Shown here: positions 1-64,000 of the stretch, in pieces
How positions within the stretch are numbered: position 1 is the first letter of the stretch
Layout of the letters: every line of letters starts with the position of its first letter
Assembly: GCA_018665815.1 (NCBI GenBank)
Contig: JABJBP010000021.1
Span: forward strand, 122,934-186,933
Length of the DNA stretch: 64,000 bases
Direction of reading: 5' to 3'
Origin: Rhodospirillaceae bacterium
Lineage (GTDB): Bacteria; Pseudomonadota; Alphaproteobacteria; Rhodospirillales; Casp-alpha2
Program-made: the position numbers and the translations under genes
The notes under the pieces: model-generated
What the model was told of the DNA's origin: nothing
Seen by the model: the letters and a program-made list of their open reading frames with translations, nothing else
The model's database searches: none

Positions 1-204
1 TTTCCCCATGGACTCGAGTTTTTGCAGCTGATCCGTACTCGGCGTTAAATTATCGGGCGTAGGCTCCGCGGATATTTCTTCGGCGGTCAGCCCTCCAATT
101 TCGGGAGGCGTTGTTTCGCTTGCCGTCTGTGGCCTTGGCGCCAAGATCATCGGCGGTCGCGAAGCAGCAACCGGCAAGCTCGGCTCGCTCACGGTTTCCG
201 ACAT
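1..204 (-). CDS. Acidic proline-rich tail, partial at left edge
   Basis: An open frame runs off the left edge. From the ATG at 204 it encodes at least 68 residues rich in Pro, Glu, Ser, Thr and Ala with no recognised domain. It is in exactly the same frame as the lipoprotein that ends with TAG at 250-252, and the codons between (TCT GCC ACT GAG GTG and on) are open, so the composition simply continues across the stop. It is therefore either the C-terminal part of that lipoprotein cut off by a nonsense codon, or a small separate gene. I cannot see its end and I do not recognise a function. Confidence 0.45.
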   Translation of the reverse strand, partial: MSETVSEPSLPVAASRPPMILAPRPQTASETTPPEIGGLTAEEISAEPTPDNLTPSTDQLQKLESMGK

Positions 205-249
205 CGGCGTAACTGTGCCGGTCTTCTTGACCAACACCTCAGTGGCAGA

Positions 250-1086
250 CTATTCGCTTGCCTTAACCATTTCCGGCGCCAACTCGCTCTTTGGCTCTGC
301 TGTGTCTGCCGATGCTGTTGGTAGAGGCTCTAGTTCCAGTACGCCCGACAATTCCCCGACGCTTTCAGGCGCGGCAGCGCTTTGCGGCGGCGGCTCCACA
401 ACAACTTGCTGTGCCACGTGCAAGGGCCCGACATGATCGTGCACCATCGCCACAACCGCCGGCATGGCGTCCCCGACGATAAGATTGACGACCTCAACGG
501 AATTTCTATCCCACAGAACCTTATCAATCACGATTTCCCGGCTCCAGTCGGCAACAATTGTGCCATATGGCGCACGCAATTCCCATTTCGTCGTAATCCA
601 AACCACCGAACCTCGATTCCGCACTTTGGAAACTTTGCCGATCACGGATGGTCCCCGATTGTTAGCCTCTCCGGATAGGACGGCGGGTCTTTCCGAATCA
701 CGGAGAGATGCCGCCACGGCATCTGCCAGCACCAACGGCAGTGGGCCGCCAACCCCAGTTATGGGAAGCACGTGAATGACATTGGTGGATTGCACCAGCG
801 GCGGCGCTGGGGCAGGCATCATTTTCTGCTCCGTCACGGTCGCTGACTCGAGTGATGTGCAAGCCGCCATGGTGAACGGGCCAAAAACCGAAATCACCAA
901 AGCCAAGGTAACGGAACGAGCACGCGTGCGACAAACTTGTCGCCGATCGATTCGCGGAACCGTCAACGTGGCTGTCACTTCGCTACACCCCACCTGCGAC
1001 ATTCGTGAACCGAATGTATCAGGCCACAGGGGAAATTTCACCGAAAACCGCATCCATTGACTAGCAATCAAGATTTCGGCGCCCAT
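250..1086 (-). CDS. Putative lipoprotein with one copy of a repeated domain
   Basis: Unrecognised family. The N-terminus contains a basic stretch, a hydrophobic segment and a lipobox-like Met-Ala-Ala-Cys, so the product is probably a lipid-anchored envelope protein. The ATG at 1086 leaves a long leader before the signal; a GTG at 978 preceded by a G-rich site would give a more normal signal peptide. Residues about 100-215 resemble the two halves of the neighbouring lipoprotein (pattern: leading beta strand, LAxAVAxSL helix, GKV strand, Trp-containing strands, trailing helix). The last about 60 residues are Pro/Glu/Ala-rich. It overlaps the upstream lipoprotein gene by 19 bp if the first ATG is used. 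The TAG stop may be a nonsense mutation. Confidence 0.6.
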   Translation of the reverse strand: MGAEILIASQWMRFSVKFPLWPDTFGSRMSQVGCSEVTATLTVPRIDRRQVCRTRARSVTLALVISVFGPFTMAACTSLESATVTEQKMMPAPAPPLVQSTNVIHVLPITGVGGPLPLVLADAVAASLRDSERPAVLSGEANNRGPSVIGKVSKVRNRGSVVWITTKWELRAPYGTIVADWSREIVIDKVLWDRNSVEVVNLIVGDAMPAVVAMVHDHVGPLHVAQQVVVEPPPQSAAAPESVGELSGVLELEPLPTASADTAEPKSELAPEMVKASE

Positions 1087-2102
1087 TTCGGAAGAGCCGG
1101 TTGCGCTGGAAGCTTCGGTTCGGGCGACAATTCGGGCGGCGGCAGGACCGGGCGTATGCCGTTCTTAACGACATCCGTTTTTAATCGGCGATCCGCGGCG
1201 AGCCTAAATCGCACCGTCTCTTCAGCTCTGGTCAAAACATCCTTAACGCCCCCGACGGCCGCAGCAGCAATCACCGCCGCGGTTTCCCCCCAACGTCCGT
1301 CAAAGGTCCCGGCCGGCACTTCGTTTCGCTGCACCGCATGGCCGACAATGCCGCCATCGGGATATGTGACCCTCCAACGAATTTCAACTTTCTGACGTCC
1401 ATTCGACGGCGGCGTAACTCGAATATGACCGTCAAGAATATGCCGCGCCGCCATTTTTTCCGACGTCACTGCGACTTTTGCCCTCATTAGCGCGAAACGC
1501 ATCGCGCGGGTGAGCGATTTGTCACCATCCCCCGGCGAATCGCGAATAGGCTTCACCCACACACCGGCAGACACCGGAATAACTGCTTTCAGCGTTTCAT
1601 CTTCGGGCTCCACCGCTTCCGCCACCAGCCGGCCCGCATCAGCGCCAACTTTAGCAATAATTTGTGGTGAGCCCCACCGCCAGTCAAATCCACTGCCTTC
1701 TACATCCTGGCTGAAGGTGAAGAACGGCTCGCTCTCACCAAGAAGGAGACTCCAATGTATTCGCGCGACCTTGCCAGCGGCGGTTGGCGACTCCAGTGCG
1801 TCCACCCGCCCTTTGAGCGTATATTTCAACGAATTGGCTTCGTCCGCTGTCGCCGGTATTCCACGGCGCACCAGATCTTCCGCGACTGATTTGGCTAATA
1901 ATTTTGCCATCGGCGCCGGCGGCCCATCAAGCATCTGGACCCGTACGCCACCACCGTTATCGCGCGCAATTAACTCCGCCGCCCCGGAGCCAGGCAACGA
2001 CTGAAATGGTTTGGGTAGCTGGCCGCAAGCGGCCACCATTAATTCAATGGATACGATCATGCCTACAAACGAACTACGCGATACGGGCACTGCGCTGGGC
2101 AT
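1068..2102 (-). CDS. Putative lipoprotein with two copies of a repeated domain
   Basis: Unrecognised 344-residue protein with a signal sequence ending in a lipobox (MVAAC, Cys about residue 26; the start could also be the Met at 2060). After the anchor there are two similar units, about residues 50-165 and 175-290, each with a short strand, an AxxLAxxVAxxL-type helix, a GxV strand, a Trp-containing strand pair and an Ala-rich helix. The C-terminal 40 residues are Pro-rich. It precedes the second lipoprotein and lies 76 bp downstream of the M24 gene, so it may be read from the lgt operon. The role is unknown; envelope location is inferred from the lipobox. Confidence 0.65.
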   Translation of the reverse strand: MPSAVPVSRSSFVGMIVSIELMVAACGQLPKPFQSLPGSGAAELIARDNGGGVRVQMLDGPPAPMAKLLAKSVAEDLVRRGIPATADEANSLKYTLKGRVDALESPTAAGKVARIHWSLLLGESEPFFTFSQDVEGSGFDWRWGSPQIIAKVGADAGRLVAEAVEPEDETLKAVIPVSAGVWVKPIRDSPGDGDKSLTRAMRFALMRAKVAVTSEKMAARHILDGHIRVTPPSNGRQKVEIRWRVTYPDGGIVGHAVQRNEVPAGTFDGRWGETAAVIAAAAVGGVKDVLTRAEETVRFRLAADRRLKTDVVKNGIRPVLPPPELSPEPKLPAQPALPKWAPKS

Positions 2103-2178
2103 CCTTCACATCAACGTACAAGTCGCCACCAATCCCAGGACCATAAAGATTGTAAAAAACAACAAATGGGGCATCGTC

Positions 2179-3330
2179 CTATTTGACAACCAAATCCAAT
2201 GGTGAGCGTGACAGGCGTTCATTGCCCGACTCCGTCACCAAAACCGTCTCGCCCAGGGTCATCCCCAAAGTCGCATCAGAATCGAATATGATCATGTGAC
2301 AAAATATCACCATGCCAGGTTCAAAATTCCGCGCATTTCCTTCGTACATCATAGCCCAATCCATCCAGGTCGGCGAGAACGTCGTGCCCAGACTGTAACC
2401 GCAGGCATTCAGCCGGTGCTCGTGCAGGCCCGCCTTGTCCATAACTTCTGCATGGGCGCTAAAGGCGTCTCCGAAAGTTTTCCCTGGGGTCACATTGGCC
2501 TCGACGGCACCAAGCGCATCTGATGCCGCATCAAACAAATACCGCTGGCGATCAGGCGGCGTGCCGACCACGAATGTCCGCATCATGGCGGCATGGTAGT
2601 GCCGGTACGCCCCGGCCCATTCTAGCGTCAACTGATCTTGTGCATCCAATTTGCGGCGTCCCGAGTAGTACCGGCACAAAAGGGAATCGCGACCGGACCC
2701 GATAATGAATTCGTTGCCCGCGTAGTCGCCACCGCCGGCAAAAACCGCGCCTTGCATGGCCGCCAATATCTCACCCTCGGATGCCCCAGCACCCGTCAAT
2801 TCGACTGCCGCATCATAAGCATCATCGGCCAATTCGGCGGCACGGCGTACATAAGTGATTTCTGCCGGACTTTTGATGATGCGGAATTCACTGACCAAAT
2901 CCGAGGCATCGTCCAACGAACAGAATCCCTCGAGTGCTGCGTCAACTTTGCGACCGTTCGCAGCAGTCAGGCCATAAGCTTCCCATTCAATGCCAAGCTT
3001 ACCGTCACGGCAGCCGCATTCTTCCAAAACATCGCGCAGCGCCTCAGCCGGCCCGGCATCAGGGCGATCTACCCAAACTCGAATATCTTCAATGACGGAG
3101 GTGTGTTGCGCCTGACGCAAATCAGGTGCCCTGGTCAACAAAACCATACGTCCATCGGCGCCCAAATAAAGGCATTGGAAAAAACAGTATCCGAAGGTGT
3201 CATACCCGGTCAGATAAAACATACTTTCCTGGCGGAACATGAGTAGGCCACCAAGTCCCTTCGCCTGCATGGCATCGCAGACACGACGGCGGCGGTCCGC
3301 AAGCTCATCAACTGTAAAATGTAGCGCCAT
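2179..3330 (-). CDS. M24-fold (creatinase/prolidase-like) hydrolase with altered metal site
   Basis: A 383-residue protein with the creatinase-type N-terminal domain (about 1-155) and the pita-bread M24 domain (about 160-375). In metal-dependent prolidases and aminopeptidase P the site is Asp, Asp, His, Glu, Glu. Here the aligned positions read E237, A248 (in YHAAMMRT instead of YxSDxTRT), Y312, about H345, and E361, so a normal dinuclear site is unlikely. Creatinase is a known metal-free member of this fold, and ectoine hydrolases are related, so C-N bond hydrolysis of a small compound is more likely than peptide cleavage. The start directly abuts the pgeF stop, so it is the last well-defined gene of the lgt operon. 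Substrate unknown. Confidence 0.8.
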   Translation of the reverse strand: MALHFTVDELADRRRRVCDAMQAKGLGGLLMFRQESMFYLTGYDTFGYCFFQCLYLGADGRMVLLTRAPDLRQAQHTSVIEDIRVWVDRPDAGPAEALRDVLEECGCRDGKLGIEWEAYGLTAANGRKVDAALEGFCSLDDASDLVSEFRIIKSPAEITYVRRAAELADDAYDAAVELTGAGASEGEILAAMQGAVFAGGGDYAGNEFIIGSGRDSLLCRYYSGRRKLDAQDQLTLEWAGAYRHYHAAMMRTFVVGTPPDRQRYLFDAASDALGAVEANVTPGKTFGDAFSAHAEVMDKAGLHEHRLNACGYSLGTTFSPTWMDWAMMYEGNARNFEPGMVIFCHMIIFDSDATLGMTLGETVLVTESGNERLSRSPLDLVVK

Positions 3331-4101
3331 TCAATTCGTCTCCATGACCAGCGCGGACAATCCGCGTCCATAATCAGCTTCACCTTTGTGTGTCGCACGT
3401 CGATAGCTAAAAAATCGATTGCTTTCCTCATAGGTATCGACCCCGACGTCTTCCACGGAGGCCAAATTTAAGCTTTGCAATCGATCCATGATGAAAGTCG
3501 CTAAATCGAACATGAAATGCGTTTGACGATCGGCAGGCAAAAAATATGTTTCGTAATCTGTACTGACTGCGATGAACGAAGCCTTGAATTCCGGCCCAAC
3601 TTCATAGGATTGCTGACGAATACACGGCCCCAAGGCGGCAATAATGCGGCTTCGTGCGCCGCCCAGTTCCTCCATGGTGTCGATTGTGGCTTGAAGCACA
3701 CCACCCAGTGCCCCTTTCCAGCCGGCATGGGCCGCACCTATTACACCGGCTTCGGCATCGGCGAACAGAACCGGCGCGCAATCGGCGGTCATGATACCCA
3801 AAGCAATGCCAGGCACTTGAGTAACCAAAGCATCCACTTGTGGCCGATTGTCGATTGACCAAAGCTTTTCAACGACGGCAACTTCTGACGAATGCACTTG
3901 ATAGGCAGTCGTCAGCACGTCCGCCGTGCTGGAAATTCGGGACATGGCGTTTTCGCGGTTTTGGCGCACATTCTTTGCATCATCACCGGACCCATATCCG
4001 CAATTTAGCGAAGAAAAAATTCCCTCGCTAACGCCGCCATCCCGCGTGAAAAAACCATGGCGTAAAGTAAGAGTTCCGGAAAGATTATCGGCAGTAATCA
4101 T
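3331..4101 (-). CDS. pgeF: Purine nucleoside phosphorylase / YfiH family (PgeF)
   Basis: A 256-residue member of the YfiH/LACC1 family, close to the usual length. Motifs visible are GFFTRDGGVS near the N-terminus, the TADCAPV Cys motif, the AAHAGWKG His motif and ALGPCI; these form the Zn and active site of the family. Family members cleave purine nucleosides phosphorolytically and, in bacteria, have been reported to remove mis-incorporated L-Ser from a peptidoglycan precursor (PgeF). The protein is cytosolic. It sits 51 bp downstream of midA and its stop touches the M24 start, matching the common alphaproteobacterial lgt-midA-pgeF order. Confidence 0.9.
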   Translation of the reverse strand: MITADNLSGTLTLRHGFFTRDGGVSEGIFSSLNCGYGSGDDAKNVRQNRENAMSRISSTADVLTTAYQVHSSEVAVVEKLWSIDNRPQVDALVTQVPGIALGIMTADCAPVLFADAEAGVIGAAHAGWKGALGGVLQATIDTMEELGGARSRIIAALGPCIRQQSYEVGPEFKASFIAVSTDYETYFLPADRQTHFMFDLATFIMDRLQSLNLASVEDVGVDTYEESNRFFSYRRATHKGEADYGRGLSALVMETN

Positions 4102-4152
4102 TGTCGGATTATGGGCTCCTGACCCGAATTTGAAAACCTAATCGGTGGCAGA

Positions 4153-5232
4153 TTATTCAAACCCCGGTGGCATTGGGCCACCACTTGAGGTCAATGCCAT
4201 CACTTTGAATAAATCGCCCATTGAATCCGGCGTGGTCAACCTGTTCAGAGCAGAGCCGATATCTGCGGCCTGACGCTCAGACGCGTTCGCCGACAACTGC
4301 TGGGCACGTTCGCGTATGCCCAGAGATCTGAGGAAATTCCCTTGCCCAACAGGCCCATAAATCTGTGCGCCACCATCCAAGGCCGCCATTGAAATAGCTG
4401 AAAAATCCACATGTGCGGTGATATCCGCATCGCCCGGGGCTTGCAGCACATTGTGATATGCATGCTCCTTAACGGCTTGCAGTGTGTCGACGTTCGATCC
4501 TTCCACATACCCATAGTCGATAATCAGCGCGGCACCGCCTTCGCCAACAATTCGGGATGTCATTTCACCAACCATGCCTTGTGCCGCCGTATTGATCTCG
4601 AAGACTGCTCCGCCAGGCAATGTTTCCAATGTCGATGGTATGTACGGATTAGTGTGTTGGGGCGGTGACAGTTGAAATTGCAAATCACCATTGCTGTCAG
4701 CACCGATTAATCGCTCCTGCCAACCCGCTGCACTGCGCTCGAATTGCCGAATTGGCAGGGCATCAAAAAACTCATTGGCGATAAAAATGGCGGGTCCGGC
4801 AGCCAGACTTGTAAGATCTTCATGCCAGGATGGTCCGAATTCTGACAAGGCGGCGGCTTGCGTTTCCCCTAAGATAGGGCTCGTCTCAATGAAGTTGACC
4901 TTCAGTGCATCCAGAAATGCTGGTGCCTGATTTGCGGCACGAAGCGCATCGCTCATCAGTGTCCCGCGGCCAGGCCCCAACTCTACCAGTTGAACCGGAT
5001 TGGGCGCGCCAAGAGATTCCCATACCGCAACGGCCCAAAGCCCAACCAATTCCCCAAACATTTGCGATATTTCAGGTGCAGTGATGAAATCGCCGCCTTC
5101 GCCAAAGGGATCACGATTGCGATAGTAGCCATGTTCCGGGTGGGCCAAACACAAATGCATGTACTCGGCGACACTCATCGGCCCTTCGAGTTGGATGCGT
5201 CGGCGGATGTGATCAAGCAGCCCGGCCATCAA
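4153..5232 (-). CDS. midA: SAM-dependent methyltransferase, MidA/NDUFAF7 family
   Basis: A 359-residue class I methyltransferase. The SAM-binding glycine-rich motif VELGPGRG is at about residue 84-91, and N-terminal sequence features (MSVAEYM, HPEHGYY, DFITAPEISQMFGE) are signature blocks of the MidA family. The mitochondrial orthologue NDUFAF7 methylates an arginine of complex I subunit NDUFS2, so a role in respiratory complex I assembly is inferred from the family. The start is 10 bp downstream of the lgt stop and the gene is followed by pgeF, so all three are probably co-transcribed. Confidence 0.9.
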   Translation of the reverse strand: MMAGLLDHIRRRIQLEGPMSVAEYMHLCLAHPEHGYYRNRDPFGEGGDFITAPEISQMFGELVGLWAVAVWESLGAPNPVQLVELGPGRGTLMSDALRAANQAPAFLDALKVNFIETSPILGETQAAALSEFGPSWHEDLTSLAAGPAIFIANEFFDALPIRQFERSAAGWQERLIGADSNGDLQFQLSPPQHTNPYIPSTLETLPGGAVFEINTAAQGMVGEMTSRIVGEGGAALIIDYGYVEGSNVDTLQAVKEHAYHNVLQAPGDADITAHVDFSAISMAALDGGAQIYGPVGQGNFLRSLGIRERAQQLSANASERQAADIGSALNRLTTPDSMGDLFKVMALTSSGGPMPPGFE

Positions 5233-5242
5233 CGCTTCCTCT

Positions 5243-6037
5243 TCAACCCCGCCGCCAACCCCAAACGATGAAGCCAGCGCCGATTAGAAACATCGGCAAA
5301 GAGAGCCATTGTCCCATGGTACCACCGAGTGCCAAGAACCCCAGATGTGCGTCCGGTTGGCGGAACATTTCGACAATTCCGCGAGCAACGGCATAACCGG
5401 CGATAAATACGCCTGTGAGAACGCCCGGACGATTGCGGATATTTTCTGAACGCCACATCAGATTGAGAATGATAAACAGGACGGCGCCCTCAAGAATTGC
5501 CTCGTAAATTTGGCTCGCATGGCGCGGTTCTGGGCCACCGCGTGGGAACACCACCGCCCAAGGTACATCAGTGACCCGACCAAATAATTCACCGTTGATA
5601 AAATTCGCAATCCGCCCGAAGAACAATCCGACAGGTGCAGCGCAAGCCATCAGATCACCGACCACCATCGGTTTGAGGCCACGGCGCCGACAGAAAATCC
5701 ATCCCGCAACCGCCACTCCAAGAAGCCCGCCATGGAAGGCCATGCCGCCGCGCCAGACCGCCAGAATTTCCGATGGATGAGCAGCGTAGTAGCTGAAATT
5801 ATAAAATAAAATATAGCCAACGCGGCCGCCAATAATAACGCCTAGCGTCGTCCATACGAGTAAATCATCAATATGTTCCTCGTTGATATCTTCTTGCGAC
5901 GCGGCAGCGCGGCGGCGCAAAAGCCGCCAACCGATGACTAGGCCGGCAATGTATGCCAATGCGTACCAGCGCACCACGAAAGGGCCGAAAGAAACTAATA
6001 TCGGGTCGATGCTTGGAAAAGGAATGGCTAAAAGCAT
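5243..6037 (-). CDS. lgt: Phosphatidylglycerol--prolipoprotein diacylglyceryl transferase
   Basis: A 264-residue polytopic inner-membrane protein of normal Lgt length. It contains the Lgt signature GRIANFINGELFGR with the conserved Arg and Asn, and an early HGGLLG motif with the essential His. It transfers diacylglycerol from phosphatidylglycerol to the lipobox Cys of prolipoproteins, the first step of lipoprotein maturation. It heads the minus-strand operon with midA and pgeF; two putative lipoproteins lie at the distal end of the same strand. hldD stops 18 bp upstream of its start. Confidence 0.95.
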   Translation of the reverse strand: MLLAIPFPSIDPILVSFGPFVVRWYALAYIAGLVIGWRLLRRRAAASQEDINEEHIDDLLVWTTLGVIIGGRVGYILFYNFSYYAAHPSEILAVWRGGMAFHGGLLGVAVAGWIFCRRRGLKPMVVGDLMACAAPVGLFFGRIANFINGELFGRVTDVPWAVVFPRGGPEPRHASQIYEAILEGAVLFIILNLMWRSENIRNRPGVLTGVFIAGYAVARGIVEMFRQPDAHLGFLALGGTMGQWLSLPMFLIGAGFIVWGWRRG

Positions 6038-6055
6038 GTTGGAAATACACCGTGC

Positions 6056-7060
6056 CTATCGGTAAGGGTCTGACGTATCGAGATAGCCATTGACGTATTG
6101 CGCAACCCCGTCTTCCAATTCAGTCATCGGTTTATCGTATCCTGCACGGCGCAAACGTTCCATTTTTGCTTCGGTGAAATATTGGTATTTGTCGCGAATA
6201 TCGAGTGGTGTATCGACAAAAGTAATCATCGGTTCGCGACCCAATGCCCGGTACACGGCGCTGGCCAGATCGGCAAAACTTCGGGCTTTCCCGGTCCCGC
6301 AGTTAAACAGACCATTGACAGTAGGATTGTCCAGGAGCCACAGCACGATATCTACGCAATCTCCCACCCAAATAAAGTCACGCAGTTGCCCCCCGTCCGC
6401 ATAATCAGGGTGATGAGACTTAAAAAGCACTGCCGCATCGCCTGCACGGGCGCGCGGATAAACCTGTGAAACAACACTGCTCATGCGGTCTTTGTGGACT
6501 TCGTTCGGGCCATAAACATTAAAGAATTTTAAACCGGCCCACTGTGGTGGCTGCGAATTCGCGTCGCCCAAATTCCTCAATATCTTCCGATCAAACAGAT
6601 GTTTGCTTCGCCCGTAAAGATTGAGCGGCTGCAATTTTCGTAATGCATTAGTTGACGGATCATCATCAAAGCCTTTTGACCCGTCGCCATACGTCGCCGC
6701 CGACGATGCATAAATGAGCCGGACACGATTGGCCGCACACCAGTTCCAGATTTGACAGGACAAATCGAAATTATTGCGTTTGATGAGGCCGGCGTCGGTT
6801 TCCGTGGTCGCTGAAATCGCGCCCATATGAATGACCGCTGTCACCGCATCAGCATTGTCATCCAAAAAAGCGAACAGATTTTCGGGCTCAATCGTCGCAG
6901 AAATTTCGCGTTTTTCCAGATTGCGCCATTTCTCACCGCCATTGCGATCAACAATGACAAGAGGCCCTAAACCTTTGTTTTCCAGGCCCCAGGCAATGTT
7001 CGAACCGATAAAACCGGCACCGCCGGTGATGACATACATGGCATTCCTCGTTGAGGACAA
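6056..7060 (-). CDS. hldD: ADP-L-glycero-D-manno-heptose-6-epimerase
   Basis: A 334-residue extended SDR epimerase. The NAD(P)-binding motif GGAGFIGS is at about residues 13-20 and the YxxxK catalytic pair appears in LYGRSK. Family blocks such as FFNVYGPNE and HKDRMSSV, matching the HldD/RfaD family, are present. It converts ADP-D-glycero-D-manno-heptose to the L-glycero form used in the LPS inner core. This supports a lipopolysaccharide-bearing Gram-negative host. It is divergent from ubiK, with about 120 bp between them, and lies just upstream of lgt on the same strand. Confidence 0.93.
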   Translation of the reverse strand: MSSTRNAMYVITGGAGFIGSNIAWGLENKGLGPLVIVDRNGGEKWRNLEKREISATIEPENLFAFLDDNADAVTAVIHMGAISATTETDAGLIKRNNFDLSCQIWNWCAANRVRLIYASSAATYGDGSKGFDDDPSTNALRKLQPLNLYGRSKHLFDRKILRNLGDANSQPPQWAGLKFFNVYGPNEVHKDRMSSVVSQVYPRARAGDAAVLFKSHHPDYADGGQLRDFIWVGDCVDIVLWLLDNPTVNGLFNCGTGKARSFADLASAVYRALGREPMITFVDTPLDIRDKYQYFTEAKMERLRRAGYDKPMTELEDGVAQYVNGYLDTSDPYR

Positions 7061-7180
7061 TTGCGCAATCGAATTTCAGCCCTTATAGGCCCCACCTCAA
7101 GGCCCGGCAAGGTCAGCAGTTGTCAGTATCAAGTCACCAATCCATAATGTGATCACCGCGGTTAACGCAGGAATTTGATC

Positions 7181-7498
7181 ATGCAAACTTCGAACAAAAT
7201 ATTTGATGACCTCGCCCGGGTGGCGAACGGTGCCGTATCAACGCTTGTCGGCGTGAAGGATGAAATCGAAAGCCTTGTCCGCCAAAGGGTCGATCGAATA
7301 TTGGCCGACGCTGATATGGTGTCGCGTGAAGAGTTCGACGCGGTCAAAGCCATGGCCGCCAAAGCTCGTGCCAAGCAAGATCGATTGGCGAAACGACTTT
7401 CAGTCCTGGAAAAAGCGACTTCCTCCAAACGCCCACGCACAGCGCCGAGGAAAAAGGCCGCAAATACCAAAACCTCCCAAACCAAACCAAAAAAGTAG
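7181..7498 (+). CDS. ubiK: UbiK accessory factor (BMFP / DUF526)
   Basis: A 105-residue protein with the UbiK pattern: an N-terminal amphipathic helix (KIFDDLARVANGA), a middle region, a C-terminal coiled coil (VSREEFDAVKAMAAKARA, ending in RLSVLE), then a Lys/Ala/Pro-rich tail. In Escherichia coli UbiK binds UbiJ and promotes aerobic ubiquinone synthesis. The ATG at 7181 is preferred over the TTG at 7175 because an AGGA site lies about 8 bases upstream. The gene is monocistronic by position, with a 275-bp gap to the next gene. Confidence 0.85.
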   Translation: MQTSNKIFDDLARVANGAVSTLVGVKDEIESLVRQRVDRILADADMVSREEFDAVKAMAAKARAKQDRLAKRLSVLEKATSSKRPRTAPRKKAANTKTSQTKPKK

Positions 7499-7588
7499 CT
7501 CCAATGCGACTTACCGGCGCATAGCTTTGGCAGGCGTTGTTTCAACAAATGACGCCCGCCGAACTGGCCCAGGCTTCATTGACACGCT

Positions 7589-7597
7589 TTATCCACA
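7589..7597 (+). other. Single perfect DnaA-box-like nonamer
   Basis: TTATCCACA occurs here, in the 275-bp gap between ubiK and ybjN. It is a lone copy, so it is more likely a chance match or a minor DnaA site than part of an origin. The rest of the gap (7499-7773) holds a CTAGG/CCTAG inverted repeat near 7650 and the longer stem-loop at 7684-7716. Confidence 0.3.
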
Positions 7598-7683
7598 AAT
7601 ATTCACGACTTGTCGTAATTTCCCGCTTGCACGTGAATCGCGCTTGAGGCTAGGCTACACCTAGTACAGACCGAGGATGGAAA

Positions 7684-7716
7684 CACAATATCTAGCGGGT
7701 TTAGCTATATATTGTG
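7684..7716. repeat. 13-bp inverted repeat with 7-base loop upstream of ybjN
   Basis: The arms at 7684-7696 and 7704-7716 are complementary with one mismatch (CACAATATCTAGC against GCTATATATTGTG), with loop GGGTTTA. It lies 57 bases before the ybjN start codon and has no T-run, so it is a candidate operator or a leader hairpin rather than a terminator. Confidence 0.6.
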
Positions 7717-7773
7717 CAACTGCCGAAAACGGTCCGCACTTCGAGAATTGCCGCCGGCAAAGGAGGAGTGGGC

Positions 7774-8277
7774 ATGACCAGCCTAGATGCCGCAAGCGAA
7801 ACCAACACGCATCACCCCATCGACATCGTTGAACAACTTGTTGAGTTCAATGAGTGGACGTTTGATCGTCGTAGCAATGAAGAAATGGCTGTGCAGGTTC
7901 CTGGAAGTTGGTGTGATTACAGTCTGTATTTCGCCTGGAACGATGAAATGGAAGCGATCCATTTTACCTGTGCTTTTGATATGCGTGTATCCGAAGATCA
8001 ATTGCCACGGGTTCAAGAACTTCTAGCCATGGTGAATGAAAAACTTTGGCTTGGACATTTTGGGGTCTGGACCGACGAAGGTTTACCAATGTTCCGCGCC
8101 ACGCTACCGTTGCGTGGCCAGCAATCGCTAGCGGTTGAACAGACCGAAGACATGGTCGAAACCGCGTTACTAGAATGTGAGCGCTTTTACCCGGCATTCC
8201 AGTACGTAATTTGGGGTGGCAAGCAAGCGCCGGACGCCATCGAGGCGGCGATGATCGACACAGTAGGCGAGGCTTAG
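7774..8277 (+). CDS. YbjN domain-containing protein
   Basis: A 167-residue acidic protein with the YbjN fold (related to type III secretion chaperones), seen as an N-terminal helix before a WxxxR segment, then antiparallel strands (YSLYFAWNDEMEAIHFTCAFDM) and a long helix (LPRVQELLAMVNEKLWLGHF). Its biochemical role is unknown; E. coli YbjN affects motility and stress tolerance. The start at 7774 is chosen because of the strong AAAGGAGG site just upstream; a GTG at 7714 is in frame but overlaps the hairpin. proC begins 7 bp after its stop, so the two are co-transcribed. Confidence 0.85.
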   Translation: MTSLDAASETNTHHPIDIVEQLVEFNEWTFDRRSNEEMAVQVPGSWCDYSLYFAWNDEMEAIHFTCAFDMRVSEDQLPRVQELLAMVNEKLWLGHFGVWTDEGLPMFRATLPLRGQQSLAVEQTEDMVETALLECERFYPAFQYVIWGGKQAPDAIEAAMIDTVGEA

Positions 8278-8284
8278 CAGCACC

Positions 8285-9097
8285 ATGGACCGCCCCCTGC
8301 TTCTTGTTGGTTGCGGAAAAATGGGTGGCGCCATGCTTGAGGGCTGGCTCGAAAAAGGCCTCAAGGCAAAAAATATATTTGTTATAGAACCGAACGACAC
8401 TGTCGCCGCGGAAATGCGCGAACGAGGAATTGGCGCAGTTACGTCGCAAGCCGACCTTTCCGACGATTTTGATCCTGGCATTGTTATTTTCGCGGTCAAA
8501 CCGCAAATGATGGACGCTGTAGCACCGGAATTCAGCAAGTACGTGGGCCCAAATACGGCATACCTTTCAATTGCCGCCGGAAAGACAATTTCCTACTTCG
8601 AGCAAAAGCTCGGTACCACGGCCGCGATCGTGCGCGCCATGCCGAACACGCCGGCAGCGGTCAGGCGGGGTATCACCGTCATCTCTGCAAATGCCAATGT
8701 CACACTGTCGCAGCGCAAGACCTGTAGTGATTTGTTGGAAAGTGTCAGCGAAGTTGCCTGGGTGGACGATGAAGAACTGATTGATGCCGTGACCGCGCTA
8801 TCAGGTGGTGGCCCTGCCTACGTATTCCTTTTGACGGAATGCATGACCCAAGCCGGCATCGATGCAGGGTTGCCGGCAGAATTGTCGGCGCAGCTTGCAC
8901 GCTCAACCGTCGCTGGCTCCGGTGAATTGATGCGCCAATCCGAGGATTCGCCTGCAACGCTGCGACAAAACGTTACCAGTCCGGGCGGCACGACGGCAGA
9001 GGCCTTAAAAATTTTGATGTCCGATGCCGGATGGCAACCGTTGATGACGAAAGCGATAGCCGCCGCCACAAAACGCTCAAAAGAGTTAGCGGGTTAG
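8285..9097 (+). CDS. proC: Pyrroline-5-carboxylate reductase
   Basis: A 270-residue protein of standard ProC length. The Rossmann motif is LLVGCGKMGGAML at about residues 5-17, MPNTPA occurs near residue 120, and the C-terminal domain carries the signature SGGGPAYVFLLTECM and the TSPGGTTAEAL block. It catalyses the last step of proline synthesis, NAD(P)H-dependent reduction of 1-pyrroline-5-carboxylate, in the cytosol. It follows ybjN by 7 bp, an arrangement common in Alphaproteobacteria. Confidence 0.95.
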   Translation: MDRPLLLVGCGKMGGAMLEGWLEKGLKAKNIFVIEPNDTVAAEMRERGIGAVTSQADLSDDFDPGIVIFAVKPQMMDAVAPEFSKYVGPNTAYLSIAAGKTISYFEQKLGTTAAIVRAMPNTPAAVRRGITVISANANVTLSQRKTCSDLLESVSEVAWVDDEELIDAVTALSGGGPAYVFLLTECMTQAGIDAGLPAELSAQLARSTVAGSGELMRQSEDSPATLRQNVTSPGGTTAEALKILMSDAGWQPLMTKAIAAATKRSKELAG

Positions 9098-9179
9098 CCT
9101 TTCGGTACTTGCCTCACTTCCCCGGTTTGCGCGCCATATGCTATGATGCCTCCAATTCATTTCAGGGTATTTTTAAGCT

Positions 9180-9803
9180 ATGGCACGACAAAAATCCGCC
9201 TCATCGAATGACACCCGAAAACAATTGATCACCACCACATTTGAATGTGTGGAAAATAAGCCGTGGTCATTGGTTACGATGACGGACATTGCGGCGTCCG
9301 CTGGTGTATCACTGACGGATTGCTTGCGCGAATTTCCAAATAAATCATCTGTCCTCTCAGGCCTATCGCGAGATGTAGATGCCGCTGTACTTAAAGGCTT
9401 CGAAGATGACGGCGATGATAGTGAGTCGCGCAAGGATCAGCTTTTTGATGTTTTGATGTGCCGTCTTGATGCCCTTGCGCCTTATAAATCCGGGTTGGCA
9501 AAAATTGTTCCCGAAATTCTCTCCGACCCGTTGGAGAGTGTCCGCCGGGCAATTCGGCTTCATTGCTCGATGGCGCTGATGCTGGAGGCGGTGGGCATCA
9601 CATCGTCGGGCTGGCGCGGGGTTGTGAAAATTAAAGGGCTATCGTTGATCTACGCGAATGGTCTGCGGGTATGGTTTGGTGACGACAGCACCGATATGTC
9701 AGCGACCATGGCGGCAATTGACCGAGGCCTCACGAAAGCTGAACAGTTAGTAAAAATTTGCGATAGTTGTGATGTCCCCAAGTCGTCAGGACCTACCGCA
9801 TAA
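9180..9803 (+). CDS. TetR/AcrR family regulator
   Basis: A 207-residue protein with an N-terminal TetR helix-turn-helix (about residues 10-58: ITTTFECVENKPWSLVTM, then DIAASAGVSLTDCLREFPNK) and a C-terminal helical ligand domain. It is monocistronic between proC and the phasin gene. No ligand can be deduced. Because it lies just upstream of a phasin gene it might respond to polymer or acyl-CoA status, but that is only positional. Codon use is like its neighbours. Confidence 0.8.
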   Translation: MARQKSASSNDTRKQLITTTFECVENKPWSLVTMTDIAASAGVSLTDCLREFPNKSSVLSGLSRDVDAAVLKGFEDDGDDSESRKDQLFDVLMCRLDALAPYKSGLAKIVPEILSDPLESVRRAIRLHCSMALMLEAVGITSSGWRGVVKIKGLSLIYANGLRVWFGDDSTDMSATMAAIDRGLTKAEQLVKICDSCDVPKSSGPTA

Positions 9804-9853
9804 GTTCTCGGACTTTAAATTTCAGTTTATTTCGCATGCGCAAAAAATTTTTG

Positions 9854-9919
9854 TGCGTTGCACAATTTATATTGACGCATCTCCTGTAAAAGCGCATATT
9901 CTTTAAATGCTGCATTGCA
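9854..9919 (+). promoter_or_regulatory. Phasin promoter flanked by two TGC-N3-GCA sites
   Basis: A -35 TTGACG (9872-9877) and a -10 CATATT (9895-9900) are separated by 17 bases, with an A/T tract just upstream. Two sites of identical form, TGCGTTGCA (9854-9862) and TGCATTGCA (9911-9919), bracket the promoter; the first lies just upstream of the -35 and the second at the expected transcript start. PhaR regulators of polyhydroxyalkanoate granules are known to bind TGC/GCA dyads at phasin promoters, so these are candidate PhaR operators. Confidence 0.6.
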
Positions 9920-9990
9920 ACATTATTATTCAATGTAGCCCCGGATTCAAACAATGGCGCAACGCCGCCTCATACATTTGGAGAAATAAG

Positions 9991-10476
9991 ATGACCCCCA
10001 CGAACCCATTCATGAATGTCGACATGACCAAATTCATGACCGATTTCGCCCCGTCGAAAATGGCTGATCAATTCGCCAAATTCGCCGGTGCGTACAAATT
10101 GCCGGAAATGGACGTCGATTCGCTGGTCGAAGCGCAACGCAAGAACATCGAAGCCCTGACTGCCGCCAACCAAGCGGCCGTAGAAGGTGTTCAGGCCTTG
10201 GCCACTCGTCAAAACGAAATTTTGCAGGAAACACTCAAAGGCACGACGGAAGCGTTGACCGACATCAGCAAATCCGAAGGCATTGAAGACGTAACGGCTA
10301 AACAGGCTGAACTTCTTAAAGTATCCTTCGAAAAAGCGCTAGGCAACATGAAAGAAATGGCCGAACTCGTCGCCAAATCCAACGCCGACACTTCGAAAGC
10401 CATCAGTGGCCGGATTGCCGAATCCCTCGAAGAAATTCATGTCCAAGCCGCGAAAATCAAAAAGCAGAAAAAGTAA
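9991..10476 (+). CDS. Phasin family protein
   Basis: A 161-residue amphipathic, helical protein with the phasin_2 pattern: VEAQRKNIEALTAANQAA, GVQALATRQNEIL, ALTDISKSEGIEDVTAKQAELLK and a lysine-rich C-terminus (AAKIKKQKK). Phasins coat polyhydroxyalkanoate granules and affect their size and number, so the host probably stores such polymers. The start at 9991 is chosen because GGAGAAATAAG precedes it; longer in-frame starts lie within the promoter. A strong hairpin terminator follows 25 bases after the stop. No pha synthase is in the window. Confidence 0.85.
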   Translation: MTPTNPFMNVDMTKFMTDFAPSKMADQFAKFAGAYKLPEMDVDSLVEAQRKNIEALTAANQAAVEGVQALATRQNEILQETLKGTTEALTDISKSEGIEDVTAKQAELLKVSFEKALGNMKEMAELVAKSNADTSKAISGRIAESLEEIHVQAAKIKKQKK

Positions 10477-10498
10477 GTCCACGACTATTTTTAGCGAC

Positions 10499-10530
10499 AA
10501 GGCCGCGTTCCTTCGGACGCGGCCTTTCGT
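10499..10530 (+). terminator. Rho-independent terminator after the phasin gene
   Basis: An 8-bp GC-rich stem (GGCCGCGT with ACGCGGCC) closed by a short TCCTTCGG loop and followed by TTTCGTTT. It directly follows the phasin stop codon and precedes the csaA ribosome site. Confidence 0.8.
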
Positions 10531-10595
10531 TTGCCCGCCTTGCGAACGCATGCCATCCTTTGCCAATTGACAACGGGCTTTGCAGGAGCTTCGCG

Positions 10596-10931
10596 ATGGA
10601 TATTTCCTTTGATGAATTCATGAAAACTGACATCCGCGTGGGCACAATTATCCGAACGGAGGTTTTTCCGGAGGCACGTAAACCGGCTATCAAGATGTGG
10701 ATCGATTTCGGCCCAAAGATTGGAGAAAAAAAGACCTCCGCACAAATTACTCATCACTACGATCTGGACTCGCTATCTGGCCGTCAGGTGGCTGCCGTAA
10801 TAAATTTCCCGCCACGTCAGATCGGCAAATTTATATCCGAAGTATTGGTTCTAGGGTTTCCTGACGAGGATGGTGAGGTCGTTCTCATCGGCACCGACAT
10901 CAAAGTCCCGAATGGCGGTCGGTTATATTAA
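10596..10931 (+). CDS. csaA: tRNA-binding domain protein CsaA
   Basis: A 111-residue single-domain OB-fold protein matching CsaA in length and sequence (DISFDEFMKTDIRVG, KPAIKMWIDFGP, KKTSAQITHHY, GRQVAAVINFPPRQIG, SEVLVLGF). The fold is the tRNA-binding domain found in MetRS and Arc1p. CsaA was described as a chaperone with secretion-related activity in Bacillus. The ATG at 10596 has a GGAG site upstream and is preferred to the ORF start at 10560. It is alone between the phasin terminator and a convergent response regulator. Confidence 0.9.
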   Translation: MDISFDEFMKTDIRVGTIIRTEVFPEARKPAIKMWIDFGPKIGEKKTSAQITHHYDLDSLSGRQVAAVINFPPRQIGKFISEVLVLGFPDEDGEVVLIGTDIKVPNGGRLY

Positions 10932-10950
10932 CCTCAGGTTTGAGGCGAAT

Positions 10951-11619
10951 TTATACACCATTTCCTGTCGTCGTTAAGCCAAGTGATGACGCCTTGATCA
11001 CGGCTTGGGTTCGGTTGCTCACCTCAAGCGCCTTCAACAGTGCAGTTACATGAAGCTTGACCGTGCCTTCGGCTAAATTCAGTTTGCGGGCAATTTCTTT
11101 ATTTGAATATCCTTTGGCCATGAGGTCCAGCACGTCGCCTTGGCGTGGAGTCAGACGTGCATTGCCCGAACTCCCCGTGCGGCTACCCGCGCGCCGTCCT
11201 CGCATATCGGTATTCTCGGCACTCAGCAAATTTGGTGGTAAATAAACGCCGCCTGAAAATACCAACTGCAATGCACTAATGACGACATTGCTATCCAAAG
11301 TTTTGGGGATGTACCCTGAAGCGTCGCAATCCATGGCTTGGCGAATTTCGCTCCCACCTTCCATCGCGGAGACGACAACCACCGGAGTATCACCAATTTC
11401 CCGGCATAGCGTCTGAAGTCCGGAAAAGTTATCCAAACCGGGCATCGCCAAATCGACTAAGGCAAGTCCAAAGTTCGTATCGTCGCCGATGATTTCTAAC
11501 GCTTGAGTGTAACTATCAGCTTCAACGATCTCATCGATGTTGTCCAACTGCGCCAGGATATGCTTCATGCCCTCGCGAAAAAGAGCGTGATCGTCTGCTA
11601 AAAGTATCCTCATCACCAT
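10951..11619 (-). CDS. LuxR/NarL-type response regulator
   Basis: A 222-residue protein with a receiver domain (ADDHALFREGM at the start, DLAMPG phosphoacceptor region, conserved Thr/Ser and Lys) and a C-terminal LuxR helix-turn-helix (LTPRQGDVLDLMAKGYSNKEIARKLNLAEGTVKLHV). No cognate kinase is adjacent, so it is an orphan here. The upstream 226 bp contains an inverted repeat and direct repeats that could be its own binding sites. It converges on csaA. Confidence 0.88.
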   Translation of the reverse strand: MVMRILLADDHALFREGMKHILAQLDNIDEIVEADSYTQALEIIGDDTNFGLALVDLAMPGLDNFSGLQTLCREIGDTPVVVVSAMEGGSEIRQAMDCDASGYIPKTLDSNVVISALQLVFSGGVYLPPNLLSAENTDMRGRRAGSRTGSSGNARLTPRQGDVLDLMAKGYSNKEIARKLNLAEGTVKLHVTALLKALEVSNRTQAVIKASSLGLTTTGNGV

Positions 11620-11690
11620 TCCTTTTGTCGCTAAGCGCCACTATGTCTTGAAATATACCGAATTGGCCTGAATCAAACCCAAAGCTTTAG

Positions 11691-11743
11691 CCAAAGCCAT
11701 ACATACGGCAAATCGGGCCTACACCCAAAGCCATATGCCGTAT
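11691..11743. promoter_or_regulatory. Direct and inverted repeats upstream of the LuxR-type regulator
   Basis: CCAAAGCCATA occurs at 11691-11701 and again at 11725-11735 (34 bases apart). ATACGGCA (11703-11710) and TGCCGTAT (11736-11743) form a perfect 8-bp inverted repeat with 25 bases between. The block lies about 70-125 bases upstream of the start codon of the minus-strand response regulator and is a candidate operator; the remaining gap to 11845 shows nothing else. Confidence 0.45.
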
Positions 11744-11845
11744 CATAAGTGAAACCGAGATTTGATTCCAGCGAATTGGCGGCACCTCAGCCGGGGTGAG
11801 CTATCCATTCAATGAACAACCGCAAGAAAAACAACGATTCTATCA

Positions 11846-13156
11846 TCAAACTGGTATTCGCAGCCGCACTCGCAGTCCGCCATTAGGAGAATCGGAAAGA
11901 TCAATTTCGCCGCCATGGCCACGAACGACATCCGTGGCAATAGTTAATCCCAGGCCGACGCCACCAGTGACAGGGTTACGGGACTCCTCAACTCGGTAGA
12001 AAGGCTTCAGCACATCATCGCGGCAATCTTCCGGAATTCCAGGCCCATCATCATCAATCGTGATCTCAACCGCATTATTCCGCTCACCTGCGCGAATGGT
12101 CACATGATCACCATACCTGATTGCATTGTCGACCAGGTTCGTCAGGCACCGCTTAAACTCCGTCGTACGAAGTGGTAATATCAGTTCGCTTTCAACATGC
12201 AGGTCGACCAGCCCGCTTTTTCGGCGCCCTTGTTCCGCCACCTCCCCCAATAACTGGCCAAGGTTTGTAGGAATTGGTTGCTCCGCACCTTCACCTCGCG
12301 CAAATGCCAGATATCCTTCAAGCATGTGCTCCATTTCTGCAACATCGGCCTTTAAATCACTGGCCGACTCATCGCTCAACATTTCCAATTGAAGACGCAT
12401 CCTTGTTAATGGTGTCCGCAGATCGTGTGAAACGCCGGCGAGCATTTCGGTACGTTGCCTGATTTGGCGAACGATCCGGTCCCGCATGGCAAGAAATGCC
12501 GAAGCGGCGCGGCGCACCTCAGATGCACCTTCGGGTTTGAAGTTCCAGACATCCCGGCCTTTGCCAAAGTTATCCGCCGCCATAGCCAATCGACGGATCG
12601 GTTTAACCTGATTTCGCATAAAGACTGTCGCAACGGCAAATAGAATGAGTGAAGTTCCCACCATCCAAATGACGAAAACGTATGCCGTTGAGCTAAATAA
12701 GCGCTTTCGCGACGTCACAACGTGTAGCACGCCGTCAGCAAGCTGGACGTCAATAACGACGTGTCGACGAAGGCTTTCGGTATCTATCTGGAAGGGTTTG
12801 CCAACATATTCCCGCATGGCCCGGATTAACATTCGCGGCATTAGCCCGTCGGCGACAAGCGGTGTATTGGGTAAAACCGCCTTGTCTCGCATCGTGACTA
12901 CCAATTGCATATTCGAAGACGCGATATCGAATATCCACCCGCGTTCTGGTGAACGCGGGTTCTCTCGCATCAAACTGATCACAGCGGCAACGTCACCAGC
13001 GACGCTACGCGCTAGTCGCAACGTCACTTTGTCCCAATGGGTCTCGAAGAAAATGATGCCAGAGATCACCTGCAGGAGCAGAAGCGGCGTCACAATGATC
13101 ATGAGTGAGCGCCCAAGAAGGCTTTTCGGCAAAATTTTCTTTATGCGCGAGGCCAT
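11846..13156 (-). CDS. EnvZ-like sensor histidine kinase
   Basis: A 436-residue membrane kinase. Transmembrane segments lie at about residues 14-34 and 158-178 around a periplasmic domain of about 120 residues, followed by HAMP, a HisKA helix with the phosphorylated His in AGVSHDLRTPLTRM, and an HATPase domain with DNAIRYG (N box), DDDGPGIPED (G1) and GGVGLGLTIA (G2). The order matches EnvZ/RstB-type kinases. It starts 16 bp after the stop of the OmpR-like regulator and together with the MarR gene forms a three-gene operon. The signal sensed is not known. Confidence 0.88.
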   Translation of the reverse strand: MASRIKKILPKSLLGRSLMIIVTPLLLLQVISGIIFFETHWDKVTLRLARSVAGDVAAVISLMRENPRSPERGWIFDIASSNMQLVVTMRDKAVLPNTPLVADGLMPRMLIRAMREYVGKPFQIDTESLRRHVVIDVQLADGVLHVVTSRKRLFSSTAYVFVIWMVGTSLILFAVATVFMRNQVKPIRRLAMAADNFGKGRDVWNFKPEGASEVRRAASAFLAMRDRIVRQIRQRTEMLAGVSHDLRTPLTRMRLQLEMLSDESASDLKADVAEMEHMLEGYLAFARGEGAEQPIPTNLGQLLGEVAEQGRRKSGLVDLHVESELILPLRTTEFKRCLTNLVDNAIRYGDHVTIRAGERNNAVEITIDDDGPGIPEDCRDDVLKPFYRVEESRNPVTGGVGLGLTIATDVVRGHGGEIDLSDSPNGGLRVRLRIPV

Positions 13157-13172
13157 AATACGAACGCTCTTG

Positions 13173-13865
13173 TCAATCCGGCATCAAAACGTATCCCTTG
13201 CCACGTACCGTCTGAAGATAGCGAGGCAATTTAGGATCACGTTCGATTTTCCGGCGTAAACGGGTAACTTGGACATCGATAGCACGCCCACCGCCGCTAG
13301 TCCCCGTCAGATTGATCAATTCGTCTCGATTGAGTATCTCTCCGGATCGCTCTGCCAAGGCCCCCAATAAAGCCGCTTCGATATCCGTCAAGCGAATCGC
13401 CCGGCCGGATATTTCCAACTCGCCACGCACCGGCCTAAACAAGACATCGCCGAGGCGTATTTCCAAAGGCAAAGGGTTCCGGTCCGGTAATCTCTTAAGA
13501 ATATTTTCGATGCGCAAAACCAATTCCCGTGGCTCAAATGGCTTCCCGAGATAGTCGTCAGCGCCGTGTTCAAGGCCTCGAATTCTGTCACCTGTTTCAT
13601 TCATAGCCGTCAGCATGAGAATGGGAGTGGAATTAGTCTGCCGGAAGTCATTTGCAAATTCCAACCCGCTTTCCCCCGGCATCATTAGATCAAGCACGAT
13701 AAGATCAAATGTCAGCCCCTTAAGCTTTGCCCGCGCATCGGCTGCATTGCGGGCACCGCTCACCAAATAATCGTTCTCAGATAAATATTTGACCAACAAG
13801 TCCCGCAGACGGTCATCATCGTCAACGACCAGAATATGTGCCATGTCGGCTACAGACGGCATCAT
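13173..13865 (-). CDS. OmpR-family response regulator
   Basis: A 230-residue OmpR/PhoB-type regulator: receiver domain with the acidic pocket VDDDDRL, phosphoacceptor Asp in LIVLDLMMPGESG, and Lys in GADDYLGKPFEP, then a winged helix with GRAIDVQVTRLRRKIE and a terminal hairpin LQTVRGKGYVL. It is transcriptionally coupled with the downstream kinase and overlaps the upstream MarR gene by 4 bp (ATGA), so the three probably act together. Confidence 0.92.
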   Translation of the reverse strand: MMPSVADMAHILVVDDDDRLRDLLVKYLSENDYLVSGARNAADARAKLKGLTFDLIVLDLMMPGESGLEFANDFRQTNSTPILMLTAMNETGDRIRGLEHGADDYLGKPFEPRELVLRIENILKRLPDRNPLPLEIRLGDVLFRPVRGELEISGRAIRLTDIEAALLGALAERSGEILNRDELINLTGTSGGGRAIDVQVTRLRRKIERDPKLPRYLQTVRGKGYVLMPD

Positions 13866-14437
13866 CCGAAACGCCTTTGATTGGTCGAACCATCACCTGC
13901 GCGTTCTTGAACCGCCACGCGATGGCGGTCGCTTTCATCAATAATACTCAGTAGGACTTGGCAAAAACCGCTGACGGAACTGGCACCGGCCGCCTGGTAA
14001 GCTTCAGCAATACGGCGACTTTGTTTTTCAGTTAATCGTTTCTCTAAATGATGACCTTTAACTGTTAATTCCAGCAAACGGCGGCGGCGGTCAACCACAT
14101 CCGTATGCTGCCCTACATATCCTTCGTCGATCAATTGGCCCAGGACGCGAGCAAGGCTTTGTTTGGTGATCTTCAATATTTCGAGCAGCTCGCTGACTGA
14201 TATTCGTGGATTGCGTCCGATAAAGTAAATTGTCCGATGATGGGCGCGGCCAAATCCAAAATCTGCAAGGATTTGATCCGCCTCACCGGTAAAATCGCGA
14301 TAAGCAAAGAACAAAAGTTCCATCGCCCGGCGCAATGCCTCATCCCCCAAGTGGATGTCTGTCGGTGCCGCAATTTCGTCGGATTGATCGCCTGCCATTA
14401 GAGTGTCGTCCTCAATCTGCCACCTCATGGATAGCAT
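13862..14437 (-). CDS. MarR family transcriptional regulator
   Basis: A 191-residue winged-helix protein of MarR type: dimer helices at the ends and central DNA-binding region (RISVSELLEILKITKQSLARVLGQLIDEGYV, then VDRRRRLLELT wing). The N-terminus before about residue 30 is not conserved-looking and translation may begin at the Met at 14398. It is the first gene of an operon with an OmpR-like regulator and an EnvZ-like kinase, an arrangement seen in several Alphaproteobacteria. It is divergent from ilvE. Confidence 0.85.
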   Translation of the reverse strand: MLSMRWQIEDDTLMAGDQSDEIAAPTDIHLGDEALRRAMELLFFAYRDFTGEADQILADFGFGRAHHRTIYFIGRNPRISVSELLEILKITKQSLARVLGQLIDEGYVGQHTDVVDRRRRLLELTVKGHHLEKRLTEKQSRRIAEAYQAAGASSVSGFCQVLLSIIDESDRHRVAVQERAGDGSTNQRRFG

Positions 14438-14473
14438 CAGGAAGCATGGATGATCAAAAATACGTCAGTGTTA

Positions 14474-14502
14474 TTGACATATATGCCTGTGAATGATACG
14501 AA
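14474..14502 (+). promoter_or_regulatory. Candidate sigma-70-type promoter for ilvE
   Basis: TTGACA at 14474-14479 and TACGAA at 14497-14502 are separated by 17 bases. The -35 is a consensus match and the -10 is moderate. The start codon of ilvE follows about 48 bases later. Confidence 0.4.
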
Positions 14503-14549
14503 ACGCAAGAACCTTTGGTAGACGAGTCGGCAAACGAAAGAATATTGCA

Positions 14550-15446
14550 ATGGATAGCAACGCATTCGATGACCGCGACGGCATCATTTGGTACGATGGA
14601 GAAACCAAACCCTGGAAAGACGCCGACGTCCATGTACTAACCCATGGACTTCATTATGCGTCATGCGTCTTCGAAGGTGAACGCTCCTACAGCGGCAACA
14701 TATTTAAGCTCCGCGAACACACTGAGCGCCTCGTCAATTCGGCCAAAATTTTGGGTTTTGAAATTCCCTACTCGATTGAGGAAATCGATGCGGCGTGCAA
14801 TGAGGTCTGTGAATTAAACGGCATTGTTGACGGGTACATTCGCCCTGTCGCATGGCGCGGCAGCGAAATGATGGGAGTCTCCGCCCAACAAAACACGATC
14901 CACCTGGCGATCGCTGCATGGGCATGGCCATCCTACTTTTCTCCGGAAGCCCGTATGAAAGGCATTCGTCTAAAAACCAGCGATTGGAAAAGGCCCGCGC
15001 CGGAAACGGCACCTGTCAGTTCAAAGGCCGCAGGGCTTTATATGATTTGCACCATGTCAAAACATCAAGCCGAAGCCGAAGGCTATGATGACGCGCTAAT
15101 GCTCGACTGGCGCGGCCAAATTGCCGAAGCGACTGGCGCCAATATTTTCTTGGTATTTGACGATGGCAAATTGCACACGCCAACGCCGGACTGCTTTCTC
15201 GATGGGATTACACGGCGGACCGTTATTGAATTGGCGAAGGCGCGCGGCATAGAGGTTATTGAGCGAGCAATAATGCCCGACGAACTGGCAAACGCGAGTG
15301 AGGTTTTTTTGACCGGCACGGCGGCTGAGGTAACACCAGTAGGCGAAATTGACCAACACAGGTTTACAGTTGGCGAAATTTCTCACTGGATGATGGAAGA
15401 TTACGACAAAGCTGTCGGAAAGGACTTGGCGAAAGCCGCCGAGTAA
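14550..15446 (+). CDS. ilvE: Branched-chain amino acid aminotransferase
   Basis: A 298-residue class IV PLP aminotransferase. Typical blocks are VHVLTHGLHYASCVFEGER (about 28-46), IRPVAWRGSEMMGVS, the PLP lysine in VSSKAAG, and the C-terminal EVFLTGTAAEVTPV. It interconverts Leu, Ile and Val with their 2-oxo acids using glutamate. The ATG at 14550 is preferred over 14493 because the family begins near GIIWYDGE. It is followed by a bidirectional terminator shared with a convergent gene. Confidence 0.92.
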   Translation: MDSNAFDDRDGIIWYDGETKPWKDADVHVLTHGLHYASCVFEGERSYSGNIFKLREHTERLVNSAKILGFEIPYSIEEIDAACNEVCELNGIVDGYIRPVAWRGSEMMGVSAQQNTIHLAIAAWAWPSYFSPEARMKGIRLKTSDWKRPAPETAPVSSKAAGLYMICTMSKHQAEAEGYDDALMLDWRGQIAEATGANIFLVFDDGKLHTPTPDCFLDGITRRTVIELAKARGIEVIERAIMPDELANASEVFLTGTAAEVTPVGEIDQHRFTVGEISHWMMEDYDKAVGKDLAKAAE

Positions 15447-15472
15447 CAACCCCTAGAGTTCGTATTCTTGTG

Positions 15473-15498
15473 AAAAGCCGGCGACATCGCCGGCTTTT
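15473..15498. terminator. Bidirectional terminator between ilvE and the nitronate monooxygenase gene
   Basis: A perfect 11-bp stem (AAAAGCCGGCG with CGCCGGCTTTT) and a 4-base loop ACAT, with T-runs on both strands, lies between two convergent genes. Confidence 0.85.
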
Positions 15499-15512
15499 CT
15501 TTTCTGCTGCCG

Positions 15513-16523
15513 CTATTTCTCTGCCCAGTGCGTCAACACGGCGCGGGCTTCATCCATGATATCCGCCACAACTTCGCCGGCGGGTTTGACCTCGCGAATC
15601 AGACCGGCCCCCTGCCCCGCAGGAAGCACACCGTTCTCCGTATCTCCTTCAATACGGCCAAGGATCGATGCGGGCTCACCGATTTCCTGAAGTTGGCCCG
15701 GATAGGGTTTAATCTCTGATTCCCGCCCTTCCCACGATGCGGTAAATCGGTTGCGGATCATGCGGTTGGGTTTACCTGAATGAGCCCGCGTGACAATTGT
15801 ACCATCCTCATCAATATCAGCGATCTTCTGTTTGTAGTTTTGATGGCCGCGGGCTTCGTCGGTTGCTATAAACCGCGTCCCCATCCAAACGCCCTGCGCA
15901 CCAAGGGCCAAAGCGGCAATCAAGCCACGTCCGTCGGCCAGTCCTCCTGCAGCGAGAACTGGTACGTCGACACTATCTACGGCCTTGGAAACCAAAGGCA
16001 ACGTGCCAATTCGGCCCACATGGCCGCCGCCGTCCTGGCCCGACGCAATGACAACATCAACTCCCGCCGCGGCCACAGACTGAGCCTGGCGTGACGTGCC
16101 AACCAATGACATGACTTTGATCCCCAAAGCGTGACAATCTGGAACAATACGCCCCGGATTTCCAAGCCCCGAAACCAATACGGGGACCCGTTCTTCGAAA
16201 ATTACCGCAATATGGTCTTCCACCTGCTGTGTGTAACCCGTGGTCGATGGATCATCTTTGGCCACTTCGGCGAATAGAATATCAACGCCGAACGGTCGGT
16301 CCGTGGTCTCGCGGACCAATCGAATTTCCCGGCGTAGATCCTCAGGCTCCATAAAGGCCGCACCAATGACCCCCAAACCACCAGCTTGAGAAACGGCTGC
16401 TGCCAGGCGTCCATGCGCGACCTGATACATCCCCGCCTGGCAAATCGGAAATTCGATGCCGAGAAGTCGACAAAACGGATTGTCATCGAGAATTTTGGCA
16501 AAATTTTGGATTGGCAATGTCAA
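15513..16523 (-). CDS. Nitronate monooxygenase (2-nitropropane dioxygenase family)
   Basis: A 336-residue TIM-barrel flavoprotein. Family blocks include FPICQAGMYQVAHGRLAAAVSQAGGLGVIGA near the N-terminus, VVIASGQDGGGHVGRIGTLPLV with the conserved His, and VLAAGGLADGRGLIAALALGAQGVWMGTRF for FMN phosphate binding. Members oxidise alkyl nitronates and protect against nitro toxins, while some relatives are enoyl reductases. It lies 5 bp downstream of the LOG gene and is probably co-transcribed with it. Confidence 0.88.
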   Translation of the reverse strand: MTLPIQNFAKILDDNPFCRLLGIEFPICQAGMYQVAHGRLAAAVSQAGGLGVIGAAFMEPEDLRREIRLVRETTDRPFGVDILFAEVAKDDPSTTGYTQQVEDHIAVIFEERVPVLVSGLGNPGRIVPDCHALGIKVMSLVGTSRQAQSVAAAGVDVVIASGQDGGGHVGRIGTLPLVSKAVDSVDVPVLAAGGLADGRGLIAALALGAQGVWMGTRFIATDEARGHQNYKQKIADIDEDGTIVTRAHSGKPNRMIRNRFTASWEGRESEIKPYPGQLQEIGEPASILGRIEGDTENGVLPAGQGAGLIREVKPAGEVVADIMDEARAVLTHWAEK

Positions 16524-16528
16524 TTCCT

Positions 16529-17338
16529 TTACAAGATACCACCGGGTTTCTTCAACGCGTTTTCGGTCAATTGATCGACGATGTGCGCATACGCTTCATC
16601 CACTGAATCCGTTTTAATAAACAAATCCAGATCCGCCGGGGAAATCGTGCCGTACTTAACCAATGCATCCAAGTTCAACACATCGTCCCAAAATTCCTTG
16701 CCAAACAAAACGATAGGCATCGTTTTGTTGAGCTTTCGCGTTTGAACCAGCGTCAGCGTCTCAAACAATTCGTCAAGCGTCCCAAAGCCACCCGGAAAAA
16801 CGACCAATGCTCTGGCCAAATATATGAACCAGAATTTGCGTGTGAAAAAATAATGAAATTCGAAATTTAACTCCCGAGTGATGTAAGGATTGTCATGTTG
16901 TTCGAATGGCAATGAAATATTGAACCCGATGTTGATGCCATCCGCCTCCGATGCACCGCGATTGGCAGCTTCCATGATCCCCGGTCCGCCGCCGGTACAC
17001 ACCAGAAACCGGCGTTTTGTATCTTCCAAGCTTTTCGACCATTCGGTCAGGCGTCCAGCAAGGGACCGAGCGTCTTCATAAAAACGCGACATTTCAATAT
17101 CCCGCTCAGCGTCGGCGATATCATCTCCATGCGCACGCGCAGCCGCCAATTTCTGGTTCGCGTCGTCCCTAGCCTTCAAGCGGGCGGAGCCAAAGAACAC
17201 AATTGTGTCACTGACTTGATACTCTTCAAGCCGCGCCTTCGGTTCCAGATACTCGGAAAGAATACGAATTTGGCGGGCATCAGGGCTATTCAGAAATTGT
17301 TCGTTCCTATACGCTTTGAATGGTCCTTCATCACTCAT
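16529..17338 (-). CDS. LOG family protein (TIGR00730 type)
   Basis: A 269-residue Rossmann-fold protein. The two LOG motifs are visible: GGGPGIMEAANRGA and PGGFGTLDELFE (PGGxGTxxE). Members hydrolyse cytokinin riboside monophosphates or other nucleotide monophosphates to the base and ribose phosphate; earlier annotation as lysine decarboxylase is not supported. An AGGAGG site lies 7 bases before the ATG. It is longer than the 190-residue plant-type LOGs because of an N-terminal extension (about 75 residues), as in the larger bacterial subgroup. Confidence 0.87.
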   Translation of the reverse strand: MSDEGPFKAYRNEQFLNSPDARQIRILSEYLEPKARLEEYQVSDTIVFFGSARLKARDDANQKLAAARAHGDDIADAERDIEMSRFYEDARSLAGRLTEWSKSLEDTKRRFLVCTGGGPGIMEAANRGASEADGINIGFNISLPFEQHDNPYITRELNFEFHYFFTRKFWFIYLARALVVFPGGFGTLDELFETLTLVQTRKLNKTMPIVLFGKEFWDDVLNLDALVKYGTISPADLDLFIKTDSVDEAYAHIVDQLTENALKKPGGIL

Positions 17339-17374
17339 TCTAGCCTCCTTTGCCCGTACGGGAATTCCACGAGG

Positions 17375-18019
17375 TTAGTCGCCATCGATGACCTCGGCCA
17401 GCTTTGATATGTCCGGGATTGTCACAATCTCCACTGGGAAGGGATTTTCATGCCTGGGGTCAACTCGCCCGACAAACGGCACCTCGGTCGCCCTGGCTGC
17501 GAGGTAATCGGTCATTGTGTCACCGACAAACACAGCTTGCGAGGGCGCAGCGCCATGGCGCGCCAACACATCGTCAACAATCGCCTCTTTACGTTTTGGT
17601 GAACCGTAAACTGCATCAAAAAAGTGCCCGATCGCGCGGCGCTCGATGATACGCCGGAGTTCATCCTCCGGCGTTCCGGAAACGACGTACATAGGTTGCC
17701 GGCCCGCATTTTCACTCAAGAACGCTGACGCGCCCGTCACCTCATCACAAGCGACGACGGTATCTTCGACCAAGCCCGCGTAACGGCCGGCGAGTTCCGC
17801 GACTTCATCATCGTTAAGCTCAACACCGAGGAACATGCGATGGCATTCACGTATCTTTACAACACGCGAAATGCCGCCGTGCGTGTGGTGGTGGTGAAGA
17901 ACCTTCTCGACGACCTCGTCACCATACGCTTCATAAAGGCTACGGAACGCCGAAACTTTGATATCGACAGACTCGACGATCACCCCGTCAAAGTCGAAAA
18001 ATATAATCTTGGGTGGAAT
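17375..18019 (-). CDS. HAD-superfamily hydrolase, non-standard start
   Basis: A phosphoglycolate-phosphatase-like HAD protein of about 214 residues. Motif I is FFDFDGVIVES, motif II is YVVSGTP, the Lys is in SPKRKEA, and motif III is FVGDTMTDYLAA. The first standard start codon (GTG at 17983) lies after the catalytic FDFD, so a protein from there would lack its nucleophile. Upstream in frame there is no ATG, GTG or TTG before a TAA inside moaE. The likely start is an ATT at 18017-18019, preceded by a purine-rich GGAGTAGGGG, or the ATT at 18005. Alternatively a base error hides the start. It follows moaE by 5 bp and ends the uvrC-moa operon. Substrate unknown. Confidence 0.75.
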   Translation of the reverse strand: MPPKIIFFDFDGVIVESVDIKVSAFRSLYEAYGDEVVEKVLHHHHTHGGISRVVKIRECHRMFLGVELNDDEVAELAGRYAGLVEDTVVACDEVTGASAFLSENAGRQPMYVVSGTPEDELRRIIERRAIGHFFDAVYGSPKRKEAIVDDVLARHGAAPSQAVFVGDTMTDYLAARATEVPFVGRVDPRHENPFPVEIVTIPDISKLAEVIDGD

Positions 18020-18024
18020 AGCCC

Positions 18025-18504
18025 CTACTCCGCCGCCTCGGTCTTATCGCTGGCAGCGGCCCAACGGGCGGCAGCCTTGTCATCGTCGGCACGGGCGCTA
18101 ACCCACTGGCCGCCATCAGGCGTATCTTCCAACTTCCAGAACGGAGCCCTGGTTTTTAGCCAGTCGATCAAAAAATGACACCCGTCAAAAGCCGCTTCAC
18201 GATGCGCCGATGCCGCCGCCACTAAGACGATACGGTCACCTGGCTCCAATCGGCCATAGCGATGAATGATCAAGGTTGATGACAACGGCCATCGTTCACA
18301 GGCCTCCGCCTCAATCTCAACCAAAGCTTTTTCCGTCATGCCCGGATAGTGCTCTAGGGTCATCGCGCCAATGGGCTCAGTACCGGCCATATCACGTACC
18401 AAACCAACAAATGAACAGAGCCCGCCGACACCGTGATCGCCATCCGTCAATGCCACCAATTCGGCGCCAACGTCAAAATCTTCGGCCTGAACTTTGATCG
18501 TCAA
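18025..18504 (-). CDS. moaE: Molybdopterin synthase catalytic subunit MoaE
   Basis: A 159-residue protein of normal MoaE length. Conserved blocks are GGLCSFVGLVRD, the LEHYPGMTE region, HRYGRLEPGD, ASAHREAAFDGC and the lysine-containing WLKTRAPFWKLE that forms the active site. With MoaD it inserts two sulfurs into cyclic pyranopterin monophosphate to make molybdopterin. Two bases separate it from moaD. The last 30 residues are Ala-rich and variable. Molybdopterin is needed by the two large molybdoenzymes near 55-62 kb. Confidence 0.93.
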   Translation of the reverse strand: MTIKVQAEDFDVGAELVALTDGDHGVGGLCSFVGLVRDMAGTEPIGAMTLEHYPGMTEKALVEIEAEACERWPLSSTLIIHRYGRLEPGDRIVLVAAASAHREAAFDGCHFLIDWLKTRAPFWKLEDTPDGGQWVSARADDDKAAARWAAASDKTEAAE

Positions 18505-18506
18505 TG

Positions 18507-18758
18507 TCAGCCTCCGGTAACCGGTGGGAAAAATGCAATTTCATCGTCATCCGTCACCGGCCAATCGATTTTAGCATATTCCTGATTGACGGCGACCCGG
18601 ACCGTTGATTTATCGGCAAACGCGGCCTCGAACCCGCCGCCCCGGGTGATCATCCACGAGACCAAGTCCTCAACCGTCGTAACGCCTTCAGGCATGGTGA
18701 TCGTTTCCTCACCGATACCGGTCTTTTCACGAACCCAAGCGAAGTAAAGCAACTTCAT
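18507..18758 (-). CDS. moaD: Molybdopterin synthase sulfur carrier subunit MoaD
   Basis: An 83-residue ubiquitin-like protein ending in FFPPVTGG, the terminal Gly-Gly that becomes a thiocarboxylate. The ATG overlaps the moeA stop by 4 bp and its own stop lies 2 bp before moaE. It donates sulfur in molybdopterin synthesis. Length and C-terminus are typical. Confidence 0.93.
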   Translation of the reverse strand: MKLLYFAWVREKTGIGEETITMPEGVTTVEDLVSWMITRGGGFEAAFADKSTVRVAVNQEYAKIDWPVTDDDEIAFFPPVTGG

Positions 18759-20011
18759 CTCGACACCTCGTTAAAAGACAAAAAATCAACAATCTCGCCA
18801 GCTCGAACGACTTCTATATCTTCAGGTAACTCGACAAGCCCATCTGCGGCAACCATGGAAGTCAAAACTCCGGCCCCGCTGGACCGGAATTTACTGGCCA
18901 CGACCTGTCCGGCCAGATTGCGTGCAATGGATGCTCGCACCCACTCACGGCGACCGGATTTTTTCTTGTAGTCGAAATCTGCGACCACAGGGAACCTAGG
19001 CGCAGAAACATTAGTAGCGCCGCCCAGCAAAAGGATCATCGCGCGCGCAATGACCATGAATGTTACCATTGCGGCCACCGGATTACCTGGCAGCCCCACA
19101 AACGCCGTTCCCTTGACCTGACCAAGAGCGATGGGTCGGCCTGGCTTGATAGCGAGACGCCAAAAATCCAATGTCCCATTTTGTTCAACGGCAGCTTTAA
19201 CGTGGTCCTCTTCGCCAGCCGACACGCCACCTGAAGTCAAAATAATATCGTGAACTGGAACAGCACCTTGTAATGCTGTGGCGATTTGATTCTGATCATC
19301 GGGCAGGATTCCAAGGTCCGTAACAATACATCCCAAACTATCGAGCAGGCCCATAATTGCAAAGCGATTGGCATCATATATGCCGCCCTCGATTGAATCT
19401 CCGGACGGGTCGCAGACTTCGTCTCCAGTAGAAAAAACGGCCGCTCTGAGACGCCTATATACTCTAAGGCGATCCCGACCAACCGACGCCGCGAGACCGA
19501 GTTCCTGTGGTCGCAGCAACTGTCCGCGACGCAATATAATATCATCTTTTTCGATATCCTCGCCACGCTTTCGCCTATTGGCGCCGGACTTCAGGCCCGG
19601 CGGCAGAATGACCGTGTTACCGTCAGCCGTGCAATCTTCCTCCATAAACACGGTCTCCATGCCATCGGGCATGGGGGCACCGGTAAATATTCGTACCGCT
19701 TCCCCACTTTTTGCCGGCCGCCCAAGCGGATGCCCCGCAGCGACCCGTCCCGACACCGGCAATCTAGTCTCTTCATCGGGAAGTAAATCATTGTGGCAGA
19801 CAGCATAGCCATCAACGGCGCTGTTATCATGCGGTGGCACATCGCGTGGTGAGGCAATATCTTCGGCTAGAATTCGCCCCAATGCATCGCGAAGAGATAC
19901 AAGTTCGGGCTCGGCCACAATATCAATACGGTTTTTAAGAATTTCCATGGCCCGCTCGAGCGCCATCAATTCACCACCGAATGCAAAACAATCGTCCTTA
20001 AGCTGCGCCAT
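18755..20011 (-). CDS. moeA: Molybdopterin molybdenumtransferase MoeA
   Basis: A 418-residue MoeA: N-terminal part with PPHDNSAVDGYAV, the MPDGMETVFMEED block, the MogA-like domain with SGGVSAGEEDHV and AIKPGRPIALG, then VGLPGNPVAAMVTF and a C-terminal domain IV. It inserts molybdate into adenylylated molybdopterin. It begins within the last bases of mobB (14-bp overlap) and overlaps moaD by 4 bp, so the molybdenum cofactor genes are translationally linked. Confidence 0.93.
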   Translation of the reverse strand: MAQLKDDCFAFGGELMALERAMEILKNRIDIVAEPELVSLRDALGRILAEDIASPRDVPPHDNSAVDGYAVCHNDLLPDEETRLPVSGRVAAGHPLGRPAKSGEAVRIFTGAPMPDGMETVFMEEDCTADGNTVILPPGLKSGANRRKRGEDIEKDDIILRRGQLLRPQELGLAASVGRDRLRVYRRLRAAVFSTGDEVCDPSGDSIEGGIYDANRFAIMGLLDSLGCIVTDLGILPDDQNQIATALQGAVPVHDIILTSGGVSAGEEDHVKAAVEQNGTLDFWRLAIKPGRPIALGQVKGTAFVGLPGNPVAAMVTFMVIARAMILLLGGATNVSAPRFPVVADFDYKKKSGRREWVRASIARNLAGQVVASKFRSSGAGVLTSMVAADGLVELPEDIEVVRAGEIVDFLSFNEVSR

Positions 20012-20519
20012 TGGCGGCTCTCCGATTCAGGCCACAATAATTAAGGATAAAGTCAGCAATGCCGACGATATCATTAAGATCAAGAATCGGGCAGTTTTCC
20101 ACATTCAATTGCTCATCACTGGCGATCGCGACGATGGTTTTGTCGTCCGCAGCAATCATCGATTTACCGACCGATGGGCGAAATACTTCCATTTTCGCGT
20201 GTGAATGGCTCTTGAATCCCTCAATGAGCACCAAATCAACCTCTTCAAGCCGGGTCAGCAAGGTTTCGATATCGGGTTCGGGAGCGTGGCGATTCTCATG
20301 CAAGATTGCCCACCGTTTTGCACCTGTGATAAGCACTTCGTGGGCACCGGCCTCGCGGTGCATATATGAGTCCTTACCCGGCTTATCGATATCAAAATTG
20401 TGATGGGTGTGCTTCATCGTCGATACTCGATAGCCTCGACTTGTCAGTTCAGGCAGCAGCAGCCGCATCAAAGTTGTTTTCCCGCTACCACTCCAGCCGA
20501 CCAACCCGAAAATATTCAT
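19998..20519 (-). CDS. mobB: Molybdopterin-guanine dinucleotide biosynthesis protein MobB
   Basis: A 173-residue P-loop GTP-binding protein: GWSGSGKTTLM Walker A at residues 8-18, MKHTHHNFDIDKPGKDS, and IEGFKSHSH. MobB assists attachment of GMP to Mo-molybdopterin to give the bis-MGD cofactor of DMSO-reductase-family enzymes, which is the cofactor type expected for the molybdoenzymes at 55-62 kb. The start at 20519 is 1 base after the pgsA stop; the longer ORF start overlaps pgsA. mobA is not in the window. Confidence 0.9.
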   Translation of the reverse strand: MNIFGLVGWSGSGKTTLMRLLLPELTSRGYRVSTMKHTHHNFDIDKPGKDSYMHREAGAHEVLITGAKRWAILHENRHAPEPDIETLLTRLEEVDLVLIEGFKSHSHAKMEVFRPSVGKSMIAADDKTIVAIASDEQLNVENCPILDLNDIVGIADFILNYCGLNRRAANGAA

Positions 20520-20520
20520 T

Positions 20521-21153
20521 TCAGGTATCCTTTGCCGTATCGGAATCATGATCAGCCTTTTCTGCGCGCCGACCGGCGGGCGCCGTGTCCGTGTCTCGGA
20601 TATGACGCAAACCGGCAACCAAGTAATCGAGTCCCGTGATCAAGGTCAGCGCAGCGGCAATCCAGAGCCCATACACGCCAACCTCCGTTGTCGTGAGCGG
20701 ACCGAAGTCAGGTCCGCTTGGCCCCACCAATAAGAAACCAAGGGCCAACATTTGAATAGTCGTCTTCCACTTCGCCAAACTACTTACCGGAATGCCAACG
20801 CGGACTTCCGCTAGAAATTCCCGCAAGCCCGAAACCAAAATCTCCCGGCAAAGAATGACGGCTGCAGGCAACATCGTCAGTCCGGAGAAACGATCTATAC
20901 CGACCAACGCCAGCAACACACCGGCAATCAATAACTTATCGGCAATCGGATCAAGAAACCGGCCAAATGCGGATTGTTGATGCCATGCACGTGCTAGGTA
21001 ACCATCGAAGAAATCCGTGATGCAGGCATATGTATAGACCGAAAAGGCAAGCCAGCTGCCGGCCGGGTCATCGACAAACAACAGCAGACCGACCACCACC
21101 GGGATGGCGAGGATTCGAGAGAAGGTCAAAATATTCGGCAATTTAGTCAGCAT
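20521..21153 (-). CDS. pgsA: CDP-diacylglycerol--glycerol-3-phosphate 3-phosphatidyltransferase
   Basis: A 210-residue inner-membrane CDP-alcohol phosphatidyltransferase. The signature DGx2ARx8Gx3Dx3D is seen as DFFDGYLARAWHQQSAFGRFLDPIADK. It makes phosphatidylglycerophosphate, the precursor of phosphatidylglycerol (also the Lgt donor). The start at MLTKLPNILTFSRI (21153) fits the family; an in-frame ATG at 21204 would add 17 residues. It sits between uvrC and mobB in one operon. Confidence 0.92.
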   Translation of the reverse strand: MLTKLPNILTFSRILAIPVVVGLLLFVDDPAGSWLAFSVYTYACITDFFDGYLARAWHQQSAFGRFLDPIADKLLIAGVLLALVGIDRFSGLTMLPAAVILCREILVSGLREFLAEVRVGIPVSSLAKWKTTIQMLALGFLLVGPSGPDFGPLTTTEVGVYGLWIAAALTLITGLDYLVAGLRHIRDTDTAPAGRRAEKADHDSDTAKDT

Positions 21154-21230
21154 GGTTTGTTTTCTATCCGCCGCCAAGGAAAGCATCATCTTCGGCGCGG
21201 GCATTTTACGTGACTATTGGGTCCGCGCAA

Positions 21231-23171
21231 CTATCCGTCCGAATGAAACCAATCATACACTTTTGCCGCCAAAGACTTACTTATCCCCTCAACGGCTGCC
21301 AGGTCACTTTTTCCAGCTTGAGCGACAGATTTAGAATCCCCGAAATGATGTAACAACGCTTTTTTGCGGCGGGCGCCCACACCTGGAATGTCATCCAGGA
21401 CGGATTTTCCGATCGCCTTTGAGCGGCGCGTGCGATGGGCGCCTATGGCAAACCGATGTGCCTCATCGCGGATGCGCTGCAGAAAATAGGAAACGGGGTC
21501 TCGGGTCTGAAGTGTAATTGGACTAACCGCACCCGGAAGGAATATTCGTTCCCTGCCGGCGTTTCTGTCAGGCCCCTTGGCAATCGCCGCCAAATCCACA
21601 TCTTCGATGCCCAATTCCTGAAAGACTTCAAGAGCGATGCCGAGCTGCCCCTTGCCACCGTCGACCAGCACCAAGTCCGGCCATTGGCCATCGGTCCGAT
21701 CTGGATCTTCCTTCAATGCGCGTGAGAACCGGCGGGTCAACACTTCGTGCATCATTGCATAGTCGTCGCCCGGTGCATATCCGTTGTCTGGGCCCTCATC
21801 TCGGTGCGGGTCTCTGGCTCCACGGATATTGAATTTTCGATAACTACTCCGATTAAACCCTTCGGGTCCGGCGACAATCATCGCGCCGACAGCGCGCGTG
21901 CCCGAAACGTGGCTGTTGTCATATACCTCAATCCGATTGGGCGGCCCATCCAGACCGAAGCGCTCAGCTAATCCTTCTAAAAGACGCCTTTGGGACGCAC
22001 TTTCTGCCATCCGCCGATCAAGTGCTTCTTTGGCATTGACCAATGCATGATCCATGAGCTTTCGTTTGTCGCCACGCTTAGGAACACTAAGTTCAACCTT
22101 TCGGTCAGCACGGACACAAAGTGCGCGGGTTACCAAATCAACATTGGGAATTGGATCGCTCAGAAGGATCCTGCCCGGAGGCGGGGTGCGTGCGTAGAAT
22201 TGCCCAACGAATGCTTCCAAGACCGTAGGCAGGTCGTCTTCTCTGGCATGGCTCGGAAAATAGGCACGATTGCCGAAGTTCGCACCAGATCTGAAGAAGA
22301 ACACCTGGATGCAAGTCGCACCACCTGCCTGGTGAGTGGCAATAACATCGGAATCCTTTAAATTCGACAGATTGATATCTTGGTGGGCCTGAATTCGGGT
22401 CAATGCTCTTATTCGGTCGCGGTATTGGGCGGCGAGTTCAAACTCAAGTCTGTCGCTAGCGTCTTGCATCAAACCGGCAAACTTCCGTTGAATCTGCTGA
22501 CTATCACCTGACAGAAATGCGTGAGCCTGCTCAACGGACTCACGATATTCAGCTTCATCAATAAAACCGACACAAGGCGCCGAACATCTCTTGATCTGAT
22601 AAAGTAGGCAAGGCCGCGTCCGATTGCTGAATACCGAATCAGTACAAGTCCGCAGCATGAATGCGCGTTGCAACACCGCCAATGTCTCATTCACGGCCCA
22701 GACAGAAGCAAAAGGACCAAAATAGTCGCCGGGCCTGTTCTGGGAACCTCTGAACTTCAGGACCTGCGAAAACTTGTGTTCCTTGGTGACGAGGATAAAC
22801 GGGAACGATTTATCATCCCGCAACAAAATATTATAACGCGGCGCAAAACGCTTGATGAAATTCGATTCCAACAACAACGCCTCCGCTTCCGTATGCGTTG
22901 TCACAAATTCCATCGTCACTGTTTCAGATATCATCCGCCGGATGCGCACTGATTGGCGCTCAGGTTTCGTGTAGGCGGCGACCCGTTTTTTCAGGCTTTT
23001 TGCTTTGCCGACATACAGCACCTTATTTTCGGCGTTTATCATCCGATAGACACCTGGCGTTCCTGGAAGCGTTTTCAGATAACTTTCAATGATCGCAGCA
23101 CCCAAAGCGGATTTTGGCTGTTCTTTCAAAGCCTTGTTTCCATCGTTTTGAGCACTGCGCTTGTCGGTCAA
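21231..23171 (-). CDS. uvrC: Excinuclease ABC subunit C
   Basis: A 646-residue UvrC of normal length with an N-terminal GIY-YIG nuclease domain (TPGVYRM, VLYVGKAKSLKKRV, about residues 34-60), a UVR domain near residue 230, the RNase-H-like 5-prime nuclease domain (IEVYDNSHVSG, DLVLVDGGKGQ, GRERIFLPG) and a C-terminal helix-hairpin-helix pair (LDDIPGVGARRKKALLHHFG). It makes both incisions in nucleotide excision repair. It heads the operon continuing into pgsA and the molybdenum cofactor genes. Confidence 0.96.
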   Translation of the reverse strand: MTDKRSAQNDGNKALKEQPKSALGAAIIESYLKTLPGTPGVYRMINAENKVLYVGKAKSLKKRVAAYTKPERQSVRIRRMISETVTMEFVTTHTEAEALLLESNFIKRFAPRYNILLRDDKSFPFILVTKEHKFSQVLKFRGSQNRPGDYFGPFASVWAVNETLAVLQRAFMLRTCTDSVFSNRTRPCLLYQIKRCSAPCVGFIDEAEYRESVEQAHAFLSGDSQQIQRKFAGLMQDASDRLEFELAAQYRDRIRALTRIQAHQDINLSNLKDSDVIATHQAGGATCIQVFFFRSGANFGNRAYFPSHAREDDLPTVLEAFVGQFYARTPPPGRILLSDPIPNVDLVTRALCVRADRKVELSVPKRGDKRKLMDHALVNAKEALDRRMAESASQRRLLEGLAERFGLDGPPNRIEVYDNSHVSGTRAVGAMIVAGPEGFNRSSYRKFNIRGARDPHRDEGPDNGYAPGDDYAMMHEVLTRRFSRALKEDPDRTDGQWPDLVLVDGGKGQLGIALEVFQELGIEDVDLAAIAKGPDRNAGRERIFLPGAVSPITLQTRDPVSYFLQRIRDEAHRFAIGAHRTRRSKAIGKSVLDDIPGVGARRKKALLHHFGDSKSVAQAGKSDLAAVEGISKSLAAKVYDWFHSDG

Positions 23172-23549
23172 TTGAAACTCCGTCCTGAAACCTAATCATC
23201 TGTCCGCAGGCAGCGTTTGGGAATTTAGCGCCAGCGTGCAACAGTGAGCTGATGATGTTGCATTTCTATCCACCATTCCTGTGGATAAACATGTTGAAAA
23301 GGTTACCCCTGGAAGCTACGCAACGAAAATATCAAATTTATTCAAAATTGCCTAAATTTTAAGCAAAATTGCAACTCATTGTTTTTAAACAATTAAATTT
23401 ATTGTTCTTTTGGCCCATAGGTGGTTTTTTACTGAATGAAATATAAATTTTGCAAAATCGTAGCATGCGAGCGCCTGTGCAAAACCGTCAGCATCGCTAA
23501 TCACGAACGGGTTACATTGAAATACTTAGATATTCAACTAATGGCGATT
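23172..23549. other. AT-rich intergenic stretch upstream of uvrC
   Basis: This is the only gene-free stretch over 300 bases. It sits between the uvrC start and the folB stop, so it should carry the uvrC promoter. The core (about 23300-23470) is strongly A+T-rich with several A and T tracts, and TGTGGATAA, a perfect DnaA box on the minus strand, lies at 23280-23288. No ORF of gene quality, no tRNA and no clear terminator were seen. Confidence 0.5.
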
Positions 23550-24002
23550 CTATACTTCGTTAAATCTTTCGATTTCGACACCTACGCTAGCCGCGTTTTC
23601 AAGAATATCTAGTTTTTCAACACGCACCCTTGCTGAGTGTACACGATGGTCTTCAAGGCACATGTCGGCAATCTTCTGGGCAAACGTCTCAACAAGATTT
23701 ACGTGACCTTGATTGGCGATCTCCTGGATACCGTTGGCCATTGTTTCATAATTTACGACGTTCGCTATATCATCAATGATTGGGTGATCCCCTTCGATGA
23801 CAGCTAAATCGAGGTTCACCCGCAGTCGCTGTTTGCTTTGTTTTTCGTGATCATGAACGCCAATCAAGCACTCGATCATAAAATCGCGAATAAAAACATG
23901 GCGTGTTGCATTCCGGGCATCTGCAATTTTCAACGGCTCGACAGTCTTTGCGTTGTTTGCGGTATTTCGCACCATAACAATTTGGTCCCAGCTGGTATTC
24001 AA
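23550..24002 (-). CDS. folB: Dihydroneopterin aldolase
   Basis: A 150-residue FolB-type protein: FIRDFMIECLIGVHDHEKQSKQ gives the first strand and conserved Glu, VNYETMANGIQEIA and NLVETFAQKIADMCLE are the helices with the catalytic region, and VRVEKLDILENAASVGVEI is the terminal strand. It cleaves 7,8-dihydroneopterin in folate synthesis. The first about 30 residues are outside the family, so translation may begin at a later codon. It lies 8 bp downstream of a pteridine-reductase-like SDR. Confidence 0.9.
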   Translation of the reverse strand: MNTSWDQIVMVRNTANNAKTVEPLKIADARNATRHVFIRDFMIECLIGVHDHEKQSKQRLRVNLDLAVIEGDHPIIDDIANVVNYETMANGIQEIANQGHVNLVETFAQKIADMCLEDHRVHSARVRVEKLDILENAASVGVEIERFNEV

Positions 24003-24010
24003 TAAAACTC

Positions 24011-24784
24011 TTACGCTTTCCCGTCGTCGGGCGCCACCCTTACTGCCGTCACACCCATATGCTGACCGGCGTCCACGGCGATCATTTGTCCTGTGACCGC
24101 GGGTGATTCAAGAATAAACCTCACTGCCCGGCAGATATCTTCCGGAGATGCTTTTCGGGCCAAGGGCATTGCCGACCACTCACTATCAAAATCCGCTAGC
24201 GTCTGGTGTACACTTTGCAGGGTTGGGCCAGGACCAATTCCATTGACTCTTACTTGCGGCGCCATGGCTCGCGCCAATATCTGCGTCAATCCCCATAGTC
24301 CGGCCTTACTCAGCGTGTAAGTGGTGAAATCGGGCGTCAGATTCCAAACCCGTTGATCGATGATATTAATGACATTTCCTTCGACGCTATCGGGCAGTTG
24401 CCCGGCGAAAGCCTGTGTCAAATTAAAAGGCGCCCTGAGATTCACTTCCATATGAGTGTCCCAAGAGCTGCGGGTTGCGCTAGCAACCGTATCGCGTTCG
24501 AATGTTGATGCGTTATTGATTAAACAACTGAGTGGCCCCAAAGCATCTGCAGCTTCGGCGACGACCTTGGCCGCAGCAGTCTCTTGACGGAGATCGGCGG
24601 CGACAGCAACAGCACGACCACACAAGGCCTCAATCGAATGGACAACCTCCTGTGCTTCCGCAACGGACTGATGGTAATGCACGGCGACAGCCCATCCCGC
24701 AGCAGCCAAATCAATGGCAATCGCCCGCCCGATGCGCCGCCCGGCGCCTGTAACAAGGGCATTTTGGTACTTTTCAATGCTCAT
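24011..24784 (-). CDS. SDR oxidoreductase, pteridine reductase/FolM-like
   Basis: A 257-residue short-chain dehydrogenase. The cofactor motif is TGAGRRIG (residues 12-19), with the arginine typical of pteridine reductases. The catalytic positions read D143, Y156, K160; an Asp replaces the usual SDR Ser, exactly as in trypanosomatid PTR1 (Asp-13-Tyr-4-Lys spacing). This and the adjacent folB support reduction of dihydropterin or dihydrofolate, as by FolM/PTR1, rather than a general alcohol dehydrogenase. Cytosolic, NADPH likely. The gene is probably co-transcribed with folB (8 bp). Confidence 0.85.
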   Translation of the reverse strand: MSIEKYQNALVTGAGRRIGRAIAIDLAAAGWAVAVHYHQSVAEAQEVVHSIEALCGRAVAVAADLRQETAAAKVVAEAADALGPLSCLINNASTFERDTVASATRSSWDTHMEVNLRAPFNLTQAFAGQLPDSVEGNVINIIDQRVWNLTPDFTTYTLSKAGLWGLTQILARAMAPQVRVNGIGPGPTLQSVHQTLADFDSEWSAMPLARKASPEDICRAVRFILESPAVTGQMIAVDAGQHMGVTAVRVAPDDGKA

Positions 24785-24861
24785 GTGGCGGAGAATGATT
24801 GATCAAGGGCCTGCTTGCAACCAATCGGCGGAACCATCGGTCAATGAACGGTTTGAACCGA

Positions 24862-25827
24862 TCAGGCGAACAGGCGGGATACGCCAAATGCTTGCGCCCA
24901 GATGTAACCAACATAACCAAGCAGAAATAACATGCCGGTAAATCGCGTAATCCGCCATCCTAGGACGAGGACTGGAACCAACAGCATTGTGGAACCCAGC
25001 ATAATCCAAATATCGAACTGCAGGATTTGCTCGCCAACGGGTAAAGATGCTGTCAGGGATGCCGCACCGGCGACACCCAAAATATTGAACAGGTTGCTGC
25101 CGACGACATTGCCGATGCCAACTTCAGAATGCCCCTTCATCGCGGCTATGACCGTGGCAGCAAGTTCCGGAAGAGACGTGCCCAAAGCAAACAAGGTCAA
25201 ACCGATCACCTCTTCGGAAACACCAAATGTCCTAGCAATGACGGTGCCGCTATCGACCAAGAATTCAGCACCAAGCGCCAGTCCCACCAACCCGACGACA
25301 ACAGCAGCAATGCAAGCCCCGAGCGATTGTGGCCACCCCTGAAGATCTTCAACCTCCTGAATATGATCGGAGGCAAGATCAGGTTCACTTGATTCACGCC
25401 AATATGAAATGCCGAGAAAACAGAAAAAGCCAATAAGCAGCAATATGCCGGCTTTCGTGTCCAAGACGCCAACCATGCAAAGGCCGACGAACAGAAGAGT
25501 TCCGAAGAGCAGCAATGCGCCATCACGCTTCAAAGCGGCGGGGCGCTCCAAAATCGGCATCATGATACAGGCAACACCCAATACCAGCAGGATATTAGCA
25601 ATGTTGCTACCGATGACGTTACCGACTGCTAATCCTGTTGCGCCTTCCAACGCCGCATTCACGGAAACGACCAACTCCGGTGCGGACGTACCCACCGCGA
25701 CCACGGTCATACCGATCACCATCGGCGAAATTCCGAAACGGCCAGCAAGACTGACCGCCCCACGGACAAGAACTTCGGCGCCGCCGATCAGAATCACAAA
25801 CCCTACTAGCAACTCTACATACGTCAT
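24862..25827 (-). CDS. Calcium/sodium antiporter, YrbG-like
   Basis: A 321-residue protein with two inverted Na/Ca-exchanger repeats of five transmembrane helices each. The repeat signatures are VVAVGTSAPELVVSVNAAL with GNVIGSNIANIL, and LFALGTSLPELAATVIAAM with GNVVGSNLFNIL, containing the ion-binding Glu and Asn residues. It exchanges Ca2+ (or K+) with Na+ across the inner membrane. The start overlaps rppH by 4 bp, so it is the last gene of the gpmI-to-rppH run. Confidence 0.92.
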   Translation of the reverse strand: MTYVELLVGFVILIGGAEVLVRGAVSLAGRFGISPMVIGMTVVAVGTSAPELVVSVNAALEGATGLAVGNVIGSNIANILLVLGVACIMMPILERPAALKRDGALLLFGTLLFVGLCMVGVLDTKAGILLLIGFFCFLGISYWRESSEPDLASDHIQEVEDLQGWPQSLGACIAAVVVGLVGLALGAEFLVDSGTVIARTFGVSEEVIGLTLFALGTSLPELAATVIAAMKGHSEVGIGNVVGSNLFNILGVAGAASLTASLPVGEQILQFDIWIMLGSTMLLVPVLVLGWRITRFTGMLFLLGYVGYIWAQAFGVSRLFA

Positions 25828-26357
25828 AATTGAGACCGAACCCTCGTTGGTATGTTTGCGAATTCACCCACGATGCCCTCGTAAATCCCTCGCTTGAACG
25901 GCACAATCAAGCTTGGCAATGTCGAGAACTCCACCCATTGCCATGCATCGAACTCGGGATCATCGTGCGCATCAAGTTTAAAATCGCCATCGTCCCCATT
26001 AAATGACAAAGCGAACCATTTTTGCTCCTGCCCCCGATAATGCCCACCCCATGCAACTCCTTGCAGGTCAGCCGGCAAGTCATAGGTCAACCAGCCCTCG
26101 GTTTCAGCGACAATTGAAGCCCTGTTGGTGCCGGTCTCTTCTAAAAGTTCTCGAAAGACAGCTTCCGAAGGTGCTTCATCGTGATCAATTCCGCCTTGCG
26201 GGAGTTGCCAATAATTTTCTAAATCCTGTCCAATTTTTGCGATCCGACGACCGACCCAAACTTCACCTTTTCCATTGAACAATGCGGCGCCGACGCCGCG
26301 GCGGTAGGGTAGCTCACCCAAGGCTTTATCATCTGCCGTCACGCAATCTTCCCCCAT
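25824..26357 (-). CDS. rppH: RNA pyrophosphohydrolase
   Basis: A 177-residue Nudix protein. The Nudix box begins at GGIDHDEAPSEAVFRELLEETG, preceded by ENYWQLPQ, the block of RppH/IalA. It removes pyrophosphate from the 5-prime end of mRNA and so starts decay; in Bartonella the orthologue is invasion-associated IalA. The start overlaps the stop of the upstream deacetylase gene by one base (TAATG), and it overlaps the antiporter by 4 bp. Confidence 0.92.
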   Translation of the reverse strand: MGEDCVTADDKALGELPYRRGVGAALFNGKGEVWVGRRIAKIGQDLENYWQLPQGGIDHDEAPSEAVFRELLEETGTNRASIVAETEGWLTYDLPADLQGVAWGGHYRGQEQKWFALSFNGDDGDFKLDAHDDPEFDAWQWVEFSTLPSLIVPFKRGIYEGIVGEFANIPTRVRSQL

Positions 26358-27926
26358 TAATCGATCAACTGCTTATTGGCGATGGCCGAAACGGGAACGA
26401 GGGTGAACTTCTTTTCACCGAGTGTCCTAGTCCACTCAGCCAACTTTTTGATACTTGAAGGGTAAGCGCGGATGGTCGCAATAGCCGTGGTTTTGGCCTT
26501 GGTAAGCTTTTCAAGCTGACGCAGCTTTTTGCTGATATTTTTAGGCGACGGCGGGGCATCAAGGGTCAGGTTGATCTTGGCCCGTGGCAGATCGATTTCG
26601 ACCGCGATTCGGGGCGCGACCGATCTTGCAATGGCACCGCCATCGACGAACATCAGCCCCCTCTTTTTCAATTCCGCCAGGATGGGCTTGAGTTGGCCTT
26701 CCGCCTCGCTGAACTTGGAACCCATGGTCGACACCACGCCGACATATCCAGCAAAACTGCTCAGAATACTGTGCAGACGTTTCATATTGTCCGCCACCTG
26801 AACCGTTGTAGTCAAAGCCAAGGGACCCGGGTCCTCGGCTGGAAAATTCTCGCTCTCCATGGGCAATCCCACGAACACCTCATGACCGGCGAGACGCGCC
26901 CGCAAAAGCCAACCATTCAAGTCAGTCCCATAGGGGTCAAAGACGAGACTGACCTCGCCAGGAAGCTTGGTAATGGCCGCCATGGTTGCCGCACGGCTCA
27001 AGCCCAAACCTGTGACCAAAAGCCCAACTCGCTGGCCCTGTTCGTTGCCGGTTAGAGGCCGTGCGTAGACCTCCCAGGGCAGCTGCTCACCGTCCTTGCT
27101 GACCATTGGCAGCGGACCATTCAATCCCTCAACCTGTTCGAGGAGAGCTCGGGCCGGTGCTTTGGCAAGAGGTATCGGTTTCGGCTGCGCCGCGACCTCA
27201 CGGAAAGACGCCGCCGTCACCGACGGAATCATGACGCCTTGGTCCGCAGCCCCAGAACCCGCCATGGCATTCAACCCAGACGAACCGAGGGTCGCAGACG
27301 ACATGATCTGGTTTTCCGTTGCGGATGGCTGCGCTGCTCCATCCTTGGGCTGTTCGTCGGATGCGTCTGCCGTTTCTGCCTCGCCCTCGGGTTCGTTGGT
27401 CTCCAGCGTCTCCGTGGTTTGGTTATCCTCGCCTGCGCCAAGCGCATTCAGCGACGACCCGGCCCGCGGCGGCAACGCCATTTGGACGGCGCCTTCGGGC
27501 AGCGGGTTTTCTTGTGCGACCTCCTCTTCAGCGCCGTTATTCAAATACCAAAAGGCCGCCCCACCGATGATCCCCAAAAGCAAAACACCAACGCCGGCGG
27601 CGATGTATACAATAGGCCGACGCCCGCTTCCTTCGCCGTCCCCCTCATCATCATCTTCGTCATCACTTTCGCCAACTTCGCTGCCGGTCTCAAACATTTC
27701 GTCGGGTTCATTTCCCCCTCCCGCATCTTCTTCATCATCATTCATTTCCCCCTCCCGCATCTTCTTCATCATCAGACGGCGCATACTCACTTTCTTGGTC
27801 GTCATCTTCGTCCATGATGACTTGGGTTTTAGGTCCGTCATCATCTTCATCGAAGCCGAAATCCTCGTCTTCGTCCTCTTCGTCTTCATCTGACGAACGC
27901 TTCAGCAGTTTCTTGAGAAACTTCAA
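26357..27926 (-). CDS. Divergent polysaccharide deacetylase family protein, frameshifted near the N-terminus
   Basis: YibQ-like protein. In order: an acidic cytosolic N-terminus (MKFLKKLLKRSSDEDEEDED from the ATG at 27926), one transmembrane helix (VYIAAGVGVLLLGIIGGAAF), a low-complexity linker and a C-terminal divergent polysaccharide deacetylase domain (about 240 residues, VGLLVTGLGLS, FDPYGTDLNGWLLRAR, FVDGGAIARSVAP). The first 62 codons are in one frame and the rest in another; an exact 34-bp tandem duplication separates them. With one copy the frame is continuous (511 residues). As it stands, a 510-codon frame from 27889 replaces the acidic start by a Lys/Met-rich one. The gene follows ctpA and precedes rppH, the usual order. 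Envelope role inferred. Confidence 0.85.
27707..27774. repeat. Perfect 34-bp tandem duplication inside the deacetylase gene
   Basis: Bases 27707-27740 and 27741-27774 are identical. In the minus-strand protein each copy can read DDEEDAGGGNE. As 34 is not a multiple of three, the extra copy shifts the frame and creates a TGA at 27738-27740. The repeat ends exactly at both borders, as expected for a slippage or recent duplication event. Confidence 0.95.
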
Positions 27927-27963
27927 ATGCAGAATATCCCTTTGTTCAACAAATTTAGTAAGA

Positions 27964-29376
27964 TCAGTTCGTCCGCCGTGCTACGTTATCTGAATACAAC
28001 GACAGCCCATGCAACAGGTCCAGTGCGCGCGCCAATTGATAATCAACAGGCGTCTTGGGCTTAGTCGCATCGGCACTGTCACCAGGCTTCACGTCGTCGT
28101 TCTTAGACGCTCCGGGAGTTGCAGGCTTATCTGCATCGTCTTTTTTCTTATCAGTATCCTTTCCCGTTTTTTCCGGCACGTCTTTTCCATTGGCGCCCGG
28201 GTTATCCAATGCGCCGCGTAAATCCGCCTCGCGACGTGAACTTTTCGGCTCAATGGTTTCAATTCTGGCTTGCTCGACGACAATATCAGGATCAATCCCC
28301 TTCGCCTGAATTGAACGACCAGATGGCGTATAATACCTAGCTGTGGTCAACCGCATCGCGCCATGGCCAGGCAACGGCATAATCGTTTGCACGGACCCTT
28401 TGCCAAACGACTTGGTCCCCAGAATAATTGCGCGGCGATGGTCTTGCAGCGCGCCTGCAACAATTTCCGAAGCAGAAGCCGAGCCACCGTTGATCAACAC
28501 AATGATCGGCTTTCCTTCTGCCAAATCGCCGGTCTTAGCGTTATAACGCTGGGTATCTTCCGCATCTCGAGAGCGTGTGGAAACAATTTCGCCCTTGCTC
28601 AAAAATGCATCAGAAACCGCGATGGCCTGGTCGAGCAGCCCGCCCGGATTATTACGAAGATCGAGAACAATTCCCTCCAAATCCTCGCCTATTTCTTTGT
28701 GAAATTTCGCCAGTGATTTTTTCACGCCTTTTTCAGTCTGCTCGTTGAAACTGGTAATTCGCAGATAACCGACTTTGTTCTCGTTGCGAGAACGGACTGA
28801 CGTAATTTTTATGACGGCCCGCGTTATCGTCACATCGAAAGCGTCGGCAACGCCCTTGCGGCGTATTGTCAGCTTAATATCCGTGCCAACTTTTCCACGC
28901 ATTTTGTCTACGGCTTCGGAAAGCGCTAACCCTTGGACGGCTTCGCCATCCAGATGGGTCACGAAATCACCAGCCTCAACACCGGCACGAAATGCCGGCG
29001 TGTCATCGATTGGTGATATGACTTTGACAAACCCGCGTTCCATTGTGACTTGAATACCGAGGCCGCCAAATTCACCGCGCGTATTGACCTGCATGTCACG
29101 GAAGTTCTTCGCGGTCATGTAACTGGAGTGCGGATCCAAAGCCGTCAGCATGCCGGTGATAGCGGACTCGATCAGTTCCTCATCAGTTGGCTTTTCGACA
29201 TACTCGGCACGGACACGCTCGAAAACATCACCAAACAAATTTAGAAGCTGATAGGTGTTGTTATCATTTTTCTTCTCTTCCGCCGCCAAGGTGGCGCCGA
29301 CAAGAACACCGGATGCCAAAAGGACTCCAGAAATAAAAACCGTAGCCGTGGCAATCTTAATTTTTCGAGTATTCAT
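27964..29376 (-). CDS. ctpA: C-terminal processing peptidase, S41 family
   Basis: A 470-residue exported serine protease: N-terminal signal/anchor (ATVFISGVLLASGVLVGATLAA), an S41 N-terminal region, PDZ domain (GGLGIQVTMERGFVKVISPIDDTPAFRAG, about 95-125), and the catalytic domain with Ser in GGSASASEIVAGAL and Lys in GTKSFGKGSVQ. The C-terminal 80 residues are charged linker-like (KTGKDTDKKKDDADK). CtpA trims periplasmic and lipoprotein substrates including peptidoglycan hydrolases. It overlaps envC by 4 bp, which agrees with an EnvC/CtpA functional link in envelope growth. Confidence 0.93.
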   Translation of the reverse strand: MNTRKIKIATATVFISGVLLASGVLVGATLAAEEKKNDNNTYQLLNLFGDVFERVRAEYVEKPTDEELIESAITGMLTALDPHSSYMTAKNFRDMQVNTRGEFGGLGIQVTMERGFVKVISPIDDTPAFRAGVEAGDFVTHLDGEAVQGLALSEAVDKMRGKVGTDIKLTIRRKGVADAFDVTITRAVIKITSVRSRNENKVGYLRITSFNEQTEKGVKKSLAKFHKEIGEDLEGIVLDLRNNPGGLLDQAIAVSDAFLSKGEIVSTRSRDAEDTQRYNAKTGDLAEGKPIIVLINGGSASASEIVAGALQDHRRAIILGTKSFGKGSVQTIMPLPGHGAMRLTTARYYTPSGRSIQAKGIDPDIVVEQARIETIEPKSSRREADLRGALDNPGANGKDVPEKTGKDTDKKKDDADKPATPGASKNDDVKPGDSADATKPKTPVDYQLARALDLLHGLSLYSDNVARRTN

Positions 29377-30725
29377 CCGCTTACCTTACCTTTGCGCGCC
29401 GCCAACCATGGCAGGGGATTGATGGGTTGGCCCTTTTTACGAATTTCTATGTAAAGCGCCGGTTTACGGGCGCTCGTGCGCCCCATGATTCCTATTGGCT
29501 CTCCAAGAAGAGCCCATTGCCCGACGACGACATCAATGCGCGCCATTCCAGCAAGAAGTGTATGATATCCGCCGCGGTGTTCGATGATCAAGAGTTGCCC
29601 GTATCCACGAAATGGTCCGGAAAACGCAATTTTCCCTTCAAAAGGTGCTACCACCTGCGCGGACACCCCGGTTTCAATTGTAAGGCCCTTGTGGGAGCGG
29701 CCTTTAGCAATGGCTTGCCCATACTGAGCAACAACCCGTCCGACGACAGGATAAAGCATCCTTCCTTTTGCCGACTGAAACGATGCGCCGGTATAGCCGG
29801 ATGGGGGACCGGCCGGCCTTGCCGGGCGGGTTAGCTTCGTATTGGCGGCACCTGGTTGGCGCCGCAAAGCGGCTAAATGTTGTTGCTCACGCGCAGCTTG
29901 CTGCTTTGCCGCAGTCTCGCGTTGATCACGCAATGCATCGAGGCGGGTTACGAGGTCGAGTAACGAAGCCGCCTCTTTTGAAAGGGATTTCGCCCGCCCC
30001 GCAGCACGGGTCGTCTGTAAGACTGTCCGTCGGCGCAATCTGGATTTTCGCCCAAGAAGGCGCCGCAGGATTAACCTTTGGCCATCTAGCTTTTGCATCT
30101 CCGTATCGAATTCACGCCGCTGCTCTTCGGCCTTATTTCGCGCATCCGCCAAGACTTCCAAATCCAGCCGCAGCGTTTGAGCATGGCGCTCAAGTGTGGG
30201 CAACGCTGAGCGTAATAGAATTGCACTGCGAACAGTATCTGCCGGCGAGACCGGTTGGGCGATAAGTGCCTCCGGCGGGTTCCGTGCCATCCGCTGCAAA
30301 GCCGCCAAAACAAACCCAAGTTGCTTCCGCCGTTGGACAAACACTTTTCGAAATTCCGCCTGGCGACTATCGACGGCCTTTAAGCGATCCTCGATTTCGG
30401 CAATTCGCGCCTCATGATGCTGGATAATTCGAGCTGCAGCGACCAGACCATCACGAATGCGGACGATGTCCTGCTCAAGATTGGCTGCTTTGTTTTTGAG
30501 TTTCGTGGCCTCATTGCGGGCCTTATCTAACGCTTTACGGGTCTTTTTCAGTTTATCCGTCGTGACATCCGAACCGGCCTGCGGCACCGCGGGCGCCCCG
30601 GCACTCGAAAGGGAATTGGCAGATGCTTGCGCTTGGGCAACGGGGCTGAAGAGGACTTCAAGAGAAATGGCCAAGACAACGAATTGAGCGATCGACGGAA
30701 GGAAAATTTGGCGTGCTGTCGCCAT
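29373..30725 (-). CDS. envC: Murein hydrolase activator, EnvC/M23 family
   Basis: A 450-residue secreted protein with a signal peptide, a long coiled coil (about residues 60-290, with KLKKTRKALDKARNEATKLKNKAANLEQ-type heptads) and a C-terminal LytM domain. The LytM metal site looks degenerate: HKGLTIE in place of the HxxxD motif and LYIEIR in place of HxH, as in EnvC, which activates amidases instead of cutting peptidoglycan itself. The ATG at 30725 lies 1 base after the gpmI stop and gives a proper signal peptide; the listed longer frame overlaps gpmI. Confidence 0.88.
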   Translation of the reverse strand: MATARQIFLPSIAQFVVLAISLEVLFSPVAQAQASANSLSSAGAPAVPQAGSDVTTDKLKKTRKALDKARNEATKLKNKAANLEQDIVRIRDGLVAAARIIQHHEARIAEIEDRLKAVDSRQAEFRKVFVQRRKQLGFVLAALQRMARNPPEALIAQPVSPADTVRSAILLRSALPTLERHAQTLRLDLEVLADARNKAEEQRREFDTEMQKLDGQRLILRRLLGRKSRLRRRTVLQTTRAAGRAKSLSKEAASLLDLVTRLDALRDQRETAAKQQAAREQQHLAALRRQPGAANTKLTRPARPAGPPSGYTGASFQSAKGRMLYPVVGRVVAQYGQAIAKGRSHKGLTIETGVSAQVVAPFEGKIAFSGPFRGYGQLLIIEHRGGYHTLLAGMARIDVVVGQWALLGEPIGIMGRTSARKPALYIEIRKKGQPINPLPWLAARKGKVSG

Positions 30726-30726
30726 T

Positions 30727-32319
30727 TTACTGCGCGGCGGCAATGTTGACACCACGATCATCAAGTCTGCCGCCCAACAGTGATTGGCCTGTCATCTCGG
30801 AAGGTATTTCGAGGCCCAATAACGTGAGCAGCGTTGGCGCCACATCACTCAATCTGCCATCCCGCAGTGCATCTATACTTGCTGGCGCATTCAACAATAC
30901 GACCGGCACATCGTTCAATGTGTGCTGGGTATGGCGCTCACCGCTTTTGAGGTTAATCATCTCTTCGCAATTGCCATGATCGGCAGTCACCATCAAAACC
31001 CCGCCGGCAGCCGCTACTGACGCTTCCAACCGCCCTAGCGCGACATCCAAAGTTTCCGCAGCCTTGATGGCCGCCGTAAGAATACCTGTATGACCGACCA
31101 TGTCGCCGTTCGCATAGTTCACGACAATGAGGCTGTAGGCACCGCTATCGATGGCAGCCGTCAACTTATCCGTCACCTCATTGGCAGACATTTCGGGTTG
31201 CAAATCATACGTCGCCACTTTCGGGGACGGCACGAGAATACGGTCTTCGCCGGAAAACTCTGCTTCGCGCCCGCCATTCAAAAAGAATGTAACGTGGGCA
31301 TATTTTTCTGTCTCCGCGATACGCAATTGTTTCAATCCGGCGTTAGCCACGACTTCGCCCAGTATACCGTCCAACGCCAACGGCTCGAACAACACGCCAA
31401 ACAATGCATTCAAATCCTTCGAGTACTCGACCAAACCGAGGCATGTGGAAAAATTTCGAGCTGCGGATCTTTGGAACCCATCAAATGCTGGATCCGCCAG
31501 CGCCGTAAGAATTTCTCGCGCCCGATCGGCTCGGAAATTCGCCATCAATAACCCGTCACCATCCGCCATCCCGCGAAAATTGCCGATCACAGTCGGCAAC
31601 ATAAATTCATCCGTTAATTCCGCATGGTAACTTGCGTCAATCGCGTCAAGAGGGTTGGTCGCCGTTTCACCCTCGGCACTGACCATCGCGTCATAGGCTT
31701 TGGATACGCGGTCCCAGCGGTGGTCCCGATCCATGGCGTAATAGCGCCCGCTCACCGTTGCGACGGAGAACCCCTCCGCGCCGTCTATATCGTTGAGAAA
31801 TTTATCCAAACATCTCCGACCATCTCTTGGCGGCGTATCACGTCCATCCAGGAATGCGTGCAAGTAAACTTTAATACCTTGGGTCGCCAAAATATACACC
31901 AACGCGGCCATTTGATCTTGATGAGAATGTACCCCGCCAGGAGATATCAACCCCATCAAATGACACGCACCGCCAGCTTGCTTGAGGGCTGCGATGAACT
32001 GCATCAAATTTTGATTAGCCGCCAAGGAACCATCGTCAAGTGCAGCATCAATCCGAGGCAGATCCTGCATAACGATTCGCCCGGCACCGATGTTCATATG
32101 ACCGACCTCGGAATTGCCCATTTGCCCGGCAGGCAGACCGACATCCAGCGCGCAAGATTTCAGCCGCGCATGCGGCGCGTCAGCCATATAACGATCCCAG
32201 TTTGGCGTTTGAGCGAGCGCGATGGCATTGTTTTCCGCCTCGCCTCGATCACCCCAACCGTCCAGGATACACAGCACCACCGGCTTTTGCGGCACGGGAT
32301 TTTGGGCCGAATCTGACAT
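30727..32319 (-). CDS. gpmI: 2,3-bisphosphoglycerate-independent phosphoglycerate mutase
   Basis: A 530-residue alkaline-phosphatase-superfamily enzyme. The metal-binding start is VLCILDGWGDRG, the phosphoserine loop is MGNSEVGHMNIGAGR, and the C-terminal metal block is VTADHGNCEEM with HTQHTLNDVPVVL. It interconverts 3- and 2-phosphoglycerate, dependent on Mn2+. It is the first gene of a run continuing with envC, ctpA, the deacetylase and rppH, the standard alphaproteobacterial order. Confidence 0.95.
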   Translation of the reverse strand: MSDSAQNPVPQKPVVLCILDGWGDRGEAENNAIALAQTPNWDRYMADAPHARLKSCALDVGLPAGQMGNSEVGHMNIGAGRIVMQDLPRIDAALDDGSLAANQNLMQFIAALKQAGGACHLMGLISPGGVHSHQDQMAALVYILATQGIKVYLHAFLDGRDTPPRDGRRCLDKFLNDIDGAEGFSVATVSGRYYAMDRDHRWDRVSKAYDAMVSAEGETATNPLDAIDASYHAELTDEFMLPTVIGNFRGMADGDGLLMANFRADRAREILTALADPAFDGFQRSAARNFSTCLGLVEYSKDLNALFGVLFEPLALDGILGEVVANAGLKQLRIAETEKYAHVTFFLNGGREAEFSGEDRILVPSPKVATYDLQPEMSANEVTDKLTAAIDSGAYSLIVVNYANGDMVGHTGILTAAIKAAETLDVALGRLEASVAAAGGVLMVTADHGNCEEMINLKSGERHTQHTLNDVPVVLLNAPASIDALRDGRLSDVAPTLLTLLGLEIPSEMTGQSLLGGRLDDRGVNIAAAQ

Positions 32320-32388
32320 GGCATCAAATATAGGCGGAAATGGCGAAAAAGAAACGCGATAAGCGCCTATAAAATACTCACACGCCGA

Positions 32389-33216
32389 TCAAATTATCGA
32401 GTGCCGGACCTTCGCCGAAACCCATTCGCTGACGATAACCGTTGCCAAAATAACAATCAGAATTACAGATACCTGAGTCCACGTCACGGTATCGATAGAA
32501 GCACTCAACTGCAGACCAATCCCACCGGCACCAACTAGGCCAAGCACGGCAGATTCCCGAATGTTGATATCCCAGCGGAATACGGAAATTCCCGCGAACG
32601 CAGGTAGTATTTGGGGCACAATCCCGTAATTCAGTATCTGCGGACCAGAGGCACCCGTCGCTGTCACCGCCTCAACCTGAGTTTCATTGATCTCTTCGAT
32701 GGCCTCATAGAGCAATTTGGCGACGAAACCGATGGACCTAAATCCGATCGCCAAAACACCCGCCAAAACGCCTGGGCCGAGAACAGTTACCAGCATCAAT
32801 GCCCAAAGCAGAGAATTAATTGAACGTGACGCCACGATGATAAAGAGCGCGATGGGACGTACAAAAGCCGTCGAAGGTGTAGTGTTGCGGGCTGCCAGAA
32901 ATGCGATAGGAAATGCCATGACCACGGCCATCAAGGTGCCCAGCGTGGCAATAGCAACAGTGTCCCAAATTGGCCGCCAAAGCGTCTCCATATAAGTCCA
33001 CTTCGGCGGCATCATCCGCTCCAACATATCCGTGGCAATGCGCGGCGCATCCAAGACGAAGAACCAGGTGGTTTTTTCGGAAACCAAATGCCAGCAATAC
33101 ATGAAAATAGCGACGGCGATAAATTGCCCAAGCCAGATCATAATCTGGTGATTACGATCGCGCCGCTGCCAGACTTTTTTTGTATCCGGTGTCACGTCTG
33201 GCATTACTGCACCCAT
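32389..33216 (-). CDS. phnE: Phosphonate-type ABC transporter permease PhnE (second copy)
   Basis: A 275-residue inner-membrane permease with about six transmembrane helices and the EAA-like loop EINETQVEAVTATGASGPQILNYGIVPQ. It belongs to the PhnE family (pattern FRWDINIRESAVLGLVGAGGIG). It overlaps the first phnE by 13 bp. Two PhnE paralogues with one PhnC and one PhnD form a heterodimeric channel, an arrangement found in several Alphaproteobacteria. See the phnD entry for substrate. Confidence 0.9.
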   Translation of the reverse strand: MGAVMPDVTPDTKKVWQRRDRNHQIMIWLGQFIAVAIFMYCWHLVSEKTTWFFVLDAPRIATDMLERMMPPKWTYMETLWRPIWDTVAIATLGTLMAVVMAFPIAFLAARNTTPSTAFVRPIALFIIVASRSINSLLWALMLVTVLGPGVLAGVLAIGFRSIGFVAKLLYEAIEEINETQVEAVTATGASGPQILNYGIVPQILPAFAGISVFRWDINIRESAVLGLVGAGGIGLQLSASIDTVTWTQVSVILIVILATVIVSEWVSAKVRHSII

Positions 33217-33998
33217 TTGCGAATGAAGCCGGACGAATACTCGACAGCCATGACGATGACGATAATGATCAACAGAATGGCGGCGGATGAATCAAACTCA
33301 TAGCGATCAAATGACGTCAGCAGCGTCGCCCCGATCCCGCCGGCGCCGACAATGCCGACAACCGCTGACTCACGGAAATTGATATCAAACCGGTACATGG
33401 CAAGACCAATCATGCGCGGCATGACCTGCGGCTGAACAGCATAGTTCAGCCATTGAAACCAAGATGAGCCCGTCGCTTTGACAGCCTCAGCCTGAACCGG
33501 GTCCATATCTTCTATGTCCTCGGCCAACAGCTTGCCATAGAAGCCGATGGTACCGATGGATAGCGCGATGATCCCGGCAAAGGGTCCGAAGCTGAATATC
33601 TTCACGGCGAATAGCGCGATGATAATTTCCGGGAACGTCCGAGAGATGGCAAGAACGCCGCGCGAAAACAAATAGACCGGTCGAGGTGACAAATTACGCG
33701 CCGCACCGAGGCCAACCGGGATGGACAAACCAATCCCGATCACCGTCGATACCACGGTCATCCAAAGGCTTTCATAAATGCCGTCGGCAATATCACCAGC
33801 GCGCGATACAAAATCCGGCGGGAAGAACGACATTATGAACCGCTCGGCGCGGGGCAGCCCTGCCGCGACGCGGCTCCAATTGACATCCATTGTTCCCATG
33901 GCGATGGACAAATAAATCGCCCCACCAATAGCAATCCCCCAACGCAACGTCGGGTTCTTGATGAACGGTGGGCGTTTCCATGTACGATTATCTGCCAA
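33204..33998 (-). CDS. phnE: Phosphonate-type ABC transporter permease PhnE (first copy)
   Basis: A 264-residue polytopic permease with the same signature as the downstream copy (FDINFRESAVVGIVGAGGIG; DMDPVQAEAVKATGSSWFQWLNYAVQPQ). The order phnD-phnC-phnE-phnE is complete here and all four are on the minus strand. The start lies 11 bp after the phnC stop. It forms the membrane channel with the second copy. Confidence 0.9.
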   Translation of the reverse strand: MADNRTWKRPPFIKNPTLRWGIAIGGAIYLSIAMGTMDVNWSRVAAGLPRAERFIMSFFPPDFVSRAGDIADGIYESLWMTVVSTVIGIGLSIPVGLGAARNLSPRPVYLFSRGVLAISRTFPEIIIALFAVKIFSFGPFAGIIALSIGTIGFYGKLLAEDIEDMDPVQAEAVKATGSSWFQWLNYAVQPQVMPRMIGLAMYRFDINFRESAVVGIVGAGGIGATLLTSFDRYEFDSSAAILLIIIVIVMAVEYSSGFIRKWVQ

Positions 33999-34009
33999 TG
34001 TAACGGCCC

Positions 34010-34834
34010 TTAGCTCGACTCGGCGTCCGCAGATGCAGAAACGTCCACATTTTCTGCCTCATCTTCGTCATCAACCTTTTCGATGGTCGCTTCCCAGTCT
34101 TCCTCACCGTAAATTTGAGTTAACACGTCTGGAGACATGCCGTCAGGCGGACCGTCATAGACGATTTCACCCAATTGCAAGCCGACGATACGCTCGGAAA
34201 ACATTTGCGCCAGCAAAACGTCGTGGATGTTGATAATGGCCGACAGCTTGCGCTCATGACAAAGTTCTCGGATCAAACGCATGATCTGGCGCGACGTCTT
34301 GGGGTCTAGTGACGCTGTCGGCTCATCGACCAAAAGCAGTTCAGGGTTCTGAATTAGCGCCCTGCAAATTCCGACCCGCTGACGTTGGCCGCCGGATAAT
34401 TCATCGGCCCGTTTATTCGCCATATGATCCAGACCGACCCGCTCCAGAAGCCGAAAGGCTTCGTCGATATCGGACTGAGGAAACTTTCGAAAATAGCTGC
34501 GCCAAAACCCAACGTACCCCAGGCGCCCCGACAGAACATTTTCCATGACTGTCAGGCGCTCAACCAGTGCATATTCCTGAAAGATCATGCCCATACGTCG
34601 GCGCGCCTTCCGAAGCTGCCCTTGGCTCAACGTCGTCAATTCTAAGTCGTTAAGGGATATCTTGCCTGATGTTGGTTCGACCAGGCGATTGACACATCGA
34701 ATTAGTGTCGATTTTCCCGCCCCGGACGGGCCGATCAGCGCCATAACCTGGCCGTCCGGAATCTCAAGTACGATATCCTTGAGAGCCAAATCGCCGGTTT
34801 TATACTGTTTGGTGAGCTTGTCTAAACGCAGCAT
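34010..34834 (-). CDS. phnC: Phosphonate-type ABC transporter ATP-binding protein PhnC
   Basis: A 274-residue ABC ATPase: Walker [10 protein letters not shown] at about 36-44, signature [15 protein letters not shown], Walker [13 protein letters not shown]. The last 30 residues are acidic ([21 protein letters not shown]), an extension not needed for the family. It energises uptake through the two PhnE subunits. Confidence 0.92.
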
Positions 34835-34919
34835 AATATATCCGTATACTGGATAAAAAAATCTCCCGCGAGGAGAGGCGCCATTAACTCGCGCCTCTCC
34901 TGCAGGAGTTTAGCAAACG

Positions 34920-35906
34920 TTATTTGCAGTTGTACTTGATACCGTTTCCGGCGTCGATTTTGCGAATAACGGCCCAGTCGGTTTTATGCTGGATGCCGAT
35001 GAAGCGATCTTCTTTCTTGAACTCTTTTTTCAGTTCGGAGCCTTCCCAAGGGAAGGTGAAGAACGCCTGCTTAACCTTCGCAACCACTTCCGGATGCAGG
35101 TTGTGGGCATGTCCATAACCCGTCGTCGGGAAGGTTTGCGATTTGTAGATAGTCCGGATTTTTGAAGGATCCACGACTTTGCGGTCAATCATCCGGTTCA
35201 TCACCGAGTTGGCGACCGATGCGACCTCATAGTCCTTGTTGGCGACACCCATGACGGAGTTGTCATGTTTGCCGGAAAACGTGGTTTTGAAATCTTTCTC
35301 TTTGACCAAACCAAACTCTGATTTCAGCAATGCGGAAGGCGCTTTATTGCCCGAGTTGGACGTCGGCGACGTAAAGGTCATGGTTTTGCCTTTGATATCA
35401 GCCGGCGACATGATTTTTGAATCAGTCGGAACAATGATCTCCATCTCATAACCGAACGAGCCATCTGCCTTCGCCATCATGGCGAAAGGCACAAGGCCGG
35501 CGCAGCTCACTGCAATCGGATTAGAGCCGGTGTTGAAGCCCGCGACATGAAGGCGGCCGGACCGCATGGCTTCCAATTGCGCGGCATTGGACTGAACCGG
35601 GAAAAAGGCAACTTTCTTGCCCGTTGTTTTTTCCATGTGCTTAGTGAAACCATCCCAAACTTTCGCGTACACGGCAGGGTCTTCTACCGGTGTATACGAA
35701 AAAATAATCGTGCTGGGGTTGGCCCAATCTTTGGAATCAAGCGGCAGGTCGGCAGTTTGATCGCGATTGCGGTCACAATACTGTTTGTCCAAGGTGCCGC
35801 GAAAACAATCGGCGGCCGACGCCGTGGTGGTGGCCGCCATGGCAACGACGGCAACGCCCGCCATTGCGGTCATCGTCAGATGTTTCTTGAAAGTCTTACT
35901 GGTCAT
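34920..35906 (-). CDS. phnD: PhnD-type phosphate/phosphonate/phosphite binding protein
   Basis: A 328-residue periplasmic binding protein with a signal peptide (MAGVAVVAMAATTTASAA). The PhnD-family strand FSYTPVEDPAVYAKVWDGFTKHMEKTTG, the ligand-pocket segment TSPTSNSGNKAPSALL (phosphonate oxygen contacts in the family), and VASVANSVMNRMI are present. Cys pairs are near both ends. The start is placed at 35906 because GGGGAG precedes it; the ORF start at 35930 would include that site. It is divergent from glpR, so glycerol-phosphate-like esters are candidate ligands as well as phosphonates. Confidence 0.88.
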   Translation of the reverse strand: MTSKTFKKHLTMTAMAGVAVVAMAATTTASAADCFRGTLDKQYCDRNRDQTADLPLDSKDWANPSTIIFSYTPVEDPAVYAKVWDGFTKHMEKTTGKKVAFFPVQSNAAQLEAMRSGRLHVAGFNTGSNPIAVSCAGLVPFAMMAKADGSFGYEMEIIVPTDSKIMSPADIKGKTMTFTSPTSNSGNKAPSALLKSEFGLVKEKDFKTTFSGKHDNSVMGVANKDYEVASVANSVMNRMIDRKVVDPSKIRTIYKSQTFPTTGYGHAHNLHPEVVAKVKQAFFTFPWEGSELKKEFKKEDRFIGIQHKTDWAVIRKIDAGNGIKYNCK

Positions 35907-35955
35907 TTTTCTCACTCCCCGTGATGTCATTACTTGCGGTGAAACACTGGCTTTT

Positions 35956-36108
35956 CACCCAATTGTCTCACCGATGGAATTGGGTGTGACCACCCATAAA
36001 TTTTCATGGCCATGATCGGGCTGGCGGTCAATGAGAGTCAAGTGGAAATGATCGAAAGTGAAAATTATCTGACGCGAGCCCTTGCACATGACGCGAAACT
36101 GAAAATAT
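35956..36108. promoter_or_regulatory. Divergent control region with DeoR/GlpR-type direct repeats
   Basis: Between phnD and glpR. Three similar units AGTGGAAATGAT (36041-36052), AGTGAAAATTAT (36057-36068) and ACTGAAAATAT (36098-36108) are direct repeats, and an inverted relative ATAAATTTTCAT lies at 35995-36006. TGACGCGA occurs twice (36070-36077, 36089-36096). A perfect 9-bp inverted repeat CACCCAATT/AATTGGGTG (35956-35964 and 35978-35986) could form a hairpin in the phnD leader. Direct repeats with A-rich cores are typical of DeoR-family operators, so GlpR control of both directions is inferred. Confidence 0.5.
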
Positions 36109-36144
36109 GATAAAACGTCACAGTCAGGCACATCGGAAGATCCC

Positions 36145-36912
36145 ATGCAGCTCAATGCCCGCCAACAGAATATCATAGACATGGTCAAGCGACAGGGGTT
36201 CGTTTCAATTGAACCTTTGGCCCACGTGTTTGATGTAACGCCGCAGACTGTTCGCCGCGACATTAATTTTCTATGCGACAATGAGCTTTTACAGCGCTAT
36301 CACGGCGGGGCGGGGTTGCCGACAAGTACAGAGAATGTCGACTACTCGACACGTCAAAATCTTCTCCATGAGGAAAAACAAGGAATCGCTGCGAGTGTTG
36401 CCGCGCAGATCCCTGACAATGCGTCGTTGTTTATCAATATTGGCACAACAAACGAAGAAGTTGCTCGGGCGCTATTGGGGCATAGTGGACTTAGGATCAT
36501 TACCAATAATCTGAATGTTGCCCACACATTAAGCGCCCGCGGCGATTTCGAAGTTATCGTCGCGGGGGGCGTGGTACGAAGCCGCGACCGCGGTATCGTC
36601 GGTGAAGCGACAATGGATTTCATTGGCCAGTTCAAGGTCGATTTTGGCATTATCGGCATCAGCGGTATTGATTTGGATGGCACACTATTAGATTTCGATT
36701 ATCGCGAAGTGCGCGTCGCCCAGACCATCATTAAGCATTCACGGCGAGTTTATCTCGTTACCGATCATTCAAAATTCGGCCGCAACGCGATGGTGCGCCT
36801 TGGCGATATAAGCGAAATTTCAGCAATCTTTACAGATCAACAACCACCACCTGAATTCACTGAGGTTGCGGACGCCGCTGGTACGGCCATTCACATTGCG
36901 CAGGGCAATTAA
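36145..36912 (+). CDS. glpR: DeoR/GlpR family transcriptional regulator
   Basis: A 255-residue DeoR-family repressor: N-terminal helix-turn-helix ([48 protein letters not shown]) and a C-terminal sugar-phosphate isomerase-like sensor domain with [15 protein letters not shown] and [19 protein letters not shown]. GlpR responds to glycerol-3-phosphate. It is divergent from the phn transporter and 240 bp upstream of glpD on the same strand, which supports the glycerol-phosphate assignment. Confidence 0.88.
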
Positions 36913-37072
36913 TTGTACGCGCGTTGGGTGAAAGCAGATCTAGCGCCCGAGCATTTGTCGGATAGCCTTTTTATCGGATAGCCTTGCCTCAGCGAAATAA
37001 CGAAACTCAACACTCAACGTCGCCAACGCAAAACCAAACTCGCCACAATAATCATCTCCTTTACATGAAATG

Positions 37073-37131
37073 TTCATATTTGAAAATTCCTAGCATTCCT
37101 GTGTTTGAAATATTACATTTCTGTTCGAAAC
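37073..37131. promoter_or_regulatory. Candidate operators upstream of glpD
   Basis: A perfect inverted repeat GAAAT-ATTAC-ATTTC (37107-37121) is set in A/T-rich sequence that also contains TTCATATTTGAAAAT (37073-37087) and GTTCGAAAC (37123-37131). The core resembles the repeats upstream of glpR. The rest of the 240-bp gap includes a duplicated TCGGATAGCCTT at about 36957-36985 and shows no gene. Confidence 0.35.
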
Positions 37132-37152
37132 AGTACGCACGCGTCGTGACGG

Positions 37153-38673
37153 ATGAAAATGAGTTTAGATCGAGTTTTTGATATTCTGGTGATCGGTGGT
37201 GGCATCAACGGCACTGGTATTGCCTTGGATGCTGCTGGTCGCGGGCTTGATGTTGCGCTGGCAGAACAAGGCGATTTAGCGGGGAAAACCTCTTGGGTCA
37301 GTTCCAAGATGATCCACGGTGGTCTTCGCTATTTGGAGCACTACGAGTTCCGTCTGGTCCGCGAAGCATTGGCCGAACGCGAAGTTCTGCAAGCCAAAGC
37401 ACCGCATCTGATCCAGCCGCTTCGATTGTTACTACCACATACTGCCCAAGCACGCCCTGCCTGGATGATCCGCTTGGGCCTATTTTTATACGATCACTTG
37501 AGCCGGCGACGCAGCCTTCCCGGATGTGAGACTATCGATCTCAACCTCCACCAAGCGGGGGCAGTTCTCGCGCCAACAATCAAGCGGGCTTTCGCCTATT
37601 CGGATTGCAAGGTTGACGATTCACGACTTGTCATCGCCAATGCCATGGGTGCCCAAAAACTCGGCGCACAAATCCTTCCACGCCACCAAGTTGTGCACGC
37701 GCAGCGGATTTATGGTCAATGGCAGGCAACGCTGCGAAATGCCGAAACAGGAGAAACCTCCAATATCAGAGCAAATGTTCTGGTTAATGCGGCCGGGCCA
37801 GGCGCCGAAATGTTTTTGAATTCTGCTGTCCCCAATTCCAGCAAAAACCGCGTTCGCCTAGTCAAGGGCAGTCATATTGTCATCCCAAAGATTTACGATG
37901 GCCCCGAAGCGTTCATTTTGCAAAACACAGATGATCGTGTTGTTTTTGTCATTCCCTTCGAAGAAATATTCTCACTGATCGGAACGACCGACATCAACGT
38001 CAACTCGGAAAGCGAAGGCGCGGAAATCACACCGGAAGAGACCGAGTATCTCTGTCAGGCAGTGAACGCTTATATGCGAAAACCGATTGGTGCGGACGAC
38101 GTTGTGTGGTCATTTGCTGGCGCGCGCCCCTTATTCGATGATGGAAAATCCGACCCTGCAGCGGTGACCCGCGACTACGTAATTGAGCTGAACGCGCCAG
38201 ACGGCACGGCACCGTTATTGTCCATTTTCGGCGGAAAAATCACAACATACCGTCGCCTCGCAGAAGCCGCATTGGCGAAACTTGCGCCCTATTTGCCTAC
38301 CAAGGGGCGGCCTTGGACTGCCGCCGCGTCACTTCCGGGTGGCGATATAGAAAACATGGATGTCGCGGCTTTCCTAACCACCCTGGAGCATGATTTTCCT
38401 GGCATCGCCCCACATTTACTGGCGCCGCTAGCCAGCCGACACGGCACGCAAGTTCGTGAAGTTCTAGGAGACGCTAAGGTTACGGCCGATCTTGGAAGAC
38501 ACTTTGGCGCCGGTCTGACGGCCCGCGAAGTTGATTACATGCTCAACAACGAATGGGCCCTTTCGGCAGATGACGTATTGTGGCGTCGATCAAAATCCGG
38601 GCTGCGCATGAACGAAAATGAACAACGGGTACTCGCAGAGTTTATCGTCGGCCAGAGCCGCGATGCGGCCTGA
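37153..38673 (+). CDS. glpD: Aerobic glycerol-3-phosphate dehydrogenase
   Basis: A 506-residue FAD enzyme. The dinucleotide motif VIGGGINGTGIALDAAGRG is at about 13-31, KTSWVSSKMIHGGLRYLE follows, FGGKITTYRRLAEAAL closes the FAD domain and a C-terminal helical domain is present. It oxidises glycerol-3-phosphate to dihydroxyacetone phosphate at the inner membrane and passes electrons to quinone. Two near starts (37153 and 37159) are possible. glpK and glpF are absent nearby; the aquaglyceroporin at 58 kb is in a different operon. Confidence 0.93.
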   Translation: MKMSLDRVFDILVIGGGINGTGIALDAAGRGLDVALAEQGDLAGKTSWVSSKMIHGGLRYLEHYEFRLVREALAEREVLQAKAPHLIQPLRLLLPHTAQARPAWMIRLGLFLYDHLSRRRSLPGCETIDLNLHQAGAVLAPTIKRAFAYSDCKVDDSRLVIANAMGAQKLGAQILPRHQVVHAQRIYGQWQATLRNAETGETSNIRANVLVNAAGPGAEMFLNSAVPNSSKNRVRLVKGSHIVIPKIYDGPEAFILQNTDDRVVFVIPFEEIFSLIGTTDINVNSESEGAEITPEETEYLCQAVNAYMRKPIGADDVVWSFAGARPLFDDGKSDPAAVTRDYVIELNAPDGTAPLLSIFGGKITTYRRLAEAALAKLAPYLPTKGRPWTAAASLPGGDIENMDVAAFLTTLEHDFPGIAPHLLAPLASRHGTQVREVLGDAKVTADLGRHFGAGLTAREVDYMLNNEWALSADDVLWRRSKSGLRMNENEQRVLAEFIVGQSRDAA

Positions 38674-38760
38674 TCGCGGCTTCGTTACGGTGAAGTCATT
38701 TGATTCCAGTTTGCGAACCCCCATATTGTTAGGGAACGACAACCGACGGAACTGATCAAT

Positions 38761-39402
38761 ATGTTTGCTTTCATGTCTCGCTTGAAACCCGATATGCCAT
38801 CTGCGGACGATGCCTTGCCAGGGCGCGACACCGCCATGCCTGTTGTCGAACCGCACGTCGTCAACGGCCATCCATTGACCGCGCCCTATCCAGAAGGGAT
38901 GGCGCAAGCGATGTTTGGGTTGGGTTGCTTTTGGGGCGCCGAGCGCATGTTTTGGCAATTGCCAGGCGTATACGTAACAGCATCAGGATACGCCGCCGGC
39001 CATACGCACAATCCGACATACGAAGAAGTTTGTTCCGGCCGTACAGGACACAACGAAGTTGTGTTGGTGGTTTTTGATCCGGAATTGGTATCCTATGACG
39101 ACCTCCTGAAGACCTTCTGGGAGGGCCATGACCCGACCCAGGGCATGCGCCAAGGGAACGATGTCGGCACTCAATACCGCTCGGGAATTTACTGTTATGG
39201 CAGTGAACAGGTTGAAGTTGCGGAAGCAAGCCGCAAGGTATTCAACAAAAACCTCAAAGAAGCCGGCTACAATGCCATCACCACAGAAATTCTCGAGGCG
39301 CCGGAATTTTACTTCGCCGAGACCTATCATCAGCAATACCTGGGACGGAACCCTGGGGGATATTGTGGTTTGGGTGGGACGGGCGTGCGTTGTGGTTTGT
39401 AA
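38761..39402 (+). CDS. msrA: Peptide-methionine (S)-S-oxide reductase MsrA
   Basis: A 213-residue MsrA with the catalytic motif GCFWGAE at about residues 57-63, [39 protein letters not shown], and C-terminal resolving cysteines in [14 protein letters not shown]. The N-terminal about 45 residues match the longer MsrA subgroup. It repairs oxidised methionine using thioredoxin. It follows glpD after 87 bp. Confidence 0.94.
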
Positions 39403-39405
39403 GTG

Positions 39406-40038
39406 TTAGCGTCGTGTCGCTGAAGGCTGGAGGTTGCTAAGTTCCTTCATTTCATCTCCAGCCAATAATGCGGGATTAGAGAGATAATCGAGAACCATTT
39501 CAAACGCGTCGTCGCCCCAAAATATCTCTCCGTCGATGACAAAACTTGGAACGCCGAACACGCCTTTGGAAATCGCATCATCGCCATTGGCGAGAAGTGC
39601 CGCTTTCACAGCTGGATCAGCTGTTCGCGTATCGCCATCGTCAATGCCGAGCGCAGACTGAATTCCAACCCAACCTTCTTCGTTGTCCGGCGCCAGTCCC
39701 TCGACCCAGATGCAATGAAAAATTCTCTGCACAGTCGCGAGATCTGCACCAAAAGATATTGCCAAGCGCAGTGCACGAAGTGGATTGAAGGGATGTTGCT
39801 TGGGCGTTTTGTAGGGGATCCCAGCTTTTCGGGCGCGCCACAGGCTATGGCGGAACGTAAATACTTTCTTTGAGGGAATCTCAGCCGGGCCCAATTGACC
39901 CCAATGATTCAATAAGCCCGCGAACAAGGTTGGCCTACAAGTCAGATCCACATCACTCGGCAATTCGCCTAGTCGCGTCGCTTGCATGTATGCGAAAGGC
40001 GATATGACGTCGTAGTACCAAATTACCGGCTTCGCCAT
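39406..40038 (-). CDS. 2-hydroxychromene-2-carboxylate isomerase / DsbA-family (kappa-GST-like)
   Basis: A 210-residue thioredoxin-fold protein with DsbA-like layout: IWYYDVISPFAYMQATRL near the N-terminus (the first residue pair SP replaces the CxxC), a helical insert, and FGVPSFVIDGEIFWGDD with the conserved cis-Pro. These features match NahD-type glutathione-dependent isomerases. It lies 4 bp downstream of the HpaB-like gene, so both may act in breakdown of an aromatic compound. Confidence 0.85.
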   Translation of the reverse strand: MAKPVIWYYDVISPFAYMQATRLGELPSDVDLTCRPTLFAGLLNHWGQLGPAEIPSKKVFTFRHSLWRARKAGIPYKTPKQHPFNPLRALRLAISFGADLATVQRIFHCIWVEGLAPDNEEGWVGIQSALGIDDGDTRTADPAVKAALLANGDDAISKGVFGVPSFVIDGEIFWGDDAFEMVLDYLSNPALLAGDEMKELSNLQPSATRR

Positions 40039-40042
40039 CGTA

Positions 40043-41629
40043 CTACTCCGCCGCAGGCTTCATGGGATTGGCCAAGGCCACCGGCGAAGCGTCAGGGTCG
40101 AAATTAAGTTGTGGTGTCTCGGGCACCTGACAACCAACGGGGCAGCAGCGGGCCAGCTGACGGTCACGGCTGACAGACTTACCCTCCACGGCGGCCGCGC
40201 CGCGATCAATGAGCTTCTTCACTAACTCAACTCGGTCTTCAATCGGGTAATAGCGATAAATTTCACGCTTCATGGCTTCCGGTGAGCCGCCACCGTGCAA
40301 TGAAATTACAGAGTACCATCCCGCTTCATCAGATGCGGTAAGATCCTCCATCATACGTGCAACGGCCATACGCTTCTCATGCGGCACGTCGGGTCGGGTT
40401 TCCAGCATAGCGGCAAGATCGCCGGCGGTTTCTGGATTGTGGTCTTCATCCGGCCCCGGAAGTGTCACGATGAGCCCGCCCGACACTTCGTGAGCAAGGC
40501 GCTGCATGTCGTAAATTTGAGTCGCCAGCAACAATTTGCCGACATTGGCAAACACGCCGTCTGGTTGGAAATTTCCCGACGGGTCCTGAAAACCATAAAC
40601 GGAGGCCGCCACACCAGTGGCATAGAACCCCTCAACGATTTTGATCAATTCAACCATGCGATCGCGAAGGTGCGGGACGGTTTCTGTACTCAAACCATTT
40701 GCTTCGGTCATCAGCACGCCGGCACCAATCAGCAAGTCGCCGAAGCCAGCCCGCGCACCAATACAGCTATGGCGATGATGGGTGGCATAAATACGGGTCA
40801 ACAAATGGGAATATTGCCATTCCCCGGCTAGGAACACCCGATCCCACGGCACAAATACGTCATCAAAGATCACTACGCCGGTGGATTGCCCATATTGGCC
40901 TGAGAACTTGGCCGCCGGATTCCCTGGCCTGCCTGCTGGCCGGGCCACGATAGTGATACCTTCGGCGTCTACCGGAACGGCGCAGCACACTGCGAAATCG
41001 GCATCCGCCTCGGTCATGTTCCGGCACGGCATGACTAAGAACTCATGCATATACGGCGCGCCCGTGACGATGGCTTTGGCACCTCGAATGACGATGCCGT
41101 CCTTCCGGCGTTCCTTTATATGAACATAGGAATCCGCGTTAGATTGTTGATGTGGCCTGAGAGACCGGTCACCTTTTCCATCGGTCATTGCTATACCAAG
41201 GGTGAGGTCCTTTTCTTGCACCTCATGGAGGTAGGCCAAAAACCGGGCATGGATATCTGTGCCGTTTTCTGCATCCATCAAGTGGGTGACTTGAAAAAGC
41301 GCATTGAACCCATCGTGGTTAAGGTAACGCTGCACACAACCGCCCTCACGGCAAAGCAGACGTACAGCTTCGAGCTTATTGATCAAATCCTGAGGCGTTC
41401 GGTTGATGTGGAGCATCCGATTGACCTCGGTGCCCGACGTGTGCTGATCGGCAATCATCAGCGGCCTGTAGCGTTCATCAAGAGCAAAATCGTAGGTCAG
41501 CCCAACAGCGTTAACGCCAGGTGCCAGAACTGGGGCATCTGCGACTGAATCAATGCGTTCACCATCCACGAACACGCGCGGGCGCAACGCGCGTAGTGAC
41601 TCCCGATATCCATCACTGGATAAAAACAT
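40043..41629 (-). CDS. 4-hydroxyphenylacetate 3-hydroxylase (HpaB) family oxygenase
   Basis: A 528-residue flavin-dependent acyl-CoA-dehydrogenase-fold monooxygenase. The family blocks include SLRPHQQSNADSYVHIKERR with the RGAKAIVTGAP strand, CCAVPVDAEGITIVARPA, FDDVFVPWDRVFLAGEW, and the helical domain HHRHSCIGARAGFGDLLIGAG. Related 4-hydroxybutyryl-CoA dehydratases bind a 4Fe-4S cluster, but here the aligned last Cys is Ala, so hydroxylation is more likely. The ATG at 41629 follows GGGAGG. It leads a two-gene unit with the isomerase. No reductase partner (HpaC) is nearby. Confidence 0.85.
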   Translation of the reverse strand: MFLSSDGYRESLRALRPRVFVDGERIDSVADAPVLAPGVNAVGLTYDFALDERYRPLMIADQHTSGTEVNRMLHINRTPQDLINKLEAVRLLCREGGCVQRYLNHDGFNALFQVTHLMDAENGTDIHARFLAYLHEVQEKDLTLGIAMTDGKGDRSLRPHQQSNADSYVHIKERRKDGIVIRGAKAIVTGAPYMHEFLVMPCRNMTEADADFAVCCAVPVDAEGITIVARPAGRPGNPAAKFSGQYGQSTGVVIFDDVFVPWDRVFLAGEWQYSHLLTRIYATHHRHSCIGARAGFGDLLIGAGVLMTEANGLSTETVPHLRDRMVELIKIVEGFYATGVAASVYGFQDPSGNFQPDGVFANVGKLLLATQIYDMQRLAHEVSGGLIVTLPGPDEDHNPETAGDLAAMLETRPDVPHEKRMAVARMMEDLTASDEAGWYSVISLHGGGSPEAMKREIYRYYPIEDRVELVKKLIDRGAAAVEGKSVSRDRQLARCCPVGCQVPETPQLNFDPDASPVALANPMKPAAE

Positions 41630-41670
41630 GATGCATCCTCCCAACTCTAAAGCGGGTATTTTAGTTTATG

Positions 41671-41693
41671 TTGACGTTAACGTAAACGTTAGC
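41671..41693. promoter_or_regulatory. Palindromic operator-like site upstream of the HpaB-like gene
   Basis: TAACGTAAACGTTA (41678-41691) is a perfect 6-bp inverted repeat with a 2-base centre, inside a longer ACGTTAACGTAAACGTTA block. It lies about 45 bases upstream of the start codon, where a repressor or MerR/TetR-type regulator would act. Similar ACGT-based palindromes occur in catabolic regulons of Proteobacteria. Confidence 0.5.
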
Positions 41694-41697
41694 TTAA

Positions 41698-42742
41698 TCA
41701 GAAAAACGCCTGAAATGATGCACTCACCGAGCCAAACCGGCTAGCACGATCCTGGCCGTCAAATTCTTTTGTCCGCAACGCATTGGTGTAGGCCAATGTA
41801 AAACGGCCGTAGATAAGAGCAACGCCGACCGTCAAATCGGCGACCCAGTGCTTCTTATCAACGCTATGGCTATCGCGGAATGTATTACCGTCGAGAAAAA
41901 TATTGTGTGCGACAAACCGACCATCGGCCGTGAAAAAGGCGTAGGCGCTAAAATCGCCTTTGGGACGTGACCCCAGTGAGCTCAAAGGTTGCGATCCATG
42001 GATTAGTCCAGGAGGCCCAAAATCTCGCGGTAGATTGTAACCAAACCGCACTGCGCCCCCCGCGCCGGCTTGCGTCATCACATTGCCAAGACTGGCGCCC
42101 ATCCTCGGTATGAAATCCGCTTCGAAATACTCCCCGTGCGGGATGGGATCTCGGCGCCGCCATTTGCGCTCATAGTTCAGTAATATACCGGGCTCCGTTT
42201 TCAGCTGATTGTCCCAGCCGCGAAACGGATCAATGAGCCGAGCCTCATGGATGAAATCCTGGGCTTCCTCGCCTAAGGATTCAGGCCCGACAATGCCCAG
42301 GCTCAACTCAACGGATTCGGACACCTTCCGAGTGCGGTCATTTGGATCAGCCGTCACGGTATGAATGGATAACGACCCGTAGAGCCATCCGGCATAGGGC
42401 CGGTCATCAGATATCAAATCAGTCGCGAGGCGATTCTCTGGTGTATATTTCCTGACCAAGTGCCTACCCAAATCGCGTTCTTTCGCGATTATATTCTTGG
42501 GCAACGGTTTGAAGCAGGCCTTGGACAACACCCAATGGCTCCCAAACATTGTCACCTTCCGGCGACAACCAAGAAATACGCAAGCCACTGCTGTAATGAC
42601 GATCCGTGCCAGCAAAAAGATCGTTCTCATGCTGAATCGAAAATGTGCCCAACTCCGACTTGCCACTCGCCACATCCCCATCGGCATGAGCAATGGACAG
42701 GCCGCAAGCGACGGTCAGAAAAATAAGAAATAGCCTCGTCAT
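41698..42742 (-). pseudogene. LpxR-like (DUF2219) outer-membrane protein with a one-base frameshift
   Basis: The N-terminal piece (Met at 42742) has a signal peptide (LFLIFLTVACGLSIAHA) and the DUF2219 motif ENDLFAGTDRHYSSGLRISW. It meets a TAG after RERTRFG at about 42464. Reading one base later continues the same family: KYTPENRL, DDRPYAGWLYGSLSIHT, GPESLGEEAQDFIH and the final strand SASFQAFF ending in Phe, as outer-membrane barrels do. Removing one G from the GGG at about 42467-42469 joins both parts into about 347 residues, the normal LpxR length. LpxR removes 3-prime acyl chains of lipid A. Whether the shift is real or a base-call error cannot be decided here. Confidence 0.85.
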
Positions 42743-42849
42743 CCCGATCATATTAACCGCCAAGGAATCCGGGTGAAAGAGCAGCGTGATTCAATGCGCC
42801 TAGGTTGCTAATGTCGAGCAAATCGTAGGCCATTCAAAGGAAATTTAGG

Positions 42850-43377
42850 ATGCTTTACACTCTCGGTGACGGAGACGTCCAGACAGCTGGTGATGATTGT
42901 TGGGTCGCGCCGAACGCAACGTTGATCGGAAAAGTGATTGTCGAAAAGGATTCAAGTGTATGGTTCGGGGCGGTTTTACGTGGTGACAACGAACCGATTA
43001 TTCTCGGAGAGGGCTCGAACGTTCAAGATGGCTGCGTCCTGCACACCGACCCCGGATACCCACTACAATTGGAACGCCATGTCACGGTCGGACATATGGT
43101 GATGCTGCATGGTTGCACCATCGGCGCGGGCACGCTCGTTGGAGTCGGATCCATTGTCTTAAACGGCGCAGTCGTTGGCGCCAATTGTTTGCTCGGCGCG
43201 GGCACATTGATCCCGGAAGGTAAGGAAATTCCACCAAACTCGGTCGTCATGGGCGCGCCCGGAAAGATCGTCCGTGATGTCGGTGAGAAAGAGCAAGATA
43301 TGTTGAAATATGCCCACCTACACTATATCGAAAAATATAAACGCTATCGTGACGATCTCCGCGAAGATATTCGATAG
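42850..43377 (+). CDS. Gamma carbonic anhydrase family protein
   Basis: A 175-residue left-handed beta-helix protein with hexapeptide repeats ([37 protein letters not shown]). Three His that could bind Zn or Fe are in HTD and GHMVMLH, as in gamma carbonic anhydrases. Such proteins also occur as complex I-associated subunits. It is alone, divergent from the LpxR-like gene. Confidence 0.9.
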
Positions 43378-43531
43378 ATCGCATGCTACATTCACTCTCA
43401 ATATTTAAGTCGCTGATTTAAATAAATAACGTTGTTGGGTAAGAAGCCCTCTCTTTCCTGATGATATGGCTTTCTAGGAAAACGAATGCTACGATAAATC
43501 CTATCGGCAGCACACGTTCAGGAAGATCACC

Positions 43532-44284
43532 ATGCCCGATATAAATATTTCTGGCGCCATACGCCTGCCAAAAGCGGTTGCCAAACCGAAACCGGCTAGT
43601 TCGCCCTGCGCTGCCTGCACCATCCGCGATTTAGCGGTGTGCTCAGCACTCGAAGGTACGGAATTGGACCGATTGAACGCTATTCGGATGCCCGCTCAGA
43701 TGACGGGTGGTGGCACTTTGTTCGATGAAGGCGCTACTGCGGATTACGTTTACAATCTGACCGTCGGCACAATGAAACTTTATCGACTGCTTCCCGATGG
43801 ACGGCGGCAGATTACAGGCTTTGTTTATCCGGGCGATTTTCTTGGGCTCGCTAATAATGGCGAGCGTGCCTACACAGCGGAAGCCCTGTCAGATATCTCG
43901 CTTTGCAAATTCAAACGCGGTCAACTGGAAAATCTATTCAATGAATTTCCGAAACTGAAAGATCGACTTCTTGGCATATCGCGCGACGAATTGGTCGCAG
44001 CGCAAGCGCAGATGCTACTACTTGGCCGAAAAACGGCACGTGAACGAATAGCCTCGTTTATCATTGCAACGATTGAGCGCGCCGAACTGATGGGGCTGCC
44101 GACCAATCCAATTGAGGTGCCCATGAGCCGAAATGACATTGGAGATTATCTCGGACTAACCACGGAGACTGTCAGCCGAACGTTGACGCGTTTAAAACAG
44201 ACGAAAATGATATCGCTGCCCGCCAATAAACAGATTGGTATTATTGACCGCGACGGATTGACTAAGATCGCGGAAGGATTTTGA
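43532..44284 (+). CDS. FNR-type oxygen-responsive transcription regulator
   Basis: A 250-residue Crp/Fnr protein with all four cysteines expected for an oxygen-labile 4Fe-4S cluster: C26, C29, C37 in PCAACTIRDLAVC and C125 in ISLCKFKRG. The recognition helix is LGLTTETVSRTLTRL with the E-x2-S-R residues that read TTGAT half sites. It should act as an anaerobic regulator (FnrL/FnrN type). The neighbourhood of iron-sulfur protein genes downstream (CDGSH) and molybdoenzymes at 55-62 kb would fit such control, but I found no clear TTGAT-N4-ATCAA site by eye. Confidence 0.9.
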   Translation: MPDINISGAIRLPKAVAKPKPASSPCAACTIRDLAVCSALEGTELDRLNAIRMPAQMTGGGTLFDEGATADYVYNLTVGTMKLYRLLPDGRRQITGFVYPGDFLGLANNGERAYTAEALSDISLCKFKRGQLENLFNEFPKLKDRLLGISRDELVAAQAQMLLLGRKTARERIASFIIATIERAELMGLPTNPIEVPMSRNDIGDYLGLTTETVSRTLTRLKQTKMISLPANKQIGIIDRDGLTKIAEGF

Positions 44285-44324
44285 ATTTCCGTATTTATTG
44301 CCCGGAGACTGATTTTTTACGATT

Positions 44325-44645
44325 TTATTGCTGATTGTCGGCCAGGAAATCGTTTCCCCAGTCCGGCAAGGCAAAAAAATTGTGGCCGTTCAAGCTTTCC
44401 AAACTTTTTTCCGCAAGCCGCAAAACAAAATCCAAACTCAGCACCGCAAAATCCTTCGCCTTATCGCGGTTAGAGAAAATATACTCTCCGTCGATACAGC
44501 CATTGTTCTTTTGATTGGCTGCCAATTGCATGCCTGCTTCGAGATTCGTCGTTGAAACAGCCGCCCCCGCATCCGCAGAGATCCGATCGACACGAATCAC
44601 AAGATTATGCAGAACGACCACTCGATAGGCATTGCCTTCACTCAT
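44325..44645 (-). CDS. Conserved-looking hypothetical protein
   Basis: A 106-residue soluble protein with no motif I recognise. The alternating hydrophobic first strand (YRVVVLHNLVIRVDRI) and long middle helix suggest a small alpha/beta fold. A good ribosome site (TGGAGG) precedes the ATG by about 10 bases, and it lies 39 bp downstream of the CDGSH gene on the same strand, which support it as a real gene. Confidence 0.6.
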   Translation of the reverse strand: MSEGNAYRVVVLHNLVIRVDRISADAGAAVSTTNLEAGMQLAANQKNNGCIDGEYIFSNRDKAKDFAVLSLDFVLRLAEKSLESLNGHNFFALPDWGNDFLADNQQ

Positions 44646-44684
44646 GGCAGAGTTTCCTCCAATTTTTGCCGACAGATCAGCCTT

Positions 44685-44939
44685 TTAACGCGCAAGTTTT
44701 TGATGCCCACGACAATTTCCAAAACAATAAGGTTTATTCTCGGACCGCTTACATCCGCACATGTAGAATTCGCCCGAAATTGGTGCCGTGAATTCAATTG
44801 GTTCAAATCCCGTTTTTTCATGGGCGCCATCACACCATGGTTGATTCTTACTCAATCCGCATTGGCACCACTGATAATCTTTCCCGGCCTCGACCATCAC
44901 CGGGTAAGGGCCGTTCTGCGGACATGCGGGTTTTTTCAC
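44685..44939 (-). CDS. CDGSH iron-sulfur domain protein with two clusters
   Basis: An 84-residue protein with two CDGSH-type modules: WCQCGLSKNQPWCDGAH (C-x-C, then CDGxH) and a variant MCGCKRSENKPYCFGNCRGH. The first keeps all ligands of a 2Fe-2S cluster (three Cys, one His); in the second the CDGxH motif is degenerate. Translation starts at a GTG at 44939. Such proteins function in iron-sulfur or redox homeostasis; specific role unknown. Confidence 0.9.
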   Translation of the reverse strand: MKKPACPQNGPYPVMVEAGKDYQWCQCGLSKNQPWCDGAHEKTGFEPIEFTAPISGEFYMCGCKRSENKPYCFGNCRGHQKLAR

Positions 44940-44985
44940 TTAGTGCCCCTAGCTGTCTGGTATCTGTGGGAATTCTTACAGCCAA

Positions 44986-45906
44986 TCAATCGCGCGCGCG
45001 CGCGTTCCTGAGATCCTCGCTATAAGTTTTGACTTCACTCAGAAGAAAATCACGTAGTACACCAATCCGCTTCGAATGTCTTAGTTCTTCAGGATAGACG
45101 AAATACCCGTCAATACTCGGCCCTTCTAAGTCGGGAAGAATTTCGACAAGGTTTGGTGCTTCTTCGCTTAAATAATACGGCAGGGCTGCTATCCCGAGGC
45201 CGCTTCTGACGGCCCGATATATCCCATAGACACTATTGACCCTAAGCGCCGGCTCACGTGGTGTTTCCGGTGGCCGACCGGCCGTAAGCAGCCAGTTGAT
45301 GTCGGTTATTGGCGCTTGGACGTCTTCGCCATATACGATCAGTTTGTGATCATCTAAGTCTTCAGCTTTTTCTGGGATGCCGTGCTCTTCAATATATTCC
45401 TTAGATGCAAATACATGATAATGAATGGTCATAAACCGTCGCTGCACCAGGTTAGGCTGTGTCGGCCGATCGAACCTGATGGCGACGTCAGCTTGCCCCT
45501 GACTCAAATCCAATTCCAAATTATCAACCAGCAACAATGAAACCGAAATGTCAGGATACAACGCTAAAAAACTATTCATCCGTGCGCTCAGCCAAGCTGA
45601 GCCAAACGTTGCAGACGTTGTAATTCGAAGCGGACCTTCGGGGGTCTCTCGGTGTTCATTGATCCGGCCGAGCGCCAATGCCAGCCGCGAAGACATTTCT
45701 TTCACCGCCGTTTGCAGCTCGCTGCCTGGCTCAGTCAAAATAATCCCACTGGCGTGGCGCCGGAACAACATGACTCCTAGCGCACTTTCCAATGCCCCGA
45801 TTTGACGACTGACCGCGGATTGACTCAGATTGAGGACTTTGCCTGCGCCGGTAAAACTACCGACGTCCGCAACAGTGGAAAATACGCGCAATTGATTCCA
45901 GTCCAT
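44986..45906 (-). CDS. LysR family transcriptional regulator
   Basis: A 306-residue LysR protein: N-terminal winged helix (WNQLRVFSTVADVGSFTGAGKVLNLSQSAVSRQIGALE) and a periplasmic-binding-like effector domain. Its end includes a (CG)7 dinucleotide tract at 44991-45004 encoding ARAR. It lies directly downstream (6 bp) of an 89-residue hypothetical gene. It is the closest regulator to the corrinoid operon, which starts 3.8 kb upstream on the same strand, but a direct link is not shown. Confidence 0.88.
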   Translation of the reverse strand: MDWNQLRVFSTVADVGSFTGAGKVLNLSQSAVSRQIGALESALGVMLFRRHASGIILTEPGSELQTAVKEMSSRLALALGRINEHRETPEGPLRITTSATFGSAWLSARMNSFLALYPDISVSLLLVDNLELDLSQGQADVAIRFDRPTQPNLVQRRFMTIHYHVFASKEYIEEHGIPEKAEDLDDHKLIVYGEDVQAPITDINWLLTAGRPPETPREPALRVNSVYGIYRAVRSGLGIAALPYYLSEEAPNLVEILPDLEGPSIDGYFVYPEELRHSKRIGVLRDFLLSEVKTYSEDLRNARARD

Positions 45907-45912
45907 GGGTCC

Positions 45913-46182
45913 TCAAATTTCGTAATCAATGACTGGAAAACGCCAGTCTGAATTGGGGTCTTCGTCTATCGCTACGGCCTTGCCGTTCTCAAGAATAAAC
46001 CATTGTCGCACGTACTTATGTTCGCCCGGCCAAGTATCAAACATCTCAGCATGGCCCGAGCATGGGCTGCCATTATTTAGCTTCAACTCTTTGACCTGCA
46101 CATCCAATAGTGTCGCCGTTTCGGCATTCTCACAATCACCGTCAAAAAAGCATGTCGGTAGAACTTGTCGCAATACAGGCAT
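45913..46182 (-). CDS. Small hypothetical protein
   Basis: An 89-residue protein with Cys at positions 11, 17 and 41 and a Trp-rich second half (TWPGEHKYVRQWFILENGKAVAIDEDPNSDW). No known motif. The tail FPVIDYEI is followed 6 bases later by the LysR start, so the pair is probably co-transcribed. It lies 120 bp downstream of the cytochrome gene. Confidence 0.6.
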   Translation of the reverse strand: MPVLRQVLPTCFFDGDCENAETATLLDVQVKELKLNNGSPCSGHAEMFDTWPGEHKYVRQWFILENGKAVAIDEDPNSDWRFPVIDYEI

Positions 46183-46302
46183 ATTCGAAAATTTCCATTC
46201 GAAAACTTCCGCATGATACTTCCGCGAAACAGAACGTTCGTCAATGATATCTAGGGGTCGGGAAAGCGTATCCGAAAGTTATGAAATTTAAGGGAATTCC
46301 AA

Positions 46303-47439
46303 TCAATCCGTTTGTTTGCCGATCAACAGACCGCGGATCGACGCTTTTTTCTTGGCCGCCAGCAAGTCCGTTTGAGAATTCATTAGCCTCCCCATTGGCG
46401 TGGCGCAGGAGTGAATAAGACGTTTTACCGGCACATAAGCGATAAATGCACACGACCCAAATACATGAACGTACCAAAGTGGTTGGTAAATTGCGCTGGC
46501 GATGTCCCCACCATCACTAAATCCATAGGAAAATACGACACCAACGAATGATGCCAAATTCATGGCGTCGGCGCCGGCGACACTAATACGCGCGCCTTCC
46601 AATACAAATCCGCTCAATACCACGAAAAATAAAAACAAGGCAGTTGGCGTATCAGAATACTTTTGCTCGGGCTTGCCGTTCACAACGACCCGCCAGATTA
46701 GGGCCAGCACGCACCCCAATAACACCATGAGGCCAGTAAAATCATATGCGAAATCGAAAGCCCGCCGGATGGGGTGGTCCAGTTCTTCCCATATATCACG
46801 CATGCCGAAAGCTGGAATTGCCTCGCGAACAAAAACAGCCAAGATTTCAGCGCCAAACATCAATGAGAAGCCCCAAAAAATGAGCGTGTGCTTGAACCAC
46901 CTGAACCGGCTAACGGATAGAAGAGACCGATGCATGATCACATCATCCACCAATGTGCGCCGCATGCTTTCAGGGTCGCTGAGATCTCTCGAAACAAGAT
47001 GCCCAAACCGCTGCCATGTCGGCAGGTTCTTTTTAATCAATAATCGATAAACGCCAAGATCCAGGAAAATAACCGCTGCCAGCACCGTCGGCCCAAACAA
47101 AATCCAATTCAGTTCCATGCGGCCATGCAGCGTCTCGTCGACGAAGAACCCGGAAAGGGCAGCGACTCCCAATACATATAGCCACCCACCCAGACGGAGC
47201 AGACCAACGAATGTCTGCTTCAGCGATTGTGTGTCGAAATATCGGGTAAGAATAAAGATGAAGAACAAACCAGCGCCGAAAAACAACGCCACGGTTGCAA
47301 TCAACAGCAACCCATATCCCCAGGCCTCTATAAGAAAGCCGAACGCACCAAAACCAAACAGCAGAACCGATACTAATATCGGAACAAGTCGCGACGGCGT
47401 AAGTGACGTTCGGGGCTCAATCGCCGCGCCGGTTTGCAT
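46303..47439 (-). CDS. Membrane b-type cytochrome, NarI/HdrE/DsrM-like
   Basis: A 378-residue integral membrane protein with about eight helices. His residues are placed in helix contexts typical of heme b ligands (MHRSLLSVSRFRWFKHTLIFWGFS and WYVHVFGSCAFIAYVPVKRLIH). The family passes electrons between quinones and cytosolic iron-sulfur proteins. No adjacent heterodisulfide-reductase-type FeS gene is seen. It is the last gene of a three-gene operon, 6 bp after the corrinoid protein, so it may supply or remove electrons for the corrinoid methyltransferase. Confidence 0.75.
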   Translation of the reverse strand: MQTGAAIEPRTSLTPSRLVPILVSVLLFGFGAFGFLIEAWGYGLLLIATVALFFGAGLFFIFILTRYFDTQSLKQTFVGLLRLGGWLYVLGVAALSGFFVDETLHGRMELNWILFGPTVLAAVIFLDLGVYRLLIKKNLPTWQRFGHLVSRDLSDPESMRRTLVDDVIMHRSLLSVSRFRWFKHTLIFWGFSLMFGAEILAVFVREAIPAFGMRDIWEELDHPIRRAFDFAYDFTGLMVLLGCVLALIWRVVVNGKPEQKYSDTPTALFLFFVVLSGFVLEGARISVAGADAMNLASFVGVVFSYGFSDGGDIASAIYQPLWYVHVFGSCAFIAYVPVKRLIHSCATPMGRLMNSQTDLLAAKKKASIRGLLIGKQTD

Positions 47440-47445
47440 CTTTGC

Positions 47446-48288
47446 CTATCCCGTGGCGGCGTCCGCCAACTTGGCTTCGTCGCGTTCTTCATCAATCTTT
47501 AACATGGCAGCGTGCAATTCCGGATCGCCGCCCTTCATATTCTTCAAATTGGTGATGCAAGCTTTGGCTTTATCAACGCTAACCAATGCGTCCATTCCAT
47601 AAGCATCGGCACCAATCTTATCACACCAATTTTGGCTGATGGGTGCGCCACCAACAAACACTTTCACATCCTCGCGCAACCCTTCAGCGGTGATCAGTTT
47701 GATGGTTTCCCATTGCATGTTCATGGTGGTGGTCAAAAGCGCCGAAAACCCGACGATTACCGGATTATGCTCGCGGATCGCCGCGATAAACTCATCTGGG
47801 CTGACGGTGACGCCAAGATCCACAACGGTAAACCCGGCCGCTTCCATCATCATCGCAACGATCTTCTTGCCGATATCATGCAGGTCGCCCTGAACAGTGC
47901 CGACAACAACCGTGCCTACATCCTCGGTTTTCTCGGCGATGATCAATGGCTTCAGCAGTTCGAGTGCGGCGTGCATGCATTTCGCTGACATCATGACTTC
48001 CGGCAAGAAGTATTCGTCCATCTTGAAACGGCGCCCGACTTCAGCGATCCCTGTCGCCATGGGGCCAGCAATGAGCGTTCGCGCCGTCACCTTGTCTTTC
48101 AGCGCTTTTTCAATGAACTCCGCGGTGTCCATATGCTCACCTTCAATGATGTTCCATTCAAGTACGTGGAACAGTTCCTTGAGGGCGTCAGGCGCGTCAT
48201 TCCAGCGATCCGTCGCGCGGGATGTCTCAATATCGTGCTTGAGATCTTCCAGATCGAATTCAATCTCTGTTTCGATTTCTAAGGGCAT
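47446..48288 (-). CDS. Corrinoid (cobalamin-binding) methyl carrier protein
   Basis: A 280-residue protein with an N-terminal helical cap (about 30-115) and a C-terminal B12-binding Rossmann domain. The signature D135-x-H137-x-x-G140 (GDLHDIGKKIV) supplies the lower His ligand, and SALLTTT and VGGAP follow. This is the MtaC/MtbC/MetH architecture: it carries a methyl group on cobalt between a substrate methyltransferase and a second acceptor. The start at 48288 gives the proper length; the longer ORF overlaps the UroD-like gene. About 45 N-terminal residues are extra acidic sequence. Operon with a UroD-like methyltransferase and cytochrome b. Confidence 0.88.
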   Translation of the reverse strand: MPLEIETEIEFDLEDLKHDIETSRATDRWNDAPDALKELFHVLEWNIIEGEHMDTAEFIEKALKDKVTARTLIAGPMATGIAEVGRRFKMDEYFLPEVMMSAKCMHAALELLKPLIIAEKTEDVGTVVVGTVQGDLHDIGKKIVAMMMEAAGFTVVDLGVTVSPDEFIAAIREHNPVIVGFSALLTTTMNMQWETIKLITAEGLREDVKVFVGGAPISQNWCDKIGADAYGMDALVSVDKAKACITNLKNMKGGDPELHAAMLKIDEERDEAKLADAATG

Positions 48289-48334
48289 GAGAGTTCTCTC
48301 GCTTACCGATCTATGTGTGTAAAATGGGACAACA

Positions 48335-49693
48335 TTATCGTTGCATCTCTGGAAGGTCATCGCCGACGTCGGCACCCTCGGGCGGTTCTTCCGGCAACGG
48401 ATAGACGCCGTATTGACGGGCTTCGTCGATCATAGCAAGCGTGTTCTCAACGGGAACGTCGTGCTCCAAGCGGTGAGACGAGCTCAATAGGTACCCGCCT
48501 CCTTTGCCCAACTCCCAAATCCGCTGGCGAACTTCCTTGCGCACGTCTTCTTCGGAACCCCATGGCAGCGTTTCTTGAACATCGATGCCGCCATAAAAGA
48601 ACATCCGGTCACCGACCATCAGTTTTTTTGACCGCGGGCCGGAATGCCGGGCCGCTTTCGGCTGCACCGGATCGAAGCCATCAACACATTGTGTCCCACT
48701 TGCCGTCTGCCCACTCAACAAGCCCTCCATGAACGACGTCGGGATGGCGCCACAGCTATGGAATTGAATTCTTCCATTGGGGTTCTTTTGGCGGAAATAT
48801 TCTTTGGTTTCCGAACAAGCCCGATGGTAATGCGGCAGAAGCTGGCGCTGAAACATCTTCAAGGACAGAAACGATGTTTTTTCGCTCGCCAAGTCCTCCG
48901 GGCTGACCCGGATCCAATCAAGGTATTCCCCGCAGACATCGATCATCGCTTTGTTGAACTCAATTTCGAGATCCGTCAACTTGATCAACAAGGCCTCCAA
49001 AAATTCCGGAGACTCAATAAAATCCGAAAAAATCTTCGCGTAACCGACCATATATTTGGCCTGTTCAAACAGTCCACCACGACCGGCCTGCCCCATTAAC
49101 GCGAACGGCGTTTCCTCTTTGACGTACTTACAGTATGACCGCATATCCATGCCGGGAATTGGCGAGTCGTGAAAACATCCTTCGTCGCGCGGATCCGGCC
49201 ACGGAAAGGCCTTCAATTCCTCCAGGCCCTCTTCGATGGGCGCGCTGGTCGCATGGAATAACGGATACCCGATCATTTCCCAATAGCCGCCGTTCTCATG
49301 CGGCGTCCATTTACGTATCACGCCCCATTCATCGACGTTGATGTTCTCGTCATCAGAGACGTCCACATCAAGCTTGAAAGGGAATTCCCCTTTTCGGATG
49401 GAGCGAAATCCCGGCGAGCCGCCCGGCGGCGAGATGGAAATTCGAACGAAATCAAGATCCAATCTCTCTGCGAGATCCAATTCGAAACTGACATCCGCAG
49501 TCCATGTGGTGGACCCGGTCCGATAATTCAACGGGTTTTCATTGAGTTCCATCCCCAATCCGCGACGGAGATGCTGGTAACCTTCAACAGTTCCCCAAAG
49601 TCCCACGGGCACTCGGTCGGGCTCAATCAGATTGATAGCATCCAACGTTCGTTTGCGTTGCGGAGACATCGCTTCGCCGACGATTGCAACCAT
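48335..49693 (-). CDS. UroD-fold corrinoid methyltransferase
   Basis: A 452-residue member of the uroporphyrinogen decarboxylase superfamily, but not HemE: it has the zinc-type motif H312-S-C314-G seen in MtaA/MtbA/CmuA-like methyltransferases, and the C-terminal GGGYLLSSSHRLEHDVPVEN block. N-terminal MSPQRKRTLDAINLIEPDRVPV is the usual start of these enzymes. The protein should move a methyl group to or from the corrinoid protein encoded next to it, 46 bp downstream. In CmuA both parts are fused. The substrate cannot be read from sequence. A GGGAGG site lies 6 bases before the ATG. Confidence 0.85.
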   Translation of the reverse strand: MVAIVGEAMSPQRKRTLDAINLIEPDRVPVGLWGTVEGYQHLRRGLGMELNENPLNYRTGSTTWTADVSFELDLAERLDLDFVRISISPPGGSPGFRSIRKGEFPFKLDVDVSDDENINVDEWGVIRKWTPHENGGYWEMIGYPLFHATSAPIEEGLEELKAFPWPDPRDEGCFHDSPIPGMDMRSYCKYVKEETPFALMGQAGRGGLFEQAKYMVGYAKIFSDFIESPEFLEALLIKLTDLEIEFNKAMIDVCGEYLDWIRVSPEDLASEKTSFLSLKMFQRQLLPHYHRACSETKEYFRQKNPNGRIQFHSCGAIPTSFMEGLLSGQTASGTQCVDGFDPVQPKAARHSGPRSKKLMVGDRMFFYGGIDVQETLPWGSEEDVRKEVRQRIWELGKGGGYLLSSSHRLEHDVPVENTLAMIDEARQYGVYPLPEEPPEGADVGDDLPEMQR

Positions 49694-49813
49694 GAAGTCC
49701 TCCCGAGTTATGCACCGATCTTCAATGTCGTTTATTCAAAATCGATTTTGTTCATTAAATTTATTGTAGGTTTTAGCCAAGGTTAGTGTCGAGATGCAAT
49801 CCCGCCCACACCT

Positions 49814-49850
49814 TATGCGTTTAGGGTATGGGTGGGGGTGGCAACGCATA
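49814..49850. repeat. Stem-loop between the UroD-like and livK-like genes
   Basis: TATGCGTT (49814-49821) and AACGCATA (49843-49850) form a perfect 8-bp inverted repeat with a G-rich 21-base loop. It follows the livK stop by about 20 bases on the minus strand, but lacks a T-run, so it may be a processing or attenuation hairpin in the upstream region of the UroD-like gene. Confidence 0.4.
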
Positions 49851-49872
49851 GCCGCCCCCAAACGCCATTAAC

Positions 49873-51072
49873 CTACTTCATCCACGGTGGCGTGAACGGC
49901 TGAAACTTGCCGCCCTTGTAGACGACATAGTTCATGCTCGGCACGAGAAGATGCTTAATCGCCTCCTCGCCAGGCCCGACTTCACCAATATCGACGACCG
50001 GAACCACACTTCCTTTCCAGTTGTCGATGCCTTCGAGCGTATCAAGAAGGCGCGCACGGGTAATGTCACCACTGCCCATACGCTTGATCGCTTCACTGAA
50101 CACTTGCGCGCCCGTGAAACCCCAAAGGTGAACCGCATCATGCTGCTCTTCGGGATAGTATTTGGTCAAAATGCCCTTGGCTTTTTGAATGTGCTCATTG
50201 GGGTCATCCCATTCGCGGAAAATTGTCGCGAAATAAACACCCTCAACAGCCGCTTGGCCGGCAAGTTCCGGGACTTTCGGGCTTTTACCAAAGAACACGT
50301 TGACGACAGGCACTTTCAGACCAAGTTTCGCCCGCTCGGTATAAACCTTGGCGGCCGGCTCCGGTGCGCAAGAACAGATCATCGCATCAACATTTGCGTT
50401 CTTCATTTTGATGACTTGCGAACTCAGGTCGACTTCCTTCGGCTCATAGCCTTCTGAGGCTACCATTTTGATGCCGTACTGCTTAAGCCCGACTTCAATG
50501 CCCTTCAGGTGGGTCTTACCAGACGCGTCATTCTGATAGATGACACCGATCTTTTTGGCGCCGAAGACTTCCTTGGTAAAGCGAACCAAGTCAGTGCCTT
50601 CTTTGTCATAAGGCGGATAGAGCGGGAACACCGTCCGGCTTTTGTAGAACACGTTCTTCGCGGCACCGGTACCAGCACCGATCAAAGGAATTCCCTTTTC
50701 GACGATATAGTCGATGACAGCCTTGGTCGGGGCTGATCCCAACGGCGCAACGATGGCAAAGCACTTATCGCGCTCAACGAACCGCTTGACGATATTCTTC
50801 GTCCGAGCAGGTTCATACTTATCATCGACCATCTTGTATTTGATCATGCGACCGTTAATGCCACCGTTGGCATTCACGTGCTTGAACCAGGCATCAGCAC
50901 CCTTGCCCATGCGGAAATAGCTCGAAACTTTCCCGGTCATCGGCTGATAGGAGCAAATCAGGATTTCCTTATCGGTCACTCCTGGCCCATTGGCGGCCTG
51001 AGCCCCAAACGCGGCAAGGGAGAGAACCCCCACACCGGCGGCGGTTATAAATGATTTGTAGCTGCGTCTCAT
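49873..51072 (-). CDS. Branched-chain-amino-acid-type ABC transporter binding protein
   Basis: A 399-residue periplasmic binding protein of the LivJ/LivK family: signal peptide (GVGVLSLAAFGAQAA), ILICSYQPMTGKVSSYFRMGKGADAWFKHVNANGG, IYQNDASGKTHLKGIEVG and a C-terminal lobe. Ligands in this family range from amino acids to urea, amides and betaine-like compounds, so the substrate is open. It lies between the liv permease genes and the corrinoid operon. A GGGAGG site precedes the ATG. The 213 bp upstream shows no gene. Confidence 0.85.
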   Translation of the reverse strand: MRRSYKSFITAAGVGVLSLAAFGAQAANGPGVTDKEILICSYQPMTGKVSSYFRMGKGADAWFKHVNANGGINGRMIKYKMVDDKYEPARTKNIVKRFVERDKCFAIVAPLGSAPTKAVIDYIVEKGIPLIGAGTGAAKNVFYKSRTVFPLYPPYDKEGTDLVRFTKEVFGAKKIGVIYQNDASGKTHLKGIEVGLKQYGIKMVASEGYEPKEVDLSSQVIKMKNANVDAMICSCAPEPAAKVYTERAKLGLKVPVVNVFFGKSPKVPELAGQAAVEGVYFATIFREWDDPNEHIQKAKGILTKYYPEEQHDAVHLWGFTGAQVFSEAIKRMGSGDITRARLLDTLEGIDNWKGSVVPVVDIGEVGPGEEAIKHLLVPSMNYVVYKGGKFQPFTPPWMK

Positions 51073-51285
51073 TTCGCGTACCTCCCGTAATGTTTGGACT
51101 GTTGTCCATCCACCCCCCGAAAAAGACCTGTGTTGTGCACTGGCGTTCCTTTTCGTGGGGACCCGCGGGCTTCAGAGAGCCGTATGAAAGCGACTTTGAA
51201 GTCCCTATTGAAGTGACCGCTAGGCGACCGCCTCAAATTCCCAAATTATTCCATGGTCGAGAATCTTTCGGACACCCGTCACGTA

Positions 51286-51999
51286 TCAGGCGCCCATGTA
51301 AGATTCGATAACCTCCTTGTTTTGACGCAAATCGCCGGCAACGCCTTCAACGGCGACACGCCCGACTTGTAAGACATAACCAAAACTAGAATTTTTCAGC
51401 GCTATATTAGCATTTTGCTCAACAACCAGCATCGTCATCCGTTTTTCTTCATTGATTTTTCTGAGCGTTGCGAAAATGTCGGCGATTATTATTGGCGCCA
51501 AACCCAGCGATGGCTCATCGAGCAACAGCAATCTTGGCCGCGCCATGAGGCCTCGTCCAATGGCCAGCATTTGTTGCTCACCGCCGCTAAGCGTGCCGCC
51601 CAATTGCTTCGCGCGTTCGCTCAAGCGCGGGAACAGCTCGAGGATCATGTCCAAATCTTTGCTGATTTCGGCCTTATCACTGCGGGCGTAGGCGCCCATT
51701 CTCAGATTTTCCGCGACGGTCAAATCCTTAAATATTTTCCGCCCCTCGGGGACTTGCGCAATGCCCAACCGAACAATCTGATTGGGCGTCATACCATTCA
51801 GCCGTTTCCCATCAAATTCGATTTCGCCGGCCGTGGGCTTCACGACCCCTGAGATAGCTTTCAAGGTCGTGGATTTGCCGGCTCCATTGGCGCCGAGCAC
51901 TGCTACGACTGCACCTTCGGCAACGTCCATCGACACGCCCTGTAAGGCGCGGACTGCACCATAGCTGGCTTCCAAATTGGATAAGCGAAGCAAGGTCAT
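51286..51999 (-). CDS. livF: Liv-type ABC transporter ATP-binding protein (LivF)
   Basis: A 237-residue ABC ATPase: Walker A GANGAGKSTT, signature LSGGEQQMLAIGRGLM, Walker B LLLLDEPSLGLAP. GLAP and the short length are typical of LivF. Overlaps livG by 4 bp. It is the last of the four co-directed transporter core genes; its binding protein is next, 213 bp downstream. Confidence 0.92.
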   Translation of the reverse strand: MTLLRLSNLEASYGAVRALQGVSMDVAEGAVVAVLGANGAGKSTTLKAISGVVKPTAGEIEFDGKRLNGMTPNQIVRLGIAQVPEGRKIFKDLTVAENLRMGAYARSDKAEISKDLDMILELFPRLSERAKQLGGTLSGGEQQMLAIGRGLMARPRLLLLDEPSLGLAPIIIADIFATLRKINEEKRMTMLVVEQNANIALKNSSFGYVLQVGRVAVEGVAGDLRQNKEVIESYMGA

Positions 52000-52763
52000 T
52001 CGTCGTCCTCACCCAGGTAAGCTTTGATAACATCACGATTGGACTGAATTTCAGATGGCGTCCCTTGCGCAAGATTAGCGCCAAAATTAATCACGCAAAT
52101 ATAATCACAAACTGTCATCACCATCGCCATGTCGTGCTCGACCAGAAAAATCGTAATGCCCAATTCCGAATTGATCCGCTTAACGATTTCCTTCAATTCA
52201 GCCGTTTCCTCATCGTTGCAGCCGGCAACAGGCTCATCGAGAAGGATCATTTCAGGTTTGGCCGCCAACGCGCGAGCCATCTCGACTCGTTTTTGATGCC
52301 CGTATGGCAAATTCTTAACGGGATTGTCCAACTCATCGCCCAAGTTCAACATCTCGGCAATTTCGACGGCGCGGTCGGTCAATTCCCGTTCGTTTCGCCG
52401 CGCTGATGGCAACCAGAGCATATTGCTATAAGGATTCCCGATCAGGTGATGCGCACCGATCAATATATTTTCAAGTGTCGTTTGCTCACCGAAAAGATTG
52501 ATGTTCTGGAACGTCCGGGCCATGCCCAGATTGATCATGTCATGGGTGTTTTTGGCGTCGATTTGCTGATCACGATAATAAACATGCCCGTCGTCGCAAT
52601 CTTGGAACCGGCTAAGAACATTAAAAAGCGTGGTCTTCCCGGCGCCGTTGGGACCAATCAATCCAATGATTTTCCCCTCCTCGACATCGAGCGAAATCTT
52701 ATTGCAGGCAACAACGCCGCCGAACCTGACCGTCACCTCATCGCAGCGCAAATGAGACGTCAT
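51996..52763 (-). CDS. livG: Liv-type ABC transporter ATP-binding protein (LivG)
   Basis: A 255-residue ABC ATPase with Walker A GPNGAGKTTLFN, MARTFQNINLF Q-loop region, and Walker B MILLDEPVAGCNDEET. The start at 52763 is placed after GGAGGGGACACACA and overlaps the livM stop by 4 bp. Note that the LSGGQ motif is replaced by LPYGHQKRVEMARAL, as commonly seen in LivG. Confidence 0.92.
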   Translation of the reverse strand: MTSHLRCDEVTVRFGGVVACNKISLDVEEGKIIGLIGPNGAGKTTLFNVLSRFQDCDDGHVYYRDQQIDAKNTHDMINLGMARTFQNINLFGEQTTLENILIGAHHLIGNPYSNMLWLPSARRNERELTDRAVEIAEMLNLGDELDNPVKNLPYGHQKRVEMARALAAKPEMILLDEPVAGCNDEETAELKEIVKRINSELGITIFLVEHDMAMVMTVCDYICVINFGANLAQGTPSEIQSNRDVIKAYLGEDDE

Positions 52764-53761
52764 TGTGTGTCCCCTCCGAGCTTGCCACGCAGCCAACGAA
52801 ACAATTGGACCAACCCAACAACAACGCCGGCAGGCGCCACGATGAGAACAAAAATCAACGCACCGCCCTTGATGATGAAAGCCAGATCACCCGGTTGATC
52901 AACAAAGAGTTCAATGAATGTCGGCAGGAACGCGACGAACAGGCCGCCGACAAAGGGACCCAAGAGCACCGCTGATCCGCCAACCACCGTCGCAACCAGG
53001 AAGTCCACCGAATACCAAATATCGGCAAAAACCTCGGATGAAACATAATTGACGTAATGCGCGAAAAGAACACCGGCCACGCCCGTCACCGCCGCACTCA
53101 ATGAAAATGCAAGTGTCCGATAAAATACCCGATTGACCCCACTGGCCTCAGCCGCTTTTTCGGAATCGCGCAGTGCCATAAAAGCCCGCCCGACACCGGA
53201 CCGCACCAGGAGAGAAACAAACAAGGTTGTAACCCCAAGCGCAGCCAAAGCCGTGTAATAGAAACCAATATCCCCGATCTCGAACCCGATGACGTGATTT
53301 TTGGGCAATGAAATTCCCTCACGGCCCTCAAATATTGGGACATTGTTCACGACCGTGCCAACGAAGAACGCGAACCCAAGCGTGCCAATTGCCATGAATG
53401 CGCCGGACAATCTCAAAAACACCAATCCCAGCGCCCAACCGACAAATGCGGACATAGCCGCGCCGACGAACATGCCGGTTATCAAATCCGTACCTAGGTA
53501 TTTCGTTGATAATGCAGATGCATACGCGCCGACAGCCAGGAAACCTCCATGACCAACGGTCACCAGCCCCGTGTAGCCGGTCAAGATACTGACGCCTTGT
53601 GCCGCCATGATATACATGATGATCAGTGTCGCTTCGGAAGCCATCCAGCTTTCGACGCCGGGCGCCATCGGGAAAATTACAGCTGCAAGGAACAGCACGC
53701 CCATCGCTGCCCATTTGCGCTGAACCATCTTAGCCTTAAATGCGGCATTTATGTCAGCCAT
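52760..53761 (-). CDS. livM: Liv-type ABC transporter permease (LivM)
   Basis: A 333-residue permease with about ten hydrophobic segments. Signatures: GLVTVGHGGFLAVGAYASAL, VNNVPIFEGREGISLP, and LRDSEKAAEASGVNRVFYRTLAFSLSAAVTGVAGVLFA, which contains the EAA-like motif. The ATG at 53761 (MADINAAF) is preferred over the first ATG of the frame because the latter overlaps livH. Confidence 0.9.
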   Translation of the reverse strand: MADINAAFKAKMVQRKWAAMGVLFLAAVIFPMAPGVESWMASEATLIIMYIMAAQGVSILTGYTGLVTVGHGGFLAVGAYASALSTKYLGTDLITGMFVGAAMSAFVGWALGLVFLRLSGAFMAIGTLGFAFFVGTVVNNVPIFEGREGISLPKNHVIGFEIGDIGFYYTALAALGVTTLFVSLLVRSGVGRAFMALRDSEKAAEASGVNRVFYRTLAFSLSAAVTGVAGVLFAHYVNYVSSEVFADIWYSVDFLVATVVGGSAVLLGPFVGGLFVAFLPTFIELFVDQPGDLAFIIKGGALIFVLIVAPAGVVVGLVQLFRWLRGKLGGDTQ

Positions 53762-53795
53762 GGGCGCCCTCGCGAGTATTGGCTGCCAGCATCTC

Positions 53796-54695
53796 TTAAA
53801 CCTCTCGCCGCTTTTGAATGCCAAACAGCCCATGGGGGCGGAAAGCCAACAGGAGTACGATCATTGCGAATGCGGTGACGGTTTTGAAATGCGACCCGAG
53901 GTACCCGCCAGCCAAGTTCTCGCAAATTCCAATCAACAAGGCGCCTATAATGGCACCAGGAATTGAATACAGCCCACCGAAGACAGCAGCCACGTACCCC
54001 TTGATCAAAACCTCGTCCATCATCTCGGGTGAGACGTAAATGATGGGCGCGATCAAGACGCCGGCGAAGGCCGCCAAAAACCCGGCCATTCCCCACGTTA
54101 GGAGAACAATGAACCGAACCGGAATGCCCATAAGTGCGGCGGTCTCCGGATCATCCGTCACGGCACGCATGGCGATGCCTTGCTTCGTGTATTTAAAAAA
54201 GATGAAAAGCACGAGACCAATGGCAGCCGCCCAGGCCATATTGACGACATGGCCCTGGCTGATGATGCCACCGAAAACATTAATTGGCGTTGGATCAAAC
54301 GTCAGCGGAAATGCTTTGGTGTCGCGGCCCCAGAAATGTCCGGCAACACCATGAAGGATGTAATACATCCCAAGCGTCGCGGTGAATAAGGTCAACCAAT
54401 CGGAATCAGCGATTTGGCGCATGACGACGCGCTCAGCAAGGATCCCAAGCCCGATACAAAAGACCACGGAGCCCGCCAGGGCGAAATAATAATTGAAGGC
54501 AAAACTCTTGATCAGAACAAGCGCGACGAACGCGCCGATCATTGAGAAATCACCCTGTGCAAGATTGATTGTCCGGGTATTACGGAACACAACGACAACG
54601 GCAACCGCCGTCAGCGCATACAAACTTCCCGTCGCCAATCCGCTAATAAATAATTGCCCGAACACAGGCGGCTCCCATTCGCCAAGTGACCGCAT
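53796..54695 (-). CDS. livH: Liv-type ABC transporter permease (LivH)
   Basis: A 299-residue permease: QLFISGLATGSLYALTAVAVVVVFRNTRTINLAQGDFSMIGAF is the LivH N-terminal signature and YTKQGIAMRAVTDDPETAALMGIPV the loop that contacts the ATPase. With LivM it forms the channel. It is the first gene of the livHMGF run; a bidirectional terminator separates it from the ferredoxin gene upstream. Confidence 0.92.
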   Translation of the reverse strand: MRSLGEWEPPVFGQLFISGLATGSLYALTAVAVVVVFRNTRTINLAQGDFSMIGAFVALVLIKSFAFNYYFALAGSVVFCIGLGILAERVVMRQIADSDWLTLFTATLGMYYILHGVAGHFWGRDTKAFPLTFDPTPINVFGGIISQGHVVNMAWAAAIGLVLFIFFKYTKQGIAMRAVTDDPETAALMGIPVRFIVLLTWGMAGFLAAFAGVLIAPIIYVSPEMMDEVLIKGYVAAVFGGLYSIPGAIIGALLIGICENLAGGYLGSHFKTVTAFAMIVLLLAFRPHGLFGIQKRREV

Positions 54696-54895
54696 TCATA
54701 CCAGAATATTTTGGGATGCTTCATTTTGCACTAAACGGATATTGCGAGCTGTTCCCTCGCTGACCCGAATGAGCACAATGCAATGGCCCCATTTATTTTC
54801 TAGCCTTTGGATTGTAGCAGTTATCTGCCCTACAGGGACCATTTTAGGGGGATGACCATATGCGCGGTGGGCATATTCAAGAGGTTCCAGACAGC

Positions 54896-54932
54896 AAAAA
54901 GCCGGCGTATCGCCTGAGTGCGCCGGCCTTTT
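54896..54932. terminator. Bidirectional terminator between the ferredoxin subunit and livH
   Basis: Stem GCCGGCG (54901-54907) with CGCCGGC (54921-54927), flanked by AAAAA on the left and TTTT on the right, so it can act on either strand. It follows the ferredoxin stop on the minus strand by about 20 bases. The rest of the 255-bp gap (54696-54950) should hold the liv promoter; nothing else is evident. Confidence 0.8.
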
Positions 54933-54950
54933 GAATGTATTTGATGGCCG

Positions 54951-55520
54951 CTAGTCGCTCGAACCTGGGCCAAATTGTTGATGAGCATCCAGCATAAGTG
55001 ACGGAAAACCGCGCATATTCGCACCGCGCAGCCGTTCAGCCGCTGTTTTTCGGCCTTGGTTGGCCAACTTCGCCATGGAGCCGGATTGGATTGCGCCCGT
55101 TGGGCAAATTTCCTCACAAGCGCGGGGCAAATCGAGAGGCCGTTCCTTGCCAGGTGTTTGGCAGAAATTGCATTTTTCCATTTTTCCGGCCGTTGCCGTC
55201 AATTGCGGTGCGTTGAACGGGCACGCCCAGGCACAGAACCCACAACCGATGCATTTGTTCTGATCAACAATGACAATGCCGTCATCTGCACGTTTTGTGA
55301 TAGCCGTTACTGGACATGCATTGCGGCATGGTGCGTCACCGCAATGCATGCACGCCATGGAAACATTCATGGCCTGCACCTCGGGGAATGTGCCCGTCTC
55401 AATTTTCACGACCTCGCGCCAGCGCGGGCCGATCTCAACTTCATTCCAGGTTTTGCAGGCGATTTCACACGCGTGGCATTTCACGCATCGTTTGTGATCG
55501 AAATAAAATCCGTGTTGCAT
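54951..55520 (-). CDS. Four-cluster ferredoxin subunit (DmsB/PsrB-like)
   Basis: A 189-residue protein with four groups of cysteines typical of the electron-transfer subunit of DMSO-reductase-family enzymes: RCVKCHACEIACKTW, ACMHCGDAPCRNACP, KCIGCGFCAWACP and KCNFC with ACEEICP. No signal peptide, so cytosolic. It lies 11 bp downstream of a molybdopterin oxidoreductase and is surely its partner. The ATG at 55520 is preceded by GGGAGGGG. The last 35 residues are variable. Confidence 0.92.
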   Translation of the reverse strand: MQHGFYFDHKRCVKCHACEIACKTWNEVEIGPRWREVVKIETGTFPEVQAMNVSMACMHCGDAPCRNACPVTAITKRADDGIVIVDQNKCIGCGFCAWACPFNAPQLTATAGKMEKCNFCQTPGKERPLDLPRACEEICPTGAIQSGSMAKLANQGRKTAAERLRGANMRGFPSLMLDAHQQFGPGSSD

Positions 55521-55531
55521 TTGCCCCTCCC

Positions 55532-57646
55532 TCAATTCGCCGGCCGAACGCGGACTTTGCATTCGTTATAGCAGTTGGCACCGGTAACGGGGTTCGTGTG
55601 CGTATCCATCAAGTTATTGGAGTGAGCCCCTTTGCCTTTCGCAACCGAGCCCATCGCCCAGTGGCCGAACCCATGGCCGTGACGAATAGAAACGCAACCG
55701 GGCACCAATCCTTCAACCACCTTGGCCAGGATTCTAATTTTATCTTTGGGTGATTCCACCGTGACGTAAGTATCGTCCTGGATGCCGTATTTCGCGGCAT
55801 CGACGCTGTTAATCTCGACCCAATTTTCTCCGCAAATCTCCATCAGATAGGGATTATTTTGCGTGACGATATTGCAATGCATGGAGAACTTCGAATGGGT
55901 AATCTGTAGCGGAAATTCCTCATCGGGTATGACACTGCGTTCAGTGAATTCCGGATAAGCATTGAAACCGGCGTTTACATAATCCGTCGAATAAATTTCG
56001 ACTTTCCCAGAGGGCGTCGGCAGTCCACCGGGTACGCGGTTATATTTGACCTCGTCTGCCCAGAACCCTTTTTCTTTGAGTTCATCAACACTCATGGGGA
56101 CGTCTTTCATCATAACTTCGCCCCAGTCTTCCCATTTCTCATAAGGGAAGTGTTCGCCCCAGCCCATTTTTTCGGCAATGCCTTTGACGATCTCGTAGGG
56201 TGGTTTTGAATCACCGACCCGATCAACAACAGGTTGGCAAAGCACGACTTCCGGCCCCAGCCACATGCCTTGGCGAATTTCAGCTTGCTCGTGGAAGGAC
56301 GTCTCCGGTAGCACGATATCGCACTCCAACGCCGTTTCACTGAGGTATAGTTCACATGCCACAGCCAGTTCGAGATGTTTGAACATCTCCATAACCCGAT
56401 CCCTGTTCGGGTCGCTCATGACCGGATTGGTCGCATGCACGAACAGTCCTTTGACCGGATAAGGGTCGCCGTTGATGACGGCATCCGGAAGTCTCGAGTT
56501 TGGCAGGTCCGGCGCCAATGCATAACCCATAGCAATGTGCAGTGGATCTTTTTCCGGCTGCCGCATAGCGTCAGCTGGAATCTCCACTGGTGCGCCCAAT
56601 GGCGCCCAATCTTTCAGATGAATGTTGCCGGGTTTGTCGACCTCGCCACAGATCGCGTCCAAGATATAGCACGCACGGCCGGCATCATGGCCGTTGGTGT
56701 AGTACCCCGAGCCTTTGAAAATAGCTGACATGGCGGGTTTCGTGGTCGCAAACTCACGTGCTAGGCGGGTAATTGTCGCAGCCTCGATACCACAAATTTC
56801 TTCGGCCCATTCCGGTGTGTAGCCTTTATCGTGCAAGTGGTCGCGGAAACCGTTGAAGCCCTCGCAATACTGGTTGACGAAGGCTTCGTCATAAAGCTTT
56901 TCATCGATGATGACCCGGCACATGGCCAATGCCATGGCACCGTCAGTCCCCGGTCGGATAGGCACCCACTCGTCGGCTTTCTGCGCGGTTTCCGTGAAAT
57001 TCGGATCGACAACGACCAAGCGGCACCCCTTGGCTTGAGCCTCAATCAGCGCACGGCTTTCCCACAATCCTTGATTGGCACCCAGCATGTTCATGCCCCA
57101 AAGCATGACAAACTTCGAATTAGCAAAGTCATGCATGGGGAACACATGGCCGAACAGTGTCAGGCACGCCGAGCGTCGATCTTGTTCGCAGCCGGATGTA
57201 TGCGCGTACATGTTCGGCGAACCGTAAAGATCCTTAAGAAGATGATGATAGAAGACCGTGTTCGGATCATGGTGACAGGTCAGCGCAACGGCTTCCGGCC
57301 CCCACTTGTCGGCAATTAATTTCAGTTTGTTGGCAATGAACTGAAATGCCTCATCCCAGGAAATTTGCTTGAACTCGCCGCGCTCGCCTTTCGGGTTTGT
57401 GCGCAGAAGCGGCGTCGTCAAACGGTCCGGGTCTTGGCTCACGTACCAACTGGCCATGCCCTTGGCACAGCGCGATCCAATGTTGTTGGGTGATTCGGGA
57501 TTACCTTTTTGGTAAACGATCCGACCGTCGCGAACGAAAACTTCCGTCGGGCATTGCCATGGACAGGTATAACAGAAGCTCTTGATGACCTCGGCACCTT
57601 TGATTTCGGCCAGCTGAGATCCCAAATCCTTAGTTGTCACCGACAT
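55532..57646 (-). CDS. Cytoplasmic molybdopterin oxidoreductase of the DMSO reductase family
   Basis: A 704-residue protein. An N-terminal 4Fe-4S site is C25, C28, C32, C60 (CYTCPWQC, SRCAKG). The probable molybdenum ligand is C153 in AHTSGCEQDRRSA, as in polysulfide/thiosulfate and arsenate reductase-like groups. Other family blocks include WGMNMLGANQGLWESRALIEAQAKG, VIPDEEFPLQ and the C-terminal GHWAMGSVAKGKGAHSNNL. No Tat signal is seen. With the ferredoxin subunit and a possible membrane cytochrome it would form an electron-transfer enzyme of unknown substrate. A weak promoter precedes it. Confidence 0.85.
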   Translation of the reverse strand: MSVTTKDLGSQLAEIKGAEVIKSFCYTCPWQCPTEVFVRDGRIVYQKGNPESPNNIGSRCAKGMASWYVSQDPDRLTTPLLRTNPKGERGEFKQISWDEAFQFIANKLKLIADKWGPEAVALTCHHDPNTVFYHHLLKDLYGSPNMYAHTSGCEQDRRSACLTLFGHVFPMHDFANSKFVMLWGMNMLGANQGLWESRALIEAQAKGCRLVVVDPNFTETAQKADEWVPIRPGTDGAMALAMCRVIIDEKLYDEAFVNQYCEGFNGFRDHLHDKGYTPEWAEEICGIEAATITRLAREFATTKPAMSAIFKGSGYYTNGHDAGRACYILDAICGEVDKPGNIHLKDWAPLGAPVEIPADAMRQPEKDPLHIAMGYALAPDLPNSRLPDAVINGDPYPVKGLFVHATNPVMSDPNRDRVMEMFKHLELAVACELYLSETALECDIVLPETSFHEQAEIRQGMWLGPEVVLCQPVVDRVGDSKPPYEIVKGIAEKMGWGEHFPYEKWEDWGEVMMKDVPMSVDELKEKGFWADEVKYNRVPGGLPTPSGKVEIYSTDYVNAGFNAYPEFTERSVIPDEEFPLQITHSKFSMHCNIVTQNNPYLMEICGENWVEINSVDAAKYGIQDDTYVTVESPKDKIRILAKVVEGLVPGCVSIRHGHGFGHWAMGSVAKGKGAHSNNLMDTHTNPVTGANCYNECKVRVRPAN

Positions 57647-57721
57647 GACACACCGCTCCCTGTTTGATTGCGCACCGTCACCCTCATGATTTCATTGTCT
57701 TGTTGGGCAACCTTACCTGTT

Positions 57722-57750
57722 AGGTTAGCGCTCTCCTGATTTTCTCGCAA
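57722..57750 (-). promoter_or_regulatory. Weak candidate promoter for the molybdopterin oxidoreductase
   Basis: On the minus strand a TTGCGA -35 (57745-57750) and TAACCT -10 (57722-57727) are 17 bases apart. An AACCT/AGGTT inverted repeat overlaps the -10, which could be an operator. The rest of the 223-bp gap includes a GCTTGC/GCAAGC hairpin near 57770-57785, perhaps the end of the aio operon transcript. Confidence 0.35.
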
Positions 57751-57869
57751 CTTGAGGCGACGAAAGCTTGCCGGTGAGCAAGCCGGCGTACGCCCGGTTC
57801 GCCTGCAATATGCACAACCGGTATGGGGCAAGCCGAAAGACGCATACGCGCCGATGCCTCAAATTTAAG

Positions 57870-58751
57870 CTATTCGCGCGGTAGTCTTCTGGCGATAAGG
57901 CGGTAAATCCCGCCGCCGATCAGTGCACCGACAATCGGTGCTACGATGTAGACCGTGAAAAACCCGCCCCGCGGCCCGGGAATGGCGATGCTGTCCCACC
58001 CCAGGAAAAATGAAACCAAGCGGGGGCCGAAATCTCGCGCCGGATTGAGACCGGCCTGCGTTAGAGGCGCGACAACGGATATGATCGCAGCCACACCAAG
58101 CCCAATCATAACTGCCTGCATCGCCGACGGCGGACGCGAGGTGTTGCGATCATGGGTCACAGCCGCGACTAAGAACGCCAGCATCGCGGTCCCCACCATC
58201 TCGGAAATAAACGCCGAGGAAGGACTAACGATCCGCCAGGCATCTTCCGCCGTACCGAAGATCGCAGGGTTCGGGAAATATTCACCAAACATCATGGCGC
58301 TCAATTCACTACCCGGCCCACCTCGTAACAAGCCATGTTGTCGCTCGAACTCAATGATGGATTCCGAGAACATGCCGTAGAGCACTAACGATGCCGTCGC
58401 CGCGCCGGCAACCTGGGCGACCCAATAGGGGACAACCCATCGAGCGGGGAAGCGATCATAAACCGCAGCGACGACCGTAATAGCCGGATTGATATGGGCA
58501 CCGGACAATGACGCCGCCGTGTAAATTCCCAGGCTCACGCCGACAGCCCATACAACAGCAACTTGCCAAAGCCCGGCTTGAGCGCCCGTGGCAACCGCCG
58601 CATTGACGGAACCTACGCCGAAAAAGACGAGCACGAATGTCCCGAAATATTCGCCGGCCATCGCCGACAATAGGTTAGGTTTCGATTCACGCGCTGCGGG
58701 CGTTGGATCATCGCCGGAACTTTCCTCGTGAGATAGTGTTTCTTCGCTCAC
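57870..58751 (-). CDS. Aquaglyceroporin (MIP family)
   Basis: A 293-residue channel with six helices and two half-helices. The NPA motif 1 is SGAHINPAIT (residues 88-90), motif 2 is AGLNPARDFGPR (236-238) with D240, and the loop YFPNPAIFG is glycerol-facilitator-like. The Asp after the second NPA marks an aquaglyceroporin rather than a water-only channel. Such channels pass glycerol, urea and uncharged arsenite; AqpS of Sinorhizobium lies in an arsenic operon. It overlaps the pentapeptide gene by 4 bp and is the last gene of the aioBA operon. The N-terminal 25 residues are acidic and soluble. Confidence 0.9.
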   Translation of the reverse strand: MSEETLSHEESSGDDPTPAARESKPNLLSAMAGEYFGTFVLVFFGVGSVNAAVATGAQAGLWQVAVVWAVGVSLGIYTAASLSGAHINPAITVVAAVYDRFPARWVVPYWVAQVAGAATASLVLYGMFSESIIEFERQHGLLRGGPGSELSAMMFGEYFPNPAIFGTAEDAWRIVSPSSAFISEMVGTAMLAFLVAAVTHDRNTSRPPSAMQAVMIGLGVAAIISVVAPLTQAGLNPARDFGPRLVSFFLGWDSIAIPGPRGGFFTVYIVAPIVGALIGGGIYRLIARRLPRE

Positions 58752-59782
58752 TTGGTTACTCCTCCCCCTAGGCTCGCCGGCACATTCCGCGCCGCTGCTA
58801 TGTAAACATCATCTTTATCAATTTCACCGAGTTTTATGCCGGACAAATTCGACTGCGTAAGGTCGGTTCGGTCAAATTTCGCATCGGTGAAATCGGCGCC
58901 TCGCAAATCGGCCCCAGACAATTGAGCCAACGACAATTTGCTGCCGCGGAATACCGCATTGTTGAGATGCGCAGCATACGCACGCACCCAACCTAAATCG
59001 GAATTCGAAAAATCCGCACCTTCGGCGCGGCTCCAACTAAGATCAGCGTATCCCAACTTCGCAGACACGAGCTTGGCGCCGGTCAGAACAGCTTCTTCAA
59101 ACTTCACGTTCGTTAAGTTGGCGCCAGTCATATCAGCATTGGTCAAATCGGCGCCACGCAATACGGCACCGCTCGGCCCCGGGTGCCCCAATCCAAGTGA
59201 TCCAACATTGGCTTTTTTGAAGTTGGCGCCGACAAGACTCGCTTGGCTAAAATCGGCGCCGGCCATGAAGGCTGCACTGAAATCGACATTCTCGCCGTGT
59301 GCTTTAATCAATCTAGCCCCCGGCAAATAGGCCCCGACGAAAACAGCATTATCGATTTTCGCCGCGTCAAGCACAGCCAAAGCCAAGGCTGCCTTCGCAA
59401 AATTCGCCCCTCGGAGATTTGCCCGTGTCAGATCGGCATTCCCCAAATTGGCTTTCGAAAAAATCGTCCCCTCAGCCTTTATTTCCCGCAAATAGGCTTC
59501 TCTCAGATCGGCACCCTTCAAGCTGGCACCCGTCAAGTCCGCGCCGGTAAGGTTGGCGCCAGTCAAATCAGCACCATCCAAATTTGCGTTCTTTAAGTTT
59601 GCGTTGCGCAGATCAGCGCCAGACATCTTCTTCCCATGCAGATCGGCGCCGGACAAGTTTGCGCCAACGAGGTTCCGCTTAGCGGCTGTCACGTCTATGG
59701 ACTGGCCACGGACGGTGTGCACAGATCCGAACACAGTTAACGCCACCATCACGGCGGGAAATATGCCCTTTGTCCGCATCAT
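58748..59782 (-). CDS. Exported pentapeptide-repeat protein
   Basis: A 344-residue protein with a signal peptide (GIFPAVMVALTVFGSVHTVRGQ) and about 50 consecutive A(D/N)LxG-type pentapeptide repeats, beginning NLVGANLSGADLHGKKMSGADL. Such repeats fold into a right-handed quadrilateral beta-helix. No enzymatic domain is present. An ATGA overlap at each end couples it to aioA upstream and to the aquaglyceroporin downstream. It is presumably periplasmic and could act as a scaffold, but this is only context. Confidence 0.9.
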   Translation of the reverse strand: MMRTKGIFPAVMVALTVFGSVHTVRGQSIDVTAAKRNLVGANLSGADLHGKKMSGADLRNANLKNANLDGADLTGANLTGADLTGASLKGADLREAYLREIKAEGTIFSKANLGNADLTRANLRGANFAKAALALAVLDAAKIDNAVFVGAYLPGARLIKAHGENVDFSAAFMAGADFSQASLVGANFKKANVGSLGLGHPGPSGAVLRGADLTNADMTGANLTNVKFEEAVLTGAKLVSAKLGYADLSWSRAEGADFSNSDLGWVRAYAAHLNNAVFRGSKLSLAQLSGADLRGADFTDAKFDRTDLTQSNLSGIKLGEIDKDDVYIAAARNVPASLGGGVTK

Positions 59783-62268
59783 TCCGCGATATTCCTCGGC
59801 AGGAATGACGCTGTCTTCGCGGATTCAGGCATCGGCCCAATTCGTTTGATATCGGCCCAAACACCTTTGTAATAAGGGATCGTAGTTTTCGGGTCGACGT
59901 GGTCCGAAATCAAGTCACCAACGGCGCCACGCGGTTGGCCAAACAACATAAAGGCATGGTTTCTTTTGACCGCATCTGTGACGTACGCCATGGCTTCGAC
60001 TGTGCCGACATCATTGGAAACTTCAAGCAAGTCACCTGCCGAAATCCCCAATTCAATGGCATCTTCAGCATGAATCTCCAGCAAAGGAACCGGATAACGC
60101 TCGCGGTAAAAATCGATATGGCGATGATGGTAAATCGTCTGCCAAATATGGTTGGCCCGGCCGTTGTTGATCCAAAACCGATAATTTTTCCGCTGCCGTT
60201 CGACAGCCGACGCGTATCCCGGCCAAGGCCTAGGTGCAGCAATGAACTTCGCCTTGCCGGAAGGTGTAAAAAATTTTCCATCTTCATGCATGCGCACTGT
60301 GCCGACGGGGACACGATTAACCAGCCGGACGGGTGTCTGAATCCCGTTGTTTCCAAGATCTTTAAGCAGATTGTAGGTAATCCCCGCGTATCCTTCCGGG
60401 GGGTCATTGCCGTCGCCCTTGAAACTGTAACGGGCATGAATGAACACATCTTCATCGCCCCGCCAATCGTAATCTAAGAATCGGTTGGCCATCAGCGGGT
60501 TTCGATCCTGCTGATAAAGCTTGTTCAAGCGCTTGGCGAACAGCGCCATGATTTTCCAGTCTGGGATGGCGGCACCCGGCGGGTCCATGAAACGCTGATA
60601 AAGGCGCAACCGGCGCTCGCCATTGATCGACGTAATATTCATTTCGCCCCATTGGGCGGCCGGCAGGACGAGGTGGGCATGGCGCGCCGTTGCAGTCATA
60701 TAAATATCCTGTGTCAGGATAAACATACCGCCATCCTTCAGCGCTTCGACAACGGCCGTCACCCGCTCGCCCACGGGGCGTCCCGCCGTCCGCACCAAGG
60801 CATCGCGCACTGGTCGACCGCGCTCTTTTAACGTGGCCTCCATTTTCTCGGCCCGCAAGGTGGTCAGAACTGGATTACAGCCGCCAACCCAAAACACCTT
60901 AGCCTCACCACGGTGCACAGCTTCATCGACATTCAACGCTGGGCGTCCACCTGGATATGGGGGCCGCACGTAACCTTCCTGATGTCCGCCTAGCCGGCTC
61001 ACGCCTGTTCCTGGCTTGCCGACGTTGCCACTCAATAACGCCAAATCAATGATAGAAGCGATATTCTCATAATTTTTCAGGCCCCAAATCAGGCCTTTTT
61101 CGTAATGCAAAAGTGTTCGGCGCCGCGCTTTGTTCTTTTTCGGCTTGGCGATCCATTCTGCAGCCTTGTAGAGATCTTTTTCATCAACTCCGGCAAGTTC
61201 AGCGGCTACGCGAACAAACTCACTGGCATCTCTATCTGCACCCAACGAGGATCGCTGGTAGGCTTCAAAAGTCTGCCACTCCGTGCGTTGTTTGATGAAC
61301 GCGACGTCGTGCCAGCGCCGCTCGAGAACGATACGTGATATCGCATTCAGCACCGCAATATCCGTACCCGGCTCAATCTGAAGATGCAGAACGTTTTCCT
61401 TGCCAGCCGCCGCTTCCGCGGTGGCGACGCTGATGGTCCGGCGCGGGTCGACAATGATCATTCGGCCAGAAGGTGCATCTTCGCCTGGGAAGGTTGAGCC
61501 CTTCAAATCCGCGGATTCGCCATTCAAATTTCTAATCATATGATTGAGAAAATAGTTCGTCTGCGTCTCATAGGGATTGGCGCCAACGATGAGGATCGTA
61601 TCGGCGAGTTGCGCATCCACATAAGCATTCGTCAATGCGACCAACCCGGCATCGCCGGCGGCATGCACTTCGGAGTTATAAGCTGGCCGATTGTGAATAG
61701 AGGCCGTGCGGGTCCCAACGCCTGAGAAAAAGAAACGCCCGACCGCCCAGTTATTTTCGAACCCGCCTCCGCCGCCGCCATGATCGAAAAACTTCATTCC
61801 GACGGCATCGGCACCCCAGCGGTCAATGACCGCCTTGATCACCCGCGCCCCCAAATCGACGGCGTCATTCCACGACGCATTGTCAAAGCCTTCGGCCTTG
61901 GCCACCAGCGGCGTTGACAGGCGCACCTTAGTTCCGCGTTTTGGTGAATATAGAGTTTGCGCAAGACCGCCACCGCGAACAGATGCCATGCCGCTGTTCA
62001 CAACACATTCGTTGTCCGGCACGATGGCAACGTTGTACGTCTTCCCGTCCTTTTCATGGATTTGGGAATGCATCGCCGGCGATATCCATTCGCCATCCGC
62101 CGGCTGGGGTTCTCGGAAATCGACACCTAAAGCATTCGCATCAGGGGCGGCGGCACCGTCCGCACCTTCCGGCCATTTGAACACACGGTAACCGCACCCA
62201 ACGATACAGAACTGACAAACCGTTCTATAGGTTTTTGCGTCTTTCGGCGGCAGAGGAACACGGGTCAT
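59779..62268 (-). CDS. aioA: Arsenite oxidase large subunit-like molybdoenzyme
   Basis: An 829-residue protein, near the length of AioA (about 825). The N-terminal 3Fe-4S site is C18, C21, C25 (CQFCIVGC) with S96 at the fourth position, 71 residues after C25, as in AioA. The residues that line the arsenite site of the Alcaligenes enzyme (H195, E203, R419, H423) are present as H192, E200, R425 and H429 (IHNRPAYNSE, SRLGGHQEG). There is no signal peptide; AioA is exported together with Tat-borne AioB, whose gene lies 12 bp upstream. It oxidises As(III) to As(V) in the periplasm. No cytochrome c or AioSR/X gene is nearby. Confidence 0.9.
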   Translation of the reverse strand: MTRVPLPPKDAKTYRTVCQFCIVGCGYRVFKWPEGADGAAAPDANALGVDFREPQPADGEWISPAMHSQIHEKDGKTYNVAIVPDNECVVNSGMASVRGGGLAQTLYSPKRGTKVRLSTPLVAKAEGFDNASWNDAVDLGARVIKAVIDRWGADAVGMKFFDHGGGGGGFENNWAVGRFFFSGVGTRTASIHNRPAYNSEVHAAGDAGLVALTNAYVDAQLADTILIVGANPYETQTNYFLNHMIRNLNGESADLKGSTFPGEDAPSGRMIIVDPRRTISVATAEAAAGKENVLHLQIEPGTDIAVLNAISRIVLERRWHDVAFIKQRTEWQTFEAYQRSSLGADRDASEFVRVAAELAGVDEKDLYKAAEWIAKPKKNKARRRTLLHYEKGLIWGLKNYENIASIIDLALLSGNVGKPGTGVSRLGGHQEGYVRPPYPGGRPALNVDEAVHRGEAKVFWVGGCNPVLTTLRAEKMEATLKERGRPVRDALVRTAGRPVGERVTAVVEALKDGGMFILTQDIYMTATARHAHLVLPAAQWGEMNITSINGERRLRLYQRFMDPPGAAIPDWKIMALFAKRLNKLYQQDRNPLMANRFLDYDWRGDEDVFIHARYSFKGDGNDPPEGYAGITYNLLKDLGNNGIQTPVRLVNRVPVGTVRMHEDGKFFTPSGKAKFIAAPRPWPGYASAVERQRKNYRFWINNGRANHIWQTIYHHRHIDFYRERYPVPLLEIHAEDAIELGISAGDLLEVSNDVGTVEAMAYVTDAVKRNHAFMLFGQPRGAVGDLISDHVDPKTTIPYYKGVWADIKRIGPMPESAKTASFLPRNIAE

Positions 62269-62280
62269 AATTTGTACCGA

Positions 62281-62775
62281 TTAGAGGATATTGGTGTGAC
62301 GCCCGTAAATCAGCCCGTCGACCCCGGTCGCACGGACCATGCCATCAGCAACATCAAGTTGAACACTCGGCAACGATTGGCTGGCCTGTCCGATAACCAG
62401 ACGCCCGCTCTTCGCGGGATCGAAGCTGCTCCAATGGCAAGGGCAGACGAGCATTTGTCTATCTGCCAAATAATTCAGCGGGCATCCCTTGTGTGTACAC
62501 AGCATGGAATAGGCAACAATATCCTTGTTCGGACCTATACCGCCGGCAACGGGAGCCGCTAATCGCAAAAGCACGGCGGGAGAATCAGCGTCCGGATAGT
62601 CAAAAGCGACTTCCGCGCCGGGTGCAAGTGAGCCCAGCGGCGCAACATCAACAACCGGATATTCAGTCTTGGTTGCCGCATTTGGCGATTTAGCCGCAGC
62701 ACCGACCGTCGTCGCAGCGGCGATGCCGGCAACACTGGTCTTTATAAAATCTCGTCGGTTTACACCGCTCATCAC
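62281..62775 (-). CDS. aioB: Arsenite oxidase small subunit-like Rieske protein
   Basis: A 164-residue Rieske protein with a twin-arginine signal (NRRDFIKTSVAGIAAATTVGAAA) at the N-terminus. Cluster ligands are C93-x-H95 and C111-x-x-H114 (MLCTHKGC, VCPCHWSSFD), with C98 and C113 as the possible disulfide pair. It precedes aioA by 12 bp, the canonical aioBA order, and carries the large subunit through the Tat system. The Rieske cluster would pass electrons to a cytochrome or azurin not encoded here. Confidence 0.92.
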   Translation of the reverse strand: MMSGVNRRDFIKTSVAGIAAATTVGAAAKSPNAATKTEYPVVDVAPLGSLAPGAEVAFDYPDADSPAVLLRLAAPVAGGIGPNKDIVAYSMLCTHKGCPLNYLADRQMLVCPCHWSSFDPAKSGRLVIGQASQSLPSVQLDVADGMVRATGVDGLIYGRHTNIL

Positions 62776-62921
62776 GTCCTCCCCACCTTGGTTGGCACCA
62801 TCATCCGTATCGGAACACTGGTGCTATCAAGATTGCTCCCGGGCACTCGGCAAACCTCGCCGCGCGCCACCCTGATTGTCCAACCCACGGTGACGAAGTC
62901 AAGGTGTCGGTTTACCCGCGC

Positions 62922-63857
62922 CTAATAAATATCTGATGTTACTTTGAAGCCAGGCCCCTTGGCATTCAAGACGAACTGACCATCGATCACACCATAGGTC
63001 CATTTTGCCGTCTTTTTCAGCCCGCCCAGCGGATACATATGTGTGCCAACCAAGCCACAATTTGGATCATTCGCTTTGTAATCCGCCAATTCAGCGATCA
63101 ATTTATCCGGCGTTGATACCGACATTAACTTTGTCACGTTCCGAGCCTGCTTTTTAAGGAACGTCATGGAATTTCCGACACCACACGCCATAGCGTAATT
63201 GAGCAGCGTCTTTATTGTCGCGAGGCCAGGAATGCCAATCCGAATAGGCATTTGGTTGCCGGCGGCCCGTATGGCCTGGTCCCAAGCAATGATTGGCGCC
63301 GCTTCAAAACAGAATTGCGTCAATATATACAGATCGGCACCGGTTCTCTGTTGAAAATCATTTTTCCTCGTAACCGCCTTGGCAATATCTTCATCGGAAA
63401 TGTCGGAACTGCCCTCCGGATGCCCAGCGACGCCAATTCTGCGAATGCCATGTGTGTCGAGTAGGCCCGTTTCGAGAATTTGCATGGTGTCCGAAAATGC
63501 ACCAATCGGCTGATCGATGCCGCCGGCCACAACCAAGACCTCATCAACATCCGCTTGATCTTTCAGCCGTCGCAATCCGTCATCGAGAAACGATTGGTCA
63601 GGAATACTGCGGGCTGCCAGATGTGGCACCGGGTTGAACCCTTCGTTGCGTAACCTCGCGGACGTGGCAATGGTATCAGCAAAATCCGACCCCGGTAGGA
63701 ACGTCACGGATACCGTCGTTCCCGGCCGTAAAATTTGCCGAAAATCCTCTATTTTTGCCGCCGAGAACGGCGTCGTTTCGGCCGTAAAATCGGCAACGAA
63801 ATCGACAATATTCTGATCCGGACTTACCAGATCCGAAGTTTGAGCGGCCAGCGACAT
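62922..63857 (-). CDS. Methylenetetrahydrofolate reductase (MetF) family protein
   Basis: A 311-residue TIM-barrel flavoprotein of the MTHFR family: an E-containing first strand (DFTAETTPFSAAKIEDF), SVTFLPG, VPHLAAR, VLVVAGGIDQPIGAFSDTMQIL, VAGHPEG and LTQFCFEA are family blocks. It interconverts 5-methyl-THF and 5,10-methylene-THF. In chloromethane users a MetF2 accompanies a UroD/corrinoid methyltransferase and runs oxidatively; here it is 146 bp upstream of aioB. GGAGTAAATT precedes the ATG. The last 143 bases of the window upstream of it show no gene. Confidence 0.87.
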   Translation of the reverse strand: MSLAAQTSDLVSPDQNIVDFVADFTAETTPFSAAKIEDFRQILRPGTTVSVTFLPGSDFADTIATSARLRNEGFNPVPHLAARSIPDQSFLDDGLRRLKDQADVDEVLVVAGGIDQPIGAFSDTMQILETGLLDTHGIRRIGVAGHPEGSSDISDEDIAKAVTRKNDFQQRTGADLYILTQFCFEAAPIIAWDQAIRAAGNQMPIRIGIPGLATIKTLLNYAMACGVGNSMTFLKKQARNVTKLMSVSTPDKLIAELADYKANDPNCGLVGTHMYPLGGLKKTAKWTYGVIDGQFVLNAKGPGFKVTSDIY

Positions 63858-64000
63858 AATTTACTCCAGATGCATTATCACTATTTATTTTGTGGATTTA
63901 GCCTAACACAAGCTTTCGATGAATAGTCGTTGTTCTGCATGCGTTAGGAATATGGCGGGCAGAGCCTCACGCATAGATACGCTCATGCTTAGGCTGAATA

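Follow-up and report, generated by a model that had tools for sequence, protein, structure and literature searches.

The locus and its continuation on a second contig

Seventeen genes, all on the minus strand, occupy positions 44986-63857 of the window (the whole stretch of DNA that was analysed, 64,000 nucleotides), with overlaps of at most 41 bases and gaps of at most 255 bases between neighbours; profile searches gave named domains to 16 of them and no family to one small protein. The run begins at the window end with a MetF-like methylenetetrahydrofolate reductase (62922-63857; PF02219, 32.5 bits, cut-off 24), followed by the Rieske subunit AioB (62281-62775; TIGR02694, 155.6 bits, cut-off 95.65) and the molybdopterin subunit AioA (59779-62268; TIGR02693, 984.7 bits, cut-off 359.05) of the arsenite oxidase family, both above the curated family cut-offs, a pentapeptide-repeat protein (58748-59782; PF00805) and an aquaglyceroporin-type MIP channel (57870-58751; TIGR00861, 177.2, cut-off 171.25). 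Next come MolyA, a molybdoenzyme of the PsrA/PhsA/ArrA type (55532-57646, from profile searches), and MolyB, a 4Fe-4S ferredoxin subunit (54951-55562; PF13247, with TIGR02951 at 150.4, under its cut-off of 214.1). A Liv importer is encoded by LivH- and LivM-type permeases (53796-54695 and 52760-53833; both PF02653), LivG- and LivF-type ATPases (51996-52796 and 51286-51999; both from profile searches) and a substrate-binding protein (49873-51072; PF13458). The run closes with the UroD-fold protein UroD1 (48335-49693; PF01208), corrinoid protein 1 (47446-48375; PF02310 and PF02607), a NarI-like cytochrome b-type membrane protein (46303-47439; PF02665 at 22.1 bits, just under the cut-off of 22.9), an 89-residue protein (45913-46182) and a LysR-type regulator (44986-45906; PF00126 and PF03466). 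The sequence-only reading of this DNA had named 16 minus-strand genes from metF to LysR, each of which was recovered in its place with its domain, and had passed over the 89-residue protein. This protein has no Pfam or NCBIfam match at E 0.001, occupies the same position in five other genomes (51-66% identity) and was unmatched in the loci of two genomes, G065 and G114.

Contig C109 stops at the window end, and its last 141 bases (63860-64000) recur exactly at the end of contig C36 of the same genome. By this overlap the cluster runs on past the window, a correction to the earlier reading; the remainder lies on C36 (L070:10928-18332) and holds a corrinoid:folate methyltransferase, a second UroD/corrinoid pair, a RACo-type reactivase and CobW. 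The same second module was identified by profile in G153 (a PF00809 pterin-binding protein, URO-D, B12-binding, RACo and CobW), and the relatives of these G153 proteins on C36 are continuous with metF via the overlap. The components of a corrinoid system (first methyltransferase, corrinoid protein, second methyltransferase and activator) are all found in one gene run. A search for structured RNA returned nothing above threshold in the window and one tRNA on contig C36.

Occurrence and linkage across genomes

The same gene order recurs in G937 (a Magnetovibrio MAG), G938 (a BH24 MAG) and G153, and, broken into pieces where contigs stop, in G165 and G936, so that the conserved synteny suggested as a check on the sequence-only reading is present. 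Among nine distinct genomes with UroD1, the AioA clade of the window occurs in seven, MolyA in eight, the channel in all nine and the UroD2 module in eight; G165 has MolyB without MolyA, and its channel is a fragment. That UroD/corrinoid pairs and aioBA might never co-occur elsewhere, which would have spoken for two unrelated clusters, is thus not borne out, and the reading as one module is supported because the AioA clade accompanies UroD1 in most of these genomes and the gene order is common. Eight window genes from the LysR-side flank had no match in the 6.6-18 kb past LysR in L017, L018 and L032, and this loss of conservation beyond LysR, together with the order kept in relatives, points to linkage beyond chance.

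In a sample of 199 genomes of the order, UroD1 occurs in six, and the AioA clade (four genomes) and MolyA (five genomes) occur only within those six (hypergeometric 2.4e-7 and 2.4e-9, uncorrected for kinship; the genomes are related and the counts therefore not independent). Two other genomes of this sample carry an ordinary AioA (44%) without UroD1, and in the class sample no UroD1 lies within the 9.5-20 kb read at any of nine loci with an ordinary AioA. Across 385 genomes of the class and 398 of the phylum, UroD1 was found in the window's own genome only; 10 genomes of the family of G065 yielded no more, and UroD1 was without a match among plasmid records at E 1e-30. The UroD1 family, at 480 proteins, is larger than the genomes read. 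As a weak substitute for neighbourhoods, we counted identically sized longest contigs (>10 kb) among the listed homologues (120 of 480, 3424 and 6519 matches), which gave 3 for UroD1-AioA, 6 for UroD1-MolyA and 2 for AioA-MolyA, against 1000 shifted controls that averaged 0.05-0.07 and reached at most 2, 1 and 2; the AioA-MolyA count equals its control maximum.

The two UroD1 genomes in which no AioA match was found, G065 (95% complete) and G114 (77% complete), both have MolyA and the channel, and each carries another arsenic gene within the locus, namely ArsA (779.9 bits, cut-off 650), which in G065 separates the channel from MolyAB, and ArsM (316.5, cut-off 263), which in G114 separates the channel from the UroD2 module. 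ArsM, the one further arsenic gene searched for throughout the nine genomes, was found in only two of them, the G938 copy lying away from the cluster. An MttB-like gene adjoins the second module of G065, as do genes that by eye resemble phosphonate genes.

The Liv importer, which the sequence-only reading had made the entry route of the module, does not belong to the cluster's constant components. It lies beside UroD1 in three of the nine genomes, elsewhere in three and was not found in three; its position between molyB and uroD1 is particular to the window's genome, while molyB immediately precedes uroD1 in G153, G165, G936, G937 and G938. Relatives of its binding protein (72-91% identity) occur in five of the eight other genomes.

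Predicted functions, proposed pathway and alternatives

In the AioA of the cluster, the four arsenite-pocket residues His195, Glu203, Arg419 and His423 (A. faecalis numbering), Ala199 near the Mo and the Ser of the iron-sulfur cluster are kept in all 17 rows of the clade; in the row from Azonexus, which has cytochrome c peroxidase neighbours, Glu203 is replaced by Asp and Ala199 by Ser. The 3Fe-4S ligands, CX2CX3C plus Ser, are present as C18, C21, C25 and S96. In a midpoint-rooted tree with long branches for Cytobacillus, Thermus, Vibrio and Cupriavidus, the cluster proteins form their own clade (support 100/100), which unites with canonical proteobacterial AioA at 94/90. Identity to plasmid-borne AioA is 38-45% (42.6% for NT-26). 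The N-terminus of AioB is twin-arginine-like, with NRRDFIK (TAT_signal PF10518, 22.2, just under the cut-off of 22.7). An iodate reductase IdrA, with methyl iodide as the substrate, is disfavoured by the kept arsenite pocket and by an identity of 42.6% to NT-26 compared with 30% to the peroxidase-linked Azonexus protein. In the iodate reductase system IdrABP1P2, two cytochrome c peroxidase genes adjoin idrAB (PMC8692401); two such genes are annotated beside the Azonexus relative, and none is among the 17 cluster genes.

UroD1 is the predicted first methyltransferase of the corrinoid system. Its residues H312, C314 and H407, which would make up a predicted His-Cys-His metal site, are invariant in 40 of 40 alignment rows. 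By sequence it has no solved relative at E 0.1, where the top matches are chance matches to a metalloproteinase, and its folded model (mean pLDDT 77.4) matches UROD and a methylcobalamin:CoM methyltransferase. Against the MtaA/CmuA model TIGR01463 (cut-off 235.4), UroD1 scores 22.1, far below the cut-off, and UroD2 of G153 scores 69.7, also below. The zinc site of MtaA/CmuA, His-X-Cys...Cys, is kept in its His and Cys and altered in its last Cys, in whose column in 4ay7 UroD2 has His and UroD1 has His407. Corrinoid protein 1 carries the DXHXXG-type cobalamin motif DLHDIG at residue 164. The MetF-like protein, whose best solved relative is 7xg9 (219.9 bits, residues 21-288), is predicted to run in the direction of methyl-THF oxidation.

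MolyA remains below the cut-offs of both ArrA (201.6, cut-off 1600) and PhsA (421.6, cut-off 694), the latter being its nearest profile, and for this reason its proposed role as a methylarsenate reductase is a guess. Its nearest solved chain is annotated as a thiosulfate reductase, one of its Cys aligns with a Cys of PsrA and ArrA, and it has no twin-arginine start and looks cytoplasmic. A formate dehydrogenase is disfavoured by the same closest profile and solved chain. The MIP channel, with glycerol facilitators as nearest solved relatives, is likely the arsenite exit. The pentapeptide-repeat protein has a signal-like N-terminus (by eye) and relatives of 49-64% identity in the same position.

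From these parts, we read the block with moderate confidence as a system for corrinoid-dependent demethylation of methylarsenicals and methyl oxidation, coupled to arsenite oxidation; the substrate, the direction of methyl transfer and the role of MolyAB are what we infer in it. Methylarsenate or dimethylarsenate would enter, in some genomes perhaps via the Liv importer, and inside the cell the reduction of the methylated arsenate would fall to MolyAB together with the cytochrome b. UroD1 with corrinoid 1 and UroD2 with corrinoid 2 would each move a methyl group onto cobalt, each pair possibly serving a single methylation state. From cobalt the methyl would go to tetrahydrofolate through the pterin-binding methyltransferase, with RACo restoring cobalt that becomes oxidised, and MetF would begin methyl oxidation to CO2. 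Once arsenite has left via the channel, AioBA, predicted to be periplasmic, would convert it to arsenate, a removal that would also pull demethylation forward. On a complete B12-dependent methylarsenotrophy, in which the two pairs would demethylate dimethyl- and methylarsenicals, the folate route would provide energy and the embedded arsenite oxidase would yield extra electrons, our judgement is evenly balanced. The sequence-only reading, which had proposed to demethylate first and oxidise afterwards, is partly supported: a second methyltransferase, a reactivase and MetF lying in one gene run lend weight to its passage of methyl via cobalt to folate, and the kept pocket, together with the ArsA and ArsM genes that adjoin these parts in two other genomes, does so for arsenic as the residue. 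Counting against the methylarsenical reading are the two genomes without an AioA match, the few genomes with ArsM, the ordinary AioA loci without UroD1, the variable importer, the scores of MolyA under the ArrA and PhsA cut-offs and the AioA-MolyA contig count that does not exceed its control.

The methyl-transfer part could instead serve a methyl compound other than an arsenical (betaine, sulfonium, methoxy or halide), with the arsenic genes as an adjoining detoxification or energy island under shared control. UroD-fold enzymes do accept different methyl donors (PMC13222342), the UroD1 family extends well past the genomes read, and G065 combines UroD1 with the MttB-like and phosphonate-looking neighbours and lacks the clade AioA. 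We nevertheless consider this unlikely: the arsenic reading is supported because AioBA, ArsA or ArsM recur around the same parts, an arsenic link in three forms, and in the order sample the AioA clade and MolyA accompany UroD1 only. Chloromethane and other methyl halides are less likely substrates, since nothing in the cluster hints at them and UroD1 is only distantly similar to the MtaA/CmuA model.

A reversal of the pathway, namely B12-dependent arsenic methylation in which MetF would give methyl-THF, UroD1 would methylate arsenite and AioBA would provide parallel detoxification, appears quite improbable. Direction is something that sequence cannot tell, and the two cobalamin-arsenic methyl transfers described in the sources consulted run towards arsenic, which counts against demethylation: a review reports that methanogen MtaA, a UroD relative (PMC10418091), uses methylcobalamin to methylate arsenic (PMC13262295), and methylcobalamin methylates arsenite without an enzyme (PMC2801198). 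However, an arsenite oxidase acting, as predicted, in the periplasm would draw on the same substrate, and the importer that adjoins UroD1 in three genomes suits substrate uptake rather than product export. Two unrelated clusters adjacent by accident are very improbable, since, despite the separate contigs of aioBA-pentapeptide-channel and uroD1 in G028 and the missing clade AioA of G065 and G114, an order common to four genomes on single contigs and to two more in pieces largely contradicts this, as does the conservation lost past LysR.

Comparison with known systems

MetF has a role in CmuA/CmuB chloromethane utilisation. As in that system, the cluster combines UroD and corrinoid functions and would pass methyl to folate; unlike there, UroD and corrinoid are separate proteins and the neighbours are arsenic-related. 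According to PMC13222342, CmuA is both first methyltransferase and corrinoid protein, with CmuB as the second methyltransferase. The same source describes three-component corrinoid methyltransferase systems, among them CdmBCA (Acetobacterium dehalogenans) and those of the O-demethylases MtvB, OdmB and VdmB. With these systems the cluster shares a UroD-superfamily first methyltransferase, a separate corrinoid protein, an H4folate methyltransferase and an activating enzyme; it differs in being alphaproteobacterial, in its two UroD/corrinoid pairs, MetF, molybdoenzyme and AioBA, and in a UroD1 far below the MtaA/CmuA cut-off. Type 1 mlp clusters similarly have several UroD-type methyltransferases, a corrinoid protein and a reactivase, but are described in the accessible part of PMC10418091 as lacking an H4folate methyltransferase and belonging to obligate anaerobes, whereas here a PF00809 protein and arsenic genes are present. 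Our search of the open-licence literature found no report of a UroD/corrinoid-AioBA cluster.

Demethylation of dimethylarsenic has been observed in soil and sea, with the enzyme reported as unclear, and the established demethylating enzyme, ArsI, acts on monomethyl arsenic (PMC10579292 and PMC6426599, in the parts available). In SAR11, the methyl of dimethylarsenate is likewise oxidised to CO2 by a folate route, with an aquaporin in the arsenic module; there the demethylase is not established, and the candidate is a CsdB protein with an ArsI-like domain rather than a corrinoid system (PMC6426599, in the same part). With UroD1/corrinoid 1, UroD2/corrinoid 2, the folate methyltransferase, MolyAB and an AioBA from a separate clade, the present cluster offers a concrete candidate. 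If the methylarsenical reading is true, no earlier genetic system for corrinoid arsenic demethylation would be known and the missing dimethylarsenate-demethylating enzyme would be identified, corrinoid methyl transfer would be extended to a new substrate class, a group of alphaproteobacteria would gain carbon or energy from methylated arsenic, and an AioA clade now named plain arsenite oxidase may mark methylarsenical use. Compared with canonical AioBA islands such as that of NT-26 (aioX, sensor kinase, aioR, aioB, aioA), the cluster has in common an AioB and an AioA with the arsenite-pocket residues; unlike them, its AioA belongs to its own clade, aioX, sensor and aioR are absent among the cluster genes, and AioBA is embedded in methyl-transfer genes.

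Gene content and continuation on contig C36

The cluster is a run of 17 minus-strand genes from 63857 down to 44986, and the 16 genes named by the sequence-only reading were all borne out by family scans. AioA and AioB widely exceeded curated cut-offs. UroD1 (a UroD-type predicted first methyltransferase) and the corrinoid protein were clear in Pfam, but their matches to named methyltransferase models did not reach the cut-offs; cytochrome b fell slightly below its Pfam cut-off. For MolyA, the molybdoenzyme accompanied by the 4Fe-4S subunit MolyB, the top NCBIfam model was PhsA, yet it stayed below the PhsA and ArrA cut-offs, and its best match among solved structures was chain 2vpw, annotated as thiosulfate reductase, the PsrA-type enzyme of Thermus. 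An 89-residue protein (45913–46182) matched no family in these scans; it follows the cytochrome b gene in five other genomes too (51–66% identity), with no match in the loci of genomes G065 or G114. The exported-looking pentapeptide-repeat protein (58748–59782) follows aioA in all seven clade-carrying genomes and is among the least conserved (49–56% identity; a fragment, 64%). Outside the conserved block, positions 32389–36912 of the window encode a phosphonate-type ABC importer (PhnD, PF12974) and a DeoR-type regulator.

The window shares one end point with its contig (C109 of the source genome, G000), and the cluster is cut there. Upstream of metF, three relatives (G153, the Magnetovibrio MAG G937 and the BH24 MAG G938) carry seven genes: a MetH-activation-like protein (weak match to 1j6r, E 0.0049; no Pfam or NCBIfam match at the limits applied), a pterin-binding methyltransferase, another UroD protein (UroD2), a further corrinoid protein, a reactivase of the RACo type, a CobW GTPase and a GntR/FCD regulator, the last six assigned from profile matches of the G153 proteins. 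All seven have matches on contig C36 of the source genome, which terminates 210 bases past the regulator and whose end overlaps the window end exactly over 141 bases, so that C36 very likely adjoins C109 in the genome. Once joined, the regulator-to-metF gap is 212 bases, against 118–184 in four relatives. The full block spans about 26 kb and contains the components of a complete methyl-transfer route, with a pair of predicted first methyltransferases and a pair of carriers alongside a folate methyltransferase, a reactivase and MetF. C36 also encodes, on the opposite strand and upstream of the second module, a 198-residue protein (L070:9550–10146) with matches in four relatives' loci (L071, L073, L074, L076; 41–63% identity). 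In G065 (L075:7237–10936, upstream of the UroD2 module) lies an MttB-like methyltransferase gene (TIGR02369, 390.9 bits, below the cut-off of 525), preceded by an ABC importer and followed by PhnW- and PhnX-like genes recognized by eye; these genes could possibly serve demethylation of N-methylated aminoethylphosphonate, using the same folate methyltransferase.

Distribution, gene order and linkage

UroD1 is rare, occurring in 6/199 genomes of the order sample and solely in the window's own genome among 385 of the class and 398 of the phylum. Scanning named genome contigs gave five loci, and with L019 identical to contig C28 of G165 and L020 to part of contig C60 of G065, the set comprises nine distinct genomes (G000, G165, G153, G028, G065, G114, G936, G937, G938), G165 being placed in the window genome's genus. 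The order metF-aioB-aioA-pentapeptide-channel is found in six (G000, G165, G153, G936, G937, G938), in G165 and G936 in pieces broken by contig ends; AioBA and UroD1 share a single contig in four (G000, G153, G937, G938). In G028, aioBA, the pentapeptide gene and the channel gene follow one another, accompanied by a LysR gene, on a contig other than that of UroD1, and genome searches found no AioA match in G065 or G114. The channel is present in all nine, counting a G165 fragment, and MolyA in eight, the ninth (G165) having MolyB only; the UroD2 module is present in all except G936, with G065 and G939 counted once as one genome. In G165, uroD1 lies within one 654-residue open frame (C28:8329–10269) containing query residues 81–275 twice, perhaps an assembly artefact. 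The best UroD match on G000 contig C7 is probably a heme enzyme, and further UroD-family frames, beyond it and the cluster's two, lie on C19, C56 and C111. In the protein database, UroD1, clade AioA and MolyA each have at least 119 homologues at 69% identity or more, and the names of some place them in Gamma- and Betaproteobacteria, Hyphomicrobiales and Rhodospirillales; judged by these homologues, the three are spread wider than the nine genomes.

The order sample contains the AioA clade, the divergent group of arsenite oxidases that includes the window protein (at least 72% identity), in 4/199 genomes and MolyA in 5/199, all within the six with UroD1. A simple hypergeometric calculation gives 2.4e-7 for the AioA clade and 2.4e-9 for MolyA, figures that overstate the case because the genomes are kin. 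The two other AioA carriers of this sample have ordinary AioA (44%) without UroD1, and nine ordinary AioA loci of the class sample had no UroD1, corrinoid, MolyA or metF in the 9.5–20 kb covered per locus. Eight window genes of the LysR-side flank had no match in loci L017, L018 and L032, the sole match in any locus being DeoR (32%, L075); among four genes of the C36-side flank, the 198-residue protein is common to four loci and the other three match only in L074 and L076. Among homologue clusters in the protein database, identical longest-contig sizes above 10 kb numbered three for UroD1–AioA, six for UroD1–MolyA and two for AioA–MolyA. Controls with one list shifted averaged 0.063, 0.050 and 0.072 and reached at most 2, 1 and 2, the last pair not exceeding its control maximum; this signal is weak by itself because only the best 120 homologues of each search were compared. 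Conserved order and linkage together bear out the earlier observation and make a single module well supported. The Liv importer, proposed as part of it, probably has a related function without being a fixed member: it adjoins UroD1 in only three of the nine (G000, G028, G065). The binding proteins of G153, G937 and G938 (88–91% identical) are on other contigs, by eye beside own-looking permeases and ATPases in the first two and an ATPase in G938; G114, G165 and G936 gave no match at E 1e-60.

The case for arsenic and the direction of transfer

Arsenite-pocket residues, in the numbering of the A. faecalis enzyme, are kept in 17/17 rows of the AioA clade, 11 of them database proteins read without their gene neighbourhoods. 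The clade has support of 100/100 and joins canonical proteobacterial AioA at 94/90, and an Azonexus row (peroxidase-linked, iodate reductase type) departs at two pocket sites. The closest relatives of the channel are glycerol facilitators, a class that passes arsenite. In G065, ArsA lies between channel and MolyAB (TIGR04291, 779.9 bits; cut-off 650), and in G114, ArsM (NF008823, 316.5 bits; cut-off 263) has a channel fragment on one side and the UroD2 module on the other, with further frames intervening. Both genomes without an AioA match thus have other arsenic genes adjoining the same cluster parts, and three different arsenic genes near these parts provide the strongest argument for a putative arsenic substrate. 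Against it counts the presence of ArsM in only 2/9 UroD1 genomes, the G938 copy being 52% identical and on a contig other than the cluster's. Arsenic is the best-supported reading; within it, the substrate, the direction of transfer and what MolyAB does are predictions.

Precedents include MtaA, a UroD relative (PMC10418091) said in a review to methylate arsenic with methylcobalamin as donor (PMC13262295), and the methylation of arsenite by methylcobalamin without enzyme (PMC2801198). Cobalt–arsenic methyl transfer is therefore chemically real. Because both cases run towards arsenic, we retain as a rival that the cluster works in reverse, carrying methyl groups towards arsenic; the route proposed for methylotrophic methanogens runs away from it, these demethylating methylated arsenic probably via corrinoid proteins, by a mechanism described as unclear (PMC6776024, PMC10579292). 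SAR11 is reported to oxidize the methyl groups of dimethylarsenate, without an established enzyme (PMC6426599). The open-licence literature yielded no report of such a corrinoid/arsenite-oxidase cluster. Corrinoid methyl-transfer systems are themselves already known; what is new is one genetically linked to arsenite oxidation.
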